This document shows, piece by piece, positions 1-64,000 of a DNA stretch of 64,000 nt. Made by a program: the position numbers and the translations under genes. The stretch is from Amycolatopsis rubida (GTDB lineage Bacteria; Actinomycetota; Actinomycetes; Mycobacteriales; Pseudonocardiaceae). Every line of letters begins with the position of its first letter. Positions within the stretch are counted from its first letter, which is position 1. A model generated the notes under the pieces. The model was not told the origin of the DNA. It did not search any database and was given only the letters and a program-made list of their open reading frames with translations. The stretch lies in NCBI RefSeq assembly GCF_900115345.1, contig NZ_FOWC01000002.1, forward strand, positions 62,001-126,000, in the 5' to 3' direction.

Positions 1-61
1 GCAGCTCGTTCGCCACGCTCGCACGGCCTTTTCCGTTTGCGGGCGCATCCGGCCTCCTCAC
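1..61 (-). CDS. 5' fragment of a divergent gene, possibly a TetR-type regulator
   Basis: Only the first 15-20 codons of a leftward gene lie inside the window, so the frame is uncertain. One reading starts at an ATG (46-48) behind a GGAGG sequence and gives MRPQTEKAVRAWRTSC. The other starts at a GTG (59-61) and gives MRRPDAPANGKGRASVANEL, which looks more like the basic N-terminus of a TetR regulator. A dyad lies between this gene and the rightward MFS pump, and TetR genes often sit opposite the pump they repress. The TetR call rests on that context, not on a visible domain. Confidence 0.35.
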   Translation of the reverse strand, partial: MRRPDAPANGKGRASVANEL

Positions 62-77
62 TATCCGTTTGGTTAGT
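60..77. promoter_or_regulatory. Dyad operator between the divergent fragment and the MFS gene
   Basis: ACTATCC and GGTTAGT form inverted arms (one mismatch) around a GTTT spacer. The size and position fit a TetR-family operator that would control both divergent genes. Confidence 0.45.
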
Positions 78-134
78 ACCAGACCGTGACGTCCGTACTT
101 GTCGATTGCGGGGGTGTCAGGACAGGATCGTCGC

Positions 135-1430
135 ATGGCGTCGACCCGGGTGGAGCCACGGCGCGGGCTCGTTCTGATTCCGTTGCTGGCCGGAGTCCTC
201 GGCGGAAGTCTCGCCCTCGGCATGGTCACCACGGCGCTGCCGCGGATCGCGGACGAACTGCGGGTGTCCGCGCCGGCGCGGGCGTGGATCGTCGACGGGT
301 ACCCGCTCGCGCTGGCGGTCGCGATGGTCGGGGCGGCTCGGGCCGGCGACCGGTACGGGCGGAAACGCGTGCTGCTGCTCGGGGTGAGCGCGTCGGCCGT
401 GCTGAACGCGGTGGCCGCGGCCGCTGCCGGTTCGGCGTTGCTCATCGTGTGCCGCGGGTTGCTCGGGGTGGCCAGTGCGGTGATTCTGGCCGGGGTGGTC
501 GGCACGATCGGGTCGCTCTTTTCCGGGCGGGATCTCGCGTTCGCCAACGGCATGTGGGTCACCGTGCTGGGAGCGGGCAACGCGCTGGGGCCGGTCGTCG
601 GCGGACTGCTGACCGAAGGGCCGGGCTGGCGCTGGGTTTTCCTCGCCCTGGTGCCGCTCGCGGTGCTCACGATCGCGTTGGCGGTGTGGTTGCTGCCCGA
701 ATCGGTCGGACAGGCGGCGGCCGGATGGGAGATCCCGAGTCTGCTGTGGTCAGTGGCGGCGATCGGCGGGATTGTGTACGGGCTGCAGGAAAGCACCGTC
801 GCACCGTTGCGCGGGGTGGTGTGCACTGCGGCCGGCGTGCTTGCCGGGATGATGTTCGTGCGCAGGCAACTTCGGCTTCGGCAACCGTTGTTGCAGGTCC
901 GGCTTTTTCTGCGGCCGGGTTTCACCTCGGCCTTCGCGCGGATCGTCGTTTCCGCCGCGACGGCCGCGGCCTGCCTCTATCTCGTCAACCTCGAACTTCA
1001 GCACACCCAAGGGCAAACGCCCATCGAGGCGGGTTTCGCGCTCGCTCCGCAAGCCGTGGCCACCGCGGTCGGCGGACTGGTCGCGCCGTTCAGTGTGAAC
1101 TGGCTGCGCAGCCGGACATCCACCTCCATCGCGTTGGTGATCCAAGCTGTCGGACTCGCGGCGATCCCGTTGAGTCACACGGTGGCTCCGGTTGCACTGG
1201 TCGGGTTCGGCTATGGCGCGATCGGCACCTTGGCGACCACCGCGCTGTTCGAAGCCGCGACCGCCGAACACGCTGGAGCGGCCGGGGCGACGCAGGAAGT
1301 GGGTTTCGCCATCGGCGCGGGCGGCGGGGTCGCGGTGTTCAGCACGATCGCCAACCTCGGCGGCGGAACGGGATTCGCCGCCGCGCTGATCGCGGCGGGA
1401 GCGGTCACGCTCCTCACCGCGATCCGCTGA
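135..1430 (+). CDS. MFS drug-efflux transporter
   Basis: A major facilitator superfamily pump of 431 residues, probably exporting a drug or toxic small molecule by proton antiport across the cytoplasmic membrane. Hydrophobic helices fill the protein. DRYGRKR near residue 72 is the loop 2-3 motif, and a GNALGPVVGG stretch near residue 150 is the motif C seen in antiporters. The ATG at 135 is chosen because GGACAGGA lies just before it; TTG 99 and GTG 114 are upstream in-frame alternatives without a good ribosome site. A dyad and a divergent gene lie upstream, suggesting local repression. The substrate cannot be told. Confidence 0.85.
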   Translation: MASTRVEPRRGLVLIPLLAGVLGGSLALGMVTTALPRIADELRVSAPARAWIVDGYPLALAVAMVGAARAGDRYGRKRVLLLGVSASAVLNAVAAAAAGSALLIVCRGLLGVASAVILAGVVGTIGSLFSGRDLAFANGMWVTVLGAGNALGPVVGGLLTEGPGWRWVFLALVPLAVLTIALAVWLLPESVGQAAAGWEIPSLLWSVAAIGGIVYGLQESTVAPLRGVVCTAAGVLAGMMFVRRQLRLRQPLLQVRLFLRPGFTSAFARIVVSAATAAACLYLVNLELQHTQGQTPIEAGFALAPQAVATAVGGLVAPFSVNWLRSRTSTSIALVIQAVGLAAIPLSHTVAPVALVGFGYGAIGTLATTALFEAATAEHAGAAGATQEVGFAIGAGGGVAVFSTIANLGGGTGFAAALIAAGAVTLLTAIR

Positions 1431-1475
1431 CCCCGGTCTCTGCTGGACGGCCACCGCCGCGGCCCCGCCGACGGA

Positions 1476-1494
1476 CGTGAGGAGAACCCTCACG
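1476..1494. repeat. Short GTGAGG stem-loop
   Basis: CGTGAGG and CCTCACG pair perfectly around AGAAC. It lies between the convergent MFS and Dabb genes, so it may act as a bidirectional terminator. The stem resembles the base of the larger GATTCCC-apex stem-loops elsewhere in the window. Confidence 0.55.
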
Positions 1495-1522
1495 AACCTG
1501 AAAACTGGGGGCGGGTGAACCG

Positions 1523-1939
1523 TCAGCTGGCGTGCCGCCCCGGTGCCGCGCTGCCGGTGTACTCGGCGAGCCCGGAGATGAGTTCCGCGATGTCCGGCAC
1601 GTTCGCGAACCGGCTCCGGTGGACCTCGGCGATCTTCGCGCCGATCTCCGGGTCCGGGTCGTCGGTGATGTCGGACGACATGAACCGCTCGACCAGCGGC
1701 AGCCCCACCCGGTCCAGTTCGAGGTGCGCCGGATGGTTCATGTACTCCGCGTACCCTTCGATGTCCTCGATCACCAGGACCGCGCCCAATTCGTACTTCC
1801 CGCCGAAGTCAGGGCCGACGACGCGTGCCTTGACCGCCGGGATGCGGTCGAACAGTTCGCGCATCTTCGCGGCGGTAGCAGTCTTCTCCCCGGCGGTGAC
1901 CTCGGGCTTGAGCGTGAAGCGAATGCTGTGGTAGATCAT
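1523..1939 (-). CDS. Dabb-domain (stress-responsive A/B barrel) protein
   Basis: A 138-residue protein opening with MIYHSIRFTLKPEVT and containing GPDFGGKYELGAVLVIEDIEG, the pattern of the Dabb ferredoxin-like dimeric barrel. Members act in stress response or as small cyclases or heme-degrading-like folds; no specific reaction can be read here. The start is the ATG at 1939, preceded by AAGGGA. It lies 13 bp downstream of the NmrA-like gene on the same strand, so the two probably form one transcript and may serve one redox or detoxification step. Confidence 0.8.
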   Translation of the reverse strand: MIYHSIRFTLKPEVTAGEKTATAAKMRELFDRIPAVKARVVGPDFGGKYELGAVLVIEDIEGYAEYMNHPAHLELDRVGLPLVERFMSSDITDDPDPEIGAKIAEVHRSRFANVPDIAELISGLAEYTGSAAPGRHAS

Positions 1940-1952
1940 CGGAATTTCCCTT

Positions 1953-2795
1953 TCAGCGGGCCGCGAACGCGGCGGAGTAGTCGAGCGCGAAATCGGTGAG
2001 GTCACGGGCGGGGCGTCCGGTGAGGTCGGCGACGGCGGTGTGCACCTCGGCGGCCTCGCCGCGGGCGTAGTGGGCGTAGTCCTCGACCAGGCCGCCGATC
2101 TGCCACGACGGGAGCAAGCCGGCGAGCGCGGCGGCGAACTGGCTGGCGGGTGCGTCGTGGAAGGCGATGTCCCGTCCGGTGGCGGCGGAGAGCGCGTCGG
2201 CGATCTGGGCGTGCGTCACCGCGCGCGGACCGGTGAGGGTGTAGGTGCGGCCGGAGTGTCCGTCGGCGGTCAGCGCGGCAGCGGCGGCGGCGGAGATGTC
2301 TCGGGTGTCGATGGCGCTGACCGCCGCGTCGCCGATGGGCGCGGCGATGAATCCTCGCGCGACGGTGGCGGAGAAGTTGAGCAGCGCCTGCAGGTAGAGG
2401 TTGGGCCGGAGCACGGTGTAGTCGATCCCGAGCTTCTCGACGCGTGCCTCGACCTCGGCATGCCAGCGCAGGAAGCGCACCGGCGAATCGGCGCGGGCGG
2501 CGTACTGGGAGAGCAGCACGAGCCGGTGGACGCCGGCGTCGCGGGCCAGGTTCGCGAACTGGATCTGCAGCTCAGCGGCATCGGGAGCGGAGGGGCTGTT
2601 GAGGAAGACCGCGTCGACCCCCTTCAGCGCCACCGCGATCGAGGCCGGGTCGCGCAGGTCCGCGATCACGGTCTCCACGCCGTCGACGGGACGGCCCCTG
2701 GTCATGGCGCGGACGGTGCTGCCGCGGTCCTGCAGAGCGGGGATCAGCGCGGACCCGACGGTTCCGGTCGCGCCGGTGACGAGCACTGTGTCCAT
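1953..2795 (-). CDS. NmrA-like NAD(P)-binding protein (atypical SDR)
   Basis: A 280-residue Rossmann protein. GATGTVG at about residues 7-13 is the dinucleotide-binding loop, and the middle (HRLVLLSQYAA, then VLRPNLYLQALL) follows the NmrA / quinone-oxidoreductase pattern rather than a classical YxxxK reductase. It could reduce a quinone or act as a redox sensor. The ATG at 2795 is preceded by GGAAG. It is cotranscribed with the Dabb gene and divergent from the LuxR regulator 106 bp away, which is the natural candidate to control it. Confidence 0.8.
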   Translation of the reverse strand: MDTVLVTGATGTVGSALIPALQDRGSTVRAMTRGRPVDGVETVIADLRDPASIAVALKGVDAVFLNSPSAPDAAELQIQFANLARDAGVHRLVLLSQYAARADSPVRFLRWHAEVEARVEKLGIDYTVLRPNLYLQALLNFSATVARGFIAAPIGDAAVSAIDTRDISAAAAAALTADGHSGRTYTLTGPRAVTHAQIADALSAATGRDIAFHDAPASQFAAALAGLLPSWQIGGLVEDYAHYARGEAAEVHTAVADLTGRPARDLTDFALDYSAAFAAR

Positions 2796-2901
2796 TGTGG
2801 AACTTCCTTTCCTCCGGTGGCCTGTCACCACCATCGCCCGGACACCCCGCCGCTCGCGTCGGTGACAATCGCCTACCTCGCCTGCCCCTAAGGTTTCGCC
2901 T

Positions 2902-5568
2902 ATGCCCACCACGTCCTCCCTCATCGGCCGGCGCGACGAGATCGACCGCCTCCTCGCGCTGGTCCGGGCGGCGGAGCGGGGCGAGGGCGGGGTGCTCGTC
3001 CTGCGCGGCGAGGCGGGCATCGGCAAGAGCGCGCTGCTGGACCACGTCGAGCAGGCGGCGGAAGGGTGTCAGCGCATCCGGGCGTCCGGGTCGGAGTACG
3101 AGGGCGAAATGCCGTTCGCCGCGCTGCACCAGCTGTGCGTTCCCGTCCTGGCGCACCTCGGCACCCTCTCGACGCCCTGCCGCGATTCCCTCCTGGTCGC
3201 GTTCGGCCTGGCCGAAGGCGCGCCGGACCCGTTCCGCGCCGGTCTCGCGGCCCTCGAACTGCTGGCCACGGCCGCGGCGGAACGTCCGTTGCTGTGCGTG
3301 ATCGACGACGCGCACTGGCTGGACGCCGCCTCGGCACGCGCGTTGACGTTCCTGGCCAGGCGCATCTCGGCGGAGCCGATCGCGATGGTCTTCGCCGCCC
3401 GCGACCAGGAACCGGTCCCCGGGCTGGACGAGCTGCCCGGGCTGACCGTCGGCGGCCTCAGCGACGCGCACGCCCGCGACCTGCTGGCCAAGGAGAAGAC
3501 CGGGACGCTGGACGAGCGGGTGCGCGATCGCCTGCTCGCCGAGGCTCGCGGCAACCCGCTGGCCCTGATCGAGCTGCCGAAAGCAGGCGGTTTCGCGCTG
3601 CCGACGCCGTCGCCGATCGCGAGCCGGATCGAGCGGAGTTTTCTCTCTCGCATGGCCTGCCTGTCCCCGGACGCGCGGGAGCTGCTGATTCTCGCCAGCG
3701 CGGACCCCACCGGAGACCCGGGCTTGCTGTGGGCGGCCGCCCGGCGGCTGGACCTCGACGTGCCCGCCGCGAGCGCCGCCGCCGAAGCGTCCGGGCTGAT
3801 CCAGTTCGACACCCGCGCGCGGTTCTGTCATCCGCTGGCGCGCTCGGCCGCTTACCGCGCGGCTGAGCCAAAACAGCGGCAAGCCGCACACCGGGCGTTG
3901 GCCGATTCGACCGACCCGGACACCGCTGGCGACCGCCGTGCGTGGCATCGTGCGCAAGCGACCGCCGGGCCGGACGAGGAGGTCGCGGCTGAGCTGGAGG
4001 TCTCGGCGTCCCGCGCGCAGGCCCGCGGCGGGGTAGCGGCCGCCGCCGCGTTCCTCGAACGGGCCGCCGCGCTGTCGCTCGACCACGGCAAGCAGGTCGA
4101 ACGCACGCTCGCCGCCGCGCGGGCAACGCTCGCGGCAGGCCGGACCGACGCCGCCGCCGAGCTTCTGACCAGCATCGACGCCTCGACGTTGGCAGTCCCG
4201 CAGCGCGCCTCCGTCGACCTGCTGCGCGGGCAGATCGCCTTCGTCCAGGGCCCGGACGGGGCGGTTCGCGGTCCAGAGATCATGCTGCGGGCCGCGCAGC
4301 AGCTCGCCGGCCGCGATCCCGAACGGTCGCGCGAGTTCTTGGTGGCCGCCTTGGAGATGGGGCTCGTCGTCGGAAGGGCCGCCGGAGTGCTGGACCGGGT
4401 GCTCGCCGCCGCGCCCCCGGCCGGGCCGCCGGACCTCCTCACCGCACTCGTGCGGTTGACCGCCGAAGGCCACCGCGCCGGGGTGCCCGCGATCCGGGAG
4501 GCCCTCACCGGCGACGACCAGGGCTGGACCCGCACGCCTGCCCTGGCCACCGTGCTCGCGGGCGAACTGTGGGACCTCGGCCTGCACCGGACGATCGTCG
4601 ACTGGCTAACGCGGACCGGGCAGGCGACCGGATCGCCGATGACCGTCCGGCTCGGCCTGTCGCAGGCCGCGGTCTACGCGGTGCTCACCGGGAACTTCGG
4701 CCAGGCGATGGCCGCGATCGCCGAGGAAGAAGCCATCGCCGACGCTCTCGGCGACCCGCCGCAGCTCTACCCGCGAGTGCACCTGGCGGCGATGCGCGGG
4801 CGCAGGCAGGAAGTGCTCGGCCTGTTCGCCGAGGCGACGAGCCGACGCACCGGCCAGCTGACCGCGAACGCGCACTGGGCGATGGCCGTGCTGCACAACG
4901 GCCTCGGCGAGTACCCGGCCGCGCTCGAAGCCGCAACCCACGCGATCGCGAGCGGCGACCTCTTTCTCACCGGCATCGCGCTGCCCGAGCAAATCGAAGC
5001 CGCCGTGCGGTGCGGGGAAGACGCCATCGCCCGGTCTGCGCTGGATGCGGTGGTCGAGCGCACGGAACCCGCGGGCACCAACTTCGCACTCGGCATCGCG
5101 GCGAGCGCGCGGGCGATGGTCAACGACGCGGAAGACGAGTACGTCGCGGCGCTCTCGTATCTGACGGACAGCCCGCTTTCCGTACAGATCGCGCGGGCGC
5201 ATCTGCGGTACGGGGAATGGCTGCGCCGCGCGGGCCGTCGCCGCGACGCGCGCGAGCAGTTACGGGCGGCGCATGAGCAGCTGTCGAAGATCGGCTTGGA
5301 GGCGTTCGCCCGACGTGCGGCTGATGAGCTGCGTGCGACCGGGGAGGTGGCGCGCAGCCGTTCCGCGCATACCTATGACCGGTTGACCATGCAGGAGATG
5401 CACATCGCGCGCGAGGTCGCCGCGGGAGCCACGTCGAAGGAGGTGGCTACTCGGCTGTTCCTCAGTCCCCGGACGGTGGATGCCCATCTGCGGAATATCT
5501 TCCGGAAGCTCGGGATCACCTCGCGGAGGCAGCTCAGGGACATGCCTGATCTTCGCGACGCGGACTAG
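2902..5568 (+). CDS. Large ATP-binding LuxR-family (LAL) transcriptional regulator
   Basis: An 888-residue STAND/LAL regulator. It has a Walker A GEAGIGKS at 36-43, a Walker B ending in IDDAHWLD at 134-141, a long helical TPR-like middle and a C-terminal LuxR helix-turn-helix with ATSKEVATRLFLSPRTVDAH near residues 845-865. The family binds ATP and an effector, then activates neighbouring operons; maltose regulator MalT is the model. It is divergent from the NmrA/Dabb operon. Codon 787 (5260-5262) is TTA, so translation may depend on the bldA tRNA in a streptomycete-like developmental programme. The ligand is unknown. Confidence 0.9.
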   Translation: MPTTSSLIGRRDEIDRLLALVRAAERGEGGVLVLRGEAGIGKSALLDHVEQAAEGCQRIRASGSEYEGEMPFAALHQLCVPVLAHLGTLSTPCRDSLLVAFGLAEGAPDPFRAGLAALELLATAAAERPLLCVIDDAHWLDAASARALTFLARRISAEPIAMVFAARDQEPVPGLDELPGLTVGGLSDAHARDLLAKEKTGTLDERVRDRLLAEARGNPLALIELPKAGGFALPTPSPIASRIERSFLSRMACLSPDARELLILASADPTGDPGLLWAAARRLDLDVPAASAAAEASGLIQFDTRARFCHPLARSAAYRAAEPKQRQAAHRALADSTDPDTAGDRRAWHRAQATAGPDEEVAAELEVSASRAQARGGVAAAAAFLERAAALSLDHGKQVERTLAAARATLAAGRTDAAAELLTSIDASTLAVPQRASVDLLRGQIAFVQGPDGAVRGPEIMLRAAQQLAGRDPERSREFLVAALEMGLVVGRAAGVLDRVLAAAPPAGPPDLLTALVRLTAEGHRAGVPAIREALTGDDQGWTRTPALATVLAGELWDLGLHRTIVDWLTRTGQATGSPMTVRLGLSQAAVYAVLTGNFGQAMAAIAEEEAIADALGDPPQLYPRVHLAAMRGRRQEVLGLFAEATSRRTGQLTANAHWAMAVLHNGLGEYPAALEAATHAIASGDLFLTGIALPEQIEAAVRCGEDAIARSALDAVVERTEPAGTNFALGIAASARAMVNDAEDEYVAALSYLTDSPLSVQIARAHLRYGEWLRRAGRRRDAREQLRAAHEQLSKIGLEAFARRAADELRATGEVARSRSAHTYDRLTMQEMHIAREVAAGATSKEVATRLFLSPRTVDAHLRNIFRKLGITSRRQLRDMPDLRDAD

Positions 5569-5818
5569 GCGGAGACGCCGCCCGAGCCGCCAAAAGTCCG
5601 CCGATTCCGGGAACCAAAGCCAGCAGCCACCCCCGGCACCGGCCGCCCAGCACCAGCACCGCGGCGATCACCGTTGCCGGATAAGCCACTCCGTGCACCG
5701 GACCCAGCACGCGCGATACCTCCGGCTGGTGCACAGTCACGACGTTCCCCAGCATCAGCACGAGCGTCGCCAATTCCACCGCACCAATAATTTCCAGAAC
5801 CCGGCGCGGGTTCACCAC
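5534..5818 (-). CDS. DUF3817-like small integral membrane protein
   Basis: A 94-residue protein with two or three membrane segments. VLGPVHGVAY matches the conserved HG signature of DUF3817 proteins. No function is established for the family. The start is one of two adjacent GTG codons (5818 or 5815) and overlaps the stop of the DUF2269-like gene, so translation is probably coupled. The 3' end overlaps the convergent LuxR gene by 35 bp. Confidence 0.65.
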   Translation of the reverse strand: MVNPRRVLEIIGAVELATLVLMLGNVVTVHQPEVSRVLGPVHGVAYPATVIAAVLVLGGRCRGWLLALVPGIGGLLAARAASPPSPRREDQACP

Positions 5819-6262
5819 CCCACCCCCGTCGTCGAACCGGGACGGTAGATCATCAGCACGACGACCGCCGCCCAGAGCAGGTTGAACATTCCGGTCGGCA
5901 TTCCCAAGCGAACAGTCACCGGTTGATCAGAACCGAGCGCGCCGACGACGCGTTTCTGCCCGGGAAGGATCAACCCGACCAGGATCGCGGCAGCGGCGGC
6001 GGTCAGAATCAGCGAGACAATCAGCCAGGTGTCCCCGAGCACCCCCCATCCGCGCGCCAGTGGCGAGACCGAAGACCGGGACCAGCACTCCGATCACCGC
6101 GTAGACTCGGGTGGTCCGGTGCAGGACCTGCAGCGTCGCGGCCTTCTCCGGATCGTCGGAGGCGAGCCGGGCGGCACTCGGGAACATGCTCGCGGCGACC
6201 GCGACCGGGCCGATGGCGAGAATGGCCGCTAATACGTGAATTGACAGCAGGAAAGCGTTCAC
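5812..6262 (-). pseudogene. DUF2269-like membrane protein broken by a one-base frameshift
   Basis: Two overlapping reading frames make one protein. The first (GTG at 6262) runs MNAFLLSIHVLAAILAIGPV to GLATGARMG. The second continues VLGDTWLIVSLILTA to the stop at 5812. Joined they give about 149 residues with four membrane helices, as in DUF2269. The break falls in a run of six C (6042-6047); removing one base restores the frame exactly. It may be a true mutation, a slippage site or a sequencing error. The gene overlaps the DJ-1 gene (GTGA) and the DUF3817 gene, marking one operon. Confidence 0.75.
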
Positions 6263-6924
6263 GCGGTTTCACCGAAACCGCTCGCGCTGTCCTGAAGTAC
6301 GCCGTCTTCTTTCCAGGTGGTGCCGCGACGTTCGTATGCGAAAAGCTGCTCGACGGCGTGCGCGGTGCGCGAACCAAAATCGCGCTCCAGCACGTAGAGA
6401 GCCACGTCGAGACCGGAAGTGACGCCACCGCCGCTGATGAGGTCGCCGTCGTCCACGACGCGGGCGCGGACGGCGTTCGCGCCGGTGGTGCCGAGCTGGT
6501 CGACGCCGAGCAGATGCGTCGTCGCGGTGCGGCCTTCGAGCAAACCCGCCATCGCCAGCGCGAGCGAACCCCCGCAGATGGTCACGATTGTGCTGTCCGG
6601 GTTGTCGAACGCGCGACGCATCAATGGCATCGCCTCCCCGGAAGCGAAGCGCGACAGCAGCACAGGGATGGTCTCGACGCCCGCATCGGGATCGCCGTCC
6701 ATCGGGCCGGCGGCTCCGGGGACGAGCACATAGCCGGGCATGTCCGGGTCGAACGCGGCGGTCGCGGTGAGGGCGAGGCCGGGGACGCCGGAGCGCACGA
6801 CTCCGGGGCCGTCCGCGCTCACGAGTTCGACGGCGAGTTCACCGCTCGCCGACAGCACTTCGTACGGAGCGACGACGTCGAGCGGGTCGAACCCGTCGAA
6901 GAGCACGAACTGGGCCCGCAGCAT
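6259..6924 (-). CDS. DJ-1/PfpI-family protein
   Basis: A 221-residue protein of the class I glutamine amidotransferase-like fold. TICGGSLALAMAGLLEGR carries the nucleophile-elbow cysteine (Cys117), followed by THLL with a candidate His137, as in isonitrile hydratases and AraC-associated DJ-1 proteins. The exact reaction is unknown. The start is the ATG at 6924, beside a strong palindrome. It heads an operon with the DUF2269-like and DUF3817 genes and is divergent from a GlxA-type regulator with a related N-terminal domain. Confidence 0.8.
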   Translation of the reverse strand: MLRAQFVLFDGFDPLDVVAPYEVLSASGELAVELVSADGPGVVRSGVPGLALTATAAFDPDMPGYVLVPGAAGPMDGDPDAGVETIPVLLSRFASGEAMPLMRRAFDNPDSTIVTICGGSLALAMAGLLEGRTATTHLLGVDQLGTTGANAVRARVVDDGDLISGGGVTSGLDVALYVLERDFGSRTAHAVEQLFAYERRGTTWKEDGVLQDSASGFGETA

Positions 6925-6933
6925 GGGTGGTTC

Positions 6934-6963
6934 CTTTCGATGGACGCTTTCGTCCATCGAAAG
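6934..6963. promoter_or_regulatory. 13-bp perfect inverted repeat in the DJ-1/GlxA divergent promoter
   Basis: CTTTCGATGGACG and CGTCCATCGAAAG pair perfectly around CTTT. It begins 10 bp upstream of the DJ-1 start codon. It could be the operator for the divergent GlxA-type regulator or a 5'-leader hairpin. Confidence 0.65.
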
Positions 6964-6967
6964 CCAA

Positions 6968-6982
6968 TGGAGATGATCTCCA
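6968..6982. promoter_or_regulatory. Second palindrome in the same divergent promoter
   Basis: TGGAGAT, one G, then ATCTCCA is a perfect 7-bp dyad, 4 bp beyond the larger inverted repeat. Two adjacent dyads suggest a compound regulator-binding region. Confidence 0.5.
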
Positions 6983-7047
6983 CAATGGCTATCTGGACAG
7001 CTTTCACCGGTATCTGGCCACTCCGGGAGATGCCTTATCCTTCAGGG

Positions 7048-8064
7048 ATGTACACCACAGTGGTGCTCGCCCTCCCGGACGCGATCCCCTTCGATCTGGC
7101 CACCCCGATCGAGACCTTCGGACGCGTCCGGCTCCCGGACGGCCGCCCGGGGTACCGGACGCTCGTCGCCGGTCCGGAGCGCGACATCGAGGCGGGCCCA
7201 TTGCGGCTGACAGTCGACGACGACCTGGACGCCCTCCAGCGCGCCGACCTCATCGTGGTGCCCGGACGGGAGAACCCGCTGGCACCGGCACCGCCCGCGG
7301 CTCTGGCAGCATTGCGAACCGCCGCGGATCGAGGTACGCGAATCGCGTCGATCTGCGTCGGCGCATTCACCCTCGCCGAAGCAGGTTTGCTCGACGGCCT
7401 GGACGCGACGACGCATTGGCTCGCCGCCGACGAATTCAAGCGGAAATACCCGGCCGTCCAGGTGAATCCCGATGTGCTTTACACCGACAACGGGAAAATC
7501 CTCACTTCCGCAGGTGCTGTCGCCGGAATCGATCTGTGCCTGCACATCGTCCGGAACGATTACGGAACCGTTGTCGCGGCCGATGCCGCCCGTCTTGCCG
7601 TCGCGCCGTTGCACCGGCCCGGCGGACAGGCGCAATACATCGTCCGCAACCGCGCGCCCAGCCGGCCGACCACGCTCGACCAGGTCCTGCCGTGGATCGA
7701 GGACAACGCGTACCGGGGCCTCGCGCTCGCGGACATCGCCGCCGCGGCCGGGCTGAGCGTGCGCACGCTCACCAGGCGTTTCAAGGACGAAACCGGCCAA
7801 AGCCCCCTGCAGTGGGTCGCCGGCGTGCGCATCCGCCAGGCACAGGAGCTGCTCGAAACGACCGACCACACCGTCGACCGGATCGCCGCGCAGACCGGAT
7901 TTCCGACGACGAGCAACTTCCGTTCCCAGTTCGGCCAGGTCGTCGGGGTGACGCCCGGCGCGTACCGGAAAGCATTCCGGCCAGGGCCGCATCGACCAGC
8001 CGATGAGGCCGTCTTAGCGAAGGCGACGCCGGTCTTCTTGCCGGAAAACGCGAAGCTTCTCTAG
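7048..8064 (+). CDS. GlxA-family (DJ-1 plus AraC) transcriptional regulator
   Basis: A 338-residue regulator. Residues 1-190 are a DJ-1/PfpI-like sensor domain with Cys103 in SICVGAFTLAEAGLL. Residues 225-325 hold two AraC helix-turn-helix units, including LALADIAAAAGLSVRTLTRR and the closing GVTPGAYRKAF. The family regulates detoxification and metabolic genes. It is divergent from a DJ-1 enzyme gene across two palindromes, its likely targets. The start is unsettled: ATG 7048 and ATG 7030 are in frame and neither has an ideal ribosome site. Codon 323 (8014-8016) is TTA, so translation could be bldA dependent. Confidence 0.88.
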   Translation: MYTTVVLALPDAIPFDLATPIETFGRVRLPDGRPGYRTLVAGPERDIEAGPLRLTVDDDLDALQRADLIVVPGRENPLAPAPPAALAALRTAADRGTRIASICVGAFTLAEAGLLDGLDATTHWLAADEFKRKYPAVQVNPDVLYTDNGKILTSAGAVAGIDLCLHIVRNDYGTVVAADAARLAVAPLHRPGGQAQYIVRNRAPSRPTTLDQVLPWIEDNAYRGLALADIAAAAGLSVRTLTRRFKDETGQSPLQWVAGVRIRQAQELLETTDHTVDRIAAQTGFPTTSNFRSQFGQVVGVTPGAYRKAFRPGPHRPADEAVLAKATPVFLPENAKLL

Positions 8065-8105
8065 CTTTTGCCGACAGGAACGGTGACATCCGAGGGGGCG
8101 GCCAG

Positions 8106-8602
8106 GTGACCGAGCCCCAGGCCTTCGCGACGCGAGCGGAACCGGAGTCCGGCGGCGGACCGCGGCGACGCGGCCTCCGGACCCGGCTCGGCACTACCCG
8201 GGTCATGGTGTCCGCGGCGATCCTGGTGCTGTGCCTGCTCGCGCCGCGGTACGCCAGCCACGTCTCCGGCACCGATCCGGATATTCGATCGTGCCGCAGC
8301 TGGCGTGGGGCCAACGGCATCCCGGCGGCACGCGGTTCTCGCTGAGCGAGATCGTGTCGCCGTGCGAGATCGGGATCGCCTGGCCGCCGCATCATCCCTG
8401 GCTCGGTGTGCTGCTCCGGGTCGCCGATGTGATCCGCGGCGTATGCGCGGATCCGGCGGATCCTGCCGCCGATCGACGAACCTGGAGGTGTTTCAGTGAC
8501 CGCTGGCGACGCGCTCCTGCGGTGACTCTGCTGCGCGGCCGGAAAGCTCCACGATCCGCGAACACCGATCAGCCACCGCTTCGTCGTGCGTCGCCACGAT
8601 GA
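8106..8602 (+). pseudogene. Possible decayed gene remnant
   Basis: A GTG at 8106 behind a G-rich site opens a frame with one membrane segment (VMVSAAILVLCLLAPRYAS) that stops at 8345. A second frame (8231-8602) continues without clear similarity. The start resembles the N-terminus of a membrane protein, perhaps an ABC permease, but nothing downstream confirms it. Otherwise the 430 bp between the GlxA regulator and the ABC ATPase hold no recognisable gene. Confidence 0.25.
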
Positions 8603-9176
8603 TCGTCTTGCCCGCCTCGTTGAGCTTCTGCAGAAGGTCCAGGACCCGATCCCGGTTCTTGGCGTCCAGCGAGCCCGTCGGTTCGTCGGCCAGGACGAGG
8701 TCGCACGGTTTCAGCAGCAGCCGCGCCACGGCGACGCGTTGCTGTTCGCCGCCGGACAGCGAGTGGATCTTCCGGTGCTGCGACCGGCGCAGCCCGACCT
8801 GCGCGAGCGCCTCCTTGACGCGGTCCTGCTTCGGCGTCCCCCGCTTGGCGTAAGTGAGCGCGACCGCCAGATTGTGCTCGACCGTCTCGCTGTCGATGAG
8901 CGCGAAGTTCTGGAACAGGTAGCCCAGCCGGTCGCGGCGCGCCAGATTCGCCGCCCGGGAGCGCGGCCGGGGTGCGCGCTCGCCGAAAAGGCGGACCTCG
9001 CCGCCGTCCGGCGATTCCAGCAGGCCGAGCAGATTCAGGACGGTCGACTTCCCGGCCCCGCTCGCGCCGGTCAGCGCGATGAACTCGCCCGGCTTGACGC
9101 TGAGGGCGAAGTCGTCCAGGACCTGGTGGAGATCGTACTGTTTCCGGATTCCGCGGAGTTCGCACAAGAATTCCAT
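8493..9176 (-). CDS. ABC transporter ATPase of a lactococcin-972-type bacteriocin module
   Basis: A 227-residue MacB/LolD-like ATPase. It has Walker A GASGAGKST at about 37-45, a Q-loop YLFQNFALI, signature LSGGEQQRVA and Walker B LVLADEPTGSLD. It should power the adjacent DUF1430-type membrane proteins in export of, or immunity to, the nearby bacteriocin. It starts at ATG 9176, 3 bp after the membrane gene, so the operon is continuous. The dedicated-transporter role follows from family knowledge of lactococcin 972 loci. Confidence 0.88.
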   Translation of the reverse strand: MEFLCELRGIRKQYDLHQVLDDFALSVKPGEFIALTGASGAGKSTVLNLLGLLESPDGGEVRLFGERAPRPRSRAANLARRDRLGYLFQNFALIDSETVEHNLAVALTYAKRGTPKQDRVKEALAQVGLRRSQHRKIHSLSGGEQQRVAVARLLLKPCDLVLADEPTGSLDAKNRDRVLDLLQKLNEAGKTIIVATHDEAVADRCSRIVELSGRAAESPQERVASGH

Positions 9177-9179
9177 GGG

Positions 9180-10487
9180 TCACAGCTCCTTCAAGCGGTC
9201 GACCGTGTTGCGGCGCTCCAGGACGCGAGCGGTCACGACCACGAACATCGCCTCGATCGCCAGCGAGAGCACTGATACGGCGGCCAGCTCCGGCAGCCGG
9301 TCCAGCGGGCCCGCCGCGGCACCGGCCGGAGACAGGGTGTGCATCGCCAGCACCGCCAGCCCGATCCCGGCCAGCACGGTCTGGCCCAGCCACGTCCCGC
9401 CGAGGGCGATCAGCAGTTCCCGGTACGAACGAGCGAAGCCGATGCCGTGGAGCCTGCGCACGGTGAGCCGGCGGCGCAGCCGGTCCGAGCCGATGAGCAC
9501 GATCACCGCGGTCAAGGCGACCAGGACGAACAGCGCCGCACCCGCGAACACGGCGATCTGGGTGATGCCGCCGCGCACCTGGTCGATCTGCGCGGCCATC
9601 GCCTCGTGCACGGTCACGAGGTGCTGGAGATTGTCGTCGAGCTTGAGTTGCTTCAGCTTCGGACCGAGCGCGGCCAGTGTGCCCGCCGGATCGTCGCCGA
9701 CGCGGACCTTCAGCCCGGTGTCCAGGCCGCCGGTGATCGCGTTGAGCCGGTCGACGGTGAGGCTGTTCGCCGGGGTCATGATCTCGACGATCGGGTCGGT
9801 GATCAGGTTTCCGTGCCCGGGATTGACCTGCGGGTCGTAACTGAACACGCCTTGCCCGGAAGCGGTCCAGACGATCCGGACGCTCTGGCTCGTGAACCGC
9901 GGCTGGTCGCCGGTGATGCGTTGTTCCGCTCGCGTCGCACCGGTGATTCCCGGGCCGCCGGTGCGGGTTTCCTGAAGGAGCTGACGGATTTGGGCTTCGC
10001 GCGGCTTGAACTGCTCGGGAACGGCGACGACCCATGCCGGGTCATCGGCGGCGACCGCGATCGGCTTCCGCGAAGCGTCCAGAATGGGGTACTGCTCAAG
10101 GTAATGCGTGTTGACCCGGATCGGCGGCACCGGCCACCGCGACGTCGGGTCCGGCGGCGTGCCCGGCTCGTAGTTGGCGGCGTCGACGAAAAGCGCGCCT
10201 GCCCGGTCGAGCACCGGATAGAGGTCCCGGGCTTCCGCGACCGACGAGGCGTCGCCCCCGGTTTCCATTTCCTGCTGGTCGTTTCCGATCATGCGCGGGT
10301 AGAAGACCGCGTAGCTCTGGACTTTATCCCACGGCGCCAGCAATTCCTGCTGCTTCGCCAGTTCGGCGAACTGCTGCCAGGCCACCACGGCCAGCACCGC
10401 GAGGATCGCGCCGCATACTGCCTTCACCACGGCCGGTGCGGCGATCGCCAAGCCGAACGGCGAACGGTGTCGCGTCCTGTGATTCAC
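9180..10487 (-). CDS. Bacteriocin-associated membrane protein, C-terminal half (DUF1430-like)
   Basis: A 435-residue protein with one N-terminal helix (AVCGAILAVLAVVAWQQF), a large extracytoplasmic domain, and three C-terminal helices arranged like FtsX/MacB permeases. It should partner the ATPase in bacteriocin export or producer self-protection. The GTG start at 10487 has AAGGAAG upstream and overlaps the previous stop (GTGA). DUF1430 immunity proteins are usually single chains of about 650-700 residues with two such halves; here the second half is a separate gene. Confidence 0.8.
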   Translation of the reverse strand: MNHRTRHRSPFGLAIAAPAVVKAVCGAILAVLAVVAWQQFAELAKQQELLAPWDKVQSYAVFYPRMIGNDQQEMETGGDASSVAEARDLYPVLDRAGALFVDAANYEPGTPPDPTSRWPVPPIRVNTHYLEQYPILDASRKPIAVAADDPAWVVAVPEQFKPREAQIRQLLQETRTGGPGITGATRAEQRITGDQPRFTSQSVRIVWTASGQGVFSYDPQVNPGHGNLITDPIVEIMTPANSLTVDRLNAITGGLDTGLKVRVGDDPAGTLAALGPKLKQLKLDDNLQHLVTVHEAMAAQIDQVRGGITQIAVFAGAALFVLVALTAVIVLIGSDRLRRRLTVRRLHGIGFARSYRELLIALGGTWLGQTVLAGIGLAVLAMHTLSPAGAAAGPLDRLPELAAVSVLSLAIEAMFVVVTARVLERRNTVDRLKEL

Positions 10488-11437
10488 TGCAGACTTCCTT
10501 TGACGAGATCCGAAATGCGCACCCGGTGGACGACGAGCAGCCCGATGCCCAGCGTCGCCGCGAATCCGGCTGCCGTCACCGGTGCCACCGCGTACAGGAA
10601 CGACGGGTCCACGCCTGGAACGACGAGGACGACTGCGACGCACGCACCCAGCCCCAAGACGGTGGCGCCGATCTGCGTTCTCCCGACGACCTCGTACCAG
10701 ATCCGTGCGGCCGGATGACCGATCAAACGGAGCACGCCGATCCGCTTTCCCTCGCGCAGCAACCGGAACGCAATGACCACAGTGGACGCGCCCGCCAGCA
10801 GGTACGCCAGGATTCGCAGTCCTGGAACACTTTCTGTCGGCTGCTCGCCGCGCGGTGACGAAGTCAGATCGGAGACCGTGACACCCGCTTCGGCCAACCG
10901 CTCGCGGACGAGCCCGAGAAAACGGCCCGTGGCGGGCCCCGCGTCCACCACGTACCGGCCGGAACTGGGCAAGGAATCGAACGCCTGACGCAACGGCGCG
11001 AACGTGAGGTCGTACCGGTCGGCGAAAACCGCTGGCACACCGACGCTTCCCGCGTTGCCCGACGTCGAGACCGTCGCCGAACCGCTCCGCGACTCCGCCG
11101 GGCTGAGCCACCGCCCCCGCGCGAGAGTGAATTCGCCGAACAACGCCGTCCGATCGCCACCGAGCAAGATGTAATGCGTAATGCGCTCGCGGTCCGCTTG
11201 AGTGCTCACGACGGTGCGCACAACCGTGGCACCGGTCGCCTCCGCCGCTTCGGCGAGAATGCGCAGCGTCGTCTCCGGATCGGCCGCCTGCGGGCGTTCC
11301 GGCCACACGAACGGCACTCCGATCCGGTCCGCCGCGGTCTCGCTGCGCGCTTCCTGCTCCAGAACCACGTCCATCAGGACGACCGCCGGAACAGCGAACA
11401 GGATTCCCGCGAAAAGGAGAGAGAGGATCAGTCGCAC
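10484..11437 (-). CDS. Bacteriocin-associated membrane protein, N-terminal half (DUF1430-like)
   Basis: A 317-residue protein with an N-terminal helix (LILSLLFAGILFAVPAVVLM), an extracytoplasmic domain, and three C-terminal helices ending in VVHRVRISDLVKG. Together with the next gene it reconstitutes the duplicated 1+3 helix plan of DUF1430 proteins. The GTG at 11437 is preferred because the helix begins at once; longer GTG starts exist upstream and the ribosome site is weak. The stop overlaps the next start, consistent with a gene split kept in one translational unit. Confidence 0.78.
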   Translation of the reverse strand: MRLILSLLFAGILFAVPAVVLMDVVLEQEARSETAADRIGVPFVWPERPQAADPETTLRILAEAAEATGATVVRTVVSTQADRERITHYILLGGDRTALFGEFTLARGRWLSPAESRSGSATVSTSGNAGSVGVPAVFADRYDLTFAPLRQAFDSLPSSGRYVVDAGPATGRFLGLVRERLAEAGVTVSDLTSSPRGEQPTESVPGLRILAYLLAGASTVVIAFRLLREGKRIGVLRLIGHPAARIWYEVVGRTQIGATVLGLGACVAVVLVVPGVDPSFLYAVAPVTAAGFAATLGIGLLVVHRVRISDLVKGSLQ

Positions 11438-11550
11438 GGAAAGCTCGCTCTCGTCGCTGCTGCGTGCTTGCTGCGGTGGAGGTGCGGTGCCGGGACCCCG
11501 TCGGCCCGGCACCGCACCGCGGTGATCATGCCCGCAAGGTCAGGCCACGA

Positions 11551-11904
11551 TCACGCGTTGGGGTTGTAGTAGGCGTAGCAGGTGTAGGCCCACCCGGCCC
11601 TGGCGTGCGCGTTGGACCAGGAACCCGCCGACGCGTACCGCTTGTCGTTGGCGGCGCCGATGGCCGCCGTCGAGCTGTGGTAGTTCTTCGGGTGGTTGTA
11701 ATTCGAGTAGCAGCCTTTCCAGATGCCGTCACTGCCGGAACCGTGGCACCAGGTGCCGCCGCCGGCGCTGCCGCAGCCCGCCGGGACAGCCTCCCGGGAC
11801 GGCGACGCATTCGCGGCCGAAACGATCCCCGCGGACATGACGACCGCGAGCGAAGCGACCGAAGCCGCCCTGGCGATCTTCAGAGACGCAGACCCCATTG
11901 TCAT
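11551..11904 (-). CDS. Lactococcin-972-family bacteriocin precursor
   Basis: A 117-residue precursor: a signal peptide (ASVASLAVVMSAGIVSAANA) probably cut after ANA, then a mature domain of about 80 residues. The mature part shows the family landmarks GTWCHG, CYSNYNHPKNYHSS, a central GAAND, and a tyrosine-rich CYAYYNPNA end. Lactococcin 972 binds lipid II and blocks septum formation. This copy has four cysteines (GCGS, TWCHG, GCYSN, YTCYA), which the classical peptide lacks, implying two disulfides. The ATG at 11904 follows GGGGAAA; an ATG two codons on is possible. The export/immunity genes follow directly. Confidence 0.88.
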   Translation of the reverse strand: MTMGSASLKIARAASVASLAVVMSAGIVSAANASPSREAVPAGCGSAGGGTWCHGSGSDGIWKGCYSNYNHPKNYHSSTAAIGAANDKRYASAGSWSNAHARAGWAYTCYAYYNPNA

Positions 11905-12470
11905 GATTTCCCCATTCTTTTTCCTGATTTCCCCGGAGCGGGCCGCTCCCGCACCCTGAACGAAAAACATTCAGGTTTACCCTCGGCACGGTCATGCCGG
12001 GACGAGAACAGCCGCGTCGTCCCCGCCGGCCCCCGACGCCGGCGGGACGTAGGCGCCGAAACATTCCGGCGGGCAGGAGCGGTCGATCAGGACAGGTGCG
12101 CACGCATCCGTCGGCAACCCGCTGACCTGCGGTAACAGCTATTTCTTCACAGAGTGCCGCGTCTCGTGCGCGGCGCGAAGAAAAACGGTGAAAACACCTG
12201 GATCCCCCTTAGCGCTCGACTCCCCCATCTGACGCTGGGCAAAACACTACCGAACGTACCCGCAATCGGCCAAACGTCTTTCCGTGATGTCACTGAGATG
12301 GCGTAGCCGCTCCCGGAGCGTCGCCGGGCGTTACGACCACCCGGACCAGCCAGCGCCGCCGCGTTCTTTCTCCCCGGCATTCCGCCGATATGCCGCTCCC
12401 GTTTCGGAATACCAGTCGCCGCCGGACTGGGAGAATCGCCGGATTGCCGCGGACAGGAAGGACCCGCGCG
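11905..12470. other. Intergenic region upstream of the bacteriocin
   Basis: No convincing gene. It should carry the bacteriocin promoter. A GCCGCG/CGCGGC hairpin sits at 12156-12174. Confidence 0.5.
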
Positions 12471-12896
12471 GTGTCACGCGCCGCAGAGCCGCTCCACCGG
12501 CGCGCTGGATTCGCTGCTCGCGGAAAACACTTCCCGAAGATCACGATCGGCGGCCTCGACGGCCGCGCGCACACCTCCCGCCGCGGCTTCTGCGAGCAGT
12601 TCGGTTCCAAGGAGGCCTGCCTGGTCGCCCTGCTCAAGGAAGCCGCCGCGACAGGATCCCCGGCGGTTTACCGCACCGCGCCCTAAGAGACCCCACTCCG
12701 CCAGCTCGTCATCGCGTGGATCGGCATCGCCGACGCCCGGCCCGCCCTCATGCTGAACCACCTTCCCGACGCACCGCTGCTGGACACCCCGATTCCGCCG
12801 GACGGCACACCGCTGTCGCGGGGACAGCTGTCTGTGCGGGGAACTGGCGGTCTCCCCTCACACGCTGACCGACCCGCACTCCAGAAACCACGGTAA
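12471..12896 (+). pseudogene. TetR-family regulator with an in-frame stop codon
   Basis: A GTG at 12471, behind AGGAAGGA, opens a TetR DNA-binding domain: RGKHFPKITIGG, then AHTSRRGFCEQFGSKEACLV, the typical recognition helix. A TAA at 12684-12686 interrupts the frame, yet it continues in the same frame with TPLRQLVIAWIGIADARPAL until 12896. The whole is only about 140 codons against roughly 190 for TetR proteins, so it is both nonsense-mutated and 3' truncated. Its tail overlaps the convergent MFS gene, whose repressor it may once have been. Confidence 0.75.
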
Positions 12897-14034
12897 GCAC
12901 AGCCGCGGCCACGATCACCACAGCGGTGACCAACGCGGTCAACGACCACCCGATCCGCTCAGCCGCCATAGCACCAAACGCGGTACCCAGGCTTCCCCCA
13001 GCGAAATACACCACCATGTAAGCACTGTTGAACCGCGCAGGCGCATTCGGCTCAATCGCCAGCACCGTGCTCTGATTCGCCACCTGCGCGGCGAAAAGCC
13101 CCGCGTCAAACAACGCCAAGCAGAGCAACGTCGAAACCGTGCTCGGCAACGCGACAGCAAGCACCGCGCTGGCGACTCCAGCGAGACTCAGTCCACAGAG
13201 GATCACCCGGCGCGCGCCCACCCGATCGGTCCACGCTCCCGCGATCCGGGTAGCGAAAATTCCCGCTATGCCGGCGAAAGCGTACAACCCGATTCGCTCG
13301 GCGGAGTACGAGAAGGGCGGCCTCGACAGCGCGACCGCGATCCCGGACCACACCGCACAGAACGCGAAGAACCAGAGCGTCCCCCGGACCGCCGCGAGCC
13401 GAAGCACCGGATATCGCCGGTATAGCCCCGGAATCGAGCGCAACGTGGCGAGGTAGCCGCGATCGTTCGCACCGGCCGCCGACGGAAGCACCAGCAGCAC
13501 CGCCACCCCGACCACCGCGCATCCGGCGGCGAACACGCCCAGCATCGCGCGCCAGCCGATCAAGTCGGACAGCCAGCCGCCGACAATGCGGCCCGCGAGG
13601 ATTCCCGCTGAGATTCCGGCGGTGACGATCCCCAGCGCGGTAGCTCGCCGGTCCGGGCTCGCCAACCGGGCAGTCACCGAACTCAACCCGGCGCCGACCG
13701 ATGAGCACGCACCGAGCACGCCGAGCACCAGACCGAGCAACCACACTTGGCCGACGATCGCGTTCAGCCCCAACGCAACCGCGAGCGCACCGAACTGCGC
13801 CGACAGGACGTGACGCGGCGGAAACTGATCGACGAGCGGCACCAGCAGCGCGAGCCCGCACAGGTAGCCGACCGGTCCGCAGGCGAGCGCGATGCCGACC
13901 GAGCCGGGCGACGTGCCGAGCGCTCCGCCGACCTCGGCGATCGCGGGCTGCAGCGGGTAGCTGGCCGCAGTGCCGAGCGCGGCGGCGAACGAGATGAACC
14001 AGACGACAGGACCGCGAATGTTTTCCGAATGCAC
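12748..14034 (-). CDS. MFS efflux transporter (AraJ/CynX-like)
   Basis: A 428-residue twelve-helix major facilitator. Repeated motifs include DQFPPRH after helix 2 and DRVGARRV after helix 8, with TAGISAGILAGRIVGG in helix 5. The GTG at 14034 is the best start because the first helix follows closely. After the last helix (VVSGVR) the frame runs about 40 residues further, antisense to the TetR pseudogene; that tail is rich in Ala, Pro and Arg and may be read-through caused by the same 3' rearrangement. The substrate is unknown. Confidence 0.83.
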   Translation of the reverse strand: MHSENIRGPVVWFISFAAALGTAASYPLQPAIAEVGGALGTSPGSVGIALACGPVGYLCGLALLVPLVDQFPPRHVLSAQFGALAVALGLNAIVGQVWLLGLVLGVLGACSSVGAGLSSVTARLASPDRRATALGIVTAGISAGILAGRIVGGWLSDLIGWRAMLGVFAAGCAVVGVAVLLVLPSAAGANDRGYLATLRSIPGLYRRYPVLRLAAVRGTLWFFAFCAVWSGIAVALSRPPFSYSAERIGLYAFAGIAGIFATRIAGAWTDRVGARRVILCGLSLAGVASAVLAVALPSTVSTLLCLALFDAGLFAAQVANQSTVLAIEPNAPARFNSAYMVVYFAGGSLGTAFGAMAAERIGWSLTALVTAVVIVAAAVLTVVSGVRVGQRVRGDRQFPAQTAVPATAVCRPAESGCPAAVRREGGSA

Positions 14035-14120
14035 GGGCCGAGCGTAGGAAGGACGCGGCGGAAACGCTGGCGGAAATCCGCCATCACCCGAAGCGCCGGA
14101 CAAGGCGCCGCGGTTGTGGG

Positions 14121-14762
14121 ATGATCGAGTTCCATGACGACACCACCGCAGGCACCGCGCTCCGGAGAGTTGCCGCGCCGGCCGGTCCGGTCATGACCGG
14201 CGAGCGGGCGCGGCAGATCGACGTCGGCCGTCTTCCCGAGGACGTCGCGGACCTCATCGACGCACTCGGGCCGGGCGAAAACCTGGTCCTCACCAGGGAC
14301 GGCGACCCGATCGCGATGGTCTCCGGCACTGGTGTCCGGCCCGAACCGCCGCGGACGGACTACGACGACGTGACAGTGGTCGCCACCGCGATGAAGCTGT
14401 CGGCCTCGGCCCGGATGTCGCTGTCGGCCGAACTCGGCTCCGGCTACCTCGTGCTGGACCTGCACTCGGCGCCGGCCACCGCCGACGTGCTGCTCGTGCC
14501 GCCGGTCAGCCCGCAGCTGATCGGCGGCCTCCGGGCGAAGTTCCCGAAAGCCCGGGTCGTCCTCGCCGAGGTCGAGGACGCGGAGCTGGGCGTCAGCTAC
14601 CACGGACCGGTCCGCCGGCTCCTCGACGCCGGCGCGGAAACCTACCTGACCTCGGCGAACGTCCCGCATCTGGCGCGGCAGCTCGACCACGCGGTCACCC
14701 AGCGGCAGCAACTCGCCGCCGGAACCGCCGCGCCGCTGGAGATCAGCCCCGCGGACTCCTGA
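14121..14762 (+). CDS. Hypothetical protein with an antitoxin-like N-terminal segment
   Basis: A 213-residue soluble protein. Residues 30-70 (DVADLIDALGPGENLVLTRDGDPIAMV) resemble the Phd/YefM antitoxin fold, where a short helix leads to a VLTRDGxPxAVL strand. The remaining 140 residues are not recognised. No toxin gene lies beside it, so a toxin-antitoxin role is not supported. It starts at ATG 14121 with a weak site; an internal ATG at codon 25 is possible. It is divergent from the MFS gene and convergent with the SDR operon. Confidence 0.6.
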   Translation: MIEFHDDTTAGTALRRVAAPAGPVMTGERARQIDVGRLPEDVADLIDALGPGENLVLTRDGDPIAMVSGTGVRPEPPRTDYDDVTVVATAMKLSASARMSLSAELGSGYLVLDLHSAPATADVLLVPPVSPQLIGGLRAKFPKARVVLAEVEDAELGVSYHGPVRRLLDAGAETYLTSANVPHLARQLDHAVTQRQQLAAGTAAPLEISPADS

Positions 14763-14765
14763 CCG

Positions 14766-15506
14766 CTACAGGCCGACGCCGCCGGACACGTCGAGTTTCG
14801 TGCCCGTGATCCAGCGAGCGTCGTCCGAAGCGAGAAAAGCGACCGCGTCCGCGACGTCCTCGACCTCGCCGATGCGGCCGAGCGCGGTCCGGCTGACGTT
14901 GCGTTCCAGGTTTTCCGGTACGTCCAGCAGCGCCGCTGTCATGTCGGTCCGGGTGTAGCCGACCCCGACGGAATTCACTGTGATGCCGCGGGGAGCCAGG
15001 TGCTTGGCCAGAGTTCGGCTGAACACGTCGAGCGCGCCCTTGGTCATCGGATAGGCGATCCCGTCCGGCGCCGTGACCCGGGTGGCGACCGACGAGACGG
15101 CGATGATCCGCCCGCCGTCGCGCAGCCGGGGCAAGAGGCGCTGAGTCAGGAAGAACGGGGCTTTGACGTTGACCGCGAACATCTTGTCGAATTCCTCCGG
15201 GGTGAGGACCTCGATCGGCCGGCGCAGGAAATAGCGGCCTGCGTTGTGCACCAGGATGTCGATGTCCGTGTCCAGCGCGGCGGCGAGGGTCGCCGCGTCA
15301 TCGGGAAGACCGAGTTCGGCACCCACCGGGAAGGCCCGTCCGCCGGCCTCGGTGATGGCGGCGACCGTTTCCCGGGCAGCGGTCTCGTTGCTGCCGTAGT
15401 GCACGGCGACCAGGGCGCCGTCGCGAGCCAGCCGCTCCGCCACCGCCCGGCCGATGCCCCGGCTGCCACCGGTGACCAGCGCGGCCTTGCCGCTGAGCCG
15501 TCCCAT
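14766..15506 (-). CDS. SDR-family oxidoreductase (FabG-like)
   Basis: A 246-residue classical short-chain dehydrogenase. TGGSRGIGRA at 12-21 binds NADP(H), HNAGRY is the NAG motif, and Ser (VSSVAT) with YPMTK supplies the catalytic Ser-Tyr-Lys. GGVGL ends the chain as usual. It probably reduces a ketone or oxidises an alcohol. It starts one base after the methyltransferase stop and is the last gene of a four-gene operon with methyltransferase, SnoaL-like and MFS genes, which looks like a small tailoring or detoxification cassette. Confidence 0.88.
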   Translation of the reverse strand: MGRLSGKAALVTGGSRGIGRAVAERLARDGALVAVHYGSNETAARETVAAITEAGGRAFPVGAELGLPDDAATLAAALDTDIDILVHNAGRYFLRRPIEVLTPEEFDKMFAVNVKAPFFLTQRLLPRLRDGGRIIAVSSVATRVTAPDGIAYPMTKGALDVFSRTLAKHLAPRGITVNSVGVGYTRTDMTAALLDVPENLERNVSRTALGRIGEVEDVADAVAFLASDDARWITGTKLDVSGGVGL

Positions 15507-15507
15507 C

Positions 15508-16155
15508 TCAGCGTTCCTTCCGCTCGGCGACCTTGACGCACAGTTCGGTGCCGCCGTGCAACGGCAGCGAGACCGACACAAATCCGTGGGCCGGGTCGCG
15601 GATCCAGGCCAGGAAATCGGGTTCGGCGTTGTCGTTCAGCACGTAACCGCCGATCCTGAGGTGCGGTGCGACAAGCTCGATGACCTCGCGGGCAAGCGAC
15701 GGTTCAGCGCCAAGCCACCCGTCGATCAGGGCGAAGTCGACCTCGCCGCCGAGGTCGCGCAACGTGACCCGGGCGTCGCCTTCGCGGATTTCGGCGTAGT
15801 CGGCCAGCCCGGCCTCGGCGAGGTTCCGGCTGGCCGCGGCGACCTTGGCGGGCACCAGTTCCGCACCGATCACCGTGCCGCCCCCGTTGTCGCGCACCGC
15901 GGCCGCGGCATAAAGCGTCGACAGGCCGACCGAGGTGGCGAATTCGACGGTCCGGGTGGCGCGGATGCCACGGCACAACAGATAGATGAGGTCGCCTTGT
16001 TCCGGAGAGATCGAGAAACCGTAGTCGCTGTATTCGTGCGGGTCGCGTTCAAGGCCGTTGCGGGGGTCGTCGGCCGGGTACTGTTGTGCCGCGACGAGCT
16101 TGTCGATGACGGCGTTGACGGCCGGATCGCGGAGCGGGCGGTGGACGCCGGTCAT
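15508..16155 (-). CDS. O-methyltransferase (class I, catechol/caffeoyl-CoA type)
   Basis: A 215-residue SAM-dependent methyltransferase. TVEFATSVGLSTLYAAAA is motif I, IGAELVPAKV the acidic SAM-ribose strand, and FALIDGWLG the substrate/metal strand of the family-3 O-methyltransferases. It should methylate a hydroxyl on a small, likely aromatic, acceptor. The start overlaps the SnoaL-like stop (ATGA). The acceptor may be the product of the adjacent SDR or SnoaL-like protein. Confidence 0.83.
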   Translation of the reverse strand: MTGVHRPLRDPAVNAVIDKLVAAQQYPADDPRNGLERDPHEYSDYGFSISPEQGDLIYLLCRGIRATRTVEFATSVGLSTLYAAAAVRDNGGGTVIGAELVPAKVAAASRNLAEAGLADYAEIREGDARVTLRDLGGEVDFALIDGWLGAEPSLAREVIELVAPHLRIGGYVLNDNAEPDFLAWIRDPAHGFVSVSLPLHGGTELCVKVAERKER

Positions 16156-16742
16156 GCGCGGGCTCCCCTCAACCAGGCGTGGCCTTCTTCGACGATTTCC
16201 CGTTCCCGCTTGCTGAAGAGAGTCGGGCAGGTGCCGGGCACCTGGTGTCCGCTGCGCTCCAGCAAATAGGCCAACGCGGCGTACTCGCGCGGATGCCGAA
16301 GCGGGTCGAGATCGTCGGTGGGCCGAATCCCGTAGGGGTAGGTGAAGCCGCCCATGTCGTAGACCGAATCGCGGCGCGCGATGCGCCAGACGCCGTCCCG
16401 GCGGTCGATCCGGTCGAGGAATCTGTTGTGGACGGTCACGCCGATTCCCAGTTCCCGGTGATCGGCGACGAGCATCGCATTGGTCTCCACGAAGGCGCGG
16501 CCGCCGGCGGCCTCGACCACCGGGGTGCCGATGAAGTGCTTGCTGCGCAACGGTCCGCCGCTCATCCGGCGCGACCCGTCGACGAAGTCCCCGGCCGGTC
16601 CGGAAAACCAGAGGATCGTCAGGGTCGCGTCGTCGTGGAAGAGATTCGCCAGCGCGTCCCAGTCCTCCCGGTCGCGATGGATCCAGCCGGTCGTCAAGTC
16701 GGCGATCGCCTGCCGGTCGGCGGCGAGAAGTTCTTCTGTCAT
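16152..16742 (-). CDS. SnoaL-like / NTF2-fold protein
   Basis: A 196-residue protein. The first 130 residues are a SnoaL-4/NTF2 cone: DLTTGWIHRDREDWDALANLFHDDATLTI opens it, and TVHNRFLDRIDRRDGVWRIARR closes it. Such proteins act as cyclases, hydratases, isomerases or dioxygenase small subunits. The last 60 residues are an extension that is not recognised. It sits between the MFS and methyltransferase genes in the same operon. Confidence 0.8.
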   Translation of the reverse strand: MTEELLAADRQAIADLTTGWIHRDREDWDALANLFHDDATLTILWFSGPAGDFVDGSRRMSGGPLRSKHFIGTPVVEAAGGRAFVETNAMLVADHRELGIGVTVHNRFLDRIDRRDGVWRIARRDSVYDMGGFTYPYGIRPTDDLDPLRHPREYAALAYLLERSGHQVPGTCPTLFSKREREIVEEGHAWLRGARA

Positions 16743-16752
16743 CAGGAATCTC

Positions 16753-18129
16753 CTAGTCTCGCGTGGACACGAATTTCGCGGCGACCGCGGCGAATGCCGC
16801 CAGGATGAGGAACGCGGCGGTGAACCCGTCCCGGGTGGGCAGTCCGTCGCGGCCGGAGATCACCGTGGCGGCCGCCTGGGTACCGATCGCTCCGCCGATC
16901 ATGCGGACGACCGTGTTCATCCCTGTGGTTTCCGCGACGTTTTCCGCCGGAACGGAATGCACGCACACGGTCAGCAGAGTCGGGAACGCGATGCTGAAGC
17001 CGAGCCCCATGAGCCCGAGACTGATCATCATGTCGTACGGATGGCCGTTCCAGAGAGCCATGTAGCCGAATCCGGCCGCCGTGGTCAGGGTGCCGAGGAC
17101 GAGCGCGGCGGTAGCGCCGGTCCGGGCGGCCAGGCGTCCGGCGAACGGACTGACGACGATCGAGGGAATCGACATGGGCAGGCAATAGAGGCCACCGGCG
17201 AGAATGGACGCGTGGTAGCCGAATCCGGCGGATTCCGGAAGCTGGGCGAAGATCGGGTAAACGGCGAAAGCGGCATACAATCCGGTGCCGGACAGGAACG
17301 CGACGACGTTGGTCGTCCACACGCCGCGCAGCCGCATCAGCCGCACGTTGATCAGCGGATTGCCGCTGGCCGCCTCGGCGACGCACCAGATCGCGCACAC
17401 CGCGGCACCGCCGATGAGCAGACCGAGCGTGCCGCCGGAAGACCAGCCCCACGTGCCGCCCTCGCTGATGCCCAGCACGACCGCCGTGACCCCGGCGACC
17501 AGCAACACCGCGGCGAGCCAGTTGATCCGGCCGCCGGGGCGCACCGGCGATTCGCGCACCAGCGACCAGGTTCCCGCCAGCGTCACCAGCGTGATGACCA
17601 GGGGAATCCAGAACAGCCAATGCCAGCTCAGCCCCGGCAGCAGCAGGCCGGGCAGGATGATCCCGACCGCGCCGATCCCGATGGTCGCGGTCACCGCGCC
17701 GATGCCCGCCGCGACGCGCTCGCGCGGGAACTCGTCCCGGATGATCCCGATCGCCAGCGGGAAGAGCCCGCCCGCGAGCCCCTGCAGCGCACGTCCGGCG
17801 ATCTCCGGCGCGAGCGAGTCCGCCGTCGCGCACACGAGCTGCCCCGCCGCCATGACCGACAGCACGATCAGCAGCATCCGCCGCTTGCCGACCATGTCCC
17901 CCAGCCGCCCCACCACCGCGGTCGCCGCGGCGGCGGCGAGGAAATAGGCGGTCAGCAGCCAGGTCGCGCCATTCTCGTTGGTGTGCAAATCCCGTTGCAG
18001 CAACGGCAATGCCGGAACGACCACGGCGCCAAGGACGCCGTAGGTGAGCGCGCCCAGCATCAGCGGCGCCAGCACCAGCCACACCCGGACGTCCTCCTCG
18101 GGCCGTTTTTCCCGCACCGCGATCGACAT
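16753..18129 (-). CDS. MFS exporter (DHA2/EmrB-like)
   Basis: A 458-residue transporter, longer than the twelve-helix type and consistent with a fourteen-helix drug:proton antiporter. GRLGDMVGKRRM is the loop 2-3 motif and the helix-5 region follows (GAVTATIGIGAVG). It heads the SDR/methyltransferase/SnoaL operon, so it may export the product of those enzymes. An iron-box-like palindrome lies 20 bp upstream of its ATG, suggesting induction on iron limitation; a siderophore-like or metal-chelating product is one possibility. Confidence 0.85.
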   Translation of the reverse strand: MSIAVREKRPEEDVRVWLVLAPLMLGALTYGVLGAVVVPALPLLQRDLHTNENGATWLLTAYFLAAAAATAVVGRLGDMVGKRRMLLIVLSVMAAGQLVCATADSLAPEIAGRALQGLAGGLFPLAIGIIRDEFPRERVAAGIGAVTATIGIGAVGIILPGLLLPGLSWHWLFWIPLVITLVTLAGTWSLVRESPVRPGGRINWLAAVLLVAGVTAVVLGISEGGTWGWSSGGTLGLLIGGAAVCAIWCVAEAASGNPLINVRLMRLRGVWTTNVVAFLSGTGLYAAFAVYPIFAQLPESAGFGYHASILAGGLYCLPMSIPSIVVSPFAGRLAARTGATAALVLGTLTTAAGFGYMALWNGHPYDMMISLGLMGLGFSIAFPTLLTVCVHSVPAENVAETTGMNTVVRMIGGAIGTQAAATVISGRDGLPTRDGFTAAFLILAAFAAVAAKFVSTRD

Positions 18130-18148
18130 CCGCGCCCCCCTTCTTCTA

Positions 18149-18164
18149 GTTAGGCTTGCCTAAC
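18149..18164. promoter_or_regulatory. DtxR/IdeR iron-box-like operator
   Basis: GTTAGGC and GCCTAAC are perfect arms around TT. Read as TTAGGCTTGCCTAACCAGA it matches the 19-bp DtxR consensus at about 15 positions. It lies 20 bp upstream of the MFS start and between that gene and a divergent AraC regulator. It could instead be an operator for another dimeric repressor. Confidence 0.6.
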
Positions 18165-18268
18165 CAGAATCGCCCGGCGGAGAGCCCGCTGCCACCGCCC
18201 GCCGGACAGCCGATACCGGTATTCCGCCAAGATCACCGGCCGACCGGTTGGCGGTATCCTGGAAACCG

Positions 18269-19051
18269 ATGCCGAAACGCCGCCACCTCTGCTGGTCGGG
18301 CGACGATCCCATCCAGGGCCGCTGGTCGCTGGCCCACGGGGAAGGGGTCGTCGCGCATCAGCACGCGCGGGGACAGCTGCTGTACGCGGCGAGCGGGCTG
18401 CTGGCCACCACCACCGAGCGGGGCACCTGGGTCGCGCCCGCGGATCGCATCTCGTGGACGCCGCCCTCCTTCGAACACGGCCACCGCGCTTACGGCACGA
18501 CCGAGATCAGCATTCTCGAAGTGCCCGCCGAACTGTGTTCCGCACTCCCCGCCACGCCGACCGTCTTCACGGTGTCCGCGTTGCTGCGCGCCGCGGTCCT
18601 GAAACTGACCGGCGGCACGACCCTGCGGCCGGACGTCGGCGATCGGCTGCTCCGGGTGCTGGCCGACGAGCTGACCGAACTCCCGCAGCAGGCGATCTAC
18701 CTGCCCGAACCCGCCGACGACCGGCTCCGCGCGGTCACCGGTCTCCTGCGCGGGAACCCGGCCGGGACCGCCACGCTCGGCGAACTCGGCCGGCCGGTGG
18801 GGGCCAGCGAGCGGACACTCAGCCGGCTGTTCCGCGCCGAGCTGGGGATGAGCTTCTCGCAGTGGCGCTCGCAGCTGCGCATCCAGCACGCGCTGGTGCA
18901 CCTCGGACAGGGCCGTTCGGTGACCGACACCGCGCTGCGCTGCGGATGGGCCAACCCGACCAGCTTCATCGAGACCTTCTCCGCGATCCTCGGCCAGACG
19001 CCGGGGAGTTACCAGGCCGGACTTCGACGCCAGGCCACAACGGTTCGGTGA
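18269..19051 (+). CDS. AraC-family transcriptional regulator
   Basis: A 260-residue regulator. The N-terminal 120 residues are a cupin-like sensor (HQHARGQLLYAASGLLATTT, then SWTPPSFEHGH). Residues 160-255 are the AraC double helix-turn-helix, including GASERTLSRLFRAELGMSF and the final GQTPGSYQ. It is divergent from the MFS operon and probably controls it. CCGCCAA and TTGGCGG lie as inverted repeats at 18224-18230 and 18248-18254, close to its own start and possibly autoregulatory. Confidence 0.88.
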   Translation: MPKRRHLCWSGDDPIQGRWSLAHGEGVVAHQHARGQLLYAASGLLATTTERGTWVAPADRISWTPPSFEHGHRAYGTTEISILEVPAELCSALPATPTVFTVSALLRAAVLKLTGGTTLRPDVGDRLLRVLADELTELPQQAIYLPEPADDRLRAVTGLLRGNPAGTATLGELGRPVGASERTLSRLFRAELGMSFSQWRSQLRIQHALVHLGQGRSVTDTALRCGWANPTSFIETFSAILGQTPGSYQAGLRRQATTVR

Positions 19052-19054
19052 GGC

Positions 19055-20353
19055 TCAGCCGCCGAATCGCCGCGGCTCAGCCTCCGCCCAGCCTGGCTCC
19101 CCGGTCCGGGCGAAGGCGACCCACGCCCCGTGCACCTCCTCGGCGAGACCGGCCGGAGCAGCGTCCGGCCCCAGCAGGCCGGTGTCGCCGTGCAGCCATG
19201 GTTCATCCGCGAGATCGAAGACGAATGGCAACTCGACGGTGTGCGCCGCACCCAGCCGTCCGTCCAGGGCGGTGGAGCGGTAGCCGAAGGAATAGACATA
19301 CGTGCGGCCGGTCTCAGCGTGCGCTCGGACCATTCGAGCGGTGCCGGCGCCGAACAGCACCTCGCCCAGCTGGCCGGCGGTGCGGTCCGGTTTTCCTTGC
19401 GGTACCAGGTAAAGCCGCCCCTCCTCGGTGTTCGTGCCGATCAGCAGGTCGAGGCCGCCGACCAGGCTGTCGGCGGGCTGCACCGGCAGAACCAGGCTGA
19501 ACGGGCTGAGCCCGGCAAGCGGATCCGCGGCGGTCGCGGTGCGCAGGTCCAGCCCGGCCAGGGCGGGCAGGATCTCCAGGAACCGCTCGTCCGGGATCTC
19601 CGCGAACGCCGCCGCGGCCGGTTCGACGCCTAATGCGGCAGCCGCGGCCGCGGTGACCCGTTGCGCCTGCTCCGGGGCGAACGCGCCCGTGCCGCTTCCG
19701 CTTTGGACAATCGCGCGCCGGAACAGCCCGGCAGCCTCCGGAGTCGCGAGCAGCGCACCGGTGAGCGTCGCCCCCGCGGATTGCCCGAACACCGTGACGT
19801 TTCCCGGATTCCCCCCGAACGCGGCGATCGAATCGCGCACCCACCGGAGTGCGGTGAGGACGTCGAGCAGCCCGCGATTGTCCGGAGCTCCCTCCAGCGC
19901 GAGGAAACCGGGGATGCCGAGCCGGTAGTTCACCGTCACGAGGACGATCCCGTCGCGAGCGAAAGCACTGCCGTCGTAGAGCGCGGCGCGGGTCGAACCC
20001 GTGACAAACCCGCCGCCGTGCACGAAGACCATGACTGGACGGTCACCGGCGTCCGCTGCTGGCGTACGCACGTCGACTGTCAGGTATTCCTCGCCGGGAA
20101 CCCAGCCCGGCCCGAAGTACGGGGTCAGATCGAGCCGCCCGAAGTCACGCGTGGGCTGCGGAGCGGCCGGCGACGGGCGAGTACCGTCGCGGACTCCGGA
20201 CCAGCCCGGATGCGGCTCCGGCGCAGTGAACCGGCCCGGCCCAATCGGGGCCGCGGCGTAGGGAATGGCCCGGTAAAGCTCGCCTGCCGCGTCGCGAAGG
20301 CCGCGCACCGCGCCCGCCGCGGTCTCGACGACCGGATTTTCTTGCTCGGACAC
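19055..20353 (-). CDS. Type B carboxylesterase/lipase
   Basis: A 432-residue alpha/beta hydrolase. The oxyanion hole is VFVHGGGFVTGS and the nucleophile elbow is FGQSAGA, the signature of the carboxylesterase B family. NTEEGRLYL and AAHTVELPFVF supply the acid/His region. It should hydrolyse carboxylic esters. The GTG at 20353 follows GAAGGGA. It is somewhat shorter than the usual 480-520 residues. It lies just downstream of a truncated MBL-fold gene. Confidence 0.88.
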   Translation of the reverse strand: MSEQENPVVETAAGAVRGLRDAAGELYRAIPYAAAPIGPGRFTAPEPHPGWSGVRDGTRPSPAAPQPTRDFGRLDLTPYFGPGWVPGEEYLTVDVRTPAADAGDRPVMVFVHGGGFVTGSTRAALYDGSAFARDGIVLVTVNYRLGIPGFLALEGAPDNRGLLDVLTALRWVRDSIAAFGGNPGNVTVFGQSAGATLTGALLATPEAAGLFRRAIVQSGSGTGAFAPEQAQRVTAAAAAALGVEPAAAAFAEIPDERFLEILPALAGLDLRTATAADPLAGLSPFSLVLPVQPADSLVGGLDLLIGTNTEEGRLYLVPQGKPDRTAGQLGEVLFGAGTARMVRAHAETGRTYVYSFGYRSTALDGRLGAAHTVELPFVFDLADEPWLHGDTGLLGPDAAPAGLAEEVHGAWVAFARTGEPGWAEAEPRRFGG

Positions 20354-20363
20354 GAGAATCCCT

Positions 20364-20567
20364 TCAGCAGATCCGGGAGAACCCGGCCCACTTCTTGATG
20401 GCGAACTTCGTCCCGTCCCGTTCGACCTCCGCCGCTCCGGAACCGGGAAAATGCGCCGGGAAGAGCAGCGCGTTGTCCTCCGCGGCCCGGCCGAGCAGGG
20501 TGCGCCGGATCGCCCGCGCCGCCGCCGGGTCGGACCCTGTGATGCCGACTCCTCCGAGCTGCGGCAT
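20364..20567 (-). pseudogene. C-terminal fragment of an MBL-fold metallohydrolase
   Basis: About 65 codons remain. NALLFPAHFPGSGAAEV is the last metal-ligand His region of metallo-beta-lactamase-fold hydrolases, followed by the usual RDGTKF strand and stop. Everything upstream is gone; at about 20541-20550 the sequence changes into an oppositely oriented MmyB-type fragment, marking a recombination joint. Confidence 0.6.
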
Positions 20568-20810
20568 CCGGTGGTCGGCCGGGTGACGGTGACACAGCAG
20601 ACCCTGTCGGTGGCGCGGTCGCCGGAGCAGGTGCTGATCGTGTGCACGACTCCGGAGGGGTCGGCTTCGGAGGAGGCGTTGACGTTGCTTCGGCAGGTCA
20701 GCGGCCGGAAGCCGGACGCAGCCCAACCGGCGCGAGTGCCGGGCCGACCGGTGCGGGTTCCGGGCCGACCGGTGCGGGTTCCGGGCCGACCGGTGCGGGT
20801 ACCGGGCTGA
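20541..20810 (+). pseudogene. C-terminal fragment of an XRE/MmyB-type regulator
   Basis: The frame reads SSELRHPVVGRVTVTQQ, then VLIVCTTPEGSASEEALTLL, the recognisable end of the MmyB ligand-binding domain found after an XRE helix-turn-helix in actinobacterial regulators. No DNA-binding domain precedes it. The frame then runs into a tandem-repeat tract instead of a normal stop. Confidence 0.6.
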
Positions 20811-20818
20811 CCGACCGG
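20736..20818. repeat. 21-bp tandem repeat, about four copies
   Basis: Copies begin at 20736, 20757, 20778 and 20799 (last partial). The unit includes CCGGGCCGACCGGTGCGG; copies two and three are identical. Confidence 0.85.
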
Positions 20819-20820
20819 CC

Positions 20821-20940
20821 TTGGCAGCCGGAAGCCGGACGCAGCCCAACCGGCGCGGGTACCGGGCCGACCGACCGGCCTTGGCAGCCGGAAGCCGGAC
20901 GCAGCCCAACCGGCGCGGGTACCGGGCCGACCAATCGGCC
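20821..20940. repeat. 60-bp tandem duplication
   Basis: 20821-20880 and 20881-20940 are identical except at two adjacent bases near the end. A partial related copy lies at 20702-20735. The unit contains the core of the 21-bp repeat, so the tract is a composite minisatellite directly 3' of the broken adenosine deaminase. Confidence 0.9.
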
Positions 20941-20961
20941 TTGGCACCCCGAAGCCGCCGG

Positions 20962-21930
20962 TCAAGCCTCCGCACCGGTTCCGCTCGCGACTGCCTGGTC
21001 GATCCCCGCCGCCATCGCCGCCTTGGCATTCTCGCCCAGCAACGATGCCTCCACCGCGTTCTTCGCCAGCCGAGCCACCTCCTCCGTGCGCAGACCGAGC
21101 GTCGTGGCCACTGCCAGGTACTCGCCTTCCGAGGTCGCGCCGAACATCGGCGGATCGTCGGGGTCGAGGGTGACGACCAGTCCGTGGTCGAGCAGGCGCC
21201 GGACCGGGTGGGCGGCGATCGAGGGCACCTGGCGGGTCCGGACGTTCGACGTCGGGCACACCTCGGCCGGGCTGCGGTGCTCGGCGAGGTACGCCAGCAG
21301 CGCCGGGTCCGCTGCGCAACTGGTGCCGTGGCCGATGCGTTCCGCGCCCAGGTCGTGCACCGCCGACCAGATCGTCGCGGGGACCGCTCGTTTCCCCGGC
21401 ATGCGGCACGCTGTGCTGGCCAGCCTCGCGGGCGGCGGTGAAGAACGGCTCGAACCGCGCTCGGCCGACGCCGATCTCCGGGCCGCCAAGGCCGAAGCTG
21501 ACCAGTCCCTCCGGTCGCTCCCGCAGTGCGAACACCGCGGTCTCCCGGCCGGCTTGCACGCCCTTCTCCCCGGGAATGTCGAAGCACCAAGCCAACTCCA
21601 CGCCATGCTCCGCCTTCGCGGCGGCGCGGCCTTCGACGAGTCCAGTGAGCAGTTCGCCGCCCGGCATGCCGTCGAGGACGTGGTTGTACGGCGTGACCGT
21701 CACTTCGGCGTAGCGGACGTTCTGGCGCGCGAGTGCGGCGGCGAGGCCGAGAACGAGCGCATGGATGTCATGGCGGTCTTTGAGCATCGATTGCACGGCC
21801 CAGTAGACCTTGAGGAAATGGTCGAAATCGCGGAATAGGAACGGTGTCTACGCCGGCGGAACCGACGAGGTGGACGTGCGACTCGGCTTTGGGCAGGGCA
21901 TGGATGAACGCGCGCAGGCTTTCGCCGGGC
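20962..21930 (-). pseudogene. Adenosine deaminase with a deletion and frameshifts
   Basis: Three frames make one protein. The first carries LPKAESHVHLVGSAG (metal-binding HxH). The second runs FLFRDFDHFLKVYWAVQ through RYAEVTVTP to SFGLGGPEIG and HSVPHAGETSGP (catalytic region). The third runs AERIGHGTS through EVCPTSNVRT and LDPDDPPMFG to the stop at 20962. About 25-30 residues are missing between the first two, and one extra C near 21385 breaks the second from the third. All catalytic motifs are recognisable, so the decay is recent. No clear start codon is visible upstream. Confidence 0.8.
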
Positions 21931-22085
21931 AGGAGGACGCTCCCTGAAGAGGAGAAGTGGTGCCGGAGACGGAAAACCGGGACGACTCAGGGAGCGAGGT
22001 CGCCACGATCGAGGTCGGCTCCGTAGAGCGGCAGCTGGAACTCCGGCACGGAACCCACTGTAGCGAGCCGGCGGAGCGGAAAAAG

Positions 22086-22484
22086 CTACCGGCGATGGCT
22101 GGGCCTGGCCTGGTTGAACAGCACCACGCTGCAAATCAGCACCAACCCGGCGACCGCGACCCCGACGACCGGGCTGATCAGCAGCGCCACCGCGCTGATC
22201 ACGCTCGCGGCGAAGGTCAGCTGCAGGCACCCCCACAAGACCGGTGCCAGCCACGAAAGCGTCTCGGACGCCGCGCACACCCATCGGCCCCGGGCGACCG
22301 GCTTGCGGTGCCGTCCCGGGCCGCGGCGGGCGAAGACTTTCGTCGCGGCCGCCACCATCTCGTCACGGGTCGCGATCCGCTTCCCGCCGCGGGCCGGGGC
22401 GACGGCGGCGCCGAATTCGACGCGTTCCACCCGTCCGGCGCGGTCGTCGTCTAGCGGGCCGGTGTTCTCCAACGGTACAGTCAT
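22086..22484 (-). CDS. Hypothetical membrane protein
   Basis: A 132-residue protein with a soluble, basic N-terminal 70 residues and two membrane segments (LTFAASVISAVALLISPVVG and VAVAGLVLICSVVLF) near the C-terminus. No family is recognised. ATG 22484 has AAAGGAA upstream, which supports a real gene. A perfect 11-bp hairpin lies in its 5' leader. Confidence 0.6.
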   Translation of the reverse strand: MTVPLENTGPLDDDRAGRVERVEFGAAVAPARGGKRIATRDEMVAAATKVFARRGPGRHRKPVARGRWVCAASETLSWLAPVLWGCLQLTFAASVISAVALLISPVVGVAVAGLVLICSVVLFNQARPSHRR

Positions 22485-22526
22485 CTCGTCTGTTCCTTTG
22501 CCTAGAAGAGGGTTTCAGACATCCCC

Positions 22527-22554
22527 GTGGCCCCCTGTTCCCGCAGGGGGCCAC
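22527..22554. promoter_or_regulatory. Strong GC hairpin in the leader of the membrane-protein gene
   Basis: GTGGCCCCCTG and CAGGGGGCCAC pair perfectly around TTCCCG. It lies 43 bp upstream of the ATG at 22484. No T run follows on either strand, so a leader structure is as likely as a terminator. Confidence 0.55.
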
Positions 22555-23423
22555 CTCTATCTCTCCGGGCACGCGTCCCAGTTCGATACTTCTCATCTTG
22601 GCCACGAGCACACACAGACCTCGATACCCACTGACGGTCGTCTCGCCGAGCGGCGGGCAGCGGTCGGTTAACGGCAAAGAGATACGACGAACTACCGTGC
22701 GCAATATCAGTCCGCCGGTTCTGCCCGGGCGCACCGGTAACTTCGGCGAAAACGAACTCCTCGGCCGAACTCCGGTTCACAGCCGTCCAATCGGGTTCCG
22801 GCCTGCGCCTGCCTGCGTTAACGGGCCCGGCACAGCACTGCACGCGAGGTCCCGCCCGGGAGGAAAACACTCCTCGAACCGGAAGGCGGCGACGATCACT
22901 AGCGCATCGAGAACAACTTTTCATCACTCACAAGAGTGGTAACAGGCGCTTGCCGAGCACCGATCAAGGAGAACTGCGACACACCGCGACCGGGAGCCCT
23001 GACCAGTGACTTTCCCGCGAAAACCCGACCGCCGGAGAAATTCGGCATTCAGCCAGCCCGTCGCGAAGTTCTCCGCTTATCGCATGCCCTACGACATCTG
23101 CCGACTGGAATATGCATGCCTGCCCGGACGAGACAGAATATTCTGACATGCCTTGCCCGCACGGCTTCCGGCACCCCGGCCACGGTTCGCCGGAAAGCCG
23201 CCGGCCAGCCGCTCACGCTGCGGCACAGGACAAATCCCGGCCAGGAAAAGGACAGCACCCGCCACCGCGATCACCCCGAGAAAACTGCCCCGACGCCAAA
23301 CAGGTGAACTTATCGGCCCATTTCGGCATTGTGCAAGTCAGCACCTTGCTTCGGCATATTCCATCCCTGATCCTGAGGCCTGAATATTCCGAAGAAGGTC
23401 AGCGGCTTGACAAGGACGAAATT
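22555..23423. other. Gene-poor interval
   Basis: About 870 bp with several open frames, none showing a recognisable domain or good start context. The last 100 bp should hold the promoter of the DUF397 gene. Confidence 0.45.
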
Positions 23424-23654
23424 ATGAGTTCTTACGATCCGAACACCGTGAGTTCTTCGCTCGACGACGCGGCCTGGCAACGGCCGTCCGCGTGCGGCGG
23501 CAACGGCGGCGACTGCGTCGAGATCAATCTCAGCGATCCCGACGTCGTCGCGGTACGGGATTCCAAGATCAGCCGTTCTCCCGCGCTCGTCTTCGACAAT
23601 CAGGAATGGGCCGCATTCTCCGGCGCGCTGCGCGCGGGACAGTTCGACCGCTGA
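23424..23654 (+). CDS. DUF397-domain protein
   Basis: A 76-residue protein with the full DUF397 layout: AAWQRPSACGGNGGDCVEI, then VAVRDSKISRSPALVFDNQEWAAF. These small actinobacterial proteins usually partner an XRE/DUF5753 regulator, and some pairs behave like antitoxin/regulator modules in morphological control (the WhiJ-like systems). The start ATG 23424 was chosen over longer frames because the domain begins there. The XRE gene lies 158 bp downstream on the same strand, the reverse of the commonest order. Confidence 0.85.
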   Translation: MSSYDPNTVSSSLDDAAWQRPSACGGNGGDCVEINLSDPDVVAVRDSKISRSPALVFDNQEWAAFSGALRAGQFDR

Positions 23655-23812
23655 TCGCGCACAGCTCGTCCGCCCCGGTCCCCCATTCGGCACAACCTCC
23701 CGGACAACCGGGCGAACCCGTCCGTCTTGGCCTGCGGTAATGCGAGGGACTATCATGATTTCGTGCTCGGAAAAAGTGTGGTTTTCTCCCCCGATCGGAC
23801 GGCTCGGCCCTC

Positions 23813-24715
23813 GTGAGCCGGCTTTCCGTCGAGGCCCAGCTTGTCGAACTGGGCAACATCCTCGTCACCGCCCGCGTCGAACGCGGGCTGACCCAGGGCG
23901 AACTCGGCGACGACCTCGGCTACACGCAGCCGAACATCAGCAAGATGGAGCGCGGCAAGACCCGGATCCATCCGCATTTGCTCGACCGATGGATCGACGT
24001 CCTGGAGATCGATTCCGCCGAGGCGGAGCGGATGCGCCAGTACAACCTGGCCTCCCGCGCCGACCGGGTGTGGAACGCGCGGCGCCTCGCGGCCAGCCCG
24101 GCCTGGTTCCATCCGGTGTTCGAGGCCGAGCAGGAGGCCGCGATCGTCCTGAAGTGGACTGGCGAGCGCATCAGCGGGATGCTGCAGACCGAGGACTACA
24201 TGATGGAGCAGTTCCAGGCCTACGGCCGCACGGACGTGACCGACGCCGTCCACGAGCGCAAACTGCGGGCCAAGCTGCTCGACGACTACCCGGACCGGAC
24301 GTACAAGTTCCTCCTCAGCGAAAGCGCGGTCCACCGGCTGACCCGCGCGCACACGGACAATCCCTACGTCGCGCTCGGCCAGGTCCGCCATCTGCTGAAT
24401 CTCGCCCGCAACCATCCCGCGGCGACGATCCGGTTCGTGCCGTTCGACAACGGCCCTTTGCACGTCGGCCCCGATTTCACCATTTTGCAGTTCGTCAACA
24501 GCAAGCTCGACCGCTCGTTCGCCGAAACGTCGAACGGCGTCCAGACCTTCATGAACGAAACCGAAACCTACGAGACCGATCTGCAATCGTGGGAATCCCT
24601 TTCGAGTGTCGCCCAATCGGCCGAGGAATCGGCGATTCTGCTCGAAGAGGCCGAGGCGGACCTGCTCAGCGTCCGCCCGCCCGCTCCCCGCAGGGCCGGA
24701 GAGAGGCTACGCTGA
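23813..24715 (+). CDS. XRE-family regulator with DUF5753 domain
   Basis: A 300-residue protein. Residues 12-66 are an XRE helix-turn-helix (LVTARVERGLTQGELGDDLG, then QPNISKMERGK). The rest is DUF5753, with ISGMLQTEDYM, the conserved RKLRAKLLDD helix and FVNSKLDRSF. The family pairs with DUF397 proteins and is thought to regulate development or act as the antitoxin side. GTG 23813 is the start. A SAM methyltransferase gene follows after 27 bp and is probably cotranscribed. Confidence 0.88.
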   Translation: MSRLSVEAQLVELGNILVTARVERGLTQGELGDDLGYTQPNISKMERGKTRIHPHLLDRWIDVLEIDSAEAERMRQYNLASRADRVWNARRLAASPAWFHPVFEAEQEAAIVLKWTGERISGMLQTEDYMMEQFQAYGRTDVTDAVHERKLRAKLLDDYPDRTYKFLLSESAVHRLTRAHTDNPYVALGQVRHLLNLARNHPAATIRFVPFDNGPLHVGPDFTILQFVNSKLDRSFAETSNGVQTFMNETETYETDLQSWESLSSVAQSAEESAILLEEAEADLLSVRPPAPRRAGERLR

Positions 24716-24742
24716 TCCCGCGCCGTCGACCACGAGGAGAAA

Positions 24743-25624
24743 ATGGTGACTGGCCTGGAGCACGAGTCCTTTCCGCCGCCGGGGATCGATCTCAGCCGTC
24801 CCAGCGTGGCCCGCGTGTACGACTGTTACCTCGGCGGAACCGCGAATTGGGAAATCGACCGGCAGTTCGCCGAACGCATGCTGCGCGATTATCCGATGGT
24901 GCGCCCGATCGCGCGGGCCAACCGCCGGTTTCTGCACCGGGTGGTCCGGCATCTGGTGCGCGGCGGAGTCCGGCAGATCGTCGACCTCGGTTCCGGCGTC
25001 CCCACGATGGGGCACGCGCACGAAATCGCCGAGCAGATCGCGCCGGGCGAGGTGAAGGTCGCGTATGTCGACTGCGAACCGGTCGCCGTCGCGCATTCCA
25101 CCAGCCTGCTGCGCGAACAAGGAGACCCCGCCCGGCAGCTCGCCGTGCACGCCGACCTGCGCGACGCGCGGCGGCTCTGGTCCCTGCTCGCCGGGTCGGG
25201 CGTCATCGACCTCGACCAGCCGATCGCGCTGCTGCTCATTTCCGTTCTGCACTTCCGGCAACCTCCCGCGCCCGGCAGCGGAAGCACCGCGGACCTCGGC
25301 CCCCGTCTCACCGCCGAGTACCGCGATCTCCTCGTCCCCGGGTCGTATCTGGCGCTGTCGCACGTCACCGACGAGGGCGTCCCGCCGCACTGCGAGCACC
25401 TGCTCGCCGATGCCAAGCAGCGGTACGCCGCCGCGGGCACCGGCCTCGTCTACCGCGACCGCGCCGAGATCACCGGCCTGTTCGGCGACTTCGCCCTGCT
25501 CGAACCCGGCGTCACCTGGACCCCGCTGTGGCATCCGGAGGAAGCCGGCCCGGACGACCCGACCGTCCCGCTCGACGCGGCCAACGAGTCGCTGCTGCTC
25601 GCCGGGGTGGCCCGGAAGGAGTGA
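24743..25624 (+). CDS. DUF574 / Methyltransf_19 SAM-dependent methyltransferase
   Basis: A 293-residue protein. PSVARVYDCYLGGTANWEID is the hallmark N-terminus of this actinobacterial family, and IVDLGSGVPTMGHAHEIAEQ is the SAM loop. The substrate is unknown for the family; many lie beside DUF397/XRE genes, as here. ATG 24743 follows GAGGAGA. It is the second gene of the XRE transcript. Confidence 0.88.
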   Translation: MVTGLEHESFPPPGIDLSRPSVARVYDCYLGGTANWEIDRQFAERMLRDYPMVRPIARANRRFLHRVVRHLVRGGVRQIVDLGSGVPTMGHAHEIAEQIAPGEVKVAYVDCEPVAVAHSTSLLREQGDPARQLAVHADLRDARRLWSLLAGSGVIDLDQPIALLLISVLHFRQPPAPGSGSTADLGPRLTAEYRDLLVPGSYLALSHVTDEGVPPHCEHLLADAKQRYAAAGTGLVYRDRAEITGLFGDFALLEPGVTWTPLWHPEEAGPDDPTVPLDAANESLLLAGVARKE

Positions 25625-25743
25625 TCGCCGCGCCCGCGACCACGGGCAGTGGTCACGGGCGCTCCCGCGACCGGCCGGGCGCGGCAGGTAGGCTTCACCA
25701 GTGTTTCGCCAGGTGATGTGCCCAGTCTGATGGCAAATACCTA

Positions 25744-25753
25744 CCCCCCCCCC
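25744..25753. repeat. Homopolymer of ten C
   Basis: A C10 tract lies 24 bp before the preferred start of the next gene. It falls inside the longer alternative frame, so slippage would switch that form on or off but spare the short form. Confidence 0.8.
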
Positions 25754-25777
25754 GGACTTTTGTCACGGAGAGTGCCC

Positions 25778-27358
25778 GTGGATCCTGGGTTTGACCACTG
25801 GTTGACCGTCGGCTTCGAGCGCCGGGTCCTGGTGGTTGTGCGGACCGTGACGACGCTCAACCGGCTGCTCGACGTGCTCACGCTCTTCAGCGGCGACCAT
25901 CGCGTGCAGACCGTTTTCACCTTCGACCGCGACCGTCCGGCCATCCTCGGGGCAGGGGTCCCCCGGCTGCTCGAACGGCTGGGCGTCGCGGTGATCCCGT
26001 GGCAGCAGGCGATCGCGACCGAGTTCGACCTCGCGATCGCGGCCAGCGAAAACGACGATCTCCACCTGCTCCGCGCCCCGGTGGTCCTGCTGCCGCACGG
26101 GATCGGCCACCAGAAGTACTACCCCGGCAGCTCGGTCGTCGCCGGGCTCAACCCGGAACGGCTCGTGCACCACGGGCAGGTCGTCCCGGCGCTGATCGCC
26201 GTCGCCCACGCCGAGCAGCGCGACCAGCTCCGCGCGGCGAGCCCGGAAGCGGCCGAGCGAGCGGAGGTCGTCGGCGATCCGTGTCTCGACCGGCTCGTGG
26301 CCGGTGCGCACCGGGCGGCCGAGTACCGCGCGGCGCTGGCCGGACGGGGCAAGCGGCTCGTGACCATCGCGTCGACCTGGGGTCCGTCGTCGGTTCTCGG
26401 ACAGCATCCCGGCCTTCCGCTCCGGCTGGTCGCCGAACTGCCGGTCGACACCACCACGGTGTGCGCGATCCTGCATCCAGGCATCGCGGCGGCGCACAGC
26501 TCGTGGCAGCTCGACGCGTGGCTCGCCGAGGCGAAACAGGCCGGGCTGCTGGTGATTCCGTCCGAAACCGGATGGCAGGCCGCGGTTACCGCATCCTCCT
26601 GCGTGATCGGTGACGAAAGCTCCGTGTCGCTCTACGCCGCGGCGCTGGACCGGCCGATGCTGATGGCGGGAAGCCCTTCTCCGGCAACGGTTCCCGGCTC
26701 TCCCGCCGCGATGCTGGCCGCACGCACGGACGCGCTTGCCGCCGATCGGCCGTTGGCCGCGCAGATCGACGACGCGATCGACCGGCATGTTCCGGGCAGC
26801 TACGAACCTGTTGCCAAGCAGGCGGTCGCGGTCCCCGGACAGTCGGCGGAGCTGCTGCGTGCCGCGTGCTACCGCTTGATGAAGCTGCCGGAACCGAGGG
26901 GGCCAGCGGAATTCAGCAGCTATCCGGTCGCCTCGCCGACCCGGACGGAACCAGTCGCGTTCGTCGCCGGCATCCGCGCACACGGGTCGAGGGATGTGCT
27001 CGTCCGGCTGCCCGCGACCGAGGTGCCGCAGCACCTGCACCATCTGCACGTGATCGCGCACCACACCCGCGCGTCGCTGCGAGAACTGTCGGCGGCCGCC
27101 GTCGTGTTCACCGACGACACCGAGGTCGACTTCCCCGGCTGGGCCGCCGCCGTCCTCAAGCAGTGGCCGGACGCCCAATTCGCTGCTGCCCGGCTCGAAG
27201 ACCGGTGCCTCGCCTTGGATCGCAACGGTCGCCGTTACGAACTGGTCCCGGGCTCCCGGCAGGCCGATCCGCTGGCGGCGGTGTCGATGCTCTATTTAGG
27301 ACGGACCGAACTGGAGTTCGGCAGGCGCCGGGTCAGCGTAGCGATTCGAACTCGGTGA
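25778..27358 (+). CDS. Large protein resembling GT-B / CDP-glycerol phosphotransferase folds
   Basis: A 526-residue protein. VVLLPHGIGHQKYY, then VVGDPCLDRL, then ILHPGIAAAH and CVIGDESSVSLYAAALDRPML follow the motif order of the CDP-glycerol glycerophosphotransferase superfamily, where PHG and D-SS contact the nucleotide donor. The last 150 residues are not recognised. GTG 25778 (GGAGAG upstream) is preferred; GTG 25772 and ATG 25730 are in-frame alternatives. Codon 507 is TTA. Its 3' end overlaps a convergent NB-ARC-like ATPase by 26 bp. A transferase role is an inference from motifs. Confidence 0.65.
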   Translation: MDPGFDHWLTVGFERRVLVVVRTVTTLNRLLDVLTLFSGDHRVQTVFTFDRDRPAILGAGVPRLLERLGVAVIPWQQAIATEFDLAIAASENDDLHLLRAPVVLLPHGIGHQKYYPGSSVVAGLNPERLVHHGQVVPALIAVAHAEQRDQLRAASPEAAERAEVVGDPCLDRLVAGAHRAAEYRAALAGRGKRLVTIASTWGPSSVLGQHPGLPLRLVAELPVDTTTVCAILHPGIAAAHSSWQLDAWLAEAKQAGLLVIPSETGWQAAVTASSCVIGDESSVSLYAAALDRPMLMAGSPSPATVPGSPAAMLAARTDALAADRPLAAQIDDAIDRHVPGSYEPVAKQAVAVPGQSAELLRAACYRLMKLPEPRGPAEFSSYPVASPTRTEPVAFVAGIRAHGSRDVLVRLPATEVPQHLHHLHVIAHHTRASLRELSAAAVVFTDDTEVDFPGWAAAVLKQWPDAQFAAARLEDRCLALDRNGRRYELVPGSRQADPLAAVSMLYLGRTELEFGRRRVSVAIRTR

Positions 27359-29522
27359 TGTACTCGTTCGTCCGGGGGTGACCGAGCTTCCAGGCATCGC
27401 CGATCAGCTGCCCCCATGCCGTCCGAGCAGCCTCCGGCTGCCCTTCCGCAGCCAGGATGCGCGCCTCGATTTCCCGGACTTCCCACTGGTATTGATCCGC
27501 GCCGGTGGATTTCAGCTCAGCGCGGGCGCGGCTCCAGCACTCCCGGGCGCGCCCCAGGTCTCCCAGCGCGAGGAACGCCCGCGCAGCTACCATGTCCAGC
27601 CGGCTGAGGTTGCGGCCGGTGGCGTGCTTGCGGCCGTTCTCGATCTCGGCCATCGCTTCCGCCGGGCGTCCGGCCTTGATCAGGACGGAAGCGAGCATCC
27701 GATGGTGAATGCCGAGCGCGTAACCGTGGTCGAGGTGCTGGTCGAGCGCGATGGCTTTCCGCAGCCAGGCTTCGGCTTCGGCGAGCAAGCTGGCGCGCTC
27801 GGCCGGGAGCGTGTCGGCCTGTTCCTCGAAGAACCGCGCCCGGAACTCCGCCACCGATGATTGCAGCCGCTCCCGCCGAGCCGGACGGATGTCGACGGCC
27901 TCAGCCAGCTCCCACGCCCGCTGAAGATCCGCGGCGGCGGTGTCGAAAGCCCTTGCCAGGAACCAGGTTTTGGCCCGCATGGACAATGTCCGCGCGTAGA
28001 GCGCCTGCGGTTCTCCCTCGGCCAGCGCCGCCGCCGCACGCACGGCGAGGTCGCTGATTTCGGCGTACTCGCGCCACAGCCAGCGTGCGGTGATCAGCAC
28101 TTCCAGCGCACCGGCGAGCTGGCACACCTCCAGGTGTTTCCCCCGCCGAGCCGCGGCGCGGACCACCTCGGTGATGAGCCCCAGATGCCGGTGCAGCCAG
28201 TTGATCCGGTCCTCGGGGAGCGTCCACGACAAACCGGGCGGAACCACGTATTCGCGCAACCGCCCGGCATCCCCGGCGAGGTCCGCGGCGACCGCTCGAT
28301 CGCGGACATGGCTCAACAGCTGCGGAAACGCCGCGTCGCGATCCGCTGGCAGCTTCGCCGCGTACTGGGACACCAGCGCGGTCAGCCGATGCCAGCCACC
28401 GACCTGTTCGGTCAGCATCGCGCTGACGACCGCGTCGAAGACCTCGTCCGGCATCCCGAGGTAGGCGACCGCGGTTTCCCGGGTGAACCAGTGCCCGGGG
28501 AATCCGGACAGCAACGCGACCGCCTCGGCGGTTTCCGGAGCGAGCGTCGCGAAAGTCTGGGCGAGCGAGTCGTTGATGACGCCCTCGGCGTCCACGATCC
28601 CGTTCGCCTGGTAGTGCGCGAGGAGCCCGCTGACCGGATACGGTTCCCCGCCGTGCCGCGCCAGGCTCAAGCCCACTTCGCGAATCGCGGACGGCATCCG
28701 GCCGGACATCGCCAGCAGCGCGCCGGTCGCGTCGGGTTCCGCGTCGAGCCGGACCGCGCCGCAATAGTGCGCGAGCATTTCCCGCGCGCCCTCGAGTTCG
28801 AGCCCGCCCAGCAGGATCGGCGACGGGTCGAGCGCGTCGAGGTCCCGGGTGCGGGCGGCGGAGGTCGCCAGCACGAGGTTCATCCGGAACGGACGGAACA
28901 GCTCGACCTCGCGCGCCGACACGACGTTGTCGAGGATGACGGTGAACAACCGGGTCGCCAGCACGGAGCCGAACTGCTGGTCCAGACCAGCGTCGTCGGC
29001 AGCGATCTCACCGCTGGGAATGCCCAGCTTCAGCAGCGCCTGCCGTTTGACGAGCGCCAGATCGACGACCGCGCCAGTACGCGATTCCGCGACATCGATC
29101 TCGATCCAGCCGCCCGGGAACCGATCCCGCACCCGCCCGGCGATCTGCCGGGCAAGCTCGGTCTTCCCGGACCCGGCCGGCCCGTAGACGAGACAGGTCC
29201 CGGACTCGCGCGGCGCACGAAGATGCTCGGCATGATTGAAGAACGGCTCGACACCCTCGGTGGCCGACGGCCGCTGCCCCGCCGCGTTCACCAACGCGAC
29301 GGCTCCCATCAGCTCAGTGCGAAACACCGGATCGTCCTGGCAAGCGGCCAGCACCTGCTCGCGAAGATCCGCGACGGCGACCGGCCCGGAGCCGAATTTC
29401 GCCCCGAACTTGGCCCTGGCGATGCCCGCCAGCTGCCCCAGCCCCTTGTCGACCCGCCCGACCAAGGCGGTGGCCAGCAGTTTCGCCGCCTCAGAGGAAA
29501 ACATCGCAACCGCGTCGATCAA
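27333..29522 (-). CDS. NB-ARC/STAND-type ATPase with TPR-like repeats
   Basis: A 729-residue protein. Residues 1-110 are helical. The NTPase core has Walker A YGPAGSGKTEL near 113, Walker B FTVILDNV near 195, and a winged-helix region (LSGFPGHWFTRETAVAYLG). The C-terminal 250 residues are TPR-like helical hairpins. STAND proteins act as ligand-sensing switches in regulation or defence. No effector domain is visible at either end, so a partner protein is implied. The TTG at 29522 has AGGGGTGG upstream and is preferred over ATG 29504. Confidence 0.78.
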   Translation of the reverse strand: MIDAVAMFSSEAAKLLATALVGRVDKGLGQLAGIARAKFGAKFGSGPVAVADLREQVLAACQDDPVFRTELMGAVALVNAAGQRPSATEGVEPFFNHAEHLRAPRESGTCLVYGPAGSGKTELARQIAGRVRDRFPGGWIEIDVAESRTGAVVDLALVKRQALLKLGIPSGEIAADDAGLDQQFGSVLATRLFTVILDNVVSAREVELFRPFRMNLVLATSAARTRDLDALDPSPILLGGLELEGAREMLAHYCGAVRLDAEPDATGALLAMSGRMPSAIREVGLSLARHGGEPYPVSGLLAHYQANGIVDAEGVINDSLAQTFATLAPETAEAVALLSGFPGHWFTRETAVAYLGMPDEVFDAVVSAMLTEQVGGWHRLTALVSQYAAKLPADRDAAFPQLLSHVRDRAVAADLAGDAGRLREYVVPPGLSWTLPEDRINWLHRHLGLITEVVRAAARRGKHLEVCQLAGALEVLITARWLWREYAEISDLAVRAAAALAEGEPQALYARTLSMRAKTWFLARAFDTAAADLQRAWELAEAVDIRPARRERLQSSVAEFRARFFEEQADTLPAERASLLAEAEAWLRKAIALDQHLDHGYALGIHHRMLASVLIKAGRPAEAMAEIENGRKHATGRNLSRLDMVAARAFLALGDLGRARECWSRARAELKSTGADQYQWEVREIEARILAAEGQPEAARTAWGQLIGDAWKLGHPRTNEYITEFESLR

Positions 29523-29611
29523 GCCCCACCCCTAGTTCCCGGTACGCGCGAAACCACGCTAGCAGTGCGCGGTGTGCACGTCACCCCACGTCACACTCGC
29601 CGCGCCCCCAG

Positions 29612-29694
29612 GTACGCGAGGGCCACCCGCACAGACTTTGATTCCCTCACGGACCGCCGCCAGCCGCACCCACCGTCGAGGCACCCAGCCCCTC
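29612..29694. repeat. Degenerate GATTCCC element with a shared 19-bp tail
   Basis: A GAGGGCC half, then TTTGATTCCCTCAC, resembles the apex and right arm of the stem-loop family. TCGAGGCACCCAGCCCCTC at 29676-29694 recurs exactly at 46822-46840, in the same order after another family member. Confidence 0.65.
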
Positions 29695-30062
29695 GTGGAT
29701 CTCGCGCGACAGCCGGTGGCGTTCGTCGAGCATCCCCGCGCGGCGCTCGGTTTCCCGCAACCGCACCGCCTGCCGCCGCAGGTAAGTGATCACCGCGGCG
29801 GTCACGGCGGCGACGGCCACCGGCACGATAGTCAGGTTCGGATCGAAGCCGGTCGAGAGCCGGTTCTACGAGAGCGGTCACCAGTGCGCACAGCACCAAC
29901 GCCGGTCCGATCGGCAGCGTGCGCAGGCCGGTGACCAACAGCGGGACCGCGCACCACGCGAAGCTCGGCGTGGTCGAGGAAGCGCACGATCGACGCGACC
30001 AGCAGCAGGAAGAACGCCGTGTGCATGGTCGCGGCCAGCCACCGCGCGTCCCGATCGGTCAT
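29647..30062 (-). pseudogene. Truncated sensor histidine kinase (SenS-like)
   Basis: ATG 30062 (GGAGG upstream) opens MTDRDARWLAATMHTAFFLL with a membrane helix. A frame change leads to TGLRTLPIGPALVLCALVTA, and another to a further helix, VPVAVAAVTAAVITYLRR. The chain then reaches ERHRLSREIHEGLG, the phosphoacceptor-His box of NarL-type kinases, and stops at 29647. The dimerisation remainder and whole ATPase domain are absent. The joint coincides with a dispersed repeat. The divergent neighbour is an HbpS-like protein, and HbpS works with a SenS kinase in Streptomyces. Confidence 0.75.
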
Positions 30063-30243
30063 CGCCACCCTCCGTGTTCCGGTCCGATATGGAGCCTGAC
30101 CGGTGCGAACCCGGACATCAGCCGATCGGATGACACGAGTGTCGGCCGTTCCGCGGCGCGAGGTGAGCCGGGACTCCGATCCGGTGGAGGCGGTCCCGGA
30201 CGCACGATGAATCCGTCAAGCCGGACAAGCCGAGGAGCACCCG

Positions 30244-30780
30244 ATGAAGACCTTCACCGCCAAGACCCGCATCGCCACCGTCGTCGGCGGACTCGCCGTG
30301 CTCGGAGCCGCCACGACCGGCGCACTGGCCGCCGACGCCGCCACCCCGGCCGCCGCTCAGGCCGCGCCGAAGGGACTGGTCCAGACCACGTACATGGCGA
30401 TCGCTGCCGCGCAGAAGGCCGCGCGGGCCGCGCTCAACGCCGCCGAAAGGGCGGGCCGGAAGGTGTCGGTCGCGGTGGTCGACCGCGACGGCAACACCAT
30501 CGTGACCCTGCGCGGCGACGGTGCGGGCCCGCAGTCGTACTCGTCGGCCGGGGAGAAGGCGTTCACGGCGGTTTCGTGGAACGCCAAGACCTCGGAGCTG
30601 ACCGGCCGGCTGCAGCAGAACCCGGCCCTGAAGGACATCAAGGGCACCCTGTTCCGCGCCGGAGTGGTCCCGGTGAACGCGAACAACGCCCCGATCGCGG
30701 CGGTCGGCGTGGCCGGTGCGCCCCCAGGTGCGCAGGACGAGACCTTCGCCCAGGCGGGGGCGGACGCGCTCGGCAAGTAA
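30244..30780 (+). CDS. Secreted HbpS/GlcG-like heme-binding protein
   Basis: A 178-residue exported protein. A signal peptide (TRIATVVGGLAVLGAATTGALA) precedes a GlcG/HbpS domain with VSVAVVDRDGNTIVTLRGDG, SAGEKAFTAVSW and IAAVGVAGAPPGAQDE. HbpS binds heme outside the cell and tunes the SenS-SenR redox-sensing pair. Here the divergent kinase gene is broken and no response regulator is beside it, so the protein is an orphan or uses a distant kinase. ATG 30244 follows GAGGAG. Confidence 0.85.
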   Translation: MKTFTAKTRIATVVGGLAVLGAATTGALAADAATPAAAQAAPKGLVQTTYMAIAAAQKAARAALNAAERAGRKVSVAVVDRDGNTIVTLRGDGAGPQSYSSAGEKAFTAVSWNAKTSELTGRLQQNPALKDIKGTLFRAGVVPVNANNAPIAAVGVAGAPPGAQDETFAQAGADALGK

Positions 30781-30806
30781 GACCGCGGGTGAGCCCGGCC
30801 TAGGTT

Positions 30807-30840
30807 CGGTGGGCCTCGCCGGCTGCGGTGAGACCCACCG
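30807..30840. terminator. Probable bidirectional terminator hairpin
   Basis: CGGTGGGCCTC and GAGACCCACCG pair with one mismatch, between the convergent HbpS-like and Nudix genes. No T run follows. Confidence 0.5.
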
Positions 30841-30932
30841 GACCCGGCGGCCAGGGCGATCAACCGGGTCCGGCGAGTACGCCCAGCACGGTGCGGCTGC
30901 CCCGTCGGCCAAGCCACGACCGCAGCAGACGG

Positions 30933-31388
30933 TCAGCCGCCGAACCGGTTCACGTAGTCCTCGACGATCGGCCGTTCCGGCGCGATGATGTCGTCCGGAA
31001 GCCGGTCCAGCACGAAGAACTCGTAGCCGGTGATCTCCGTGCCGTCCACGGTGACCTCGGCGTTCTCGACGGTCGCGGTGAACGCGGCGGTGACGTTGTG
31101 GACCTCGTCGCCGTGCGGATACCGGTAGAAGTACTCCGGTCCGGAGTAGACGCCGAACAGTTCCAGGTCCCGCACCGCCAGGCCGATTTCCTCCCGCACC
31201 TCGCGACGGCCCGCGTCCTCGTAGGACTCGCCGGGGTCGAGGAACCCGCCGGGCAGCCCCCAGTCCTGGCTTTCCCCGCGGAACACCAGGAGCAGCCTGC
31301 CGCGCTCGTCGGCGATCAGCACGGAGGTGCCAGGCAGGATCAGGGGGCGGGTGCCGACTAGCTCGCGCAGCTCGGCGATGTAGTTCAT
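30933..31388 (-). CDS. Nudix hydrolase
   Basis: A 151-residue Nudix protein. The box spans 48-70 with every key residue: G48, E54, R62-E63, E66-E67 and G69 (GFLDPGESYEDAGRREVREE). It should hydrolyse a nucleoside diphosphate derivative. It begins within the stop of the deazaflavin-type gene (TGATG), so the two are coupled. The substrate cannot be read from sequence. Confidence 0.9.
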   Translation of the reverse strand: MNYIAELRELVGTRPLILPGTSVLIADERGRLLLVFRGESQDWGLPGGFLDPGESYEDAGRREVREEIGLAVRDLELFGVYSGPEYFYRYPHGDEVHNVTAAFTATVENAEVTVDGTEITGYEFFVLDRLPDDIIAPERPIVEDYVNRFGG

Positions 31389-31885
31389 CAGCGGTCAGTA
31401 CCTTCTCGGTCGGGTTCGGCTTCGTCGCGGGGACGGAAGGCGACGATCGGCAATTGCTGGACCATCCGGTGCCGGGCCGCGTCGGACCCGTCGTAGCGCC
31501 AGCCCAGCAGTGTGCTCAGCACAGGACGCAAAACCGGGCGCAGCAGCCGGTTTCGGCGTTCGTAGCCGGCGATCGCGTCGGCGGCTTCGGATTCGCCGAG
31601 GATCCGGTACGCGGGGACGAACTTCCGGCGGCCGATCGCGACCTCCGCCGCGGGGGCCGCCTGGATGTTGCGGTACCAGTCCGAGGACGGGCCCAATCCG
31701 GCGATGGCCAGCACTTCGCCGGATCGGGGACGGAGACCGATCACCTCCAGTACCGTCCGGTATCGGCGGCCGGATTTGCGGCCGAAGTGGGTCAGGCACA
31801 GGAAACGGTTGCCCAGCAACCATCCCAGGTCGCGGTCGTACAGCTTCGCCGGTGCCTTGAAGACCGTGCGTGCGATCGGTTTCAC
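31388..31885 (-). CDS. Nitroreductase-family deazaflavin-dependent oxidoreductase (DDN/DUF385-like)
   Basis: A 165-residue split-beta-barrel protein. LTHFGRKSGRRYRTVLEVIG and SDWYRNIQAAPAAEV are the conserved signatures of the F420-dependent Ddn group. It probably reduces quinones or nitro compounds with F420H2. GTG 31885 has GGAAGGAG seven bases upstream. The same frame runs back without a stop into the broken monooxygenase, so the two coding regions are contiguous in frame. Confidence 0.85.
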   Translation of the reverse strand: MKPIARTVFKAPAKLYDRDLGWLLGNRFLCLTHFGRKSGRRYRTVLEVIGLRPRSGEVLAIAGLGPSSDWYRNIQAAPAAEVAIGRRKFVPAYRILGESEAADAIAGYERRNRLLRPVLRPVLSTLLGWRYDGSDAARHRMVQQLPIVAFRPRDEAEPDREGTDR

Positions 31886-33065
31886 GGTCGGACTCCTTCC
31901 CTCGCCGAATGGTGCGGATTCGTGATGAGCGCGGTGGATTTCCCGGTCAACCTCCCGGCGGTCAATTCCGGGCAACCGGGCCAGTTCGAGCACAAGCCGC
32001 CGCAGGTAGAGCTGCGGTTCGTTGCCCGGGAGGAACCACCGTGCGCCGTTGCGGGCCGGCTGCTGTTCGCCGGCCACGACGGGACGCCACAGCCGCTCGT
32101 ATCCCGCCGGGCCTTCGGCGATCGACGACGCGCGGTTCAGTTGATCGGCCAGCACGTCCGCGCCCGCGATCCGACGCACCCTGTCCGGCCAGCAACGACA
32201 CCGCGTACGCCGCATCTCCGACCAGCGTGACCCGGCCCTTGCTCCACGTTGCCATCTCGATCAGGGCGACCTGGTCGTAGTAGATCTCCCCGGACCGCGG
32301 AGCGCCGCAACGCTTCCGGCACCATCCAGCCCAGCGAGCCGTAGGTGTCCGGCAGCGACTCCCGAAGGCGTCGGGCGAGCGGGATCGGGGGTGCGATGTA
32401 CGGCGAAGGCGGCGACTGTTCCGGCTCGCGAGCCGGAGAAACCCATCTGCCTCACCGATGGTGTCGGTGAGGCAGAACCGTCCGTTTGCCACCGCATGGA
32501 TCTCGGGCGAGGCGAACAGGAACGCCGCGGTGTGGAAGCCGAGGTAGCGCGGGAACCGGGATTCCTCGCCGAACACCGGCCGCCGGACCGTCGCATGGAT
32601 CCCGTCGATGCCCACCAGCAGGTCGGCTTGGAGCACGGAACCATCCGAGAGGGTCGCTGCGACCCGGTCGCCGTGGTTCTCGACAGCGACTATCCCGCTG
32701 TCGTACCGAAGCTCGGCCGCCGTGGGCAGCGACGCGCGCAACGCCTGTTCGAGATCCGGCCGCAGGAAGCTCGGCAACCGGCCGCCGACGATGCGCGCGA
32801 ACTGGCCGAAGTGAATCCCGGACCGGCACTTTCCTTGTGCGTCAAGGAGAATCGCTTCGGAAATCGGGTACGCCGCCTCCTTGACGGCGGGCAACGCTCC
32901 CATCGCTTCGGCCGCGTCGTAGCCGCGACCGAAGAAGTCGATCAGGCAGCCCCACGGGCGCGGTCCAGACGCCCGCTCCACCAGCGTGACCTCGTTGCCC
33001 AGCGCCGGCAGCCGGTTCGCCGCGGCCAGTCCGGCGATGGCGGCGCCGCAGACCAGGATTCTCAT
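31886..33065 (-). pseudogene. FAD-dependent monooxygenase broken by several frameshifts
   Basis: ATG 33065 opens MRILVCGAAIAGLAAANRL, the FAD-binding start, and the frame stays intact through LLVGIDGIHATVRRPVFG to GEADGFLRLAS near 32430. It then hops: a second frame gives MVPEALRRS, the first returns with EIYYDQVALIEMATWSKGR and VTLVGDAAYAVSLLAGQG (the GD motif), and a third gives GADVLADQLNRASS and the C-terminus. At least three shifts are needed. It was a class A flavin hydroxylase. The divergent side is a TetR gene. Confidence 0.8.
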
Positions 33066-33079
33066 CGCATTTCCCCTCC

Positions 33080-33646
33080 CTAAGGCAGCGTGACCAGCCC
33101 GCGCAGAACGGCAGTGACCGCCGCCGGGTCTCCTCCGGGAGCGAGGCCGCGGTGCAGCAGCAAGCCGTCGATGGTCGCCACCAGCACCTCCGTGGTCGCC
33201 TCCGGATCGGGGACGCCGCGTTCGGCGAGCCAGCTGCTGACCTGCGCGCGGAACGCCAGGAGCAGCCCCCCGATCTGGTCCCGCAACTCGTCGTCGCGCC
33301 GCGCCGCCAGATACGCCTCGATGAACAGCACCGACAACGGGTCCACCCCGGTGTACGGCTCGACCGACCCGAACAGCGCGGACACCAGGTCAGCCGGATT
33401 CTGCGTCGCGGCCAGCGCCGGTCCGACGCTCTCCAGCACCTCGCGCATCGCGTCCAGAACCGCCTCGCGCAACAACGCCTGCAGCGACGGGAAGTGGTAG
33501 TGCACCACGCTCGGCGTCACCCCCGCCCGATCTGCCAGCACACGGGTGCTCACCGCTGCCCAGCCGCGTTCGGGCACCAGCTCCGTCGCCGCTGCCAGCA
33601 ACCGTTGCCGCACGTCACGCCCCCGTGCCGCTGCCGGTGAATTCAT
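33080..33646 (-). CDS. TetR-family regulator
   Basis: A 188-residue TetR protein. The helix-turn-helix is STRVLADRAGVTPSVVHYHF at about 33-52, and the remainder is the helical ligand domain. ATG 33646 follows AGGAGAAG. It lies 14 bp upstream of the broken FAD monooxygenase on the same strand and probably controlled it. A 15-bp inverted repeat upstream is its likely operator. Confidence 0.87.
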   Translation of the reverse strand: MNSPAAARGRDVRQRLLAAATELVPERGWAAVSTRVLADRAGVTPSVVHYHFPSLQALLREAVLDAMREVLESVGPALAATQNPADLVSALFGSVEPYTGVDPLSVLFIEAYLAARRDDELRDQIGGLLLAFRAQVSSWLAERGVPDPEATTEVLVATIDGLLLHRGLAPGGDPAAVTAVLRGLVTLP

Positions 33647-33674
33647 TCCGCACTTCTCCTGGTCGATCGTCCCG

Positions 33675-33712
33675 GGCAGTCGTTCAGGGCGATCGTCCTG
33701 AACGACTGCCCT
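33675..33712. promoter_or_regulatory. 15-bp perfect inverted repeat, probable TetR operator
   Basis: GGGCAGTCGTTCAGG and CCTGAACGACTGCCC pair perfectly around an 8-bp spacer. It lies between the TetR gene and the divergent SulP remnant. Confidence 0.75.
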
Positions 33713-33856
33713 GACAGTAGCGCGGTCTCCGGCGACGGGGAAGCGGGGAGATCCGCAACTCACCTGAAGGCGGGAGACGGCGGCGATGTCCGGTCCCGTC
33801 CTCTAGCGTCGGAAGCGGCTCTTTCCGCCCGTCCCGAAACCGACCGGCAACCCACC

Positions 33857-34979
33857 GTGCTCTCGTCGCTGTCCGCTGTGTCCATTCGGCGTCCGGCCTC
33901 ACGAGTCGAGCGCATCGAAATCCTCGGCGGCCTGATCGTCGCGCTCGCGCTGATCCCCGAGGCGATCTCGTTCTCCGTGATCGCCGGGGTCGATCCGCGC
34001 GTGGGCCGGTGCGCGTCGTTCACCAGGGCGGCGGTGATCGCGTTCGTCGGCAGCGCTCCGGCGATGATCTCCGCGGCGACCGGGGCGATCGCCCTGGTCG
34101 CCGCGCCACTGGCCGGGAAACGCAGGTTCGGCTATCTCGTCGCGACAGCGGTGCTGGGCGGGTTGTCCCAGATCGCGCTCGGCTCGCTGGGCGTGGCGAG
34201 GCTGATGCGGTTCGTGCCGCGCAGCGTGATGATCGGGTTTCTGAACGCGCTGGCCGTACCGGGAATCCCGGACGTGCCGTTCACTCGGTCTGATCGCGTC
34301 GTACGCGCTGGTGGGGCTCAGGGAATCGCTGATGACCGCCAAACTGGTCGCCGACCTCGCCGACGCGCGTTCGAGCAAGACCCGGGAGGCGGTCGGCCAA
34401 GGGCCAGGCCATGATCAACGTCAAGGTCGCGGGCAGCCGGACTCGGCTGTCGACGTTCCTCGCCGGAGCGTTCCTGATGGTGCTGTGCCTGGTGTTCGGG
34501 CCGGTCGTGTCGCGGATCCCGATCGCGGCGCTGGTCGCGGCGATGGTGCTGGTCGCGTTCGACTGGCATTCGATCGCGCCCGTGACGCTGAAGCGGATGC
34601 CGGTCGGCGCTGGTCGCGGTGATGGCGGTGACCGTCGGCATCGTGGTGGCGACCGGCAGCCTCGCGATCGGGGTCGTGGCCGGGTCGATCACCGCGATGG
34701 TGATCTTCGCGCACCTGGTCGAGGCGACCCCGGTGCCGCGCTGTTTTTCGCGTCCGGCAACGACTTGGTCTACCAGTTCGACTACGCCGGCGACCCGGAG
34801 CGCGTGGTCGTCTACCTATCGGCCGCGCACATCTGGGACGTCTCGACCGTGGCCGCGCTCGACGCCATCGCGACGAAGTGCGAGGCGCGCGGGGAAGACC
34901 GTCGAGATCGTCGGCCTGACCAAACCACAGCGCGGCGATGCACGAAACGCTGTCCGTGGAGCTAGCGGGCAACAGCTGA
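33857..34979 (+). pseudogene. SulP-family anion transporter with deletions and frameshifts
   Basis: GTG 33857 opens a SulP frame: GLIVALALIPEAISFSVIAG, AMISAATGAIALVAAPL, VPRSVMIGFLNALAV. About 100 residues are then missing. The gene resumes in another frame with LRESLMTAKLVADLADARSS and REAVGQG, loses a further 20 or so residues, then shows GSRTRLSTFLAGAFL and RIPIAALVAAMVLVAFDW. The C-terminal STAS-like part (VVYLSAAHIWDVSTVAALD) is split again before the stop at 34979. It cannot make a working transporter. Confidence 0.8.
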
Positions 34980-36359
34980 GGTCAGACCGGCCGCCCGTTC
35001 CCGGAGCCGCGGCCGGACAGTGAAACCGCTCGGCTTCAGCGTCAGCGATTCCACGATCTTCAGCTCGTACGCCGGGTCCGCCTCGAAGTCGTAGCGTTGC
35101 AGCATGATCCCCAGCGCCAGTACTGCTTCGTGCAGCGCGAACTGGCGGCCGATGCACGCGCGTTCCCCGGTGCCGAACGGTTTGTACGCCTGAGCCGGGC
35201 GCTTCCGCACCGCCGCCGGCTCGAAACGGTCCGGATCGAATTTCTCCGGATCCGGGCCCCACACAGTCGGATCGCGGTGGAGCATCGGCAGCGGCACGAT
35301 GATCGAATCGCCCTTGCGCATCGGGTACTTTCCGCCCAGCACCAGGTCTTCGCGGGCTTCCCGCGAGTAGCCGGGCGCGGTCGGCCACAGCCGCATCGCC
35401 TCGTCGAGCACGCGGCGGACGTACCGAAGCTTCGCGACGTCGCCGAAGGCCGGTTCGCGATCACCCCACACCGCGTCGACTTCGGCGCGAGCCCTCGCCA
35501 GCAGTTCCGGATGGCGCGTCAGGTAGTACAGCGCGAACGACAGCGCGCCAGATGTCGTCTCGTGCCCCGCAACCACAAACGTGATGGCCTGATTGCGAAT
35601 GTTCACCGGATCGAGCTGCTCCCCCGTCATCGGGTGCCCGTCGGTGAGCATCAGACCGAGCAGATCACGCCCTTCGCCGCCTTCCCGGCGGCGCGCCTCG
35701 ATCACCTCGTCGACCAGGTTCGTCATGGTCGCGATGTCCGCCTGATTCTGCGCGGACGACCCGGCCAGCGCACGCCGCACGAACGGAAGCTTGACGTTGT
35801 CCACCTGCGCGAACCGCAACGCGCGGATCATCGCGGTGACGAACGGATGGGGTTCGGCCCGCTCGAACGACCCGAACCGGTAGCCGAACCCGGCGAGCCC
35901 GATCGTCTCAAGTGTCAGCCGGGTCATGTCGGCAGCGACGTCGACCGGACCGTCCGCGCGGTCCCACGTCGCAGTCAGCTCACCAGCGACTTCGAGCATC
36001 ATCGAGTGGTACCGGCGCATCGCCTCGGCGGAGAACGCGGGTTGCAGAATGTCGTGCGCCAGCCGCCAGTTCGGCTCGCGCGTGTGCGCGGTGAACAGCC
36101 CGTCGCCGACGACCCCGCGCAACCGCTCGACGCCAAGACCGACGTGCTTGCCGAACCTCGTCTCGTCGTTCAGCTCGGTGACCAGGTCGATCCCGCTGGC
36201 GAACACGATCTCGAGACCGAAGAACTTGCGGGTGAAAATCGGCCCGAGCCCCGCGCCGGCTCGCATGGTGCTCTGCAGCGGCGTGCGCACATTGGTCCCG
36301 AGCAGGTCCCCGAGCACCGGCAACCGGCCCGGCCGGTGCGGAATCGCGGTGGTGTCCAC
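34962..36359 (-). CDS. Cytochrome P450, resembling the CYP102 heme domain but standalone
   Basis: A 465-residue P450. The I-helix is AGHETTS, the K-helix ExxR is in LDEAMRLWP, and the heme loop FGTGERACIGRQFALHEA carries Cys402. The stretch from the heme loop through DFEADPAYELKIVESLTLKP recalls the BM3 (CYP102A) heme domain, but no reductase domain is fused, so separate redox partners are needed. A fatty acid or similar lipid substrate is plausible. GTG 36359 has GGGAGC upstream. It is divergent from a TetR gene, with two operator-like repeats between. Confidence 0.9.
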   Translation of the reverse strand: MDTTAIPHRPGRLPVLGDLLGTNVRTPLQSTMRAGAGLGPIFTRKFFGLEIVFASGIDLVTELNDETRFGKHVGLGVERLRGVVGDGLFTAHTREPNWRLAHDILQPAFSAEAMRRYHSMMLEVAGELTATWDRADGPVDVAADMTRLTLETIGLAGFGYRFGSFERAEPHPFVTAMIRALRFAQVDNVKLPFVRRALAGSSAQNQADIATMTNLVDEVIEARRREGGEGRDLLGLMLTDGHPMTGEQLDPVNIRNQAITFVVAGHETTSGALSFALYYLTRHPELLARARAEVDAVWGDREPAFGDVAKLRYVRRVLDEAMRLWPTAPGYSREAREDLVLGGKYPMRKGDSIIVPLPMLHRDPTVWGPDPEKFDPDRFEPAAVRKRPAQAYKPFGTGERACIGRQFALHEAVLALGIMLQRYDFEADPAYELKIVESLTLKPSGFTVRPRLRERAAGLTSAVAR

Positions 36360-36369
36360 AGTTCGCTCC

Positions 36370-36392
36370 CTACTGAACCCACATTCAATAAG
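36370..36392. promoter_or_regulatory. Operator-like repeat, copy 1 (P450/TetR divergon)
   Basis: CTACTGAACC, five bases, then TTCAATAAG. It shares 16 or more of 23 positions with the copy at 36407-36429 and contains the dyad TGAA...TTCA. Confidence 0.7.
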
Positions 36393-36406
36393 GTCACCAT
36401 CCCCCG

Positions 36407-36429
36407 CTACTGAACCGGTGTCAAGTAAG
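36407..36429. promoter_or_regulatory. Operator-like repeat, copy 2 (P450/TetR divergon)
   Basis: CTACTGAACCGGTGTCAAGT followed by AAG, 37 bp from copy 1 in the same orientation and next to the TetR start. Confidence 0.7.
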
Positions 36430-36437
36430 ATGGGAGG

Positions 36438-37019
36438 ATGCGGACGCGCCTGAGCACCGAACAGCGCCGCGAGCAGCTGCTGACCATCGGAGCAGGCCTG
36501 TTCGCGGGCCGCCCGTACGACGAGGTGTGGATCGAAGAGGTAGCCGAAATCGCCGGCGTCTCACGCGGTTTGCTGTACCACTACTTCCCCACCAAAAAGG
36601 ACTTCTTCGCCGCGATCGTGCGCGGCCAGCGCGACCAGTTGCTGGCAATGAGCGAACCCGACCCGGCGCTGCCGGTAGCCGAGCAACTGCGCGCCGGGCT
36701 GGAGGTGTACCTGGAATTCGCCCGCACCCATCCCGACGGCTACCGCATCGTGCACCGCAGCGCAGGCGACGCGGACCGCGAAATCCGGGAAATCTGCGAG
36801 GCCGGAATGGCAGCGAACGCCGAACGCATCCTGTCCGCGGTGGGCTTGCTGCGCCCGGTGACCGCTACGACGCGCCTGGCAGTTCGGGGATGGCTTTCGT
36901 TTGTGGCGACGCTGATCCTGGACTGGCTGGACGAGCCGAAGATCAGCACACAAGAGCTGCGGGACCTTTGCGCTCGGACTCTCTTCGCAGCAGTCGACGT
37001 AGACCCCACCACGATCTAA
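36438..37019 (+). CDS. TetR-family regulator
   Basis: A 193-residue TetR protein. VWIEEVAEIAGVSRGLLYHY, then FPTKKDFF, is the DNA-binding domain; the ligand domain follows, with AVRGWLSFVATLILDWLDEP near the end. It is divergent from the P450 gene and should repress it and itself through the two repeats between them. ATG 36438 follows GGGAGG. Confidence 0.9.
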   Translation: MRTRLSTEQRREQLLTIGAGLFAGRPYDEVWIEEVAEIAGVSRGLLYHYFPTKKDFFAAIVRGQRDQLLAMSEPDPALPVAEQLRAGLEVYLEFARTHPDGYRIVHRSAGDADREIREICEAGMAANAERILSAVGLLRPVTATTRLAVRGWLSFVATLILDWLDEPKISTQELRDLCARTLFAAVDVDPTTI

Positions 37020-37033
37020 CCCGCGAGCGGTCC

Positions 37034-37080
37034 GTGAGGGCCACCCTCACCTCCCCTGATTCCCGCGCGGTTCCCCTCAC
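37034..37080. repeat. GATTCCC-apex stem-loop, degenerate copy
   Basis: GTGAGGGCCACCCTCAC forms its own hairpin, followed by CCTGATTCCCGC and a right arm ending CCCCTCAC. It lies 15 bp after the TetR stop and probably ends its transcript. Confidence 0.6.
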
Positions 37081-37089
37081 TCGCCTCCC

Positions 37090-37250
37090 CCGGTCCCATC
37101 CGCCGCTAAACCGCCGCCCGCGAACCCCACCGCGACCACCCAGCCAAACCGCGCACCCCACCACCAACCGCAGCCAACGCCCACCCCTCAACACAGCCAC
37201 CCAACCGCAGCCAACCCATCAAGACACCCACACCCCCACCACCCCGATAC
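37090..37250. other. C-rich, G-poor tract
   Basis: About 160 bp whose plus strand is almost only C and A with few G. AACCGCAGCCAAC occurs twice. No gene is visible. Confidence 0.7.
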
Positions 37251-37262
37251 GAAGCCACAAAC

Positions 37263-37321
37263 ACGGCGCGGAGGTGCTTGTCAAGGCATCTTTCCCGCCT
37301 TGACAAGCACCTCCGCGCCGT
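37263..37321. repeat. 25-bp perfect inverted repeat
   Basis: The left arm (37263-37287) begins ACGGCGCGGAGGTGC and ends GTCAAGGC; the right arm (37297-37321) is its exact complement. The loop is ATCTTTCCC. It is the longest perfect stem in the window. Confidence 0.9.
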
Positions 37322-37333
37322 AGTCACCCTCAA

Positions 37334-37388
37334 GCTTCGGGGTGGCCCCAACCAGAACCGCGGCACCGTCGCCGCCAGGCGACGAGCC
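37334..37388. repeat. Dispersed block shared with 46881-46934
   Basis: GCTTCGGGGTG, then about 33 bp later GTCGCCGCCAGGCGACGAGC, the latter a small hairpin. Both parts recur in the same order and spacing near 46.9 kb. Confidence 0.7.
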
Positions 37389-37402
37389 CCGGGACGGAGA
37401 AA

Positions 37403-37780
37403 TCAGATACTCACCACAATCTCATCCCCCGCCACCCGAACCGGAACCCCCCTCAACCCGACTCGCGCGTCAGCCGGATGCCGCCCAGTCAAGACATCGA
37501 ACTCAAACCCATGCCAAGGACAAACAATATTCCGATCGGCCGGATGAAACGCGGGCCCGGCGCTCTTCCGATCCTCCCGTACCGGCTGGACGGTCCGGGG
37601 CATGATCTTCCCCTGGCAAACCGGCCCGCCCTGATGCGGGCACACGTTATGCCAAGCCCGCACCTCCCCGGCATGGAAGTAAAGCCCCACCTCCAGCCCG
37701 TCGACCTCCACCACGATCCGCCCGCGCACCCGAAGATCCGCCAGCCCGGCCACAACGACTTCCCGCCGCACAGCACTCAT
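37403..37780 (-). CDS. Rieske [2Fe-2S] ferredoxin-like protein
   Basis: A 125-residue Rieske protein. Cys47 and His49 (CPHQGG) plus Cys87 and His90 (CPWHGFEFD) are the four cluster ligands. It should pass electrons to an oxygenase. It is the last gene of the long operon starting at the ABC permease and overlaps the small gene before it (ATGA). No Rieske oxygenase alpha subunit is in the window, so its partner is unclear. The 35 residues between the two ligand pairs are longer than usual. Confidence 0.88.
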   Translation of the reverse strand: MSAVRREVVVAGLADLRVRGRIVVEVDGLEVGLYFHAGEVRAWHNVCPHQGGPVCQGKIMPRTVQPVREDRKSAGPAFHPADRNIVCPWHGFEFDVLTGRHPADARVGLRGVPVRVAGDEIVVSI

Positions 37781-38061
37781 TCGGCCCTCCGATACCAGAT
37801 CGCCATGTCGAAAAGATTCACGTCCGCGGCATCCAGCAACGCGGTGACCAGAACCACTGTCTCGGTCGCAGTCAACGCGTCCTCGCGAATCGGCCAGGAA
37901 ATCTTCCCCACCCGATCTGTCTTGGCGGAGAACAACCGAGCCGCCGCGTACAGCAGATCGGCGATTTCTTCGTCGGGGACGGCGGCGGCCCGGTCCGACG
38001 AGGCGATCTCAGCGGTCACCTCGCCCAGCCGGGACACCAGCGAACTCAGTTCGGAAGTCAT
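37777..38061 (-). CDS. Small conserved-context protein of unknown function
   Basis: A 94-residue, mostly helical protein (IADLLYAAARLFSAKTDRVG, then LTATETVVLVTALLDAADVN). No family is recognised. The start overlaps the amidohydrolase stop (TGATG) and its stop overlaps the Rieske start, so the three genes are translationally coupled. It may be a small subunit or chaperone for either partner. Confidence 0.7.
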   Translation of the reverse strand: MTSELSSLVSRLGEVTAEIASSDRAAAVPDEEIADLLYAAARLFSAKTDRVGKISWPIREDALTATETVVLVTALLDAADVNLFDMAIWYRRAE

Positions 38062-39326
38062 CACGAAACCCCAGGACGCTCATGAAGCACGCTCTTCGCA
38101 GCAGGCTTCCGCCGGTCAGCAGGCAAGTTGAACACCCGAGCAGCATTCAGCCCAAGTATATTCCGCTTGGCCTGCTCGGACAAAAACGGCAGCCGGGTAA
38201 TAGTAGACGGCGCGTCCCAATCCCAATGCGGCCAGTCCGAAGAATACAACAACTGAGTCTCCGCGTTGAACGCCTTCATCCCCGCCTCAAGCAGCTCCAT
38301 GCTCGTCCGCTCCATCGGCTGACTCGTATACCACATATCCTTCATGTACTCGCTGGGCAACCGAGTCAACCCGGGAGCCTCGCTGGGCCGCATCAACACC
38401 TCGTGGTCAAGCCGCTGCATGAGGAACGGGATCCAAGCCAGCCCGCTCTCCACCCACACCATCTTCAGCCGGGGAAACCGCTCCGGCATCGCATTGATGA
38501 TCCAGTTGGTCACATGAATCTGGTTGTAATGCGTAAACGACAACGCGTGCATCGACAGAAACCGGTTCAGCTGAGCGAAGGACGGATCGCCCCAGTGGTA
38601 TCCGGAATGAAAGGCAAGCGGCTTCCCACTGTCCTCAATCAGCTTGTACAACCGGGTATAGACATCCGAGTGCACCGGATTATTGCGCGTAGAACACACC
38701 GTATACCCGATGATCCCGTCATCGTCGGCATACTTCTCGACCAGCTCCTCGCAGACCTCCGGCGTGTTGTAGGGCAGATACACCATCCCCTTGAGCCGAT
38801 CGTCCTGCGGCAGAACGACTTCCGTCAGCCACCGGTTGAACGCCCGCCCGAGCACGACCTCGATCTCGTCCTGCGGATGCATGCCCAGCAGCAACATCGC
38901 GCTGGGGAACACCACCTGGTAATCCAGCCCCATCGCATCCATGCCGCGCCGGGCAGCGGCGACGAACGGATGCCCGGACACCCCGTCGAGCGGTTCCTTG
39001 CGACCCTGATGCCCGATCCGCCCGCCGACGCTCTGCTGCGACATCCCCGGCTGGATGTTCAGCAACGCGTTGTTGCCCGCGAACTTGCCGAACTGGTCCA
39101 TGCCGATCTGACGCCACACATCGTTGTCGATGAGTTCCAGCACCTCACCCCAGAAATGGTCTTCCGAGACGTGCGCGTCGATATCGACAATGAAGTAGTC
39201 GTCGTACTCGCGCTCGGCCTGCTTGGTCGCGTGGGCGAGAACGTCGCGGGTGTCGGTGCGCCCGCCGATCTCGGCGAGTTCCCGGATCCGCGGCCCGTCG
39301 GAACGAGGACTGGAGAAATCGGGCAC
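38061..39326 (-). CDS. Amidohydrolase-2 family hydrolase/decarboxylase
   Basis: A 421-residue TIM-barrel protein of the ACMSD/resorcylate-decarboxylase type. VDIDAHVSEDHFW carries the first metal-binding motif, FHSGYHWGDPS the strand-5 His, and LLYSSDWPHWDWD the final Asp. The reaction may be decarboxylation or C-C hydrolysis of an aromatic-derived acid. GTG 39326 follows GAAGGGAAG. It lies between the ABC ATPase and the Rieske genes in one operon, so it probably acts on the imported compound. Confidence 0.83.
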   Translation of the reverse strand: MPDFSSPRSDGPRIRELAEIGGRTDTRDVLAHATKQAEREYDDYFIVDIDAHVSEDHFWGEVLELIDNDVWRQIGMDQFGKFAGNNALLNIQPGMSQQSVGGRIGHQGRKEPLDGVSGHPFVAAARRGMDAMGLDYQVVFPSAMLLLGMHPQDEIEVVLGRAFNRWLTEVVLPQDDRLKGMVYLPYNTPEVCEELVEKYADDDGIIGYTVCSTRNNPVHSDVYTRLYKLIEDSGKPLAFHSGYHWGDPSFAQLNRFLSMHALSFTHYNQIHVTNWIINAMPERFPRLKMVWVESGLAWIPFLMQRLDHEVLMRPSEAPGLTRLPSEYMKDMWYTSQPMERTSMELLEAGMKAFNAETQLLYSSDWPHWDWDAPSTITRLPFLSEQAKRNILGLNAARVFNLPADRRKPAAKSVLHERPGVS

Positions 39327-39348
39327 GGATTCTTCCCTTCGTCCGGCG

Positions 39349-40509
39349 TCAGCGGGGCGCGACGGCGGCATCGGTCATCGTGGTCAGGTAGTCGTCGCCG
39401 GCGGGGACCGCGTTCTCGTGCGGGATGACGACGGCGCGGTCCGGACTGACCGCGAAAGTGTGTTCCTCGCCCGCGGCCGGGACGGATTCCGCGGACAACT
39501 CCGCCGTTTCGGTGCGCACGCGCATCGGGAGTCCGTCCGCCCGGACGAGGAGGTTGACGGCGCTGCCGAGATAAGTGGTGCGCTCGACAGTGCCACGGAA
39601 TCGCCCTGCACCAGACCCGTCCGGAGACAGCCGGGCATGCGCCGCGCGGAACGCGATGTCGGCGCGGTCCCCGATGGAAACCTCGCCGGTCGCGATCCCG
39701 GAAAAGACCAGCGAGGTGTCGTCAACGCGCACGTCGGCGGTCTTCCCGTGCACGCCGGTGACCGTCCCGGGCAGGATGTTCTGGAAGCCCATGAAATCCG
39801 CGACATACGCCGAATTCGGGCGGTCGTACAGGTCGCTCGGCGTCCCGGACTGGACGATGACGCCCTCGCTCATCACGATGATCCGGTCGGACAGCGTGAT
39901 CGCTTCCTCCTGGTCGTGCGTCACGTAGACCGACGTCGTCTCGAACCGGTTGTGCAGCGAGCGCACCTGCTGGCCCATCTGGTACCGCAGTTTGCTGTCC
40001 AAATTGGACAGCGGCTCGTCGTAGAAGATGATCCCCGGCCGGGCGGCCAGCGCACGGGCAAGCGCCACGCGCTGCTGCTGACCGCCCGACAAGGCGGTGA
40101 CCGAGCGCTTCCCGAGATCCGAAAGACCGACCGCGTCGAGCATTTCCCGCACCCGTTGCGCCCGCTCCCGGCCGGGCATCCGGGCGACCTTCAGCGGATA
40201 CGCGACGTTGTCGGTGACACTCAGGTGCGGCCACAGCGCATAGCTCTGGAACACCATGCCGACCTGGCGTTTGTCCGCGGGCACGAACGTGCGGCGCGCG
40301 GTGTCGACCACGACCCGCTCGCCCATGACGATCCGGCCCGCGCTCGGCCGTTCCAGCCCGGCCAGGCAGCGCAACGTCGTGGTCTTGCCGCAGCCCGAGG
40401 GGCCGAGCAGCGTCACGAACTGCCCCGACTCGATCGTCAGGTCCATTTCGTGCAGCGCCGCCTTCGCGCCGTACTTCTTGGTGAGTCCGGATACCTGGAC
40501 CTCGGTCAT
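39349..40509 (-). CDS. ABC importer ATPase (FbpC/PotA type)
   Basis: A 386-residue ATPase. Walker A GPSGCGKTT at 36-44, signature LSGGQQQRVA, Walker B IIFYDEPLSNLD and the switch VTHDQEEA are all present. The last 130 residues form the TOBE regulatory domain. It powers the fused permease upstream in import of the ligand bound by the lipoprotein. ATG 40509. Confidence 0.9.
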   Translation of the reverse strand: MTEVQVSGLTKKYGAKAALHEMDLTIESGQFVTLLGPSGCGKTTTLRCLAGLERPSAGRIVMGERVVVDTARRTFVPADKRQVGMVFQSYALWPHLSVTDNVAYPLKVARMPGRERAQRVREMLDAVGLSDLGKRSVTALSGGQQQRVALARALAARPGIIFYDEPLSNLDSKLRYQMGQQVRSLHNRFETTSVYVTHDQEEAITLSDRIIVMSEGVIVQSGTPSDLYDRPNSAYVADFMGFQNILPGTVTGVHGKTADVRVDDTSLVFSGIATGEVSIGDRADIAFRAAHARLSPDGSGAGRFRGTVERTTYLGSAVNLLVRADGLPMRVRTETAELSAESVPAAGEEHTFAVSPDRAVVIPHENAVPAGDDYLTTMTDAAVAPR

Positions 40510-40547
40510 CGTGACCTGCGCTTTCTCTTCGGCCGGGAGGCGAGGTG

Positions 40548-41663
40548 CTACTTCGTGAACGCCTGGGTGATGAAGTCGAAGTACGGCTTGTTGAACGCGG
40601 GGTCGGGGTTCGAGAACGGCAGCCGCGGCAGCTTGTCGAGCGAGGGCAGTCCGGGCGGGCCGGGCGCGGCCGGTGTGCGGCCGTAGGAGTTGTCCTTCTC
40701 CGCCAAGGCTTTCTGGCCTTCCGGCGAGTACAGCCAGTTGACGTAGAGCTGCGCGGCCTCGGAATGCGGCGCGTCCTTGATCAGGCACAGTGCCGAACGC
40801 GCCATGTAGTTTCCGCCGTCCTCCAGCGGGAACACCATGTCGATCGGCGCGCCCTTCTGCTTCTGCGCCTCGAAGTAGCCCTGGTACACGGCGATGCCGA
40901 CCGGGAACCGGCCGCTGGCGACGTCGGTGGGCACCATCGGCTCGGACTGCGAGATCTGCAGGTCCTGCGCGGCCAGCTGCTCCAGGTAGGAGCGGCCCCA
41001 TTTCTTCTCGTTCTCGGGCAGCATCAGCGATTCGAGGATGTACCGGATGCCGCCGGGCACGGTCATGTCGCCGACCGCGATCTTGCCTTTCCACTTCGGG
41101 TCGAGCAGGTCGTGCCAGTTCTTCGGCGCGTCCTGCTTCTGCACCTGGTCGGTGTTGTAGACGAACCCGAAGTAGCGCAACGCGAAGTAGGTGAGCCTGC
41201 CGTCGTTGTCGGTCGGGACCTTGAACCCGGGGTCGGCCGTGCGCACATCCGCGGGCGTGCAGATGTTCGGCTTCGCCGCCGCCTGCGGGGATTCGCCGCC
41301 GACGTAGATGTCCGCGATCCGGTTCCCGCTCTGCGCCTCGGTGTCGAGCTTGGTGAGGATCTGCGCGTCCGCCTGGTCCTGCGGGAGCAGCTTGATCCCG
41401 GGGAAGCGTTTGGTGAACACGTCGTTCATCGCCTGGTTCGCGGTCACCCCGGGCCCGTACAGCACGAGCTGGGTGTGGTTGGCCGCGAACGCCTTGTCGT
41501 ACAGCTCGTTCAGGTACTTGTTGGCCGCGGCGGAGGCACCGGGGACCTCGATCGGCGTGCTCGATTTGGTCGCGCCCGCGGACGCGCAGGCGGCGAGCGA
41601 GGCGAGCAGGCCTGCGGTGAGCGCGAGCGCCGGCGCGCGCAGTTTCGTGCGGGAGAACTTCAT
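40548..41663 (-). CDS. ABC importer substrate-binding lipoprotein
   Basis: A 371-residue secreted binding protein. The lipobox LAACAS places the lipidated Cys at about 26. The mature part has the class used for iron, polyamines and phosphonates (LVLYGPGVTANQAMNDVF, then DLLDPKWKGKIAVGD). The catabolic neighbours argue for an organic ligand rather than iron. It lies between permease and ATPase genes. Confidence 0.88.
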   Translation of the reverse strand: MKFSRTKLRAPALALTAGLLASLAACASAGATKSSTPIEVPGASAAANKYLNELYDKAFAANHTQLVLYGPGVTANQAMNDVFTKRFPGIKLLPQDQADAQILTKLDTEAQSGNRIADIYVGGESPQAAAKPNICTPADVRTADPGFKVPTDNDGRLTYFALRYFGFVYNTDQVQKQDAPKNWHDLLDPKWKGKIAVGDMTVPGGIRYILESLMLPENEKKWGRSYLEQLAAQDLQISQSEPMVPTDVASGRFPVGIAVYQGYFEAQKQKGAPIDMVFPLEDGGNYMARSALCLIKDAPHSEAAQLYVNWLYSPEGQKALAEKDNSYGRTPAAPGPPGLPSLDKLPRLPFSNPDPAFNKPYFDFITQAFTK

Positions 41664-41679
41664 TGTTCTTCCTCTCTGG

Positions 41680-43440
41680 TCAGGGGGTGAGCCGGGAGAG
41701 CGGACCTGCGGAACGGTCGCGGCCGAGGATCCGGCCGCCGAGCTTGACCGACAGCGCGGCGAGCGCGAGGACGGCGAACGCGGCGAGCAGGATGATCATG
41801 AACAGCGCCGCGCCGCGGGACATCTCGCCGGTGAGGAACTGCTGGAACGCCGTCAGCGACACGGGTTCCAGGCCGGGCGGGGCGAGCAGCATCGGCACGG
41901 CGAGGTTGCCCGAGATGAACAGCGCGGAGAGGAACCAGCCGGCCAGGAAGCTCGGGATGACCAGGCGCAGCACGATGGTCACCAGCACCCGTCCCGCGCT
42001 CGCGCCGGACATCCGGCCGGCTTCCTCCAGTTCGGGCGACAGCTGGGCGAGCGCGCCCTCGGCGATCCGGCTGGACACCGGGATCGTGGCGACGACCAGC
42101 ACGAGCGTCATCAGGAACGCCGAACCGTAGAGCCCGCGGAACGCCGGGAGGTAGAGCACGGCGAACATGTAGGCGAGACCGAGCACGACGCCGGGCAGCG
42201 CCCACGGAATCCAGACGGCGAACGAGGTGTAGCCGCGCAGGAATCCCCGGCGCCGCGCGGTGACGTACGTCGTCAGCAGCGCGATCGAGATCGAGCCGAA
42301 GCCGCCGATGACCGCGAGCCACGCGGTGAGCGCCAGGCTCGAGCTGAACTGCGGGTCGGTGAGCATCGTGACGTAGTTGTCCAGGGTCAGCCCGGTGCTC
42401 ATCACCCCGAAGATCGGCTGGAGACTGCCGAGCACCATCGCGAACAGCGGCAGCAGGAAGTTCAGCAGCACCACCACGACGATCAGCGCGGACAGCACCC
42501 ACCGGATCGGGCCCAGCTCCTGCGGATCGCGCCGTGACGTCTTGCCGGTAAGCGTGGTGAAGCTGCGGCCGCGCAGCATCCAGCGCTGCGCCAGGAACAG
42601 CAGCAGCACCAGCAGGATCAGCACGAGCGACAGCGCGAACGCCTTGGTGTACTCGGCGGGCGCCTCGTCCCGGACGTAGTGATAGATCTGCGTCGAGAAG
42701 ACGTAGATGCCCGCCTGCCTGCCGATCAGCTGCGGTCCGTCGAACGACTGGAAAACCAGCACTGCGATCAGCAGGGCCGCGCCGGTGATCGCCGGGCCGA
42801 CCGAGGGAATGGTGATGGTGAAGAACGTCCGCACCGTGCCCGCGCCGCTGATCGCCGCGGCCTCGTCGAGCGATTGGTCCCGGTTCTTGAACGCGCCGAG
42901 CAGCAGCAGGTAGGCGAACGGCAGGTAGCCGAGCGAAGTCAGCAGGATCAGCCCGCCCCAGCCCTGGATGTTGATCAGCGGGCCGTGCGCGCCCAGCTCC
43001 CGGCCGAACTGGTTGAGCAGGCCGTTCTGCGCGTTGCCGAGCATGATCCAGCCGAGGGTGTGAAACAGCGGCGGGACGAACAGGTTGATCACCATGATCG
43101 GCGTGAGCAGCTTGCGGCCGGGCACGTTCGTGTTGGCCGCGATCCAGGCGAACAGCCCGCCGCCTGCCACCGAGATCGTGCCGCACACGACGACCAGGAC
43201 GATCGAGTTCCACAGCGTGTGCCACGTTTCCGGGGCCGCGAACGCGGCGAGCAGGCCGCTCATCGTGAACGGCATGTTGTCCGAGGGCAGCCCGTCGCGG
43301 AAGGCGCCGAGCACGATCATCGCGACCGGATAGACGAAAATCAGCGTGAGCCCGGCGAGCAGGGTCGCTTTGAGCACACCGCCGGTCACCGAGCGGCGCA
43401 TCGAGGCCCGCCGGTCGTGCTCGAATAGGCGCTCGGTCAC
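41680..43440 (-). CDS. ABC importer permease, two fused permease domains
   Basis: A 586-residue membrane protein with about twelve helices. Two copies of the EAA loop are visible, QSLDEAAAISGAGTVRTFF and PELEEAGRMSGASAGRVL, so both permease halves are on one chain as in FbpB. GTG 43440 has GGAAGGAAC upstream. It heads the six-gene operon ending with the Rieske gene; a class B operator lies 128 bp upstream. Confidence 0.9.
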   Translation of the reverse strand: MTERLFEHDRRASMRRSVTGGVLKATLLAGLTLIFVYPVAMIVLGAFRDGLPSDNMPFTMSGLLAAFAAPETWHTLWNSIVLVVVCGTISVAGGGLFAWIAANTNVPGRKLLTPIMVINLFVPPLFHTLGWIMLGNAQNGLLNQFGRELGAHGPLINIQGWGGLILLTSLGYLPFAYLLLLGAFKNRDQSLDEAAAISGAGTVRTFFTITIPSVGPAITGAALLIAVLVFQSFDGPQLIGRQAGIYVFSTQIYHYVRDEAPAEYTKAFALSLVLILLVLLLFLAQRWMLRGRSFTTLTGKTSRRDPQELGPIRWVLSALIVVVVLLNFLLPLFAMVLGSLQPIFGVMSTGLTLDNYVTMLTDPQFSSSLALTAWLAVIGGFGSISIALLTTYVTARRRGFLRGYTSFAVWIPWALPGVVLGLAYMFAVLYLPAFRGLYGSAFLMTLVLVVATIPVSSRIAEGALAQLSPELEEAGRMSGASAGRVLVTIVLRLVIPSFLAGWFLSALFISGNLAVPMLLAPPGLEPVSLTAFQQFLTGEMSRGAALFMIILLAAFAVLALAALSVKLGGRILGRDRSAGPLSRLTP

Positions 43441-43560
43441 TGCACCGTTCCTTCCTGCGAGCGATCGGTTACCCGCCGCGGGGACGGACCGCTCCGTCCT
43501 GCCGGTTAGCGTAAGAACTCGGGTGCGGCGGCTCATCGAGCGGCTCTCCGAAGTCCTCCC

Positions 43561-43591
43561 GGTTTCCTCCGACACGGTGTCGGAGGAAACC
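43561..43591. promoter_or_regulatory. Class B operator (ABC operon), 31-bp near-complete palindrome
   Basis: TCCGACACGGTGTCGGA at 43568-43584 is the core. The palindrome extends to 15-bp arms (GGTTTCCTCCGACAC and its complement) around one G. Confidence 0.8.
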
Positions 43592-43596
43592 GCTGA

Positions 43597-44646
43597 TCAG
43601 ATCAGGGCGGCGAGCACCGCGTCGTTTTCTTCGGGCAGCCCGATCGTCACGCGCGCCCCGCCCGCCTTCGGGAACGGCCGCGCGAGCACGCCGCGAGCCG
43701 CCAACCGGGACAACAACTCGGCCGCGTCTCCCGGCAGGAAAAGGAAATTCGCCTGACTCGGCACGAACGCGACGTTCGCCGCGGTCAGCGCGGCCTCGAC
43801 CCGCGCGCGCTCGGAGACGATGACGGCGGTTCGTTCCTTCGCCACAGCCAATCCTTCCGCGCCCAGCGCCGCGATGACCGCCGCCTCGGCCACGCTGTTG
43901 AGCGCGAACCCGACGGACGTACGGCGCAGCGCTTCCGCGATCCGCGGTGCGGCAGCGGCATAACCGACCCGAATGCCCGCCAAACCGTGCGCTTTGGACA
44001 GTGTCCGCAGCAGCACGAGATTCTCGAACTCGTCGAGCAATCCGGCAGTCGCGTCCGCTGGTTCGGCAGACACGAACTCGCGGTACGCCTCGTCGACAAC
44101 AACCAGCACGCGCGCCGGGACGCTTTTCAGGAAGTCGCGGATATCCTCGACACCGCGCAGCCCGCCCGTCGGGTTGTTGGGATTGCAGAGGTAGACAATG
44201 CGGGTTTCCGGGCCGACCGCGGCGAGCATCGCGTCGAGATCCATCGCGCCGTTCTCGTCGAGACCGACCTCTGTGGACTCAGCGCCGGCGAGCGAAAGCG
44301 CCGCCGCATACGCCTCGAAGGACGGCACCGGGCGCACACCGTGCACGCCGGGTTCGCAGACCAGGCGGGCGAGCGCGTGCAGCAGCGTGCCGGATCCGTT
44401 GTCGATCGCGATGCGGCCGGCGTCCAGACCCATCGCCTCGGCGACAGCGGCACGTGCCGCGGCACGGTGGTAATCGGGATAGCGATGGGCATTCCGGGCC
44501 GCTTCGGTCATCGCGGCGACGATGACGTCGGCGGGAGCCCACGGCATTTCGTTCTGGGACAAGCGGATCGGCGGCGGCGCACCGCGAGACGAGCGATCGG
44601 GGGCGGCGAGCACGCGGTCGACCACACTGCGGAGCTCCAGCAGCAT
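43597..44646 (-). CDS. Class I/II aminotransferase (HisC-like)
   Basis: A 349-residue PLP enzyme of the histidinol-phosphate aminotransferase group. LCNPNNPTGG contacts PLP, VVDEAYREF gives the Asp/Tyr pair, and LLRTLSKAHGLAGIRVGY carries the Schiff-base Lys. No other histidine genes are present, so it likely transaminates an aromatic or related amino acid. A class A operator lies 26 bp upstream, linking it to the nearby amidohydrolase, decarboxylase and dehydrogenase genes. Confidence 0.88.
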   Translation of the reverse strand: MLLELRSVVDRVLAAPDRSSRGAPPPIRLSQNEMPWAPADVIVAAMTEAARNAHRYPDYHRAAARAAVAEAMGLDAGRIAIDNGSGTLLHALARLVCEPGVHGVRPVPSFEAYAAALSLAGAESTEVGLDENGAMDLDAMLAAVGPETRIVYLCNPNNPTGGLRGVEDIRDFLKSVPARVLVVVDEAYREFVSAEPADATAGLLDEFENLVLLRTLSKAHGLAGIRVGYAAAAPRIAEALRRTSVGFALNSVAEAAVIAALGAEGLAVAKERTAVIVSERARVEAALTAANVAFVPSQANFLFLPGDAAELLSRLAARGVLARPFPKAGGARVTIGLPEENDAVLAALI

Positions 44647-44671
44647 GCATCCTCCTCAAGCCGGACGATTA

Positions 44672-44688
44672 ACTGTAATGAATATACA
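44672..44688. promoter_or_regulatory. Class A operator, aminotransferase promoter
   Basis: ACTGTAATGAATATACA matches the copy at 48573-48589 at 14 of 17 positions. Confidence 0.75.
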
Positions 44689-44733
44689 TAATTCTGAGCG
44701 CGTGTACATCCATCAGTTCTCCGGCTTGCGAGA

Positions 44734-45414
44734 TCAGGAAGGCCGGGCCGCCACCGCGGGACGGCGATGCCGCGAAATCGCCGACTCGGCCAGCTCGTGG
44801 TCGCGCTTCATGACCGCCTCGGCGAAGTCGAGGTGCGTCCGCAACCGCTCCCGCGTGGTCGGCGCGGTGACGCCTTCGAGCCGCGCGGCGATGATGTAGT
44901 CGACGAGATTCGTGTACAGGCTGCGCAAAAGCTCGTTCGGCGACACCTGCGCGATCCGCGCGTGCAGCGCCCAGATCGCCGTCGGCGCTTCGGCGGAATC
45001 CCAGGCCGCCTTCAACGTGTCGGCACACCCCGAGATATCAGCGATGTCCTCGTCGCTCGCGTTCTCGACCGCGTCGTGCAGCACCGAACCGTCGAGCGCG
45101 TCCAGGACGCGCAGGCAGTTCTCCACGGTCGCCTTTCCTTCGCGCAGCTGGAGCAGCTGATCGCTCAGGTGCGTGAACGGCGAGCGCGTCGCGACGAAGA
45201 TCCCGCCGCCCGGGCCCGGCTTCGCATCGACGATGCCGCGGGCGCGCAGCAACTGGATCGCCTCGCTCAACGTCGCCGGAGCGACCCCGAAGCGCGCCAT
45301 CAGCTCCTGACGGCGCCCGACGAAATGCCCGGCACTCCAGCCCTCCGAGACGATTTCGTCCTCAAGCGCGCGAGCGACCTGGACGGCGGCGGCGGTGTTC
45401 GTGATCTGCGGCAA
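44734..45414 (-). CDS. GntR/FadR-type regulator with FCD domain
   Basis: A 226-residue regulator. Residues 10-75 form the winged helix (RRQELMARFGVAPATLSEAI, then GGGIFVATRS). The rest is an all-helical FCD sensor ending in HLDFAEAVMKRDHELAESAI. Such proteins repress catabolic genes until an organic acid binds. TTG 45414 has GGAGG upstream. It sits inside the class A regulon and is a good candidate to read those operators. Confidence 0.87.
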   Translation of the reverse strand: MPQITNTAAAVQVARALEDEIVSEGWSAGHFVGRRQELMARFGVAPATLSEAIQLLRARGIVDAKPGPGGGIFVATRSPFTHLSDQLLQLREGKATVENCLRVLDALDGSVLHDAVENASDEDIADISGCADTLKAAWDSAEAPTAIWALHARIAQVSPNELLRSLYTNLVDYIIAARLEGVTAPTTRERLRTHLDFAEAVMKRDHELAESAISRHRRPAVAARPS

Positions 45415-45510
45415 GGGTCCTCCGAAGTACTCAGTCCGGTGACGTCGCCGACGCGGGTCACGCGTAGTGACAGATTAGAGGCGCACCGGAACCCCGCACA
45501 CCCGGCATCG

Positions 45511-45527
45511 TCTATATTGATTGTAGA
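45511..45527. promoter_or_regulatory. Class A operator, M20 amidohydrolase promoter
   Basis: TCTATATTGATTGTAGA matches the consensus at 15 of 17 positions. It lies between the GntR gene and the amidohydrolase gene. Confidence 0.78.
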
Positions 45528-45580
45528 CATTAGACCCATGCGTCACCAGTGCGGCACGCACCGTTGCCCAAGGAGCCCCG

Positions 45581-46777
45581 ATGCCGGTTTCCGCCCTCGT
45601 CCCCGCCGCCCTTCGACCGGAGCTGGTCGCACTCCGCCGCACCCTCCACGCCCACCCCGAAGCGGGGTTCGCCCTCCCCCGGACCCAGCGGGCCGTCCTG
45701 ACCGCAATGGCCCCGCTGGGCTTGGAAGTGACCCCCGGCCCACCCGACTTCACCTCAATCGTCGCCGTACTGCACGGCGCACGACCCGGCCCCGCGGTCC
45801 TCTTGCGCGCGGACATGGACGCGCTGCGCGTCACCGAGGAAACCGGGCTGCCGTTCGCATCTCAGACGCCCGGGTTGATGCACGCGTGCGGCCACGACCT
45901 GCACACAGCCGCACTAGTCGGTGCGGCGAAGCTTTTGAGCGCCCGCCGAGACGAGATCGCAGGCTCAGTGGTGTTCATGTTCGAACCAGGCGAAGAAGCC
46001 GGCGGCGGCGCACAACGACTGATCGACGAGGGAATCCTTTCCGGCGTCGAGGCGGCATACGGCATCCACGTCCTGCCCGGCCGCTCCGGCGTGTTCACGA
46101 CCCGCCCCGGCTCGGTCATGGCCGGGGCCAGCAGCCTGACCGTGCGCGTGCTAGGACGCAGCGGCCACGGCTCGCGACCGCATCAGGCGGTGGACCCAGT
46201 CCCCGCCGCAGCACAGATCATCTCGGCACTGCACACCTACGTCACCCGGCGGTTCCCGGTATTCGACCCAGTTGTGCTGTCAGTGACCAAAATGCAGGCA
46301 AGCGACATCATCAACGCCATCCCCGACGAGGCAACGCTAGCCGCGACGATCCGCGCACTGTCGGCGGAGAGCGTGGAAATCCTGGCCCGCGAACTGCCGT
46401 CACTGGCGAACGGAATCGCGTCGGCCTTCGGCTGCCGAGCAGAGACAGAGTTCCGGTCGGTCTACCCAGTCACCTCAAACGACCCGAAGGCAGCAGCACA
46501 CGCGCTAACCGTGCTAGGCGACCTGTTCGGCACGGAACGAGCTGTGCCACTGGAGCACCCGATAATGGCGTCGGAAAGTTTTTCCGCTGTACTGAACGAG
46601 GTCCCCGGCGCCTTCATCTTCCTCGGCACCACACCGGAAGGGATCGACCCCGGCACAGCGGAAATGAACCACTCCCCCCGCGCAACCTTCGACGACAGCG
46701 TGCTGTCCGACCAGTCAGCAGCACTAGCAGCACTCGCCCTCAGCCACGTACGTGAGGGCCGCCCTGAGGAACTCTGA
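45581..46777 (+). CDS. M20-family N-acyl-amino-acid amidohydrolase
   Basis: A 398-residue metallopeptidase-like enzyme of the hippurate/IAA-amino-acid hydrolase group. LLRADMDALRV and MHACGHDLHTAAL hold metal ligands, and FEPGEEAGGGAQRL the catalytic Glu pair. It should split an amide between an acyl group and an amino acid. ATG 45581 follows AAGGAG. Its stop codon lies in the loop of a 19-bp stem-loop, so termination of translation and transcription coincide. Confidence 0.9.
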   Translation: MPVSALVPAALRPELVALRRTLHAHPEAGFALPRTQRAVLTAMAPLGLEVTPGPPDFTSIVAVLHGARPGPAVLLRADMDALRVTEETGLPFASQTPGLMHACGHDLHTAALVGAAKLLSARRDEIAGSVVFMFEPGEEAGGGAQRLIDEGILSGVEAAYGIHVLPGRSGVFTTRPGSVMAGASSLTVRVLGRSGHGSRPHQAVDPVPAAAQIISALHTYVTRRFPVFDPVVLSVTKMQASDIINAIPDEATLAATIRALSAESVEILARELPSLANGIASAFGCRAETEFRSVYPVTSNDPKAAAHALTVLGDLFGTERAVPLEHPIMASESFSAVLNEVPGAFIFLGTTPEGIDPGTAEMNHSPRATFDDSVLSDQSAALAALALSHVREGRPEEL

Positions 46778-46799
46778 TTCCCTCAGGGCGGCCCTCACG
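46751..46799. repeat. GATTCCC-apex stem-loop, perfect copy (likely terminator)
   Basis: CGTGAGGGCCGCCCTGAGG and its exact complement form 19-bp arms around AACTCTGATTC. The amidohydrolase TGA (46775-46777) lies in the loop. Confidence 0.88.
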
Positions 46800-46821
46800 A
46801 CCAACAACCGAACCGCAGCTA

Positions 46822-46934
46822 TCGAGGCACCCAGCCCCTCCCCCGCACCCCGCTACGAAGTCTCCCTGCGGGACACTCGGGCTTCGGGGTGCCCCACCCC
46901 CGATCGGGCCAATGTCGCCGCCAGGCGACGAGCC
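46822..46934. repeat. Dispersed repeat blocks shared with 29.7 and 37.3 kb
   Basis: TCGAGGCACCCAGCCCCTC (46822-46840) recurs at 29676. GCTTCGGGGTG (from 46881) and GTCGCCGCCAGGCGACGAGC (from 46914) recur at 37334 and 37368. Confidence 0.75.
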
Positions 46935-46940
46935 GACCCC

Positions 46941-48551
46941 TCAATGCTTCTCGTGAATCAACGGCCAAGGCGAAGGAAACACATCCACCGGCACCTTCAC
47001 CACCGCAGGCCGCCGAGCCGCGATCGCCGCACCCACGTGCTTCTCCACCGCCCCGGCATCCTCCGCCAGCGCGAAGTCCAACCCAAACGCCCGGGTAAGC
47101 AACTCGAAATCGGGATTGGTCAAATCAGACCCGATAAACCGGCCACCATAAGTATCCCGCTGAATCCGCCACACGTTCCCAAACCGGGAGTCCTCGAACA
47201 ACACCGTCACCAGCGGAATCCCGTACTTCCTGGCCGTGGCGAACTCCTGCAGAGACCACCCGATCCCGCCGTCCCCGGTCACCGCGACCACCGGCCGCCC
47301 GCCCGACCCCACCGCGGCCCCCAGCGCAGTAGGCATCGCATACCCCAGCGTCCCCTGATACCCCGGCCACACGTAGGACCGCGGCGCCTGCACAGGAAAC
47401 CCATACGTCGACACATACCCGATCTGCGTCAACTCGTTGACGAAAACCCCGTCCTCGGGCAACGCGGCCCGGATCGCGTCCACGAACTCCATCTGCGGCC
47501 CAACCTGCTTCCGAATCCGCGCCGCACAGTCCTCGCGCAACCGGACCAGCTCGGCACCCCAGGCAGTACGGGGCGAGAGCCGCTCGACCACCGCCTCCAA
47601 CACCGCCACGGCATCAGCGTTGACCGCAAGATCCGGACGTCGCGGCGCACGAAGGTCAGCCGCATCGATATTCACCAACGCGAGCCGGGCGTCACCGATA
47701 TTCAGCTGCTGCCCAAACGGCGTCAAAAACCGGCTGCCAAAAGAAACCACGAGGTCAGCAGTAGCGCGCACCTCCCACAAAGCGAACGCAGGCAACGCAT
47801 GCGGATCCCGGGCATCGATCGCCCCGCGCCCGTTCTCGCTCATCACCACCGGCGCGTCCAGCAGCTCGGCAAGCCGAGCCAGCAGCTTGAACGCCCGCGG
47901 ATCCCGCATCCCCCCGCCGACATGGATCACCGGCCGCGCAGAAGCCGCCAGCAGCCGCACGAGGTCGGCGACCTCCCGCTCCGGAGCCTCCGGCTCCCGC
48001 ACTCCGAACGGCTCCCCCGGCATGAGATCCGCGACCGCGTGCAGAAGATCCGGCCCCAGTTCCAGCGCGACCGGCCGAGGCCGCCCGGTCCGCATCTGCC
48101 GGAACCCCTCGTGCACCAGATCCGGGATCTCCTCGACCCGCTTGGGCCGCGCCGACCACTTGGTCAGCCCCTGAACCGTGTCCGTCTGCCGGGGAATCTC
48201 ATGCAGCGCCCCGAGCCCGGCCCCGACGAGCGGCGACGGGATCGTCCCCGCCAGCAGCATCACCTGCGACGAACAGGCATACGCCGTCGCCATCCCCGCA
48301 CCAGCGTTCAGCACGCCCGGGCCCGGCACCACCATCGCCACCCCCGGCCGCCCGGACGCGCGGTAGTAGCCGTCCGCCATGTAGCTGGTCGCCTGCTCGT
48401 GCCGGGGGACGACCAGTTCCAGCTCGTCGCGCTTGCGGTACATGCCGTCGGTGAGCCCGTCCAGCTGGACCCCGGGAATGCCGAAGACCGTGTCGGCGCC
48501 CTCGCTGATGAGCGCCCTGGCGAGCGCGTCACCGCCTGTCATCTGTGCCAT
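46941..48551 (-). CDS. TPP-dependent decarboxylase (acetolactate-synthase-like)
   Basis: A 536-residue thiamine-diphosphate enzyme with three domains. The N-terminus has VFGIPGVQLDGL and the catalytic Glu in PRHEQATSYMADGYYRASG. The TPP motif starts VTGDGGIGWSLQEF and ends near FEDSRFGN, with ED where NN is usual. In this setting it may decarboxylate a 2-oxo acid to an aldehyde. ATG 48551. It is divergent from a PucR regulator across a class A operator. Confidence 0.87.
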   Translation of the reverse strand: MAQMTGGDALARALISEGADTVFGIPGVQLDGLTDGMYRKRDELELVVPRHEQATSYMADGYYRASGRPGVAMVVPGPGVLNAGAGMATAYACSSQVMLLAGTIPSPLVGAGLGALHEIPRQTDTVQGLTKWSARPKRVEEIPDLVHEGFRQMRTGRPRPVALELGPDLLHAVADLMPGEPFGVREPEAPEREVADLVRLLAASARPVIHVGGGMRDPRAFKLLARLAELLDAPVVMSENGRGAIDARDPHALPAFALWEVRATADLVVSFGSRFLTPFGQQLNIGDARLALVNIDAADLRAPRRPDLAVNADAVAVLEAVVERLSPRTAWGAELVRLREDCAARIRKQVGPQMEFVDAIRAALPEDGVFVNELTQIGYVSTYGFPVQAPRSYVWPGYQGTLGYAMPTALGAAVGSGGRPVVAVTGDGGIGWSLQEFATARKYGIPLVTVLFEDSRFGNVWRIQRDTYGGRFIGSDLTNPDFELLTRAFGLDFALAEDAGAVEKHVGAAIAARRPAVVKVPVDVFPSPWPLIHEKH

Positions 48552-48572
48552 GCGGATCCCTCTCGTCAAATG

Positions 48573-48589
48573 TCTATAATGAATATAGA
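48573..48589. promoter_or_regulatory. Class A operator, TPP enzyme/PucR divergon
   Basis: TCTATAATGAATATAGA has perfect 6-bp arms and is the most symmetric class A copy. Confidence 0.8.
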
Positions 48590-48625
48590 TCAAATCTCCG
48601 GCAGCTGGCAACGGAAGAGGCGAGC

Positions 48626-49777
48626 ATGACTCTCGAAGGACAGGTGCAGGCCTACGCCGACCGGCTCGGGCGGCCGATCATCGTGTTCGACGCCGACTTC
48701 ACGGTGATCGCGTTCAGCGTGCACGACCAGGACGTCGACCACGCCCGGCTGGCGATCATCTTGTCCCACAAAGGATCTTCGCGCGCCCGGGAGTCCATCC
48801 GGGACTACCGGGTCGGCCAGGCGCGGGACCCGGTCCGGATTCCGCCGCTCGAGGGCGGGCAGTCCCGGCTCGTCGCACCGGTCCGGCACGAGGGGCGGCT
48901 CGTCGGCTACCTCTCCTCGACAATCCCCGAGGACGACGAATCCGCCTACGCGGACGACGACGAACTGCGCGAGCGCCGGGCACAGATCGGATTGCTGCTG
49001 GCGGCGATGGCACTGGGCAACCGGGAGGACGAGGACCGCGCGCGACGCCTGCTCGCCGCGCTGCTCGAAGGCAACGACGGCCAGCGCGTCCGGGCCGCCG
49101 ACGAACTGCTCACGAGCGGCCTGCTCTCCCCCGTCCCGCACTACACGGTCATCTCGATCGCGACCCCGCCGCGCGCCGAGCCCAGTTCGGCGACGCTCCG
49201 GCTCGTGCTGGACCGGGCGCTGTCGAGCATCCCGGTCTTCCCCACCTTGAAAGCCGTCGGCGCGGTGCTCGGCAGCGAAGCCGTCTTGCTGGTGCCCTAC
49301 GAAATCGACACCGAGCGACTGTCGGCCCTCCTCGCACAGCCCGCCTTTTCCGGTCTGCACGCCGGGGCCGGCGGAGCGCACGCGCCGCTGTCCGGCGTGC
49401 ACCGGTCGCTGCGGGAAGCGCGGATCGCCTTGCGCGGCGGCGACGCCGGCCGCGTGGCCCGCTGGCCGGAGCTGGGATTGGACCGGCTGCTGTTGCAGCT
49501 GCCCCTCGAAGACCTCGCTCTCGCAGATCTCCCCGACGCCGTACGGCGGCTGCTCGACGCGCAGTCCGGCCCGGATCTCGCGCAAACCCTGGAGACCTAC
49601 CTCGACTGCGGTTGCGACGCCCAACGCACCGCGCTGACCCTGCACGTCCACCGCAGCACCCTCTACTACCGGCTGGATCGCGTGCGCGCGGTCGCCGACG
49701 TCGATCTCGCCGACGGGAAGGTCCGCCGCGAACTCCACACCGGACTGCGGGTCGCGACGCTCGCCGGTCTTCGCTAG
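48626..49777 (+). CDS. PucR-family transcriptional regulator
   Basis: A 383-residue regulator. The N-terminal 130 residues look like a GAF/PAS-like sensor (RPIIVFDADFTVIAFSVHD). The C-terminus is the PucR helix-turn-helix: LETYLDCGCDAQRTALTLHV, then HRSTLYYRLDRV. PucR proteins usually activate catabolic genes. ATG 48626 follows GGAAGAGG. It is divergent from the TPP enzyme and followed by an aldehyde dehydrogenase; both have class A sites. Confidence 0.88.
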   Translation: MTLEGQVQAYADRLGRPIIVFDADFTVIAFSVHDQDVDHARLAIILSHKGSSRARESIRDYRVGQARDPVRIPPLEGGQSRLVAPVRHEGRLVGYLSSTIPEDDESAYADDDELRERRAQIGLLLAAMALGNREDEDRARRLLAALLEGNDGQRVRAADELLTSGLLSPVPHYTVISIATPPRAEPSSATLRLVLDRALSSIPVFPTLKAVGAVLGSEAVLLVPYEIDTERLSALLAQPAFSGLHAGAGGAHAPLSGVHRSLREARIALRGGDAGRVARWPELGLDRLLLQLPLEDLALADLPDAVRRLLDAQSGPDLAQTLETYLDCGCDAQRTALTLHVHRSTLYYRLDRVRAVADVDLADGKVRRELHTGLRVATLAGLR

Positions 49778-49805
49778 CCGCACCTAGCCGCACCGCTCAC
49801 AATTG

Positions 49806-49822
49806 ACTATATTCAATGTGAA
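49806..49822. promoter_or_regulatory. Class A operator, aldehyde dehydrogenase promoter (weaker copy)
   Basis: ACTATATTCAATGTGAA matches the consensus at 12 of 17 positions, 22 bp before the start codon. Confidence 0.6.
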
Positions 49823-49843
49823 CTTTTACCGGAAGGGTCCCGC

Positions 49844-51220
49844 ATGAACGCACTGCTGACCACCGTCTCGGTCGCCGACGACCGCGGGCGGCCGATCCTG
49901 GACGCCGCGACCCGGGAAGTCGTCGGCCACGCACCGGTGCACACGGTCGACCAGCTCAACGCCGCGATCGCCGCGGCCGCCACAGCACAACCGTCCTGGG
50001 CCGCGCTCGGACACGCTGAACGGTCGCGCATCCTGCACGTCATCGCGGACGACATCGACGCGCACGCCGAAGAACTCGGCCAGATCATCACTGCCGAGCA
50101 AGGCAAGGCTGGTGGCGCCGGTGAGGCACACGGTGCCGCGCACTGGCTCCGGTCCGCGGCGGACACGGTGCTCGAACCGCAGTCGCTGCCGGACGGTGCG
50201 GAGCAGCACTACGTCCCGCTCGGCGTCGTCGCGTCGATCGGCCCGTGGAACTTCCCGGTGATGATCGCGGTGTGGCACGTCGCGCCGGCGTTGCGCATGG
50301 GTAATACGGTGGTGCTGAAACCCTCCGAGAACACGCCGCTGAGCGTGCTCGCGCTCGCGGAGATCTTCCGCCGCCACCTCCCCGCGGATGTGCTGACCGC
50401 GGTTTCCGGAGACCGCGAAGTCGGTGCCGCGCTGGCCGCGCATCCGCGGATCGCCAAGATCGTGTTCACCGGTTCGACCGCGACCGGTCGCCGGATTGTC
50501 GAGAGCTCGGCGGGCAACCTCGCCCGGCTCACCTTGGAACTGGGCGGGAACGACGCGGCGATCGTGCTGCCCGGCACGGACGTGGCCGCCGTCGCGGACA
50601 AGCTGTTCTGGGCGGCTTTCATGAACACCGGCCAGGTGTGCGCCGCGCTCAAACGGCTCTACGTGCACGAGTCGATCTACGACGACGTCGTCTCCGCGCT
50701 GGCCGAACGCGCGGAAAAGGCGCCGATGGGACCGGGGCAGGACAAGGCCAACCGGCTCGGGCCGGTGCAGAATCCCGCGCAGTTCGAGATCGTCTCCCGG
50801 CTGGTGGAGCAAGCCCGGGCGCACGGGGCCCGCATCGTCACCGGCGGGACGCCAGCGACGGAACTGGGACCGCTGTTCTACCGGCCGACGATCATCGCGG
50901 ACGTCGAGGACGGTGCCGCGGTGGTCGACGAGGAGCAGTTCGGACCGGTGCTGCCGGTGATCCGGTACTCCGAAGTGGACGACGCGGTGCGCCGGGCCAA
51001 CGGCACTGACCAGGGGCTGGGCGCTTCGGTGTGGGGTGCGGACGCGGACGCGGTCGACGCGGTGGCGCAGCGGATGGAGGCGGGCACCGTCTGGATCAAC
51101 CAGCACGGCGGAGTCGACCCGGCGATCCCCTTCGGCGGGACGAAGTCGTCGGGCTACGGGCTGGAGTTCGGCGTCGAAGGCTTGAAAGCCATGGCCGCCA
51201 GCAAAATCATCCGCCGCTGA
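49844..51220 (+). CDS. Aldehyde dehydrogenase
   Basis: A 458-residue NAD(P)-dependent aldehyde dehydrogenase. IGPWNFPVM and FTGSTATGR bind the cofactor, LELGGNDA carries the general-base Glu, and NTGQVCAAL the catalytic Cys266. It oxidises an aldehyde to an acid, which would follow the nearby TPP decarboxylase. ATG 49844 follows GGAAGGG. It is convergent with the FAD monooxygenase gene, separated by a stem-loop. Confidence 0.92.
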   Translation: MNALLTTVSVADDRGRPILDAATREVVGHAPVHTVDQLNAAIAAAATAQPSWAALGHAERSRILHVIADDIDAHAEELGQIITAEQGKAGGAGEAHGAAHWLRSAADTVLEPQSLPDGAEQHYVPLGVVASIGPWNFPVMIAVWHVAPALRMGNTVVLKPSENTPLSVLALAEIFRRHLPADVLTAVSGDREVGAALAAHPRIAKIVFTGSTATGRRIVESSAGNLARLTLELGGNDAAIVLPGTDVAAVADKLFWAAFMNTGQVCAALKRLYVHESIYDDVVSALAERAEKAPMGPGQDKANRLGPVQNPAQFEIVSRLVEQARAHGARIVTGGTPATELGPLFYRPTIIADVEDGAAVVDEEQFGPVLPVIRYSEVDDAVRRANGTDQGLGASVWGADADAVDAVAQRMEAGTVWINQHGGVDPAIPFGGTKSSGYGLEFGVEGLKAMAASKIIRR

Positions 51221-51224
51221 GGTG

Positions 51225-51274
51225 CGTGAAGGCTCCTTGCGGGAATCTGAGTCCCGCAAGGAGCCCCCTTCACG
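51225..51274. repeat. GATTCCC-apex stem-loop, inverted copy (likely bidirectional terminator)
   Basis: CGTGAAGG-CTCCTTGCGGGA pairs with TCCCGCAAGGAGCCCCCTTC ACG with a 3-base bulge; the loop is ATCTGAG. It lies between convergent operons. GATTCCC reads on the minus strand. Confidence 0.82.
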
Positions 51275-51281
51275 GACTTGA

Positions 51282-52892
51282 TCAGCCGCCGCGGAGGCGT
51301 TCCCAGAGGCGGGCGGCGAACTCCGGGGCGGGTGGAGCGCCTCGCCACACCACCGTCTGGTCTTGACGTACCAAGGTGATCGGCTGCTGGTACTCGGCGG
51401 GCAAAGCGTCGGCCTCGATCGAGGCGAACGGGATGCCCCGGCACTCCGCCTCACCGGCCAGCACCGAGAGATCAACGCCGTGAGCGGTAACCGCGGTATA
51501 GCCGGGCGAGAAATGGTCGTACAGCGAAGATCCGTCCGCCAGCGTGAAATGCGGGGCTCGGCAACCGGGCACAGTGGACGGGGTGTAGGCGCCCATCGTG
51601 TAGCCGGGCGCTTCCTCGCCGTCGTAGGCGATGATCGGGGAATCGTGGTACGCGTACCCGTAATTCAACCCCGCGGCGGCGAACTGCGGTTCGTTCAGGT
51701 CCCGTACGACGGCGCCGAACGACGAACGTGCGGCCTCTCCGGCCGGGGTGTCGTCTTCGAGTTCGGCCGGAAGCCCCGGCCGCGCAAGTTTCCGCTGGTG
51801 GTTCATCGCGAAGTGCGACACCTGTTCGGTAATCGGCCGTCGCTCGGCTTCGTAGGCGTCCAGGATCCCTTCCCCGGCCCAGCCGGCGAGATGCGCGCCG
51901 AGCAGCCAGGTCAGGTTGAGCACGTCCGCGATGCCCGCGTTCATCCCGAATCCGGCGAACGGCACCCACAGGTGCGAAGCGTCCCCGGCGAGGAACACCC
52001 GCCGGTCGCGGAACCGGTCGGCGAGCAGACGGCGGGCCACCCAGTCCTCTTTGGACACCACGTCGTACTCGAACGACTCGTCCACACCGAGGATCGCGCG
52101 GATCGCTTCGTCTCGATCGACCGCCTCGTCCGCCGAGGAAAGGTAGGTGTGCACGAGGAAGGTTTCCGTGCCGTCGATCGCGTACACATGCCCGACGCGG
52201 CGCGCGTTGAACGTGTAGTAGCCCCACGCCCGCGGTTCGTCGGCGGACATCAGCGAGTACAGCTCCGGCGCGCGAATGCAGGTCGACTGCACGTGCTGGA
52301 GCACCGGATCGCCGCTGAGCTTCGCGCCGATCTGCTTGCGTACCGCCGAGCGCCCGCCGTCCGCGCCGATGAAGTACCGAGCGCGCAGAGTGCGTTCGCC
52401 CGATCCGTCGGACACTACCGCCGAGACGGACGACGAGTCCTGCTCGACCGAATGGAACCTGGTCCGGTTGAGCAGTGTCACGCCGGGTGCGGCAGCGGCG
52501 TTGCGGGCGAGGATCGGTTCCAGGAACGTCTGGTTGATCCGGTGCGGCGGTTCCGGCGTCGCCCAGCTCGTGTCGGGGCCGAGGCGGGAGGTGTACCGCT
52601 CTCCGCTCGCCGGGATCGGGATGCGCGACAGTTCCCGTCCGGTCAGCGAGGTCCGGAACGCGACGTCCTGCGGGTAGTCGCGCGGCAGTCCGGCAGCGCG
52701 CACCTGGTCCGCGATCCCGAGCCGCCGGAAGCTTTCCATGGTGCGCGAGGCGACGTGGTTGCACTTGACGTTCGGCGGTTCCAGGAACTCCCGTTCCTCG
52801 ACGACGGTCACCGGCACGCCGCGGCTGCTCAGGTCCAAAGCGGCGACCAGCCCGACCGGACCCGCGCCGGCGATGAGGACGTCTGCGTCCAT
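51282..52892 (-). CDS. FAD-dependent aromatic hydroxylase (class A, MhpA/PheA-like)
   Basis: A 536-residue flavin monooxygenase. DVLIAGAGPVGLVAALDL binds FAD, YFIGADGGRSAVRKQIG is the DG region, and VFLAGDASHLWVPFAGFGMN is the GD motif. The C-terminal 150 residues form the thioredoxin-like domain of phenol-hydroxylase relatives. It should hydroxylate a phenolic ring with NAD(P)H. ATG 52892 has GGAG six bases upstream. It is the last gene of the eight-gene aromatic operon. Confidence 0.88.
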   Translation of the reverse strand: MDADVLIAGAGPVGLVAALDLSSRGVPVTVVEEREFLEPPNVKCNHVASRTMESFRRLGIADQVRAAGLPRDYPQDVAFRTSLTGRELSRIPIPASGERYTSRLGPDTSWATPEPPHRINQTFLEPILARNAAAAPGVTLLNRTRFHSVEQDSSSVSAVVSDGSGERTLRARYFIGADGGRSAVRKQIGAKLSGDPVLQHVQSTCIRAPELYSLMSADEPRAWGYYTFNARRVGHVYAIDGTETFLVHTYLSSADEAVDRDEAIRAILGVDESFEYDVVSKEDWVARRLLADRFRDRRVFLAGDASHLWVPFAGFGMNAGIADVLNLTWLLGAHLAGWAGEGILDAYEAERRPITEQVSHFAMNHQRKLARPGLPAELEDDTPAGEAARSSFGAVVRDLNEPQFAAAGLNYGYAYHDSPIIAYDGEEAPGYTMGAYTPSTVPGCRAPHFTLADGSSLYDHFSPGYTAVTAHGVDLSVLAGEAECRGIPFASIEADALPAEYQQPITLVRQDQTVVWRGAPPAPEFAARLWERLRGG

Positions 52893-52903
52893 GGTTTCTC
52901 CGT

Positions 52904-53866
52904 TCAGCACGGCATTCCTTGCGCCACCACGCCAAGGTGCTCGGTCATCAGCCGGCGGGCAGCATCCTCGTCACGGTCCTCAATGGCCTGAAGGATGCGG
53001 CGGTGCGCATCGACGGCGCGGGACGCCCGTTCGGCGTTGGTGTGCACGGCGTACACGCTCTCCCGGGGACGGTTCAAAGCACCGACCGACGCGGCGATGG
53101 CGGGATTCCCGCTGAGCAAGCCGAGCCGGGAGTGGAATTCCAGCGACAGCGGGTTGTAGCGGCTGGCGTCGTGGACGTGTTTCTCCGATTCCTCGACCAG
53201 CGCCCGCAGTTGCGCGATCTGATCGTCGGCCGCGGCACGAGCGGCGAGCGCGGCTGCCGCGGGTTCGACCGCGTGCTGCGCTTCCAGCAGCTGTTCGGTT
53301 CGCATCCCGTGCAAATGCAGCTGGATGGACAGCGAATCGGCGATCCGGCCGATGTCCGCCTCGGCCTCTTCCGCCGTGTTGAGTTCGCGGTATTCGCCGG
53401 ACCAGTACAGCAACGGCTGCCCGGTTCCGCCGCCCGCGGAAACGACTTCGCCGACGAGGATGATGTGGTCGCCGCCGCCGAGCATCGTGTGCACGGTGCA
53501 GTCGAACCAGCTCAGCGCGCCGGTGACGACGGGCGCACCGGTGGCCTCGGTGCGCGTCTCGACCTCGTCGAACCGTTCCTTGCTCCGGCCGCGCCCACGT
53601 CGGGCGAAACACGCGGAGACGTCCTGTTGATGGCGACCGAGCACGTTGATCGCGAAGACCCCGCTCGCGCGGATCTCGCCGAGGATCGGACTGTGCGAAT
53701 TGATCGAGACCGTCACCAGAAGCGGGTTCAGCGAAAGGGAAACGAACGAGGTCGCGGTGATCCCGTAAAGGTGGCCCTCAAGCGCGGTCGTCACCACCGT
53801 GACCCCGGAAGCGAACCGTCCGGCGGCCCGGCGGAAGCTGTCGATCCGTTGCTGGTCGGAGGTCAT
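52904..53866 (-). CDS. Flavin reductase fused to an FCD (GntR-type) sensor domain
   Basis: A 320-residue two-domain protein. Residues 10-165 are an HpaC-like flavin reductase: RRAAGRFASGVTVVTTALEG, TSFVSLSLNPLLVTVSIN, FAINVLGRHQQDVS. Residues 190-318 are an FCD helical bundle (LEFHSRLGLLSGNPAIAASV, then AVDAHRRILQAIEDRDEDAA), normally attached to a GntR winged helix, which is absent. The Asp usually four residues before the first FCD His is Ser here. The reductase should feed FADH2 or FMNH2 to the HpaB-type oxygenase in the same operon; the FCD domain may gate it with an aromatic effector. Confidence 0.88.
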   Translation of the reverse strand: MTSDQQRIDSFRRAAGRFASGVTVVTTALEGHLYGITATSFVSLSLNPLLVTVSINSHSPILGEIRASGVFAINVLGRHQQDVSACFARRGRGRSKERFDEVETRTEATGAPVVTGALSWFDCTVHTMLGGGDHIILVGEVVSAGGGTGQPLLYWSGEYRELNTAEEAEADIGRIADSLSIQLHLHGMRTEQLLEAQHAVEPAAAALAARAAADDQIAQLRALVEESEKHVHDASRYNPLSLEFHSRLGLLSGNPAIAASVGALNRPRESVYAVHTNAERASRAVDAHRRILQAIEDRDEDAARRLMTEHLGVVAQGMPC

Positions 53867-53871
53867 GGGAT

Positions 53872-54510
53872 TCACCTCGCCTCGTCCGGAACGCCGAGCT
53901 GACGGAAGTCGTAGACGTCCAACGTGGTCTCCCCGGAACGAAGACGGTCCAGATAGGCCGCTTCCTTCTCCGCCCGGGCCCGGGACGCGGCCAGCACCCG
54001 GCCGTACTCGTCCGCCGGGAACACGACGATCCCGTCCCGGTCGGCCACGACGAGGTCGCCGCGGCGCACCACCCGGCCGCGCAAGGTGATCGGGCGGCCG
54101 ACGGTTCCCGGCCAGCTCTTGACCGTGCCGCGGATCGAGATCGCCGTGCTGAACGCCGGGAACCCGAGCGAGGCGAGCTGCTGGGTGTCGCGGACGCCGC
54201 CGTCGATCACCAGTCCGGTGAGACCGCGTGCCTGCGCCGCGACCGCCATCACCTCGCCCCAGTACCCGAACGGCGCGCCACCGGCGTCGACCACGAGCAC
54301 GTCACCCGGCCCAGCGGCTTCGATGCCGTGGTGCAGCGCTAGGTTGTCGCCGATCTGCGCCGACACCGGCACCGCACGGCCGACCATCTGCGCGCCGTCC
54401 CAGGCCGGCCGGAACGCGGGGTCCAGGAAGCAGTCGAGGCCGGAAGCCTCGTACAGCGTTGCCGTGCCGAGCGTCAGCAGTTCCTCGGTGTCTTCAGCCA
54501 ACGTGGTCAT
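53872..54510 (-). CDS. RraA-family aldolase-like protein, paralogue 1
   Basis: A 212-residue RraA/HMG-CHA aldolase-fold protein. The active-site segment reads WGE, then twenty residues, then Arg-Asp (DGGVRDT), so the metal-binding Asp of the D-X20-R-D motif is Glu. Family enzymes split 4-carboxy-4-hydroxy-2-oxoadipate to pyruvate and oxaloacetate or decarboxylate oxaloacetate. It overlaps the next paralogue by ATGA. Confidence 0.83.
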   Translation of the reverse strand: MTTLAEDTEELLTLGTATLYEASGLDCFLDPAFRPAWDGAQMVGRAVPVSAQIGDNLALHHGIEAAGPGDVLVVDAGGAPFGYWGEVMAVAAQARGLTGLVIDGGVRDTQQLASLGFPAFSTAISIRGTVKSWPGTVGRPITLRGRVVRRGDLVVADRDGIVVFPADEYGRVLAASRARAEKEAAYLDRLRSGETTLDVYDFRQLGVPDEAR

Positions 54511-55154
54511 GCGCCCGCCCGCTGCAGATCGTGGTAGCCGTACTTCGCACGGGCTTCGGCGATCGTCGCGCCGCCGAGCGCGGCGGTGAGGATCGCCTCT
54601 TCGCGCGTCTGGATCATCTCCGCGACCTCCAGCACGTCGTCCTCGCAATCCTGCGGGATCGCCACGACCCCGTCCGAGTCGCCGAGGAGAATGTCCCCGT
54701 GGCGGACCGTCACGCCGCCGATGGTCACCGGCCCGCGTTCCTCGGCTACCTCGACCCGGTCCTTGCCGGTGCGCATGAAGCGACCGCGGCTGTAGATCGG
54801 ATAGCCGATGGACAGCGCGCGATGCGTGTCGCGGCAGACGCCTTCGATGACCGTGCCGGAGATCCCGCGCTGGTGCGCTACGGCGGTCAGGATGTCGCCC
54901 CACACCGTGCAGTCGACCCGGCCGTCGTTGTCGAGCACGATCACCTGGCCCGGTTCGACCTGGTCGATGAAATCGCCGACGGTGCCCGCCGGGACCTGTG
55001 CGCTGACATAGCGCACGGTGAACGCGCGGCCGGCCATGCGCTGTCCGTCCGCGAGCGGGGCGAGGCCGAGCAGGCTGCCCGGACGCTTGAGCTTGTCGAG
55101 GGCGTCGGAGACCGTCGCGGTGCCGAGCCCGGCGAACCGGTCAAGGAGAGACAT
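54507..55154 (-). CDS. RraA-family aldolase, paralogue 2 (canonical motif)
   Basis: A 215-residue RraA-fold protein. WGDILTAVAHQRG leads to EGVCRDT, giving an exact D-X20-R-D motif, so this is the best candidate for an active 4-carboxy-4-hydroxy-2-oxoadipate (LigK-like) aldolase. It would release pyruvate and oxaloacetate at the end of an extradiol pathway. Start and stop overlap both neighbouring paralogues. Confidence 0.86.
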   Translation of the reverse strand: MSLLDRFAGLGTATVSDALDKLKRPGSLLGLAPLADGQRMAGRAFTVRYVSAQVPAGTVGDFIDQVEPGQVIVLDNDGRVDCTVWGDILTAVAHQRGISGTVIEGVCRDTHRALSIGYPIYSRGRFMRTGKDRVEVAEERGPVTIGGVTVRHGDILLGDSDGVVAIPQDCEDDVLEVAEMIQTREEAILTAALGGATIAEARAKYGYHDLQRAGA

Positions 55155-55822
55155 CAGCGCGGCTCCACAGTGACTGCGGGGAATTGGGAATCGTGCATGA
55201 CCTCCTGCACGTCACGGCCGGACCGGACCGCCTCCGCCATCCGGGCTTCCCGCTCGGCGATTCGCCGCGCGAGCCCGACAACGCGCTCCGCCTCGCCAGC
55301 CGCGACAAAGACGACGCCGTTGACGTCCGCGAGCACAAAGTCTCGCGGGGCCACTGAGACACCAGCGATCTGGATCCGCTCGTCCATCGCTGCTTGCACG
55401 ATGCGGCCTCGCGCGCTGACCGGAACGGCCGTGCACGCGAAGACCGGGAGCTTAAGCGCTTCGCTCTCCTGGACGTCGCGGCAGGCGCCGTCCACGATGA
55501 CGCCAGCCACGCCACGCCGGACCGCGGCCTCAGCGAGCAGGCCACCCCAGCAGGAGACGTCCGTGCGGCCGTGGTTGTCGATCACCACGACGTCGTCCGG
55601 CTCGGCGATCGCGACCAGCGGAGTGGCGATGTGCGTCGCCGGTCCGGCAGTCGCTTTGGGTGCGGCGGTGACCGTGCGCACGCGGCCGGCGACGACGGTG
55701 CCGACGGGCCACATCGGCTTCAACGCGGTGACCGCGCCCGGCAGGCCAAGCGTGTCCAGTGCGTCGGAAACCGCACAGCTGTCGAGCCCGCGCAGCGCGG
55801 AGATGATCTTTTCGGGAGACAT
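55154..55822 (-). CDS. RraA-family protein, paralogue 3 (altered motif)
   Basis: A 222-residue RraA-fold protein. The motif position reads WGG, then GACRDV, so Gly replaces the metal-binding Asp while Arg-Asp is kept. It may be a regulatory or structural partner in a hetero-oligomer, or act on another substrate. It starts 2 bp after the dioxygenase stop and overlaps paralogue 2 (TGATG). Confidence 0.83.
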   Translation of the reverse strand: MSPEKIISALRGLDSCAVSDALDTLGLPGAVTALKPMWPVGTVVAGRVRTVTAAPKATAGPATHIATPLVAIAEPDDVVVIDNHGRTDVSCWGGLLAEAAVRRGVAGVIVDGACRDVQESEALKLPVFACTAVPVSARGRIVQAAMDERIQIAGVSVAPRDFVLADVNGVVFVAAGEAERVVGLARRIAEREARMAEAVRSGRDVQEVMHDSQFPAVTVEPR

Positions 55823-55824
55823 GC

Positions 55825-56841
55825 TCACTTCCGTTCCCAGGCAAGGAAACCCATCGCATTGCCGGTACCGGCTTCCGTCCGGTAGCACGGCTCGTAGTCG
55901 ACGCTGGTCACGGCGAGACCGGCCTCCTCGGCGATCCCGGCGACCGCGATCCAGTTGCGCAGCTCCGAGGCTCCGGACCGCATCTCGGCGGCCGGGACGC
56001 TTGAGAGGTAGTCGGCGTCGTGGTCCCGCAGCGCCTGGAGGAACTCCTGGTCCAGCTTCTCGTCGATCACGAAGTGGCTGAGCCCGCCCGAAGCGACGAC
56101 GCCGACGCGCAGGTCGCCGGGGAAGGACCGGATCGCCCGGCCGGCCGCGCGTCCGAACTCGTAGCAGCGTTTGGCTCCCGGCGGATTCGGCTCCCAGAAG
56201 GTGTTGATGAAGATCGGCACCATCGGCAGCATCGACTCCTGGCCGAGGAATCGCTGGTAGATGAACCCGAAGCCGTGCGGGATGGTGTGGTTCTCGTACC
56301 GCCCGGCCGGGACGACCTCGGTGGCTCCGGTGTCGAAGTCCTCGGCTTGGGTGGACTGGATGATGTGCTTGCCGAGCGCGCGGTGCGCGGGCCGCATGAT
56401 CGTGCGGTCCGGGACGTCGCCGGTCGCGGCCTCGGCCAGGCCGGGGGCCATCGCGTCGAGCTGCGCCCGGGTGAACGGCACGTGCGCGACCTCGTCGCCC
56501 CAGAACACCGAGAACGGGGCGAGCCATTCGTCGCCGTAGGTTTCCTTGTGATCGCTGGAAACGATGACGAGGACGTCAACGTCCTGGGTGCGAATGAAGC
56601 TTGCGAGCCGGTCCATCGACCGCTGGCAGCTCTCCCAGCGACGCGCCATCACCTCGGGAGTGATCTCGTTCGAGAAGTCCTCCCGCAGCTCGCGCAGTTC
56701 CTCGTAGCTGTAGGTCCCGCCGCGGAACTTCAGCCCGGTGCTGGCGCGGTCCGCGGTCCCCCTGGTGTCCCAGGCGTGCGGCGGTGGCGCTTTCAGCTGC
56801 GGTCCGTGCGAGGTGCCGATCCCGGCGACGATCTCGGTCAT
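55825..56841 (-). CDS. DODA-type (class III) extradiol ring-cleavage dioxygenase
   Basis: A 338-residue LigB-superfamily enzyme. GIGTSHGPQL gives the first iron His (His12), VIVSSDHKETYGDEW the second His region, and GLSHFVIDEKLD the region near the last ligands. Class III dioxygenases open protocatechuate, gallate or homoprotocatechuate beside the hydroxyls. The neighbours, a LigJ-like hydratase and RraA aldolases with no LigC or LigI, favour a gallate-type substrate that yields oxalomesaconate directly. Gallate dioxygenases are longer (about 420), so this is an inference. Confidence 0.85.
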   Translation of the reverse strand: MTEIVAGIGTSHGPQLKAPPPHAWDTRGTADRASTGLKFRGGTYSYEELRELREDFSNEITPEVMARRWESCQRSMDRLASFIRTQDVDVLVIVSSDHKETYGDEWLAPFSVFWGDEVAHVPFTRAQLDAMAPGLAEAATGDVPDRTIMRPAHRALGKHIIQSTQAEDFDTGATEVVPAGRYENHTIPHGFGFIYQRFLGQESMLPMVPIFINTFWEPNPPGAKRCYEFGRAAGRAIRSFPGDLRVGVVASGGLSHFVIDEKLDQEFLQALRDHDADYLSSVPAAEMRSGASELRNWIAVAGIAEEAGLAVTSVDYEPCYRTEAGTGNAMGFLAWERK

Positions 56842-56853
56842 GACCTTCCCCTC

Positions 56854-57855
56854 TCAGAGCTGGAAGAGCGCGCGGGCGTTGTTCTCAAGGACGTCGGCGC
56901 GCTCCTTTTCGCCGAGCCAGGCGATGTCGTCGATGAGCAGGTGGATGTCGTCGAACCAGCGGCCGGTCTCCGGGTCGAGCTGCGAGCCGGTGCCCGGTTT
57001 CTCCGAGCCGAACAGCACCCGGTCGGTGCCGACGACTTTCATCAGCAGTTCCAGGCTGTCCTGGGTGTACAGGCACGAGTCGAAGTGCAGCAGACGCAGT
57101 TTGTCCAGATAGGACACTCCGGTGCGCACCACCGACGGCAGGAAACGGCCCACCTGGTACGGAATCGCGCCGCCACCGTGCGAGACGATCACCTTGAGAG
57201 CTGGGAAGTCCTTCAGCACGCTGGAGTTCACGAGGCTCCACACCGCGACGGTTTCTTCCTGGATGAAGTGCAGGCTGTACGGCTCGCGCGCGGGCGGCTT
57301 GCACCCGGCCGCGTGCAGCAGCACCGGCACGTCGAGTTCGCACAGCACCTCGTACACCGGGTACCAATACCGGTCCCCGAGCGCGAGCGGGGTTTCCGTG
57401 CCCTCGTACGGATCGGTGTTGAGCATCGCGCCGACGAAGCCGAGTTCGGTCACTGCGCGGCGCAGCTCCGCGGTCCAGTCCCGAGGGGTCAGATCCGGGC
57501 TCTGCGGGAGTCCGGCGACGCCCTTGAACCGGCCGGGGAACAGCTCGGTCGCGCGGTGGATGAGGTTGTTGGTTTCCTCGGTGAACCACTGCACCAGCTT
57601 GGCAGGCCGTTCGCTGTGCATCATCTGGAACGGGCGGGGCGAGATCATCTGCAGGTCGATCCCGGCGCCGTCGAGGTGCGCGAGATGGGAGAGGTCGCCG
57701 AAGCTCGGGTGCGGGTGGTGATACGCGGCGGCGAGCGCGTCGTCGCTGATGGCCGGGGGTTTGCCGCCGTGCGCGCCGCGGTGCGAGAGCAGCGAGGCTT
57801 TCCAGGCGTAGTAGGCGTCCGGCGCGGACATGTGGCCGTGGACGTCGATGATCAC
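56854..57855 (-). CDS. Amidohydrolase-fold protein, LigJ-like 4-oxalomesaconate hydratase candidate
   Basis: A 333-residue TIM-barrel protein. IIDVHGHMSAP is the first metal motif, AGLPQSPDLTP and DRYWYPVYEVL follow the LigJ pattern, and KDFPALKVIVSHGGGAIPYQ with LFGSEKPGTGSQLDPETGRW completes it. LigJ hydrates 4-oxalomesaconate before aldol cleavage. Decarboxylases of the same fold are the alternative. GTG 57855 has AAGGAG upstream. It lies between the HpaB-like and dioxygenase genes. Confidence 0.8.
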   Translation of the reverse strand: MIIDVHGHMSAPDAYYAWKASLLSHRGAHGGKPPAISDDALAAAYHHPHPSFGDLSHLAHLDGAGIDLQMISPRPFQMMHSERPAKLVQWFTEETNNLIHRATELFPGRFKGVAGLPQSPDLTPRDWTAELRRAVTELGFVGAMLNTDPYEGTETPLALGDRYWYPVYEVLCELDVPVLLHAAGCKPPAREPYSLHFIQEETVAVWSLVNSSVLKDFPALKVIVSHGGGAIPYQVGRFLPSVVRTGVSYLDKLRLLHFDSCLYTQDSLELLMKVVGTDRVLFGSEKPGTGSQLDPETGRWFDDIHLLIDDIAWLGEKERADVLENNARALFQL

Positions 57856-57872
57856 GGGATGCTCCTTGCGTC

Positions 57873-59327
57873 TCAGCCGAGCGGCTTGCTGATGAGTTCG
57901 TCGACGCGTGCGTCCGTCGCCGACGTGTCGTAGAAGCGCAGCAGCCGGGTGCGGCCCGCGCCGGGATCGCCGCGGTGCAGGTACTCGTAAAGTTCCTGGC
58001 GCATCCCGAAACTCGAACCGGCGAGTTCCCAGCCGAGCCGGAACAGCCGCGCCTTCTCCGCCGCGCCGATGTCGTGGCCGCGCATGTAAAGGTCGAGGAA
58101 CGGGCGCAGTTCCGGGTTCGCCAGGTCGGCTTCGGTCGGCTGCATGATGAGGCCGGACGCGGCGACCTGACGCAGGATCTGCACCATCCGCGCGGAGATG
58201 TCGGCCGACCAGAAGCCGACGCCGTTGGTGTTGCCCGGGGCGAGGTGCCCGCCCGGCGTCACGACGGCGTCGGCCTCGGCGCCCTTGATCGCCAGTTCGA
58301 GCGTCTGGACGTAGGAGATGAGTTCGCCCAGCTGTTCCTGGATGCCGCGGAAGGTGTCCACGCCGATGGAGTGCGCGAGCTTCTTCGCGACCGAGGTGAA
58401 GAACTTCATCCGGGCGAGGAAGCGGATGTGCGTGCTCTGCAGGCTCCAGACGTTGATCCGGCCGAGGCCCTTGAGCGCGCGCAGGGAGTCGCCGAGCAGG
58501 AAGATGCGTTCGCGCGGCAGGAAAACGTCGTCGAAGAACAGCATCGCGTCCTGCTCGTCGTACCGGTTGCCGAGCGGGTGCGAGTGCCCGCTGCCGGCCG
58601 CGCCGAGCGGTTCGCGCAGCAGGATCTTCAGGCCCGGCGTGTTCATCGGCAACGCGAACCAGATGACGAAGTCTTCCGCCCCGCGCGCCGCGGTGACGCC
58701 GTTGAGGTACACCAGCACCTCGTGGGAGAACGGCGCGAGGGTGGCGAGTTGCTTCGCACCGCGCAGGATTACGCCGTCCTCGCGTTCCGCCACGACGCGC
58801 AGGGCGAGGTCCGGGTCGTCGAGCGGGCTGGCGCTGCGGTCGATCTGCGGGTCGCCGAGGGCGTGGGTCAGGACGAGGTCGTGCTCCATCGCGAACCGGC
58901 GGTAATCCCGGGCGTTCTGGCCGAAACCTTCGCGGTTCTGGTCGAGTTCGCCGGCGTAATCGGCGAGTCCGGCGGCGACATTCGACATGAAGTCGGGCGA
59001 ACGGCCGAGCTGTCCGAGGCTTTCCCGCATCCACCATTCCGACGCGCCGAATTTGGCGCGCAATTCCTCCGGAGTCTTCGGCAGCGAAAACGCGTAGCTG
59101 ACCTCGTTGCCGGTCTCCGCGGACTTGAACAGGGTCGCCGCCCGCCCCTCGGGGGTGGCGAACCGCAGGTCGAGCAGCCGGGCGAACTCGTCGACGGTCG
59201 GCTTGAGCGCCGGGTGCTCGGCGACGTTCCCGATGCGCTTGCCATCGAGCCAGACCTCGCGGCCGTCGTTCAGGCTCTTTTTGTACTGCTCGCCGGTGAG
59301 CGCCCCGGTGGCACCGGAAATGTCCAT
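57873..59327 (-). CDS. HpaB-family FADH2-dependent aromatic hydroxylase
   Basis: A 484-residue acyl-CoA-dehydrogenase-fold monooxygenase of the 4-hydroxyphenylacetate 3-hydroxylase family. GALTGEQYKKSLNDGREVWL opens it; DPQIDRSASPLDDPDLALRV and ERIFLLGDS are typical central segments. It uses reduced flavin from a partner, here the fused reductase, to add a hydroxyl ortho to a phenol. It is the first gene of an operon of eight; two class B operators lie 110-146 bp upstream. Confidence 0.88.
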   Translation of the reverse strand: MDISGATGALTGEQYKKSLNDGREVWLDGKRIGNVAEHPALKPTVDEFARLLDLRFATPEGRAATLFKSAETGNEVSYAFSLPKTPEELRAKFGASEWWMRESLGQLGRSPDFMSNVAAGLADYAGELDQNREGFGQNARDYRRFAMEHDLVLTHALGDPQIDRSASPLDDPDLALRVVAEREDGVILRGAKQLATLAPFSHEVLVYLNGVTAARGAEDFVIWFALPMNTPGLKILLREPLGAAGSGHSHPLGNRYDEQDAMLFFDDVFLPRERIFLLGDSLRALKGLGRINVWSLQSTHIRFLARMKFFTSVAKKLAHSIGVDTFRGIQEQLGELISYVQTLELAIKGAEADAVVTPGGHLAPGNTNGVGFWSADISARMVQILRQVAASGLIMQPTEADLANPELRPFLDLYMRGHDIGAAEKARLFRLGWELAGSSFGMRQELYEYLHRGDPGAGRTRLLRFYDTSATDARVDELISKPLG

Positions 59328-59436
59328 GTACTCCGACTCCTTTGGCTGTGACGGGCCCGCACCGGGCGACGATTCGAAGCTACGGAAATCGCCGCGCCGG
59401 GGAATCGGTCCGCTGCGGGAATCTCCGCCGAGGGCG

Positions 59437-59453
59437 TCCGACACCGTGTAGGA
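59437..59453. promoter_or_regulatory. Class B operator, HpaB operon, distal copy 1
   Basis: TCCGACACCGTGTAGGA, 15 of 17 matches to the consensus. Confidence 0.75.
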
Positions 59454-59456
59454 AAG

Positions 59457-59473
59457 TCCGACGCGGTGTCGGA
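59457..59473. promoter_or_regulatory. Class B operator, HpaB operon, copy 2
   Basis: TCCGACGCGGTGTCGGA, 16 of 17 matches. Exactly 20 bp from copy 1, so the two lie on the same helix face. Confidence 0.78.
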
Positions 59474-59489
59474 ACCGCGCACGACCGGA

Positions 59490-60935
59490 TCACCGGATCG
59501 TCGGGACCGTCACCCATTGCCAGCAGGTGAACTCGTCCAGATTCCAGTGCCCGCCGTGCCGTCCGCCGTTGCCGGACGCGCCGAGGCCGCCCATCGGGAT
59601 GTGCGCGGCGTCGTAGATGGTCTGGCCGTTGAGAGCGACCATCCCGGCCCGCAACCGGGAAGCGAACCCGAGAGCGCGCGCGACGTCGCGGCTGTGGATC
59701 GCGGCGGACAGGCCGTATTCGGTCGCGTTGGCGAGTTCGAGTGCTTCTTCTTCGGTCGAGAACCGGGTTACCGGAGCGACCGGGCCGAAGATCTCGCTCC
59801 GGAAAGCCGCGTTGTCCGCTGTTACGCCGTCGAGCACGGTCGGCTGGTAGAACGCGCCGTCGTGCGTGGCCCCGTGCACGACCCGCGCGCCGCCGGCGAC
59901 CGCGGCTTCGACGATGCCGTGCACCCGCTCGGCCTGCGCGGTCGTGATCAGCGGGCCGAGCGTCGTCCCGGGTGCCTTCGGATCGCCGAGCCGCAGTTTC
60001 TCCGCCGCCGCTTTGAGCCGCGCGACGTATTCGCCGGCGATGCTTTCGTGCACGAGATGCCGTCCGGTCGCCATGCAGATCTGGCCTTGGTGCCGGAAAG
60101 TTCCGCCGGCGCCACCGGCGGCGGCGCGGTCGAGATCCGCGTCTGCCAGTACGATGAACGCGTTGTTGCCGCCGAGTTCGAGCACCACCCGTTTGAGCAG
60201 GCCGCCCGCGATTTCGCCGACCCGGCGGCCCGCGGCGGACGAGCCGGTGAACGAGATCGCGTTCGTGTGCGGCGAACGCACCACAGCCTCACCGGTCGCC
60301 GCACCGCCGGGCAGTACGTGCAGCACGCCTTCGGGCAGACCGGCTTGTCCGAAGATGTGCGCGAGCACCGCGCCGCCGGAGAACGCGGTCTTCACGTCCG
60401 GCTTGACCAGCACCGCGTTGCCCAGCGCGAGCGCCGGGGCGACCGAACGCATGGCGAGCATCAACGGTGCGTTCCAGGGCGCGATCACCCCGACGACGCC
60501 GACCGGGATCCGCCGGGCCAACCCCAGCGTCGCCGGGTCTTCGACCGGGAGCAGATCGCCCTGCGACATCGTGACCAGCCCGGCCGCGGCGATCAGTTCG
60601 TCGATCGCCTTGTCGACCTCGTGCTTCGCTTTTGCCGGCAGCGAACCGCTTTCGCGCACGAGCACGTCCTCGACGTCGGCGCGGATGTCGCGCAACGCGT
60701 CCGCGGCCCGGGTGAGGACGCCGGCCCGCTCGCGGTACGACGCACGGCTCCACTCGGCCTGCGCTTGCGCGGCACGTGCCCCGGCCCGCTCGACATCGTG
60801 CTGATCGGCGAGGCCGGCCAGGCCGACTTTCCCGCCGTCGCCCGGCGAGACAACCGGTTGTGTGCCGCCCCCTCCGGCACGCCAGCCGCCAGAGCAGATC
60901 CGCCCGTCTGCCTCGCTGAGATCCCACCGGGCCAT
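59490..60935 (-). CDS. Aldehyde dehydrogenase (benzaldehyde dehydrogenase-like)
   Basis: A 481-residue aldehyde dehydrogenase. VIAPWNAPLMLAMRSVAPAL and FTGSSAAGRRVGE bind NAD(P), LELGGNNA holds the Glu, and HQGQICMATGR the catalytic Cys287. The pattern fits aromatic-aldehyde dehydrogenases. ATG 60935 has AGGCGA upstream. With the benzoylformate-decarboxylase-like gene behind it, it could turn arylglyoxylate-derived aldehyde into an aromatic acid. A class B operator lies 106 bp upstream. Confidence 0.9.
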   Translation of the reverse strand: MARWDLSEADGRICSGGWRAGGGGTQPVVSPGDGGKVGLAGLADQHDVERAGARAAQAQAEWSRASYRERAGVLTRAADALRDIRADVEDVLVRESGSLPAKAKHEVDKAIDELIAAAGLVTMSQGDLLPVEDPATLGLARRIPVGVVGVIAPWNAPLMLAMRSVAPALALGNAVLVKPDVKTAFSGGAVLAHIFGQAGLPEGVLHVLPGGAATGEAVVRSPHTNAISFTGSSAAGRRVGEIAGGLLKRVVLELGGNNAFIVLADADLDRAAAGGAGGTFRHQGQICMATGRHLVHESIAGEYVARLKAAAEKLRLGDPKAPGTTLGPLITTAQAERVHGIVEAAVAGGARVVHGATHDGAFYQPTVLDGVTADNAAFRSEIFGPVAPVTRFSTEEEALELANATEYGLSAAIHSRDVARALGFASRLRAGMVALNGQTIYDAAHIPMGGLGASGNGGRHGGHWNLDEFTCWQWVTVPTIR

Positions 60936-61040
60936 GTGCGTCGCCTGCCAATCCTGGTGCGGGTGCGGAGATCTCCGCGATGCTAGGCCGGCGCGAGCCC
61001 TCGCTTCATCGCCCCGGCGACGCAAATCCCGCGCCCGCGA

Positions 61041-61057
61041 CTGGACACGGTGTCGGA
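61041..61057. promoter_or_regulatory. Class B operator, aldehyde dehydrogenase promoter
   Basis: CTGGACACGGTGTCGGA, 14 of 17 matches, overlapping the gap before the TPP gene's stop. Confidence 0.65.
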
Positions 61058-61059
61058 AA

Positions 61060-62670
61060 CTACTGCCACAGCTGGTCGTTCACCCGGACCTCGATCAACC
61101 GGGGCCCGTCCTCCGGCCCCGGGTCCTCGGCGAGCGCGGCCCGCAAACCGGCGACTCCGTCGACCGTCACCGCCTTGATGCCGAACGCCGTCGCCAGCGC
61201 GGCGATCTCCACGCCGCTGATGTCGGTGAGCGGATACTCCCCTCGCTCGCCTCCGCTTTTCCGCATCCCGGCGACCACGGCTTGGTACTTCCCGTTGTTC
61301 ACCACGAGATAGGTCACCGGCAGCCGGTAGCGCGCCACGGTCCAGAACGCGGGCACGCCGAACTGGACCACGCCGTCGCCGACCACCGCGAGCACGCGCT
61401 CGCGTCGCGCCATGGCCACACCGGCCGCGGCGCCCATTCCCCAGCCCAGCGAGCCGCTCGCGGTCGCGAACAGCGAATCCGCCCGCGTGCGCTGGAGAAA
61501 CCGCAGCAACGGCAACGTCGAAGTCACCGCGTCGAGGACCAGCAGCCGTTCCCCGCCAATGACGTCGGCGAGAGTGCGCATCGCCACCGCAGCACTGAAT
61601 TCCCCGTCCAACGGCACTTCCGCCGCCCAACGAGCGTGCCGGTCCGCGCTGTTCTTGAGCACCCGGGCAGGCCATTCGCCCCGCGAAGGCGCGCGGACTC
61701 CTTCGGCCACTCCGCGCAGCGCCGCCACGGTATCGCCGACCACCGCGCCGGCTGGGACATACCGACGGCCAGGCTCGGCCGCGTCTTCCGAGAGATGCAG
61801 GATCGGGACGCCGGACGGCAGCGCCGCTACCTCGGCCGAGAACTCCAGCGGGGTCGGCATGCCCGCCAGCACCAGCAGGTCCGCTTCCGCCAGCATCGGC
61901 GCGCGCGGCTCGAACAATCCGGCGTACAGCGGATGATCCGTGCGGAAGGACCATCGTTCGAGGTCGCGCCGGGACTCCACGAACACCGGCGCGCCGAGCC
62001 GCTCAGCCAACCGCGCCAAGTCCGTCTCGGCCCCGCGCCGGGCGACGTCCGACCCCGCGACGAGCACCGGCCGTCGCGCCGCATCGAGCAATGCGCTCGC
62101 GTGCCGGACCGCCTCCGCGGCCGGGCCCTGCCGCGCGCCCCAGCGGACCGGAGGCGCCACACCGGGTTCGGCGGCCAGATGGTCTTGCGGGATCGTCAGA
62201 ATCGCCGGTTGCTCCGGGATCACCGTGGTATGCCACAGCGTCCGGCTGACATCCTCCAGCAGGTCCTCGGCGCGGAGGTTCTGCCAGGCATGACCCACGT
62301 ACGGCGCGGCCGTTTCGAGCAAACGCGGCGAAGTCGTCAACGCGCGGTGCGGGAGCGTCGCCGTTCCCTTGATCCCCGCGAGAATCGCGACGCTGCTGCG
62401 CGCGACCTGAGCCGCGTACAGATGCGCCAAGCCGTTCGCGACCCCGACGTTCGTGTGCAGGTAGGCGACCCCGATCCGGCCGGAGGCACGCGCGTAGCCG
62501 TCGGCCATCGACACCGAGATCGCCTCGTGGGTGGTCAGCACGAACTCGGGTCCGCCTCGCCGGGCGGCAAGCGCGTCGAGCACTGGTATCTCGCTGGTGC
62601 CGGGGCAGCAGAAAACGTGCTCGATTCCCCACTGCGCCAAGGTTTCCAGCAACCGCGCGGCAGCCGTCAT
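61060..62670 (-). CDS. TPP-dependent decarboxylase (benzoylformate-decarboxylase-like)
   Basis: A 536-residue thiamine-diphosphate enzyme. [15 protein letters not shown] and [18 protein letters not shown] hold the catalytic Glu; [20 protein letters not shown] to VVNNGKY is the GDG...NN cofactor motif. It may decarboxylate an aryl 2-oxo acid, feeding the adjacent aldehyde dehydrogenase. ATG 62670 is preferred; a GTG at 62679 is in frame. Two class B sites lie upstream. Confidence 0.86.
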
Positions 62671-62705
62671 GCCCAGCACGCTACGCAGCGCGCCGGGCCG
62701 GGCGC

Positions 62706-62722
62706 TCCGACGCGGCGCCGGA
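62706..62722. promoter_or_regulatory. Class B operator, TPP enzyme/methyltransferase divergon, weaker copy
   Basis: TCCGACGCGGCGCCGGA, 14 of 17 matches, 36 bp upstream of the TPP gene. Confidence 0.55.
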
Positions 62723-62739
62723 AGAAACTGGGCGGACTG

Positions 62740-62756
62740 TGCGACACGGTGTCGGG
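62740..62756. promoter_or_regulatory. Class B operator, TPP enzyme/methyltransferase divergon
   Basis: TGCGACACGGTGTCGGG, 15 of 17 matches, 21 bp before the divergent methyltransferase start. Confidence 0.72.
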
Positions 62757-62776
62757 ATCGGAGTAGGTTCCGGCCA

Positions 62777-63685
62777 ATGACTTCTTCCCGGCACGACGGA
62801 GACACCTGGGACCTGGCCTCCAGCGTCGGAGCGACCGCGACGATGGCCGCGGCGGCGCGGGCGATCGCCACCCGCGAGGACAGCACGCTGTTCTCCGACC
62901 GGTTCGCCGAACCGCTCGTCCGGGCAGTCGGCGTCGACCTGCTCGCCAAACTGGCGTCCGGCGAGACCGGGTCAGGCACGCTGGTCGGGCGGATCTGGAT
63001 CGACGCGGCCAAGATCCGCGGCAAGTTCTACGACGAATTCTTCCTCGACGCGTCCGCCGCGGGCATCGCACAGGCGGTGCTCCTGGCGTCCGGACTGGAC
63101 TCCCGTTCCTACCGGCTGCCCTGGCCGGACGGAACCGTCGTGTACGAGATCGACCAGGAACCGGTGGTCGAGTTCAAGGCCCGCACGCTGGCCGGTCTTG
63201 GCGCCGAGCCCACCGCCGACCGGCGACCGGTCGCCGTCGACCTGCGCGACGACTGGCCTGCCGCCCTGCGCGCCGCCGGTTTCGACCCGGCCCAGCCGAC
63301 CGCGTGGAGCGCCGAAGGCCTGCTCGGATACCTGCCGCCCGAAGCGCAAGATCGCTTGCTGGACACCATCACCGAACTCAGCGCGCCGGGAAGCCGGGTC
63401 GCCACCGAAAACCGGCCCAACCCGCGTCCCGGCGACGAGGACAAGACGAAGGAACGCCTCGACCGCATCTCCGAACAATGGCGGGGCGAGGGTTTCCACA
63501 CCGACATGACGCGGCTGCGCTACTTCGGCGAGCGCAACGAGGCGGCTCCGTACCTGAGCGGGCTCGGCTGGACGGTGCGGGGAAGCACGGTCCGGGAGCT
63601 GCTCGCGGCCAACGGGCTGCCGCCGCTTCAGGACGACGATCTGCGCATGGGCGACCTTCGGTACATCCGCGGCGTCCTGGCCTAA
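62777..63685 (+). CDS. Class I SAM methyltransferase (TIGR00027 / PPM1 family)
   Basis: A 302-residue member of the actinobacterial leucine-carboxyl-methyltransferase-like family. [20 protein letters not shown] and [20 protein letters not shown] are its hallmark segments, and [17 protein letters not shown] the acidic SAM-ribose strand. Such enzymes O-methylate carboxyl or hydroxyl groups; the substrate here is unknown. ATG 62777. A class B site just before the start suggests coregulation with the aromatic genes. Confidence 0.87.
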
Positions 63686-63694
63686 CTCCTCGAC

Positions 63695-63751
63695 GTGTCG
63701 TGAGGGGAACCCTCATTGACTCCGATTCCCGCAGGGTTCCCCTCACGACAC
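63695..63751. terminator. GATTCCC-apex stem-loop, perfect 19-bp arms (likely terminator)
   Basis: GTGTCGTGAGGGGAACCCT and its exact complement flank a 19-nt loop containing CTCCGATTCCCGC. It begins 9 bp after the methyltransferase stop. Confidence 0.85.
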
Positions 63752-63841
63752 TCCGCCCAGCGGAACCGGTCCAGCAGAAGCGCACGTGTCATGCGGCGAT
63801 CCTGGCCGGTCGGCGAGCGGTCCGGCGAGGTGTTTTCCCCG

Positions 63842-64000
63842 TCACCGGGCGAGCCGGGCGCGGGCCTCCTCGGTCTGCGGCGCGAACAGGTTGACCAGGT
63901 TGCCGTCCGGGTCTCGGAACAGCAGCGAACGATTGCCCCATGGCATCGTCGCCGGCTCCTGCACGACCTCGGCGAGCAGCGGCCGGAGCCGCGCGAACTC
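63842..64000 (-). CDS. VOC/glyoxalase-family protein, C-terminal part
   Basis: The last 52 codons of a leftward gene running off the window. WGNRSLLFRDPDGNLVNLF is the closing beta-alpha-beta motif of vicinal-oxygen-chelate proteins. The enzyme class (glyoxalase, dioxygenase or resistance protein) cannot be set from this part. Confidence 0.8.
   Translation of the reverse strand, partial: EFARLRPLLAEVVQEPATMPWGNRSLLFRDPDGNLVNLFAPQTEEARARLAR

Follow-up and report, generated by a model that had tools for sequence, protein, structure and literature searches.

A shared palindromic operator set in an aromatic-catabolic gene cluster of Amycolatopsis rubida and its likely PucR/CdaR-type regulator

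Does a short palindrome that recurs among aromatic-catabolic genes of Amycolatopsis rubida mark a regulon, and which protein would read it? We analysed a stretch of 64,000 nucleotides (the window; contig NZ_FOWC01000002.1, positions 62,001 to 126,000) in which an initial annotation had reported six copies of one 17-bp palindrome. The palindrome, here called class B, has the form TTCCGACAC-S-GTGTCGGAA. All six copies were found where they had been reported and, at up to three mismatches, nowhere else in the window. The search gave 10 strand-wise matches at these six places against a shuffle mean of 0.67, and none of 100 shuffles reached 10. The tandem at 59437 and 59457 has centres 20 bp apart, as had been described, and the 31-bp palindrome at 43561-43591 around the 43568 copy is perfect about its centre base. 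The description of six copies of one palindrome holds for the places but not for the letters, because only the 43568 copy is exact. With either central base allowed, 59437 and 59457 have one mismatch, 62740 has two, and 61041 and 62706 have three each. One half of 62706 is better kept than the other in relatives, and the left half of 61041 is variable, the three mismatches of this operator in the window comparing with a single one in one relative (G012). The set is conserved in seven Amycolatopsis species and six further species. We conclude that the class B sites are genuine, occur far more often than chance would give, and are conserved.

A motif scattered through the genome would have spoken against a regulon. 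In a profile scan of the genome, the five best matches all fell in the window and the next five listed lie within genes; the top rank of the window sites is partly by construction, because the profile was trained on them. Outside the window, 12 places match class B with at most two mismatches. Eleven of the 12 were inspected (nine coding, two intergenic), and none has the promoter geometry described below, so that among them the scatter was not seen. In relatives, class B profile scores of 15-16 bits also occur at some places outside the cluster.

The genes flanking the palindromes agree with their initial description, including the eight minus-strand genes of the HpaB operon. Four minus-strand units look like the targets:

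37403..43440, minus strand: ABC permease, solute-binding protein, ATPase, amidohydrolase, 95-aa ORF and Rieske protein
51282..59327, minus strand: eight-gene operon with HpaB, amidohydrolase, LigB, three RraA-like proteins, flavin reductase-FCD fusion and FAD monooxygenase
59490..60935, minus strand: aldehyde dehydrogenase
61060..62670, minus strand: TPP enzyme; the nearest NCBIfam model is benzoylformate decarboxylase, below its cut-off

Upstream of each unit we located the class B site, a predicted -10 hexamer and, between the two, a degenerate half-site resembling TTCCGACAC:

43568..43584, minus strand: class B operator of the ABC/amidohydrolase/Rieske operon, centre at about -75, within the 31-bp palindrome
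43544..43552, minus strand: third (proximal) half-site of the ABC promoter, 6/9 match to TTCCGACAC
43508..43513, minus strand: predicted -10 hexamer TACGCT of the ABC promoter, starting 63 nt from the operator centre
59437..59453, minus strand: class B operator of the HpaB operon, proximal tandem member, centre at about -75
59457..59473, minus strand: class B operator of the HpaB operon, distal tandem member 20 bp further, at about -95
59413..59421, minus strand: third half-site of the HpaB promoter, 6/9
59377..59382, minus strand: predicted -10 hexamer TAGCTT of the HpaB promoter, 63 nt from the centre
61041..61057, minus strand: class B operator of the aldehyde dehydrogenase gene, 3 mismatches
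61017..61025, minus strand: third half-site of the aldehyde dehydrogenase promoter, 6/9
60980..60985, minus strand: predicted -10 hexamer TAGCAT of the aldehyde dehydrogenase promoter, 64 nt from the centre
62740..62756, minus strand: class B operator of the TPP enzyme gene, centre at about -77
62706..62722, minus strand: proximal element of the TPP promoter, centre at about -43, 7/9; first reported as a weak sixth copy
62678..62683, minus strand: predicted -10 hexamer TAGCGT of the TPP promoter, 65 nt from the centre

Promoters, -10s and gene starts are predictions throughout, and the RNA of the TPP enzyme is predicted to start at or next to the ATG, that is, to be leaderless. We compared ten promoters from four genera: the four in the window and two each from Specibacter, Actinomadura and Streptomyces. 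In all ten, the distance from the palindrome centre to the start of a downstream TANNNT -10 is 63-65 nt, which puts the centre near -75, and this hexamer is the sole TANNNT between the operator and +114. When the four window promoters were shuffled 20000 times, all four -10s never aligned, and 3000 shuffles of all ten aligned three at most, orthologous promoters not being independent. Six further promoters of closer relatives (L071-L073), outside the ten, have TANNNT at 63-64, one of them with a second at 75. The spacing is kept at every class B site with up to three mismatches in seven relatives. The methyltransferase, which the initial annotation had also placed under class B control, is probably not a target, because its plus strand offers no TANNNT at 63-65 nt.

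The degenerate third half-site lies at about -51 to -43. It gives 63 of 90 matches at +24/+25 over the ten promoters, and none of 4000 shuffles was as good; the same held for five promoters without TPP (32/45 matches; 0/4000). For the three window promoters without TPP alone the signal is weaker (12/4000 shuffles). The putative copy at 62706 is a fuller form of this proximal half-site. Column conservation is weak where the -35 would lie, and a fixed distance from activator to -10 beside a poor -35 is the arrangement of class I activation. In class I activation, for example by CRP, the activator site lies at about -61.5 or -71.5. The class B promoters resemble such promoters in having a dimeric site ahead of a poor -35, with a helical phase that is fixed, but differ in their extra proximal half-site and in the unrelated protein family proposed for them. 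With these results, class B sites look like activator sites.

The palindromes could instead be intrinsic terminators of the upstream genes, as hairpins are possible and three window sites begin 2, 12 and 16 nt past an upstream stop codon. We reject this reading because of the spacing and regard it as extremely improbable: the distance to the predicted upstream stop is not set but ranges from 2 to more than 800 nt, that to the downstream -10 is constant at 63-65 nt, and where a class B site lies in a divergent promoter it is not preceded by a stop codon.

Which protein would act at these sites? The initial annotation saw no obvious cognate regulator among the neighbouring genes, which proved wrong: GntR/FCD and TetR genes lie near, and so does the following gene:

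48626..49777, plus strand: proposed cognate activator, PucR/CdaR-type, with GGDEF_2 and HTH_30 domains

Its product carries a C-terminal HTH_30 DNA-binding domain (PF13556, E 1.4e-18) and a GGDEF-like domain (PF17853, E 3.1e-06). It has no PF07905 match at E 0.001, as the strict PucR family would require, and for this reason we file it only as PucR/CdaR-type. In Streptomyces and Actinomadura, its orthologues are divergent from an aldehyde dehydrogenase gene across a class B site, the start codon of the Actinomadura gene being a judgement. The best match in the A. rubida genome to the Streptomyces protein is the window gene (44%, 250 bits; the next reaches 104 bits). Against this assignment, no class B site is seen at the promoter of the regulator gene itself in the Amycolatopsis group.

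Co-occurrence points to the same gene. Among 45 HpaB-type loci, all 10 with HpaB identity of at least 69% carry class B sites and have a regulator orthologue in the genome, within the locus in nine and on another contig in one. The other 35 have no regulator match in the locus (0/35) and a single class B site (1/35), which lies inside the HpaB-like match. With about four candidates scored per genome, regulator orthologues turned up only in known carriers, in one 396-genome sample in A. rubida itself and in another 396-genome sample in Specibacter; plasmid searches with the regulator and with the fused reductase gave no match. We conclude that the product of 48626-49777 is the likely cognate regulator. 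Of the regulon first proposed, the absence of a regulator and the methyltransferase target fall away; the shared operator set uniting aromatic-catabolic genes is, on sequence comparison, well supported.

Operators of TetR-type proteins are commonly 17-bp GC-rich palindromes. A different regulator encoded elsewhere, for example of TetR type, could thus be a class B repressor, with the PucR/CdaR-type gene merely travelling along. TetR genes are present at 33080 and 36438 and beside the Sciscionella cluster, and two distant class-B-like palindromes in Streptomyces may serve another regulator. We nevertheless consider this explanation unlikely, because no TetR gene recurs beside class B sites among the scanned genes (part of the genes of the loci), the sites stand at a fixed -75 and not over the core promoter, and the one regulator gene found immediately next to a site, in two genera, is of PucR/CdaR type. 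The two Streptomyces palindromes (L166 and L167) are intergenic and far from the cluster; L166 adjoins a heme oxygenase gene, and each lies next to what we take to be an iron-box-like repeat. They were set aside, since neither strand has a TANNNT at 21-104 nt.

The GntR/FCD gene lies within the cluster, one gene from the 43568 site, and its product might bind class B. This we hold to be very improbable and reject because of the co-occurrence pattern: class B sites are present in the Actinomadura genome, which has no GntR/FCD orthologue at E 1e-8, and in the Streptomyces genome, which offers just a 27% match. A second kind of palindrome (class A), not class B, follows the GntR/FCD gene:

44734..45414, minus strand: GntR/FCD regulator, proposed class A repressor
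44673..44687, no strand: class A AT-rich palindrome, 27 nt before the aminotransferase start
45512..45526, no strand: class A palindrome between the GntR/FCD and M20 genes
48574..48588, no strand: class A palindrome between TPP enzyme 1 and the PucR/CdaR-type gene
49807..49821, no strand: class A palindrome, 23 nt before the aldehyde dehydrogenase gene at 49844, 4 mismatches to the core used

Class A palindromes are missing together with the GntR/FCD orthologue in places where class B sites and the PucR/CdaR-type regulator persist. That class A palindromes track the GntR/FCD gene and occur at the PucR/CdaR-type regulator's own promoter suggests a cascade from a GntR/FCD repressor to a PucR/CdaR-type activator.

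From the sites, their conservation and fixed spacing, the third half-site and the co-occurrence, we infer the binding protein, direction of control, inducer and cascade as follows. We think it quite probable that the 48626-49777 protein activates the four promoters through class B sites and the proximal half-site, under GntR/FCD control. The class B palindromes would be upstream activating sites. The regulator would bind the palindrome centred near -75 and also contact the third half-site beside the poor -35, which lies on the same face of the DNA some 33 bp, or three turns, further downstream. Bound to its inducer, presumably an aromatic of the pathway, it would recruit RNA polymerase to the four minus-strand TANNNT promoters. 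The second palindrome at about -95 may reinforce the HpaB promoter, and the fuller proximal site may strengthen the TPP promoter. Since the Amycolatopsis regulator promoter has a class A site instead, and is probably repressed by the GntR/FCD protein, induction would run as a cascade.

A wider proposal, for and against which we feel evenly divided, is that PucR/CdaR-type proteins of this clade read a code of three half-sites, the -75 palindrome and a direct half-site three turns downstream beside the -35, with strength tuned by a -95 palindrome or a completed proximal site. In Pseudonocardiales and Specibacter the regulator would be subject to a GntR/FCD repressor, but in Streptomyces and Actinomadura it would control its own gene by way of this palindrome. 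Apart from this wider proposal, the class B sites with their regulator appear to be a new yet recognisable kind of bacterial gene switch, and the regulon is a natural case of apparent rewiring between genera, cascade against autoregulation. For an aromatic meta-cleavage cluster, the analysis proposes an operator, a rule of spacing, a set of targets and a regulator, all of them concrete and directly testable.

The promoter geometry and the co-occurrence would suit a PucR/CdaR-type protein, a kind of regulator that acts on neighbouring catabolic genes from inverted repeats. According to the sections consulted of PMC7652997, the number of PucR-type regulators studied up to 2020 was small; the family is almost wholly confined to Actinobacteria and Firmicutes, its characterised members are mostly activators on 17-24 bp inverted repeats, and about half of HTH_30 (PucR/CdaR-type) members have a GGDEF-like domain. 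GabR of Corynebacterium glutamicum, which belongs to the PucR family and activates gabTDP, has two repeats between -87 and -23 as its sites; it can bind either one singly, but strong binding needs both (PMC7652997, same sections). It is likewise an HTH-type catabolic activator with two inverted-repeat units just upstream of the -35, but is placed in PF07905 and has no GGDEF-like domain, the reverse of the 48626-49777 protein, which is moreover proposed for four promoters with one palindrome and a half-site, and is likened to GabR without operator sequences. PutR and AdeR of Bacillus subtilis activate catabolic promoters from 17-bp and 24-bp inverted repeats; they serve amino-acid catabolism and are likened to class B without operator sequences (PMC7652997, same sections).

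A literature search with four spellings of the class B core gave no match. Besides PMC7652997, nothing relevant was apparent among the matches listed for PucR footprints on inverted repeats in Streptomyces, for PucR-type aromatic activators, or for Amycolatopsis with PucR and aromatic catabolism, and the main text of PMC9582017 mentions none of PucR, CdaR or GntR. Published matches for flavin reductase with FCD appear unrelated by title and the start of the abstract, and we found no published report of the fusion, which was found in two genomes among 397 sampled from the order.

We searched the 64-kb window for the 17-bp class B palindrome with up to three mismatches and found it only where the initial annotation had placed it: at 43568, 59437, 59457, 61041, 62706 and 62740. 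The claim of six copies thus stands for the number of places but not for their equality, because with either central base allowed, one place had no mismatch, two had one, one had two and two had three. The observed window count was reached by none of 100 shuffles. At two or fewer mismatches, the A. rubida genome contains 16 class B-like places, four of them in the window, against one for a reversed-pattern control. Genes were called with our own codon model and scanned against Pfam and NCBIfam; by these predictions, nine of 11 of the 12 places outside the window lie within genes and two are intergenic. A genome-wide scan used a sequence-only profile of 20 sites in both orientations, five from the window with 62706 excluded. 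Among the matches listed, the five window sites ranked at the top of the A. rubida genome (19.6 to 15.9 bits), the profile having been trained on the very window sites that it ranks first. The next five outside-window matches listed (15.0 to 13.5 bits) are all within predicted genes.

In relatives, several places outside the cluster reach 15-16 bits, such as two in genome G086 and single ones in G039 and G043. Six named genomes have 2 to 11 class B-like places each at two or fewer mismatches versus 0 to 2 for the control, and those with zero or one mismatch are all on the cluster's contig except two in Streptomyces. Streptomyces SID8352 has two intergenic look-alike palindromes (locus L166, 2394-2410, and L167, 2646-2662), one of which precedes a heme oxygenase. 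Neither has the -10 spacing of class B promoters described below, and both adjoin iron-box-like repeats; these palindromes are perhaps the operator of another regulator.

The spacing concerns TANNNT, the predicted -10 hexamer, counted from the palindrome centre towards the target gene. The four window promoters (ABC operon, HpaB operon, aldehyde dehydrogenase and TPP enzyme, all minus strand) each contain a sole TANNNT, starting at 63, 63, 64 and 65 nt, an alignment found in 0 of 20000 first-order shuffles. An expression combining palindrome and spaced -10 matches exactly these four promoters in the window. In Specibacter, Actinomadura and Streptomyces, six further promoters likewise have a sole TANNNT at 63-64 nt, and 3000 shuffles of all ten promoters never aligned more than three. 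Six promoters from closer relatives (L071-L073) were excluded from the ten because they are too similar; their TANNNT is also at 63-64 nt, with a second at 75 in one. Seven relatives keep the corresponding spacing, 63, 64 or 65, at every site with three or fewer mismatches; the extra sites there have spacings of 83 (distal) and 31 (proximal). None of 14 control places (11 in the A. rubida genome, three in relatives) has TANNNT at 63-65 on either strand. With the -10 hexamer placed by convention at -12 to -7, the palindrome centres fall at about -75 to -77, which is an activator position. The TPP enzyme gene is predicted to be transcribed leaderless (62670-62683), and two relatives (genomes G012 and G058) have a 23-nt insertion between its -10 and ATG.

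Between palindrome and -10, a stretch resembling TTCCGACAC recurs at +24 or +25, forming a third half-site. Across the ten promoters it gives 63 of 90 matches (next-best spacer position 37; 0/4000 shuffles), and in the five less related promoters, without TPP, 32 of 45 (0/4000). Again without TPP, the three remaining window promoters alone give 18 of 27, a score reached in 12 of 4000 shuffles. The repeat distance of the half-site is 33-34 bp, roughly three turns. The place at 62706, counted initially as a sixth copy, is real; rather than an equal copy, it is a fuller form of this third half-site, centred at about -43.

Of 80 genomes searched within the genus, seven, A. rubida among them, have an HpaB 96-100% identical to the window's, and in named Amycolatopsis records identity is 95-98%. 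The tandem palindromes at 59.437 and 59.457 kb are kept in 7/7 aligned carriers, and in A. orientalis DSM 43388 the former is perfectly palindromic. The 43.57-kb palindrome is kept in 6/6 aligned intergenic regions, although it is less discriminating because its whole region is conserved. The sites at 61041, 62706 and 62740 are more variable, two of them exceeding three mismatches in G043. Class B sites with 0 to 3 mismatches also lie upstream of HpaB in A. taiwanensis, Saccharopolyspora oryzae, Sciscionella marina, Specibacter cremeus, Actinomadura pelletieri and Streptomyces sp. SID8352, and Specibacter has a further site (three mismatches) between aminotransferase and ABC permease, arranged as in the window. 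A non-carrier of the genus (G006, L017) has one intergenic one-mismatch place without promoter geometry. The single Specibacter HpaB operator (L074, 9747-9773) is enlarged to a 27-bp palindrome, whose flanks differ from those of the 31-bp palindrome at 43.57 kb.

The candidate regulators and the conserved AT-rich class A palindromes are as follows.
48626-49777 (+), PucR/CdaR-type gene, proposed class B regulator
44734-45414 (-), GntR/FCD gene, proposed class A repressor
44673-44687, class A palindrome
45512-45526, class A palindrome
48574-48588, class A palindrome
49807-49821, class A palindrome

In both Streptomyces SID8352 (no mismatch) and Actinomadura (one mismatch), a PucR/CdaR-type gene and an aldehyde dehydrogenase gene are divergent, with a second class B site in the promoter between them. 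The 48626-49777 product is the clear best match to the Streptomyces regulator in the A. rubida genome (44%, 250 bits; next 104). Among 45 HpaB-type loci, class B sites, regulator and FCD-extended flavin reductase occur together in 10/10 with HpaB identity of at least 69%, counting Specibacter's regulator orthologue (65%), which is on a contig other than the cluster's. The other 35 gave no regulator match and one class B site, within that locus's HpaB-like match. In the best 120 proteins each for regulator and fused reductase, the longest contigs are equal in size in 12 cases, which suggests that the two are linked. Adjacency in two genera and this co-occurrence point to a protein of the 48626-49777 type as the probable class B binder. 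Counting against the assignment, the regulator promoter region in the Amycolatopsis, Saccharopolyspora, Sciscionella and Specibacter loci carries class A and no class B. The domain scan found both HTH_30 and GGDEF_2 in the protein and no PF07905, which places it outside the strict PucR family.

The PucR-family activator GabR of C. glutamicum has its binding sites, two 21-bp inverted repeats, between -87 and -23 and requires both for strong binding, and the repeats of PutR and AdeR are 17 and 24 bp (PMC7652997). This mode of action closely resembles the one proposed for the class B system. None of four spellings of the class B core was found in the literature searched. From geometry and family precedent, control would be by activation.

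Four further promoter regions of the cluster contain class A palindromes, which precede the starts of their assigned genes by 23-55 nt and are likely a second regulatory layer. The four named genomes whose loci bear class A have GntR/FCD orthologues (91, 91, 85 and 59%). At E 1e-8 there is none in the Actinomadura genome, the best Streptomyces match is only 27%, and the 21-kb loci of both lack class A palindromes. Class A thus tracks GntR/FCD, and class B tracks the PucR/CdaR-type protein. A class A site separates TPP enzyme 1 from the regulator gene, which makes a cascade likely, in which the class A layer would stand above the PucR/CdaR-type regulator.

The cluster encodes HpaB, LigB, an amidohydrolase and RraA-like aldolases, families with established roles, which suggest that a phenolic acid is hydroxylated and meta-cleaved. 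Three RraA-like paralogues follow one another in one operon (53872-55822). The product of 52904-53866 (-) is a fusion of a flavin reductase and an FCD ligand-binding domain of the GntR type, and the domain scan gave no DNA-binding domain match in it. The best 120 of 344 homologues all carry both domains, and histidines 245, 288 and 310 are invariant in 12 aligned sequences. In the A. baumannii HPA hydroxylase reductase, a C-terminal domain lets an aromatic ligand gate flavin reduction; the FCD domain may do the same here.
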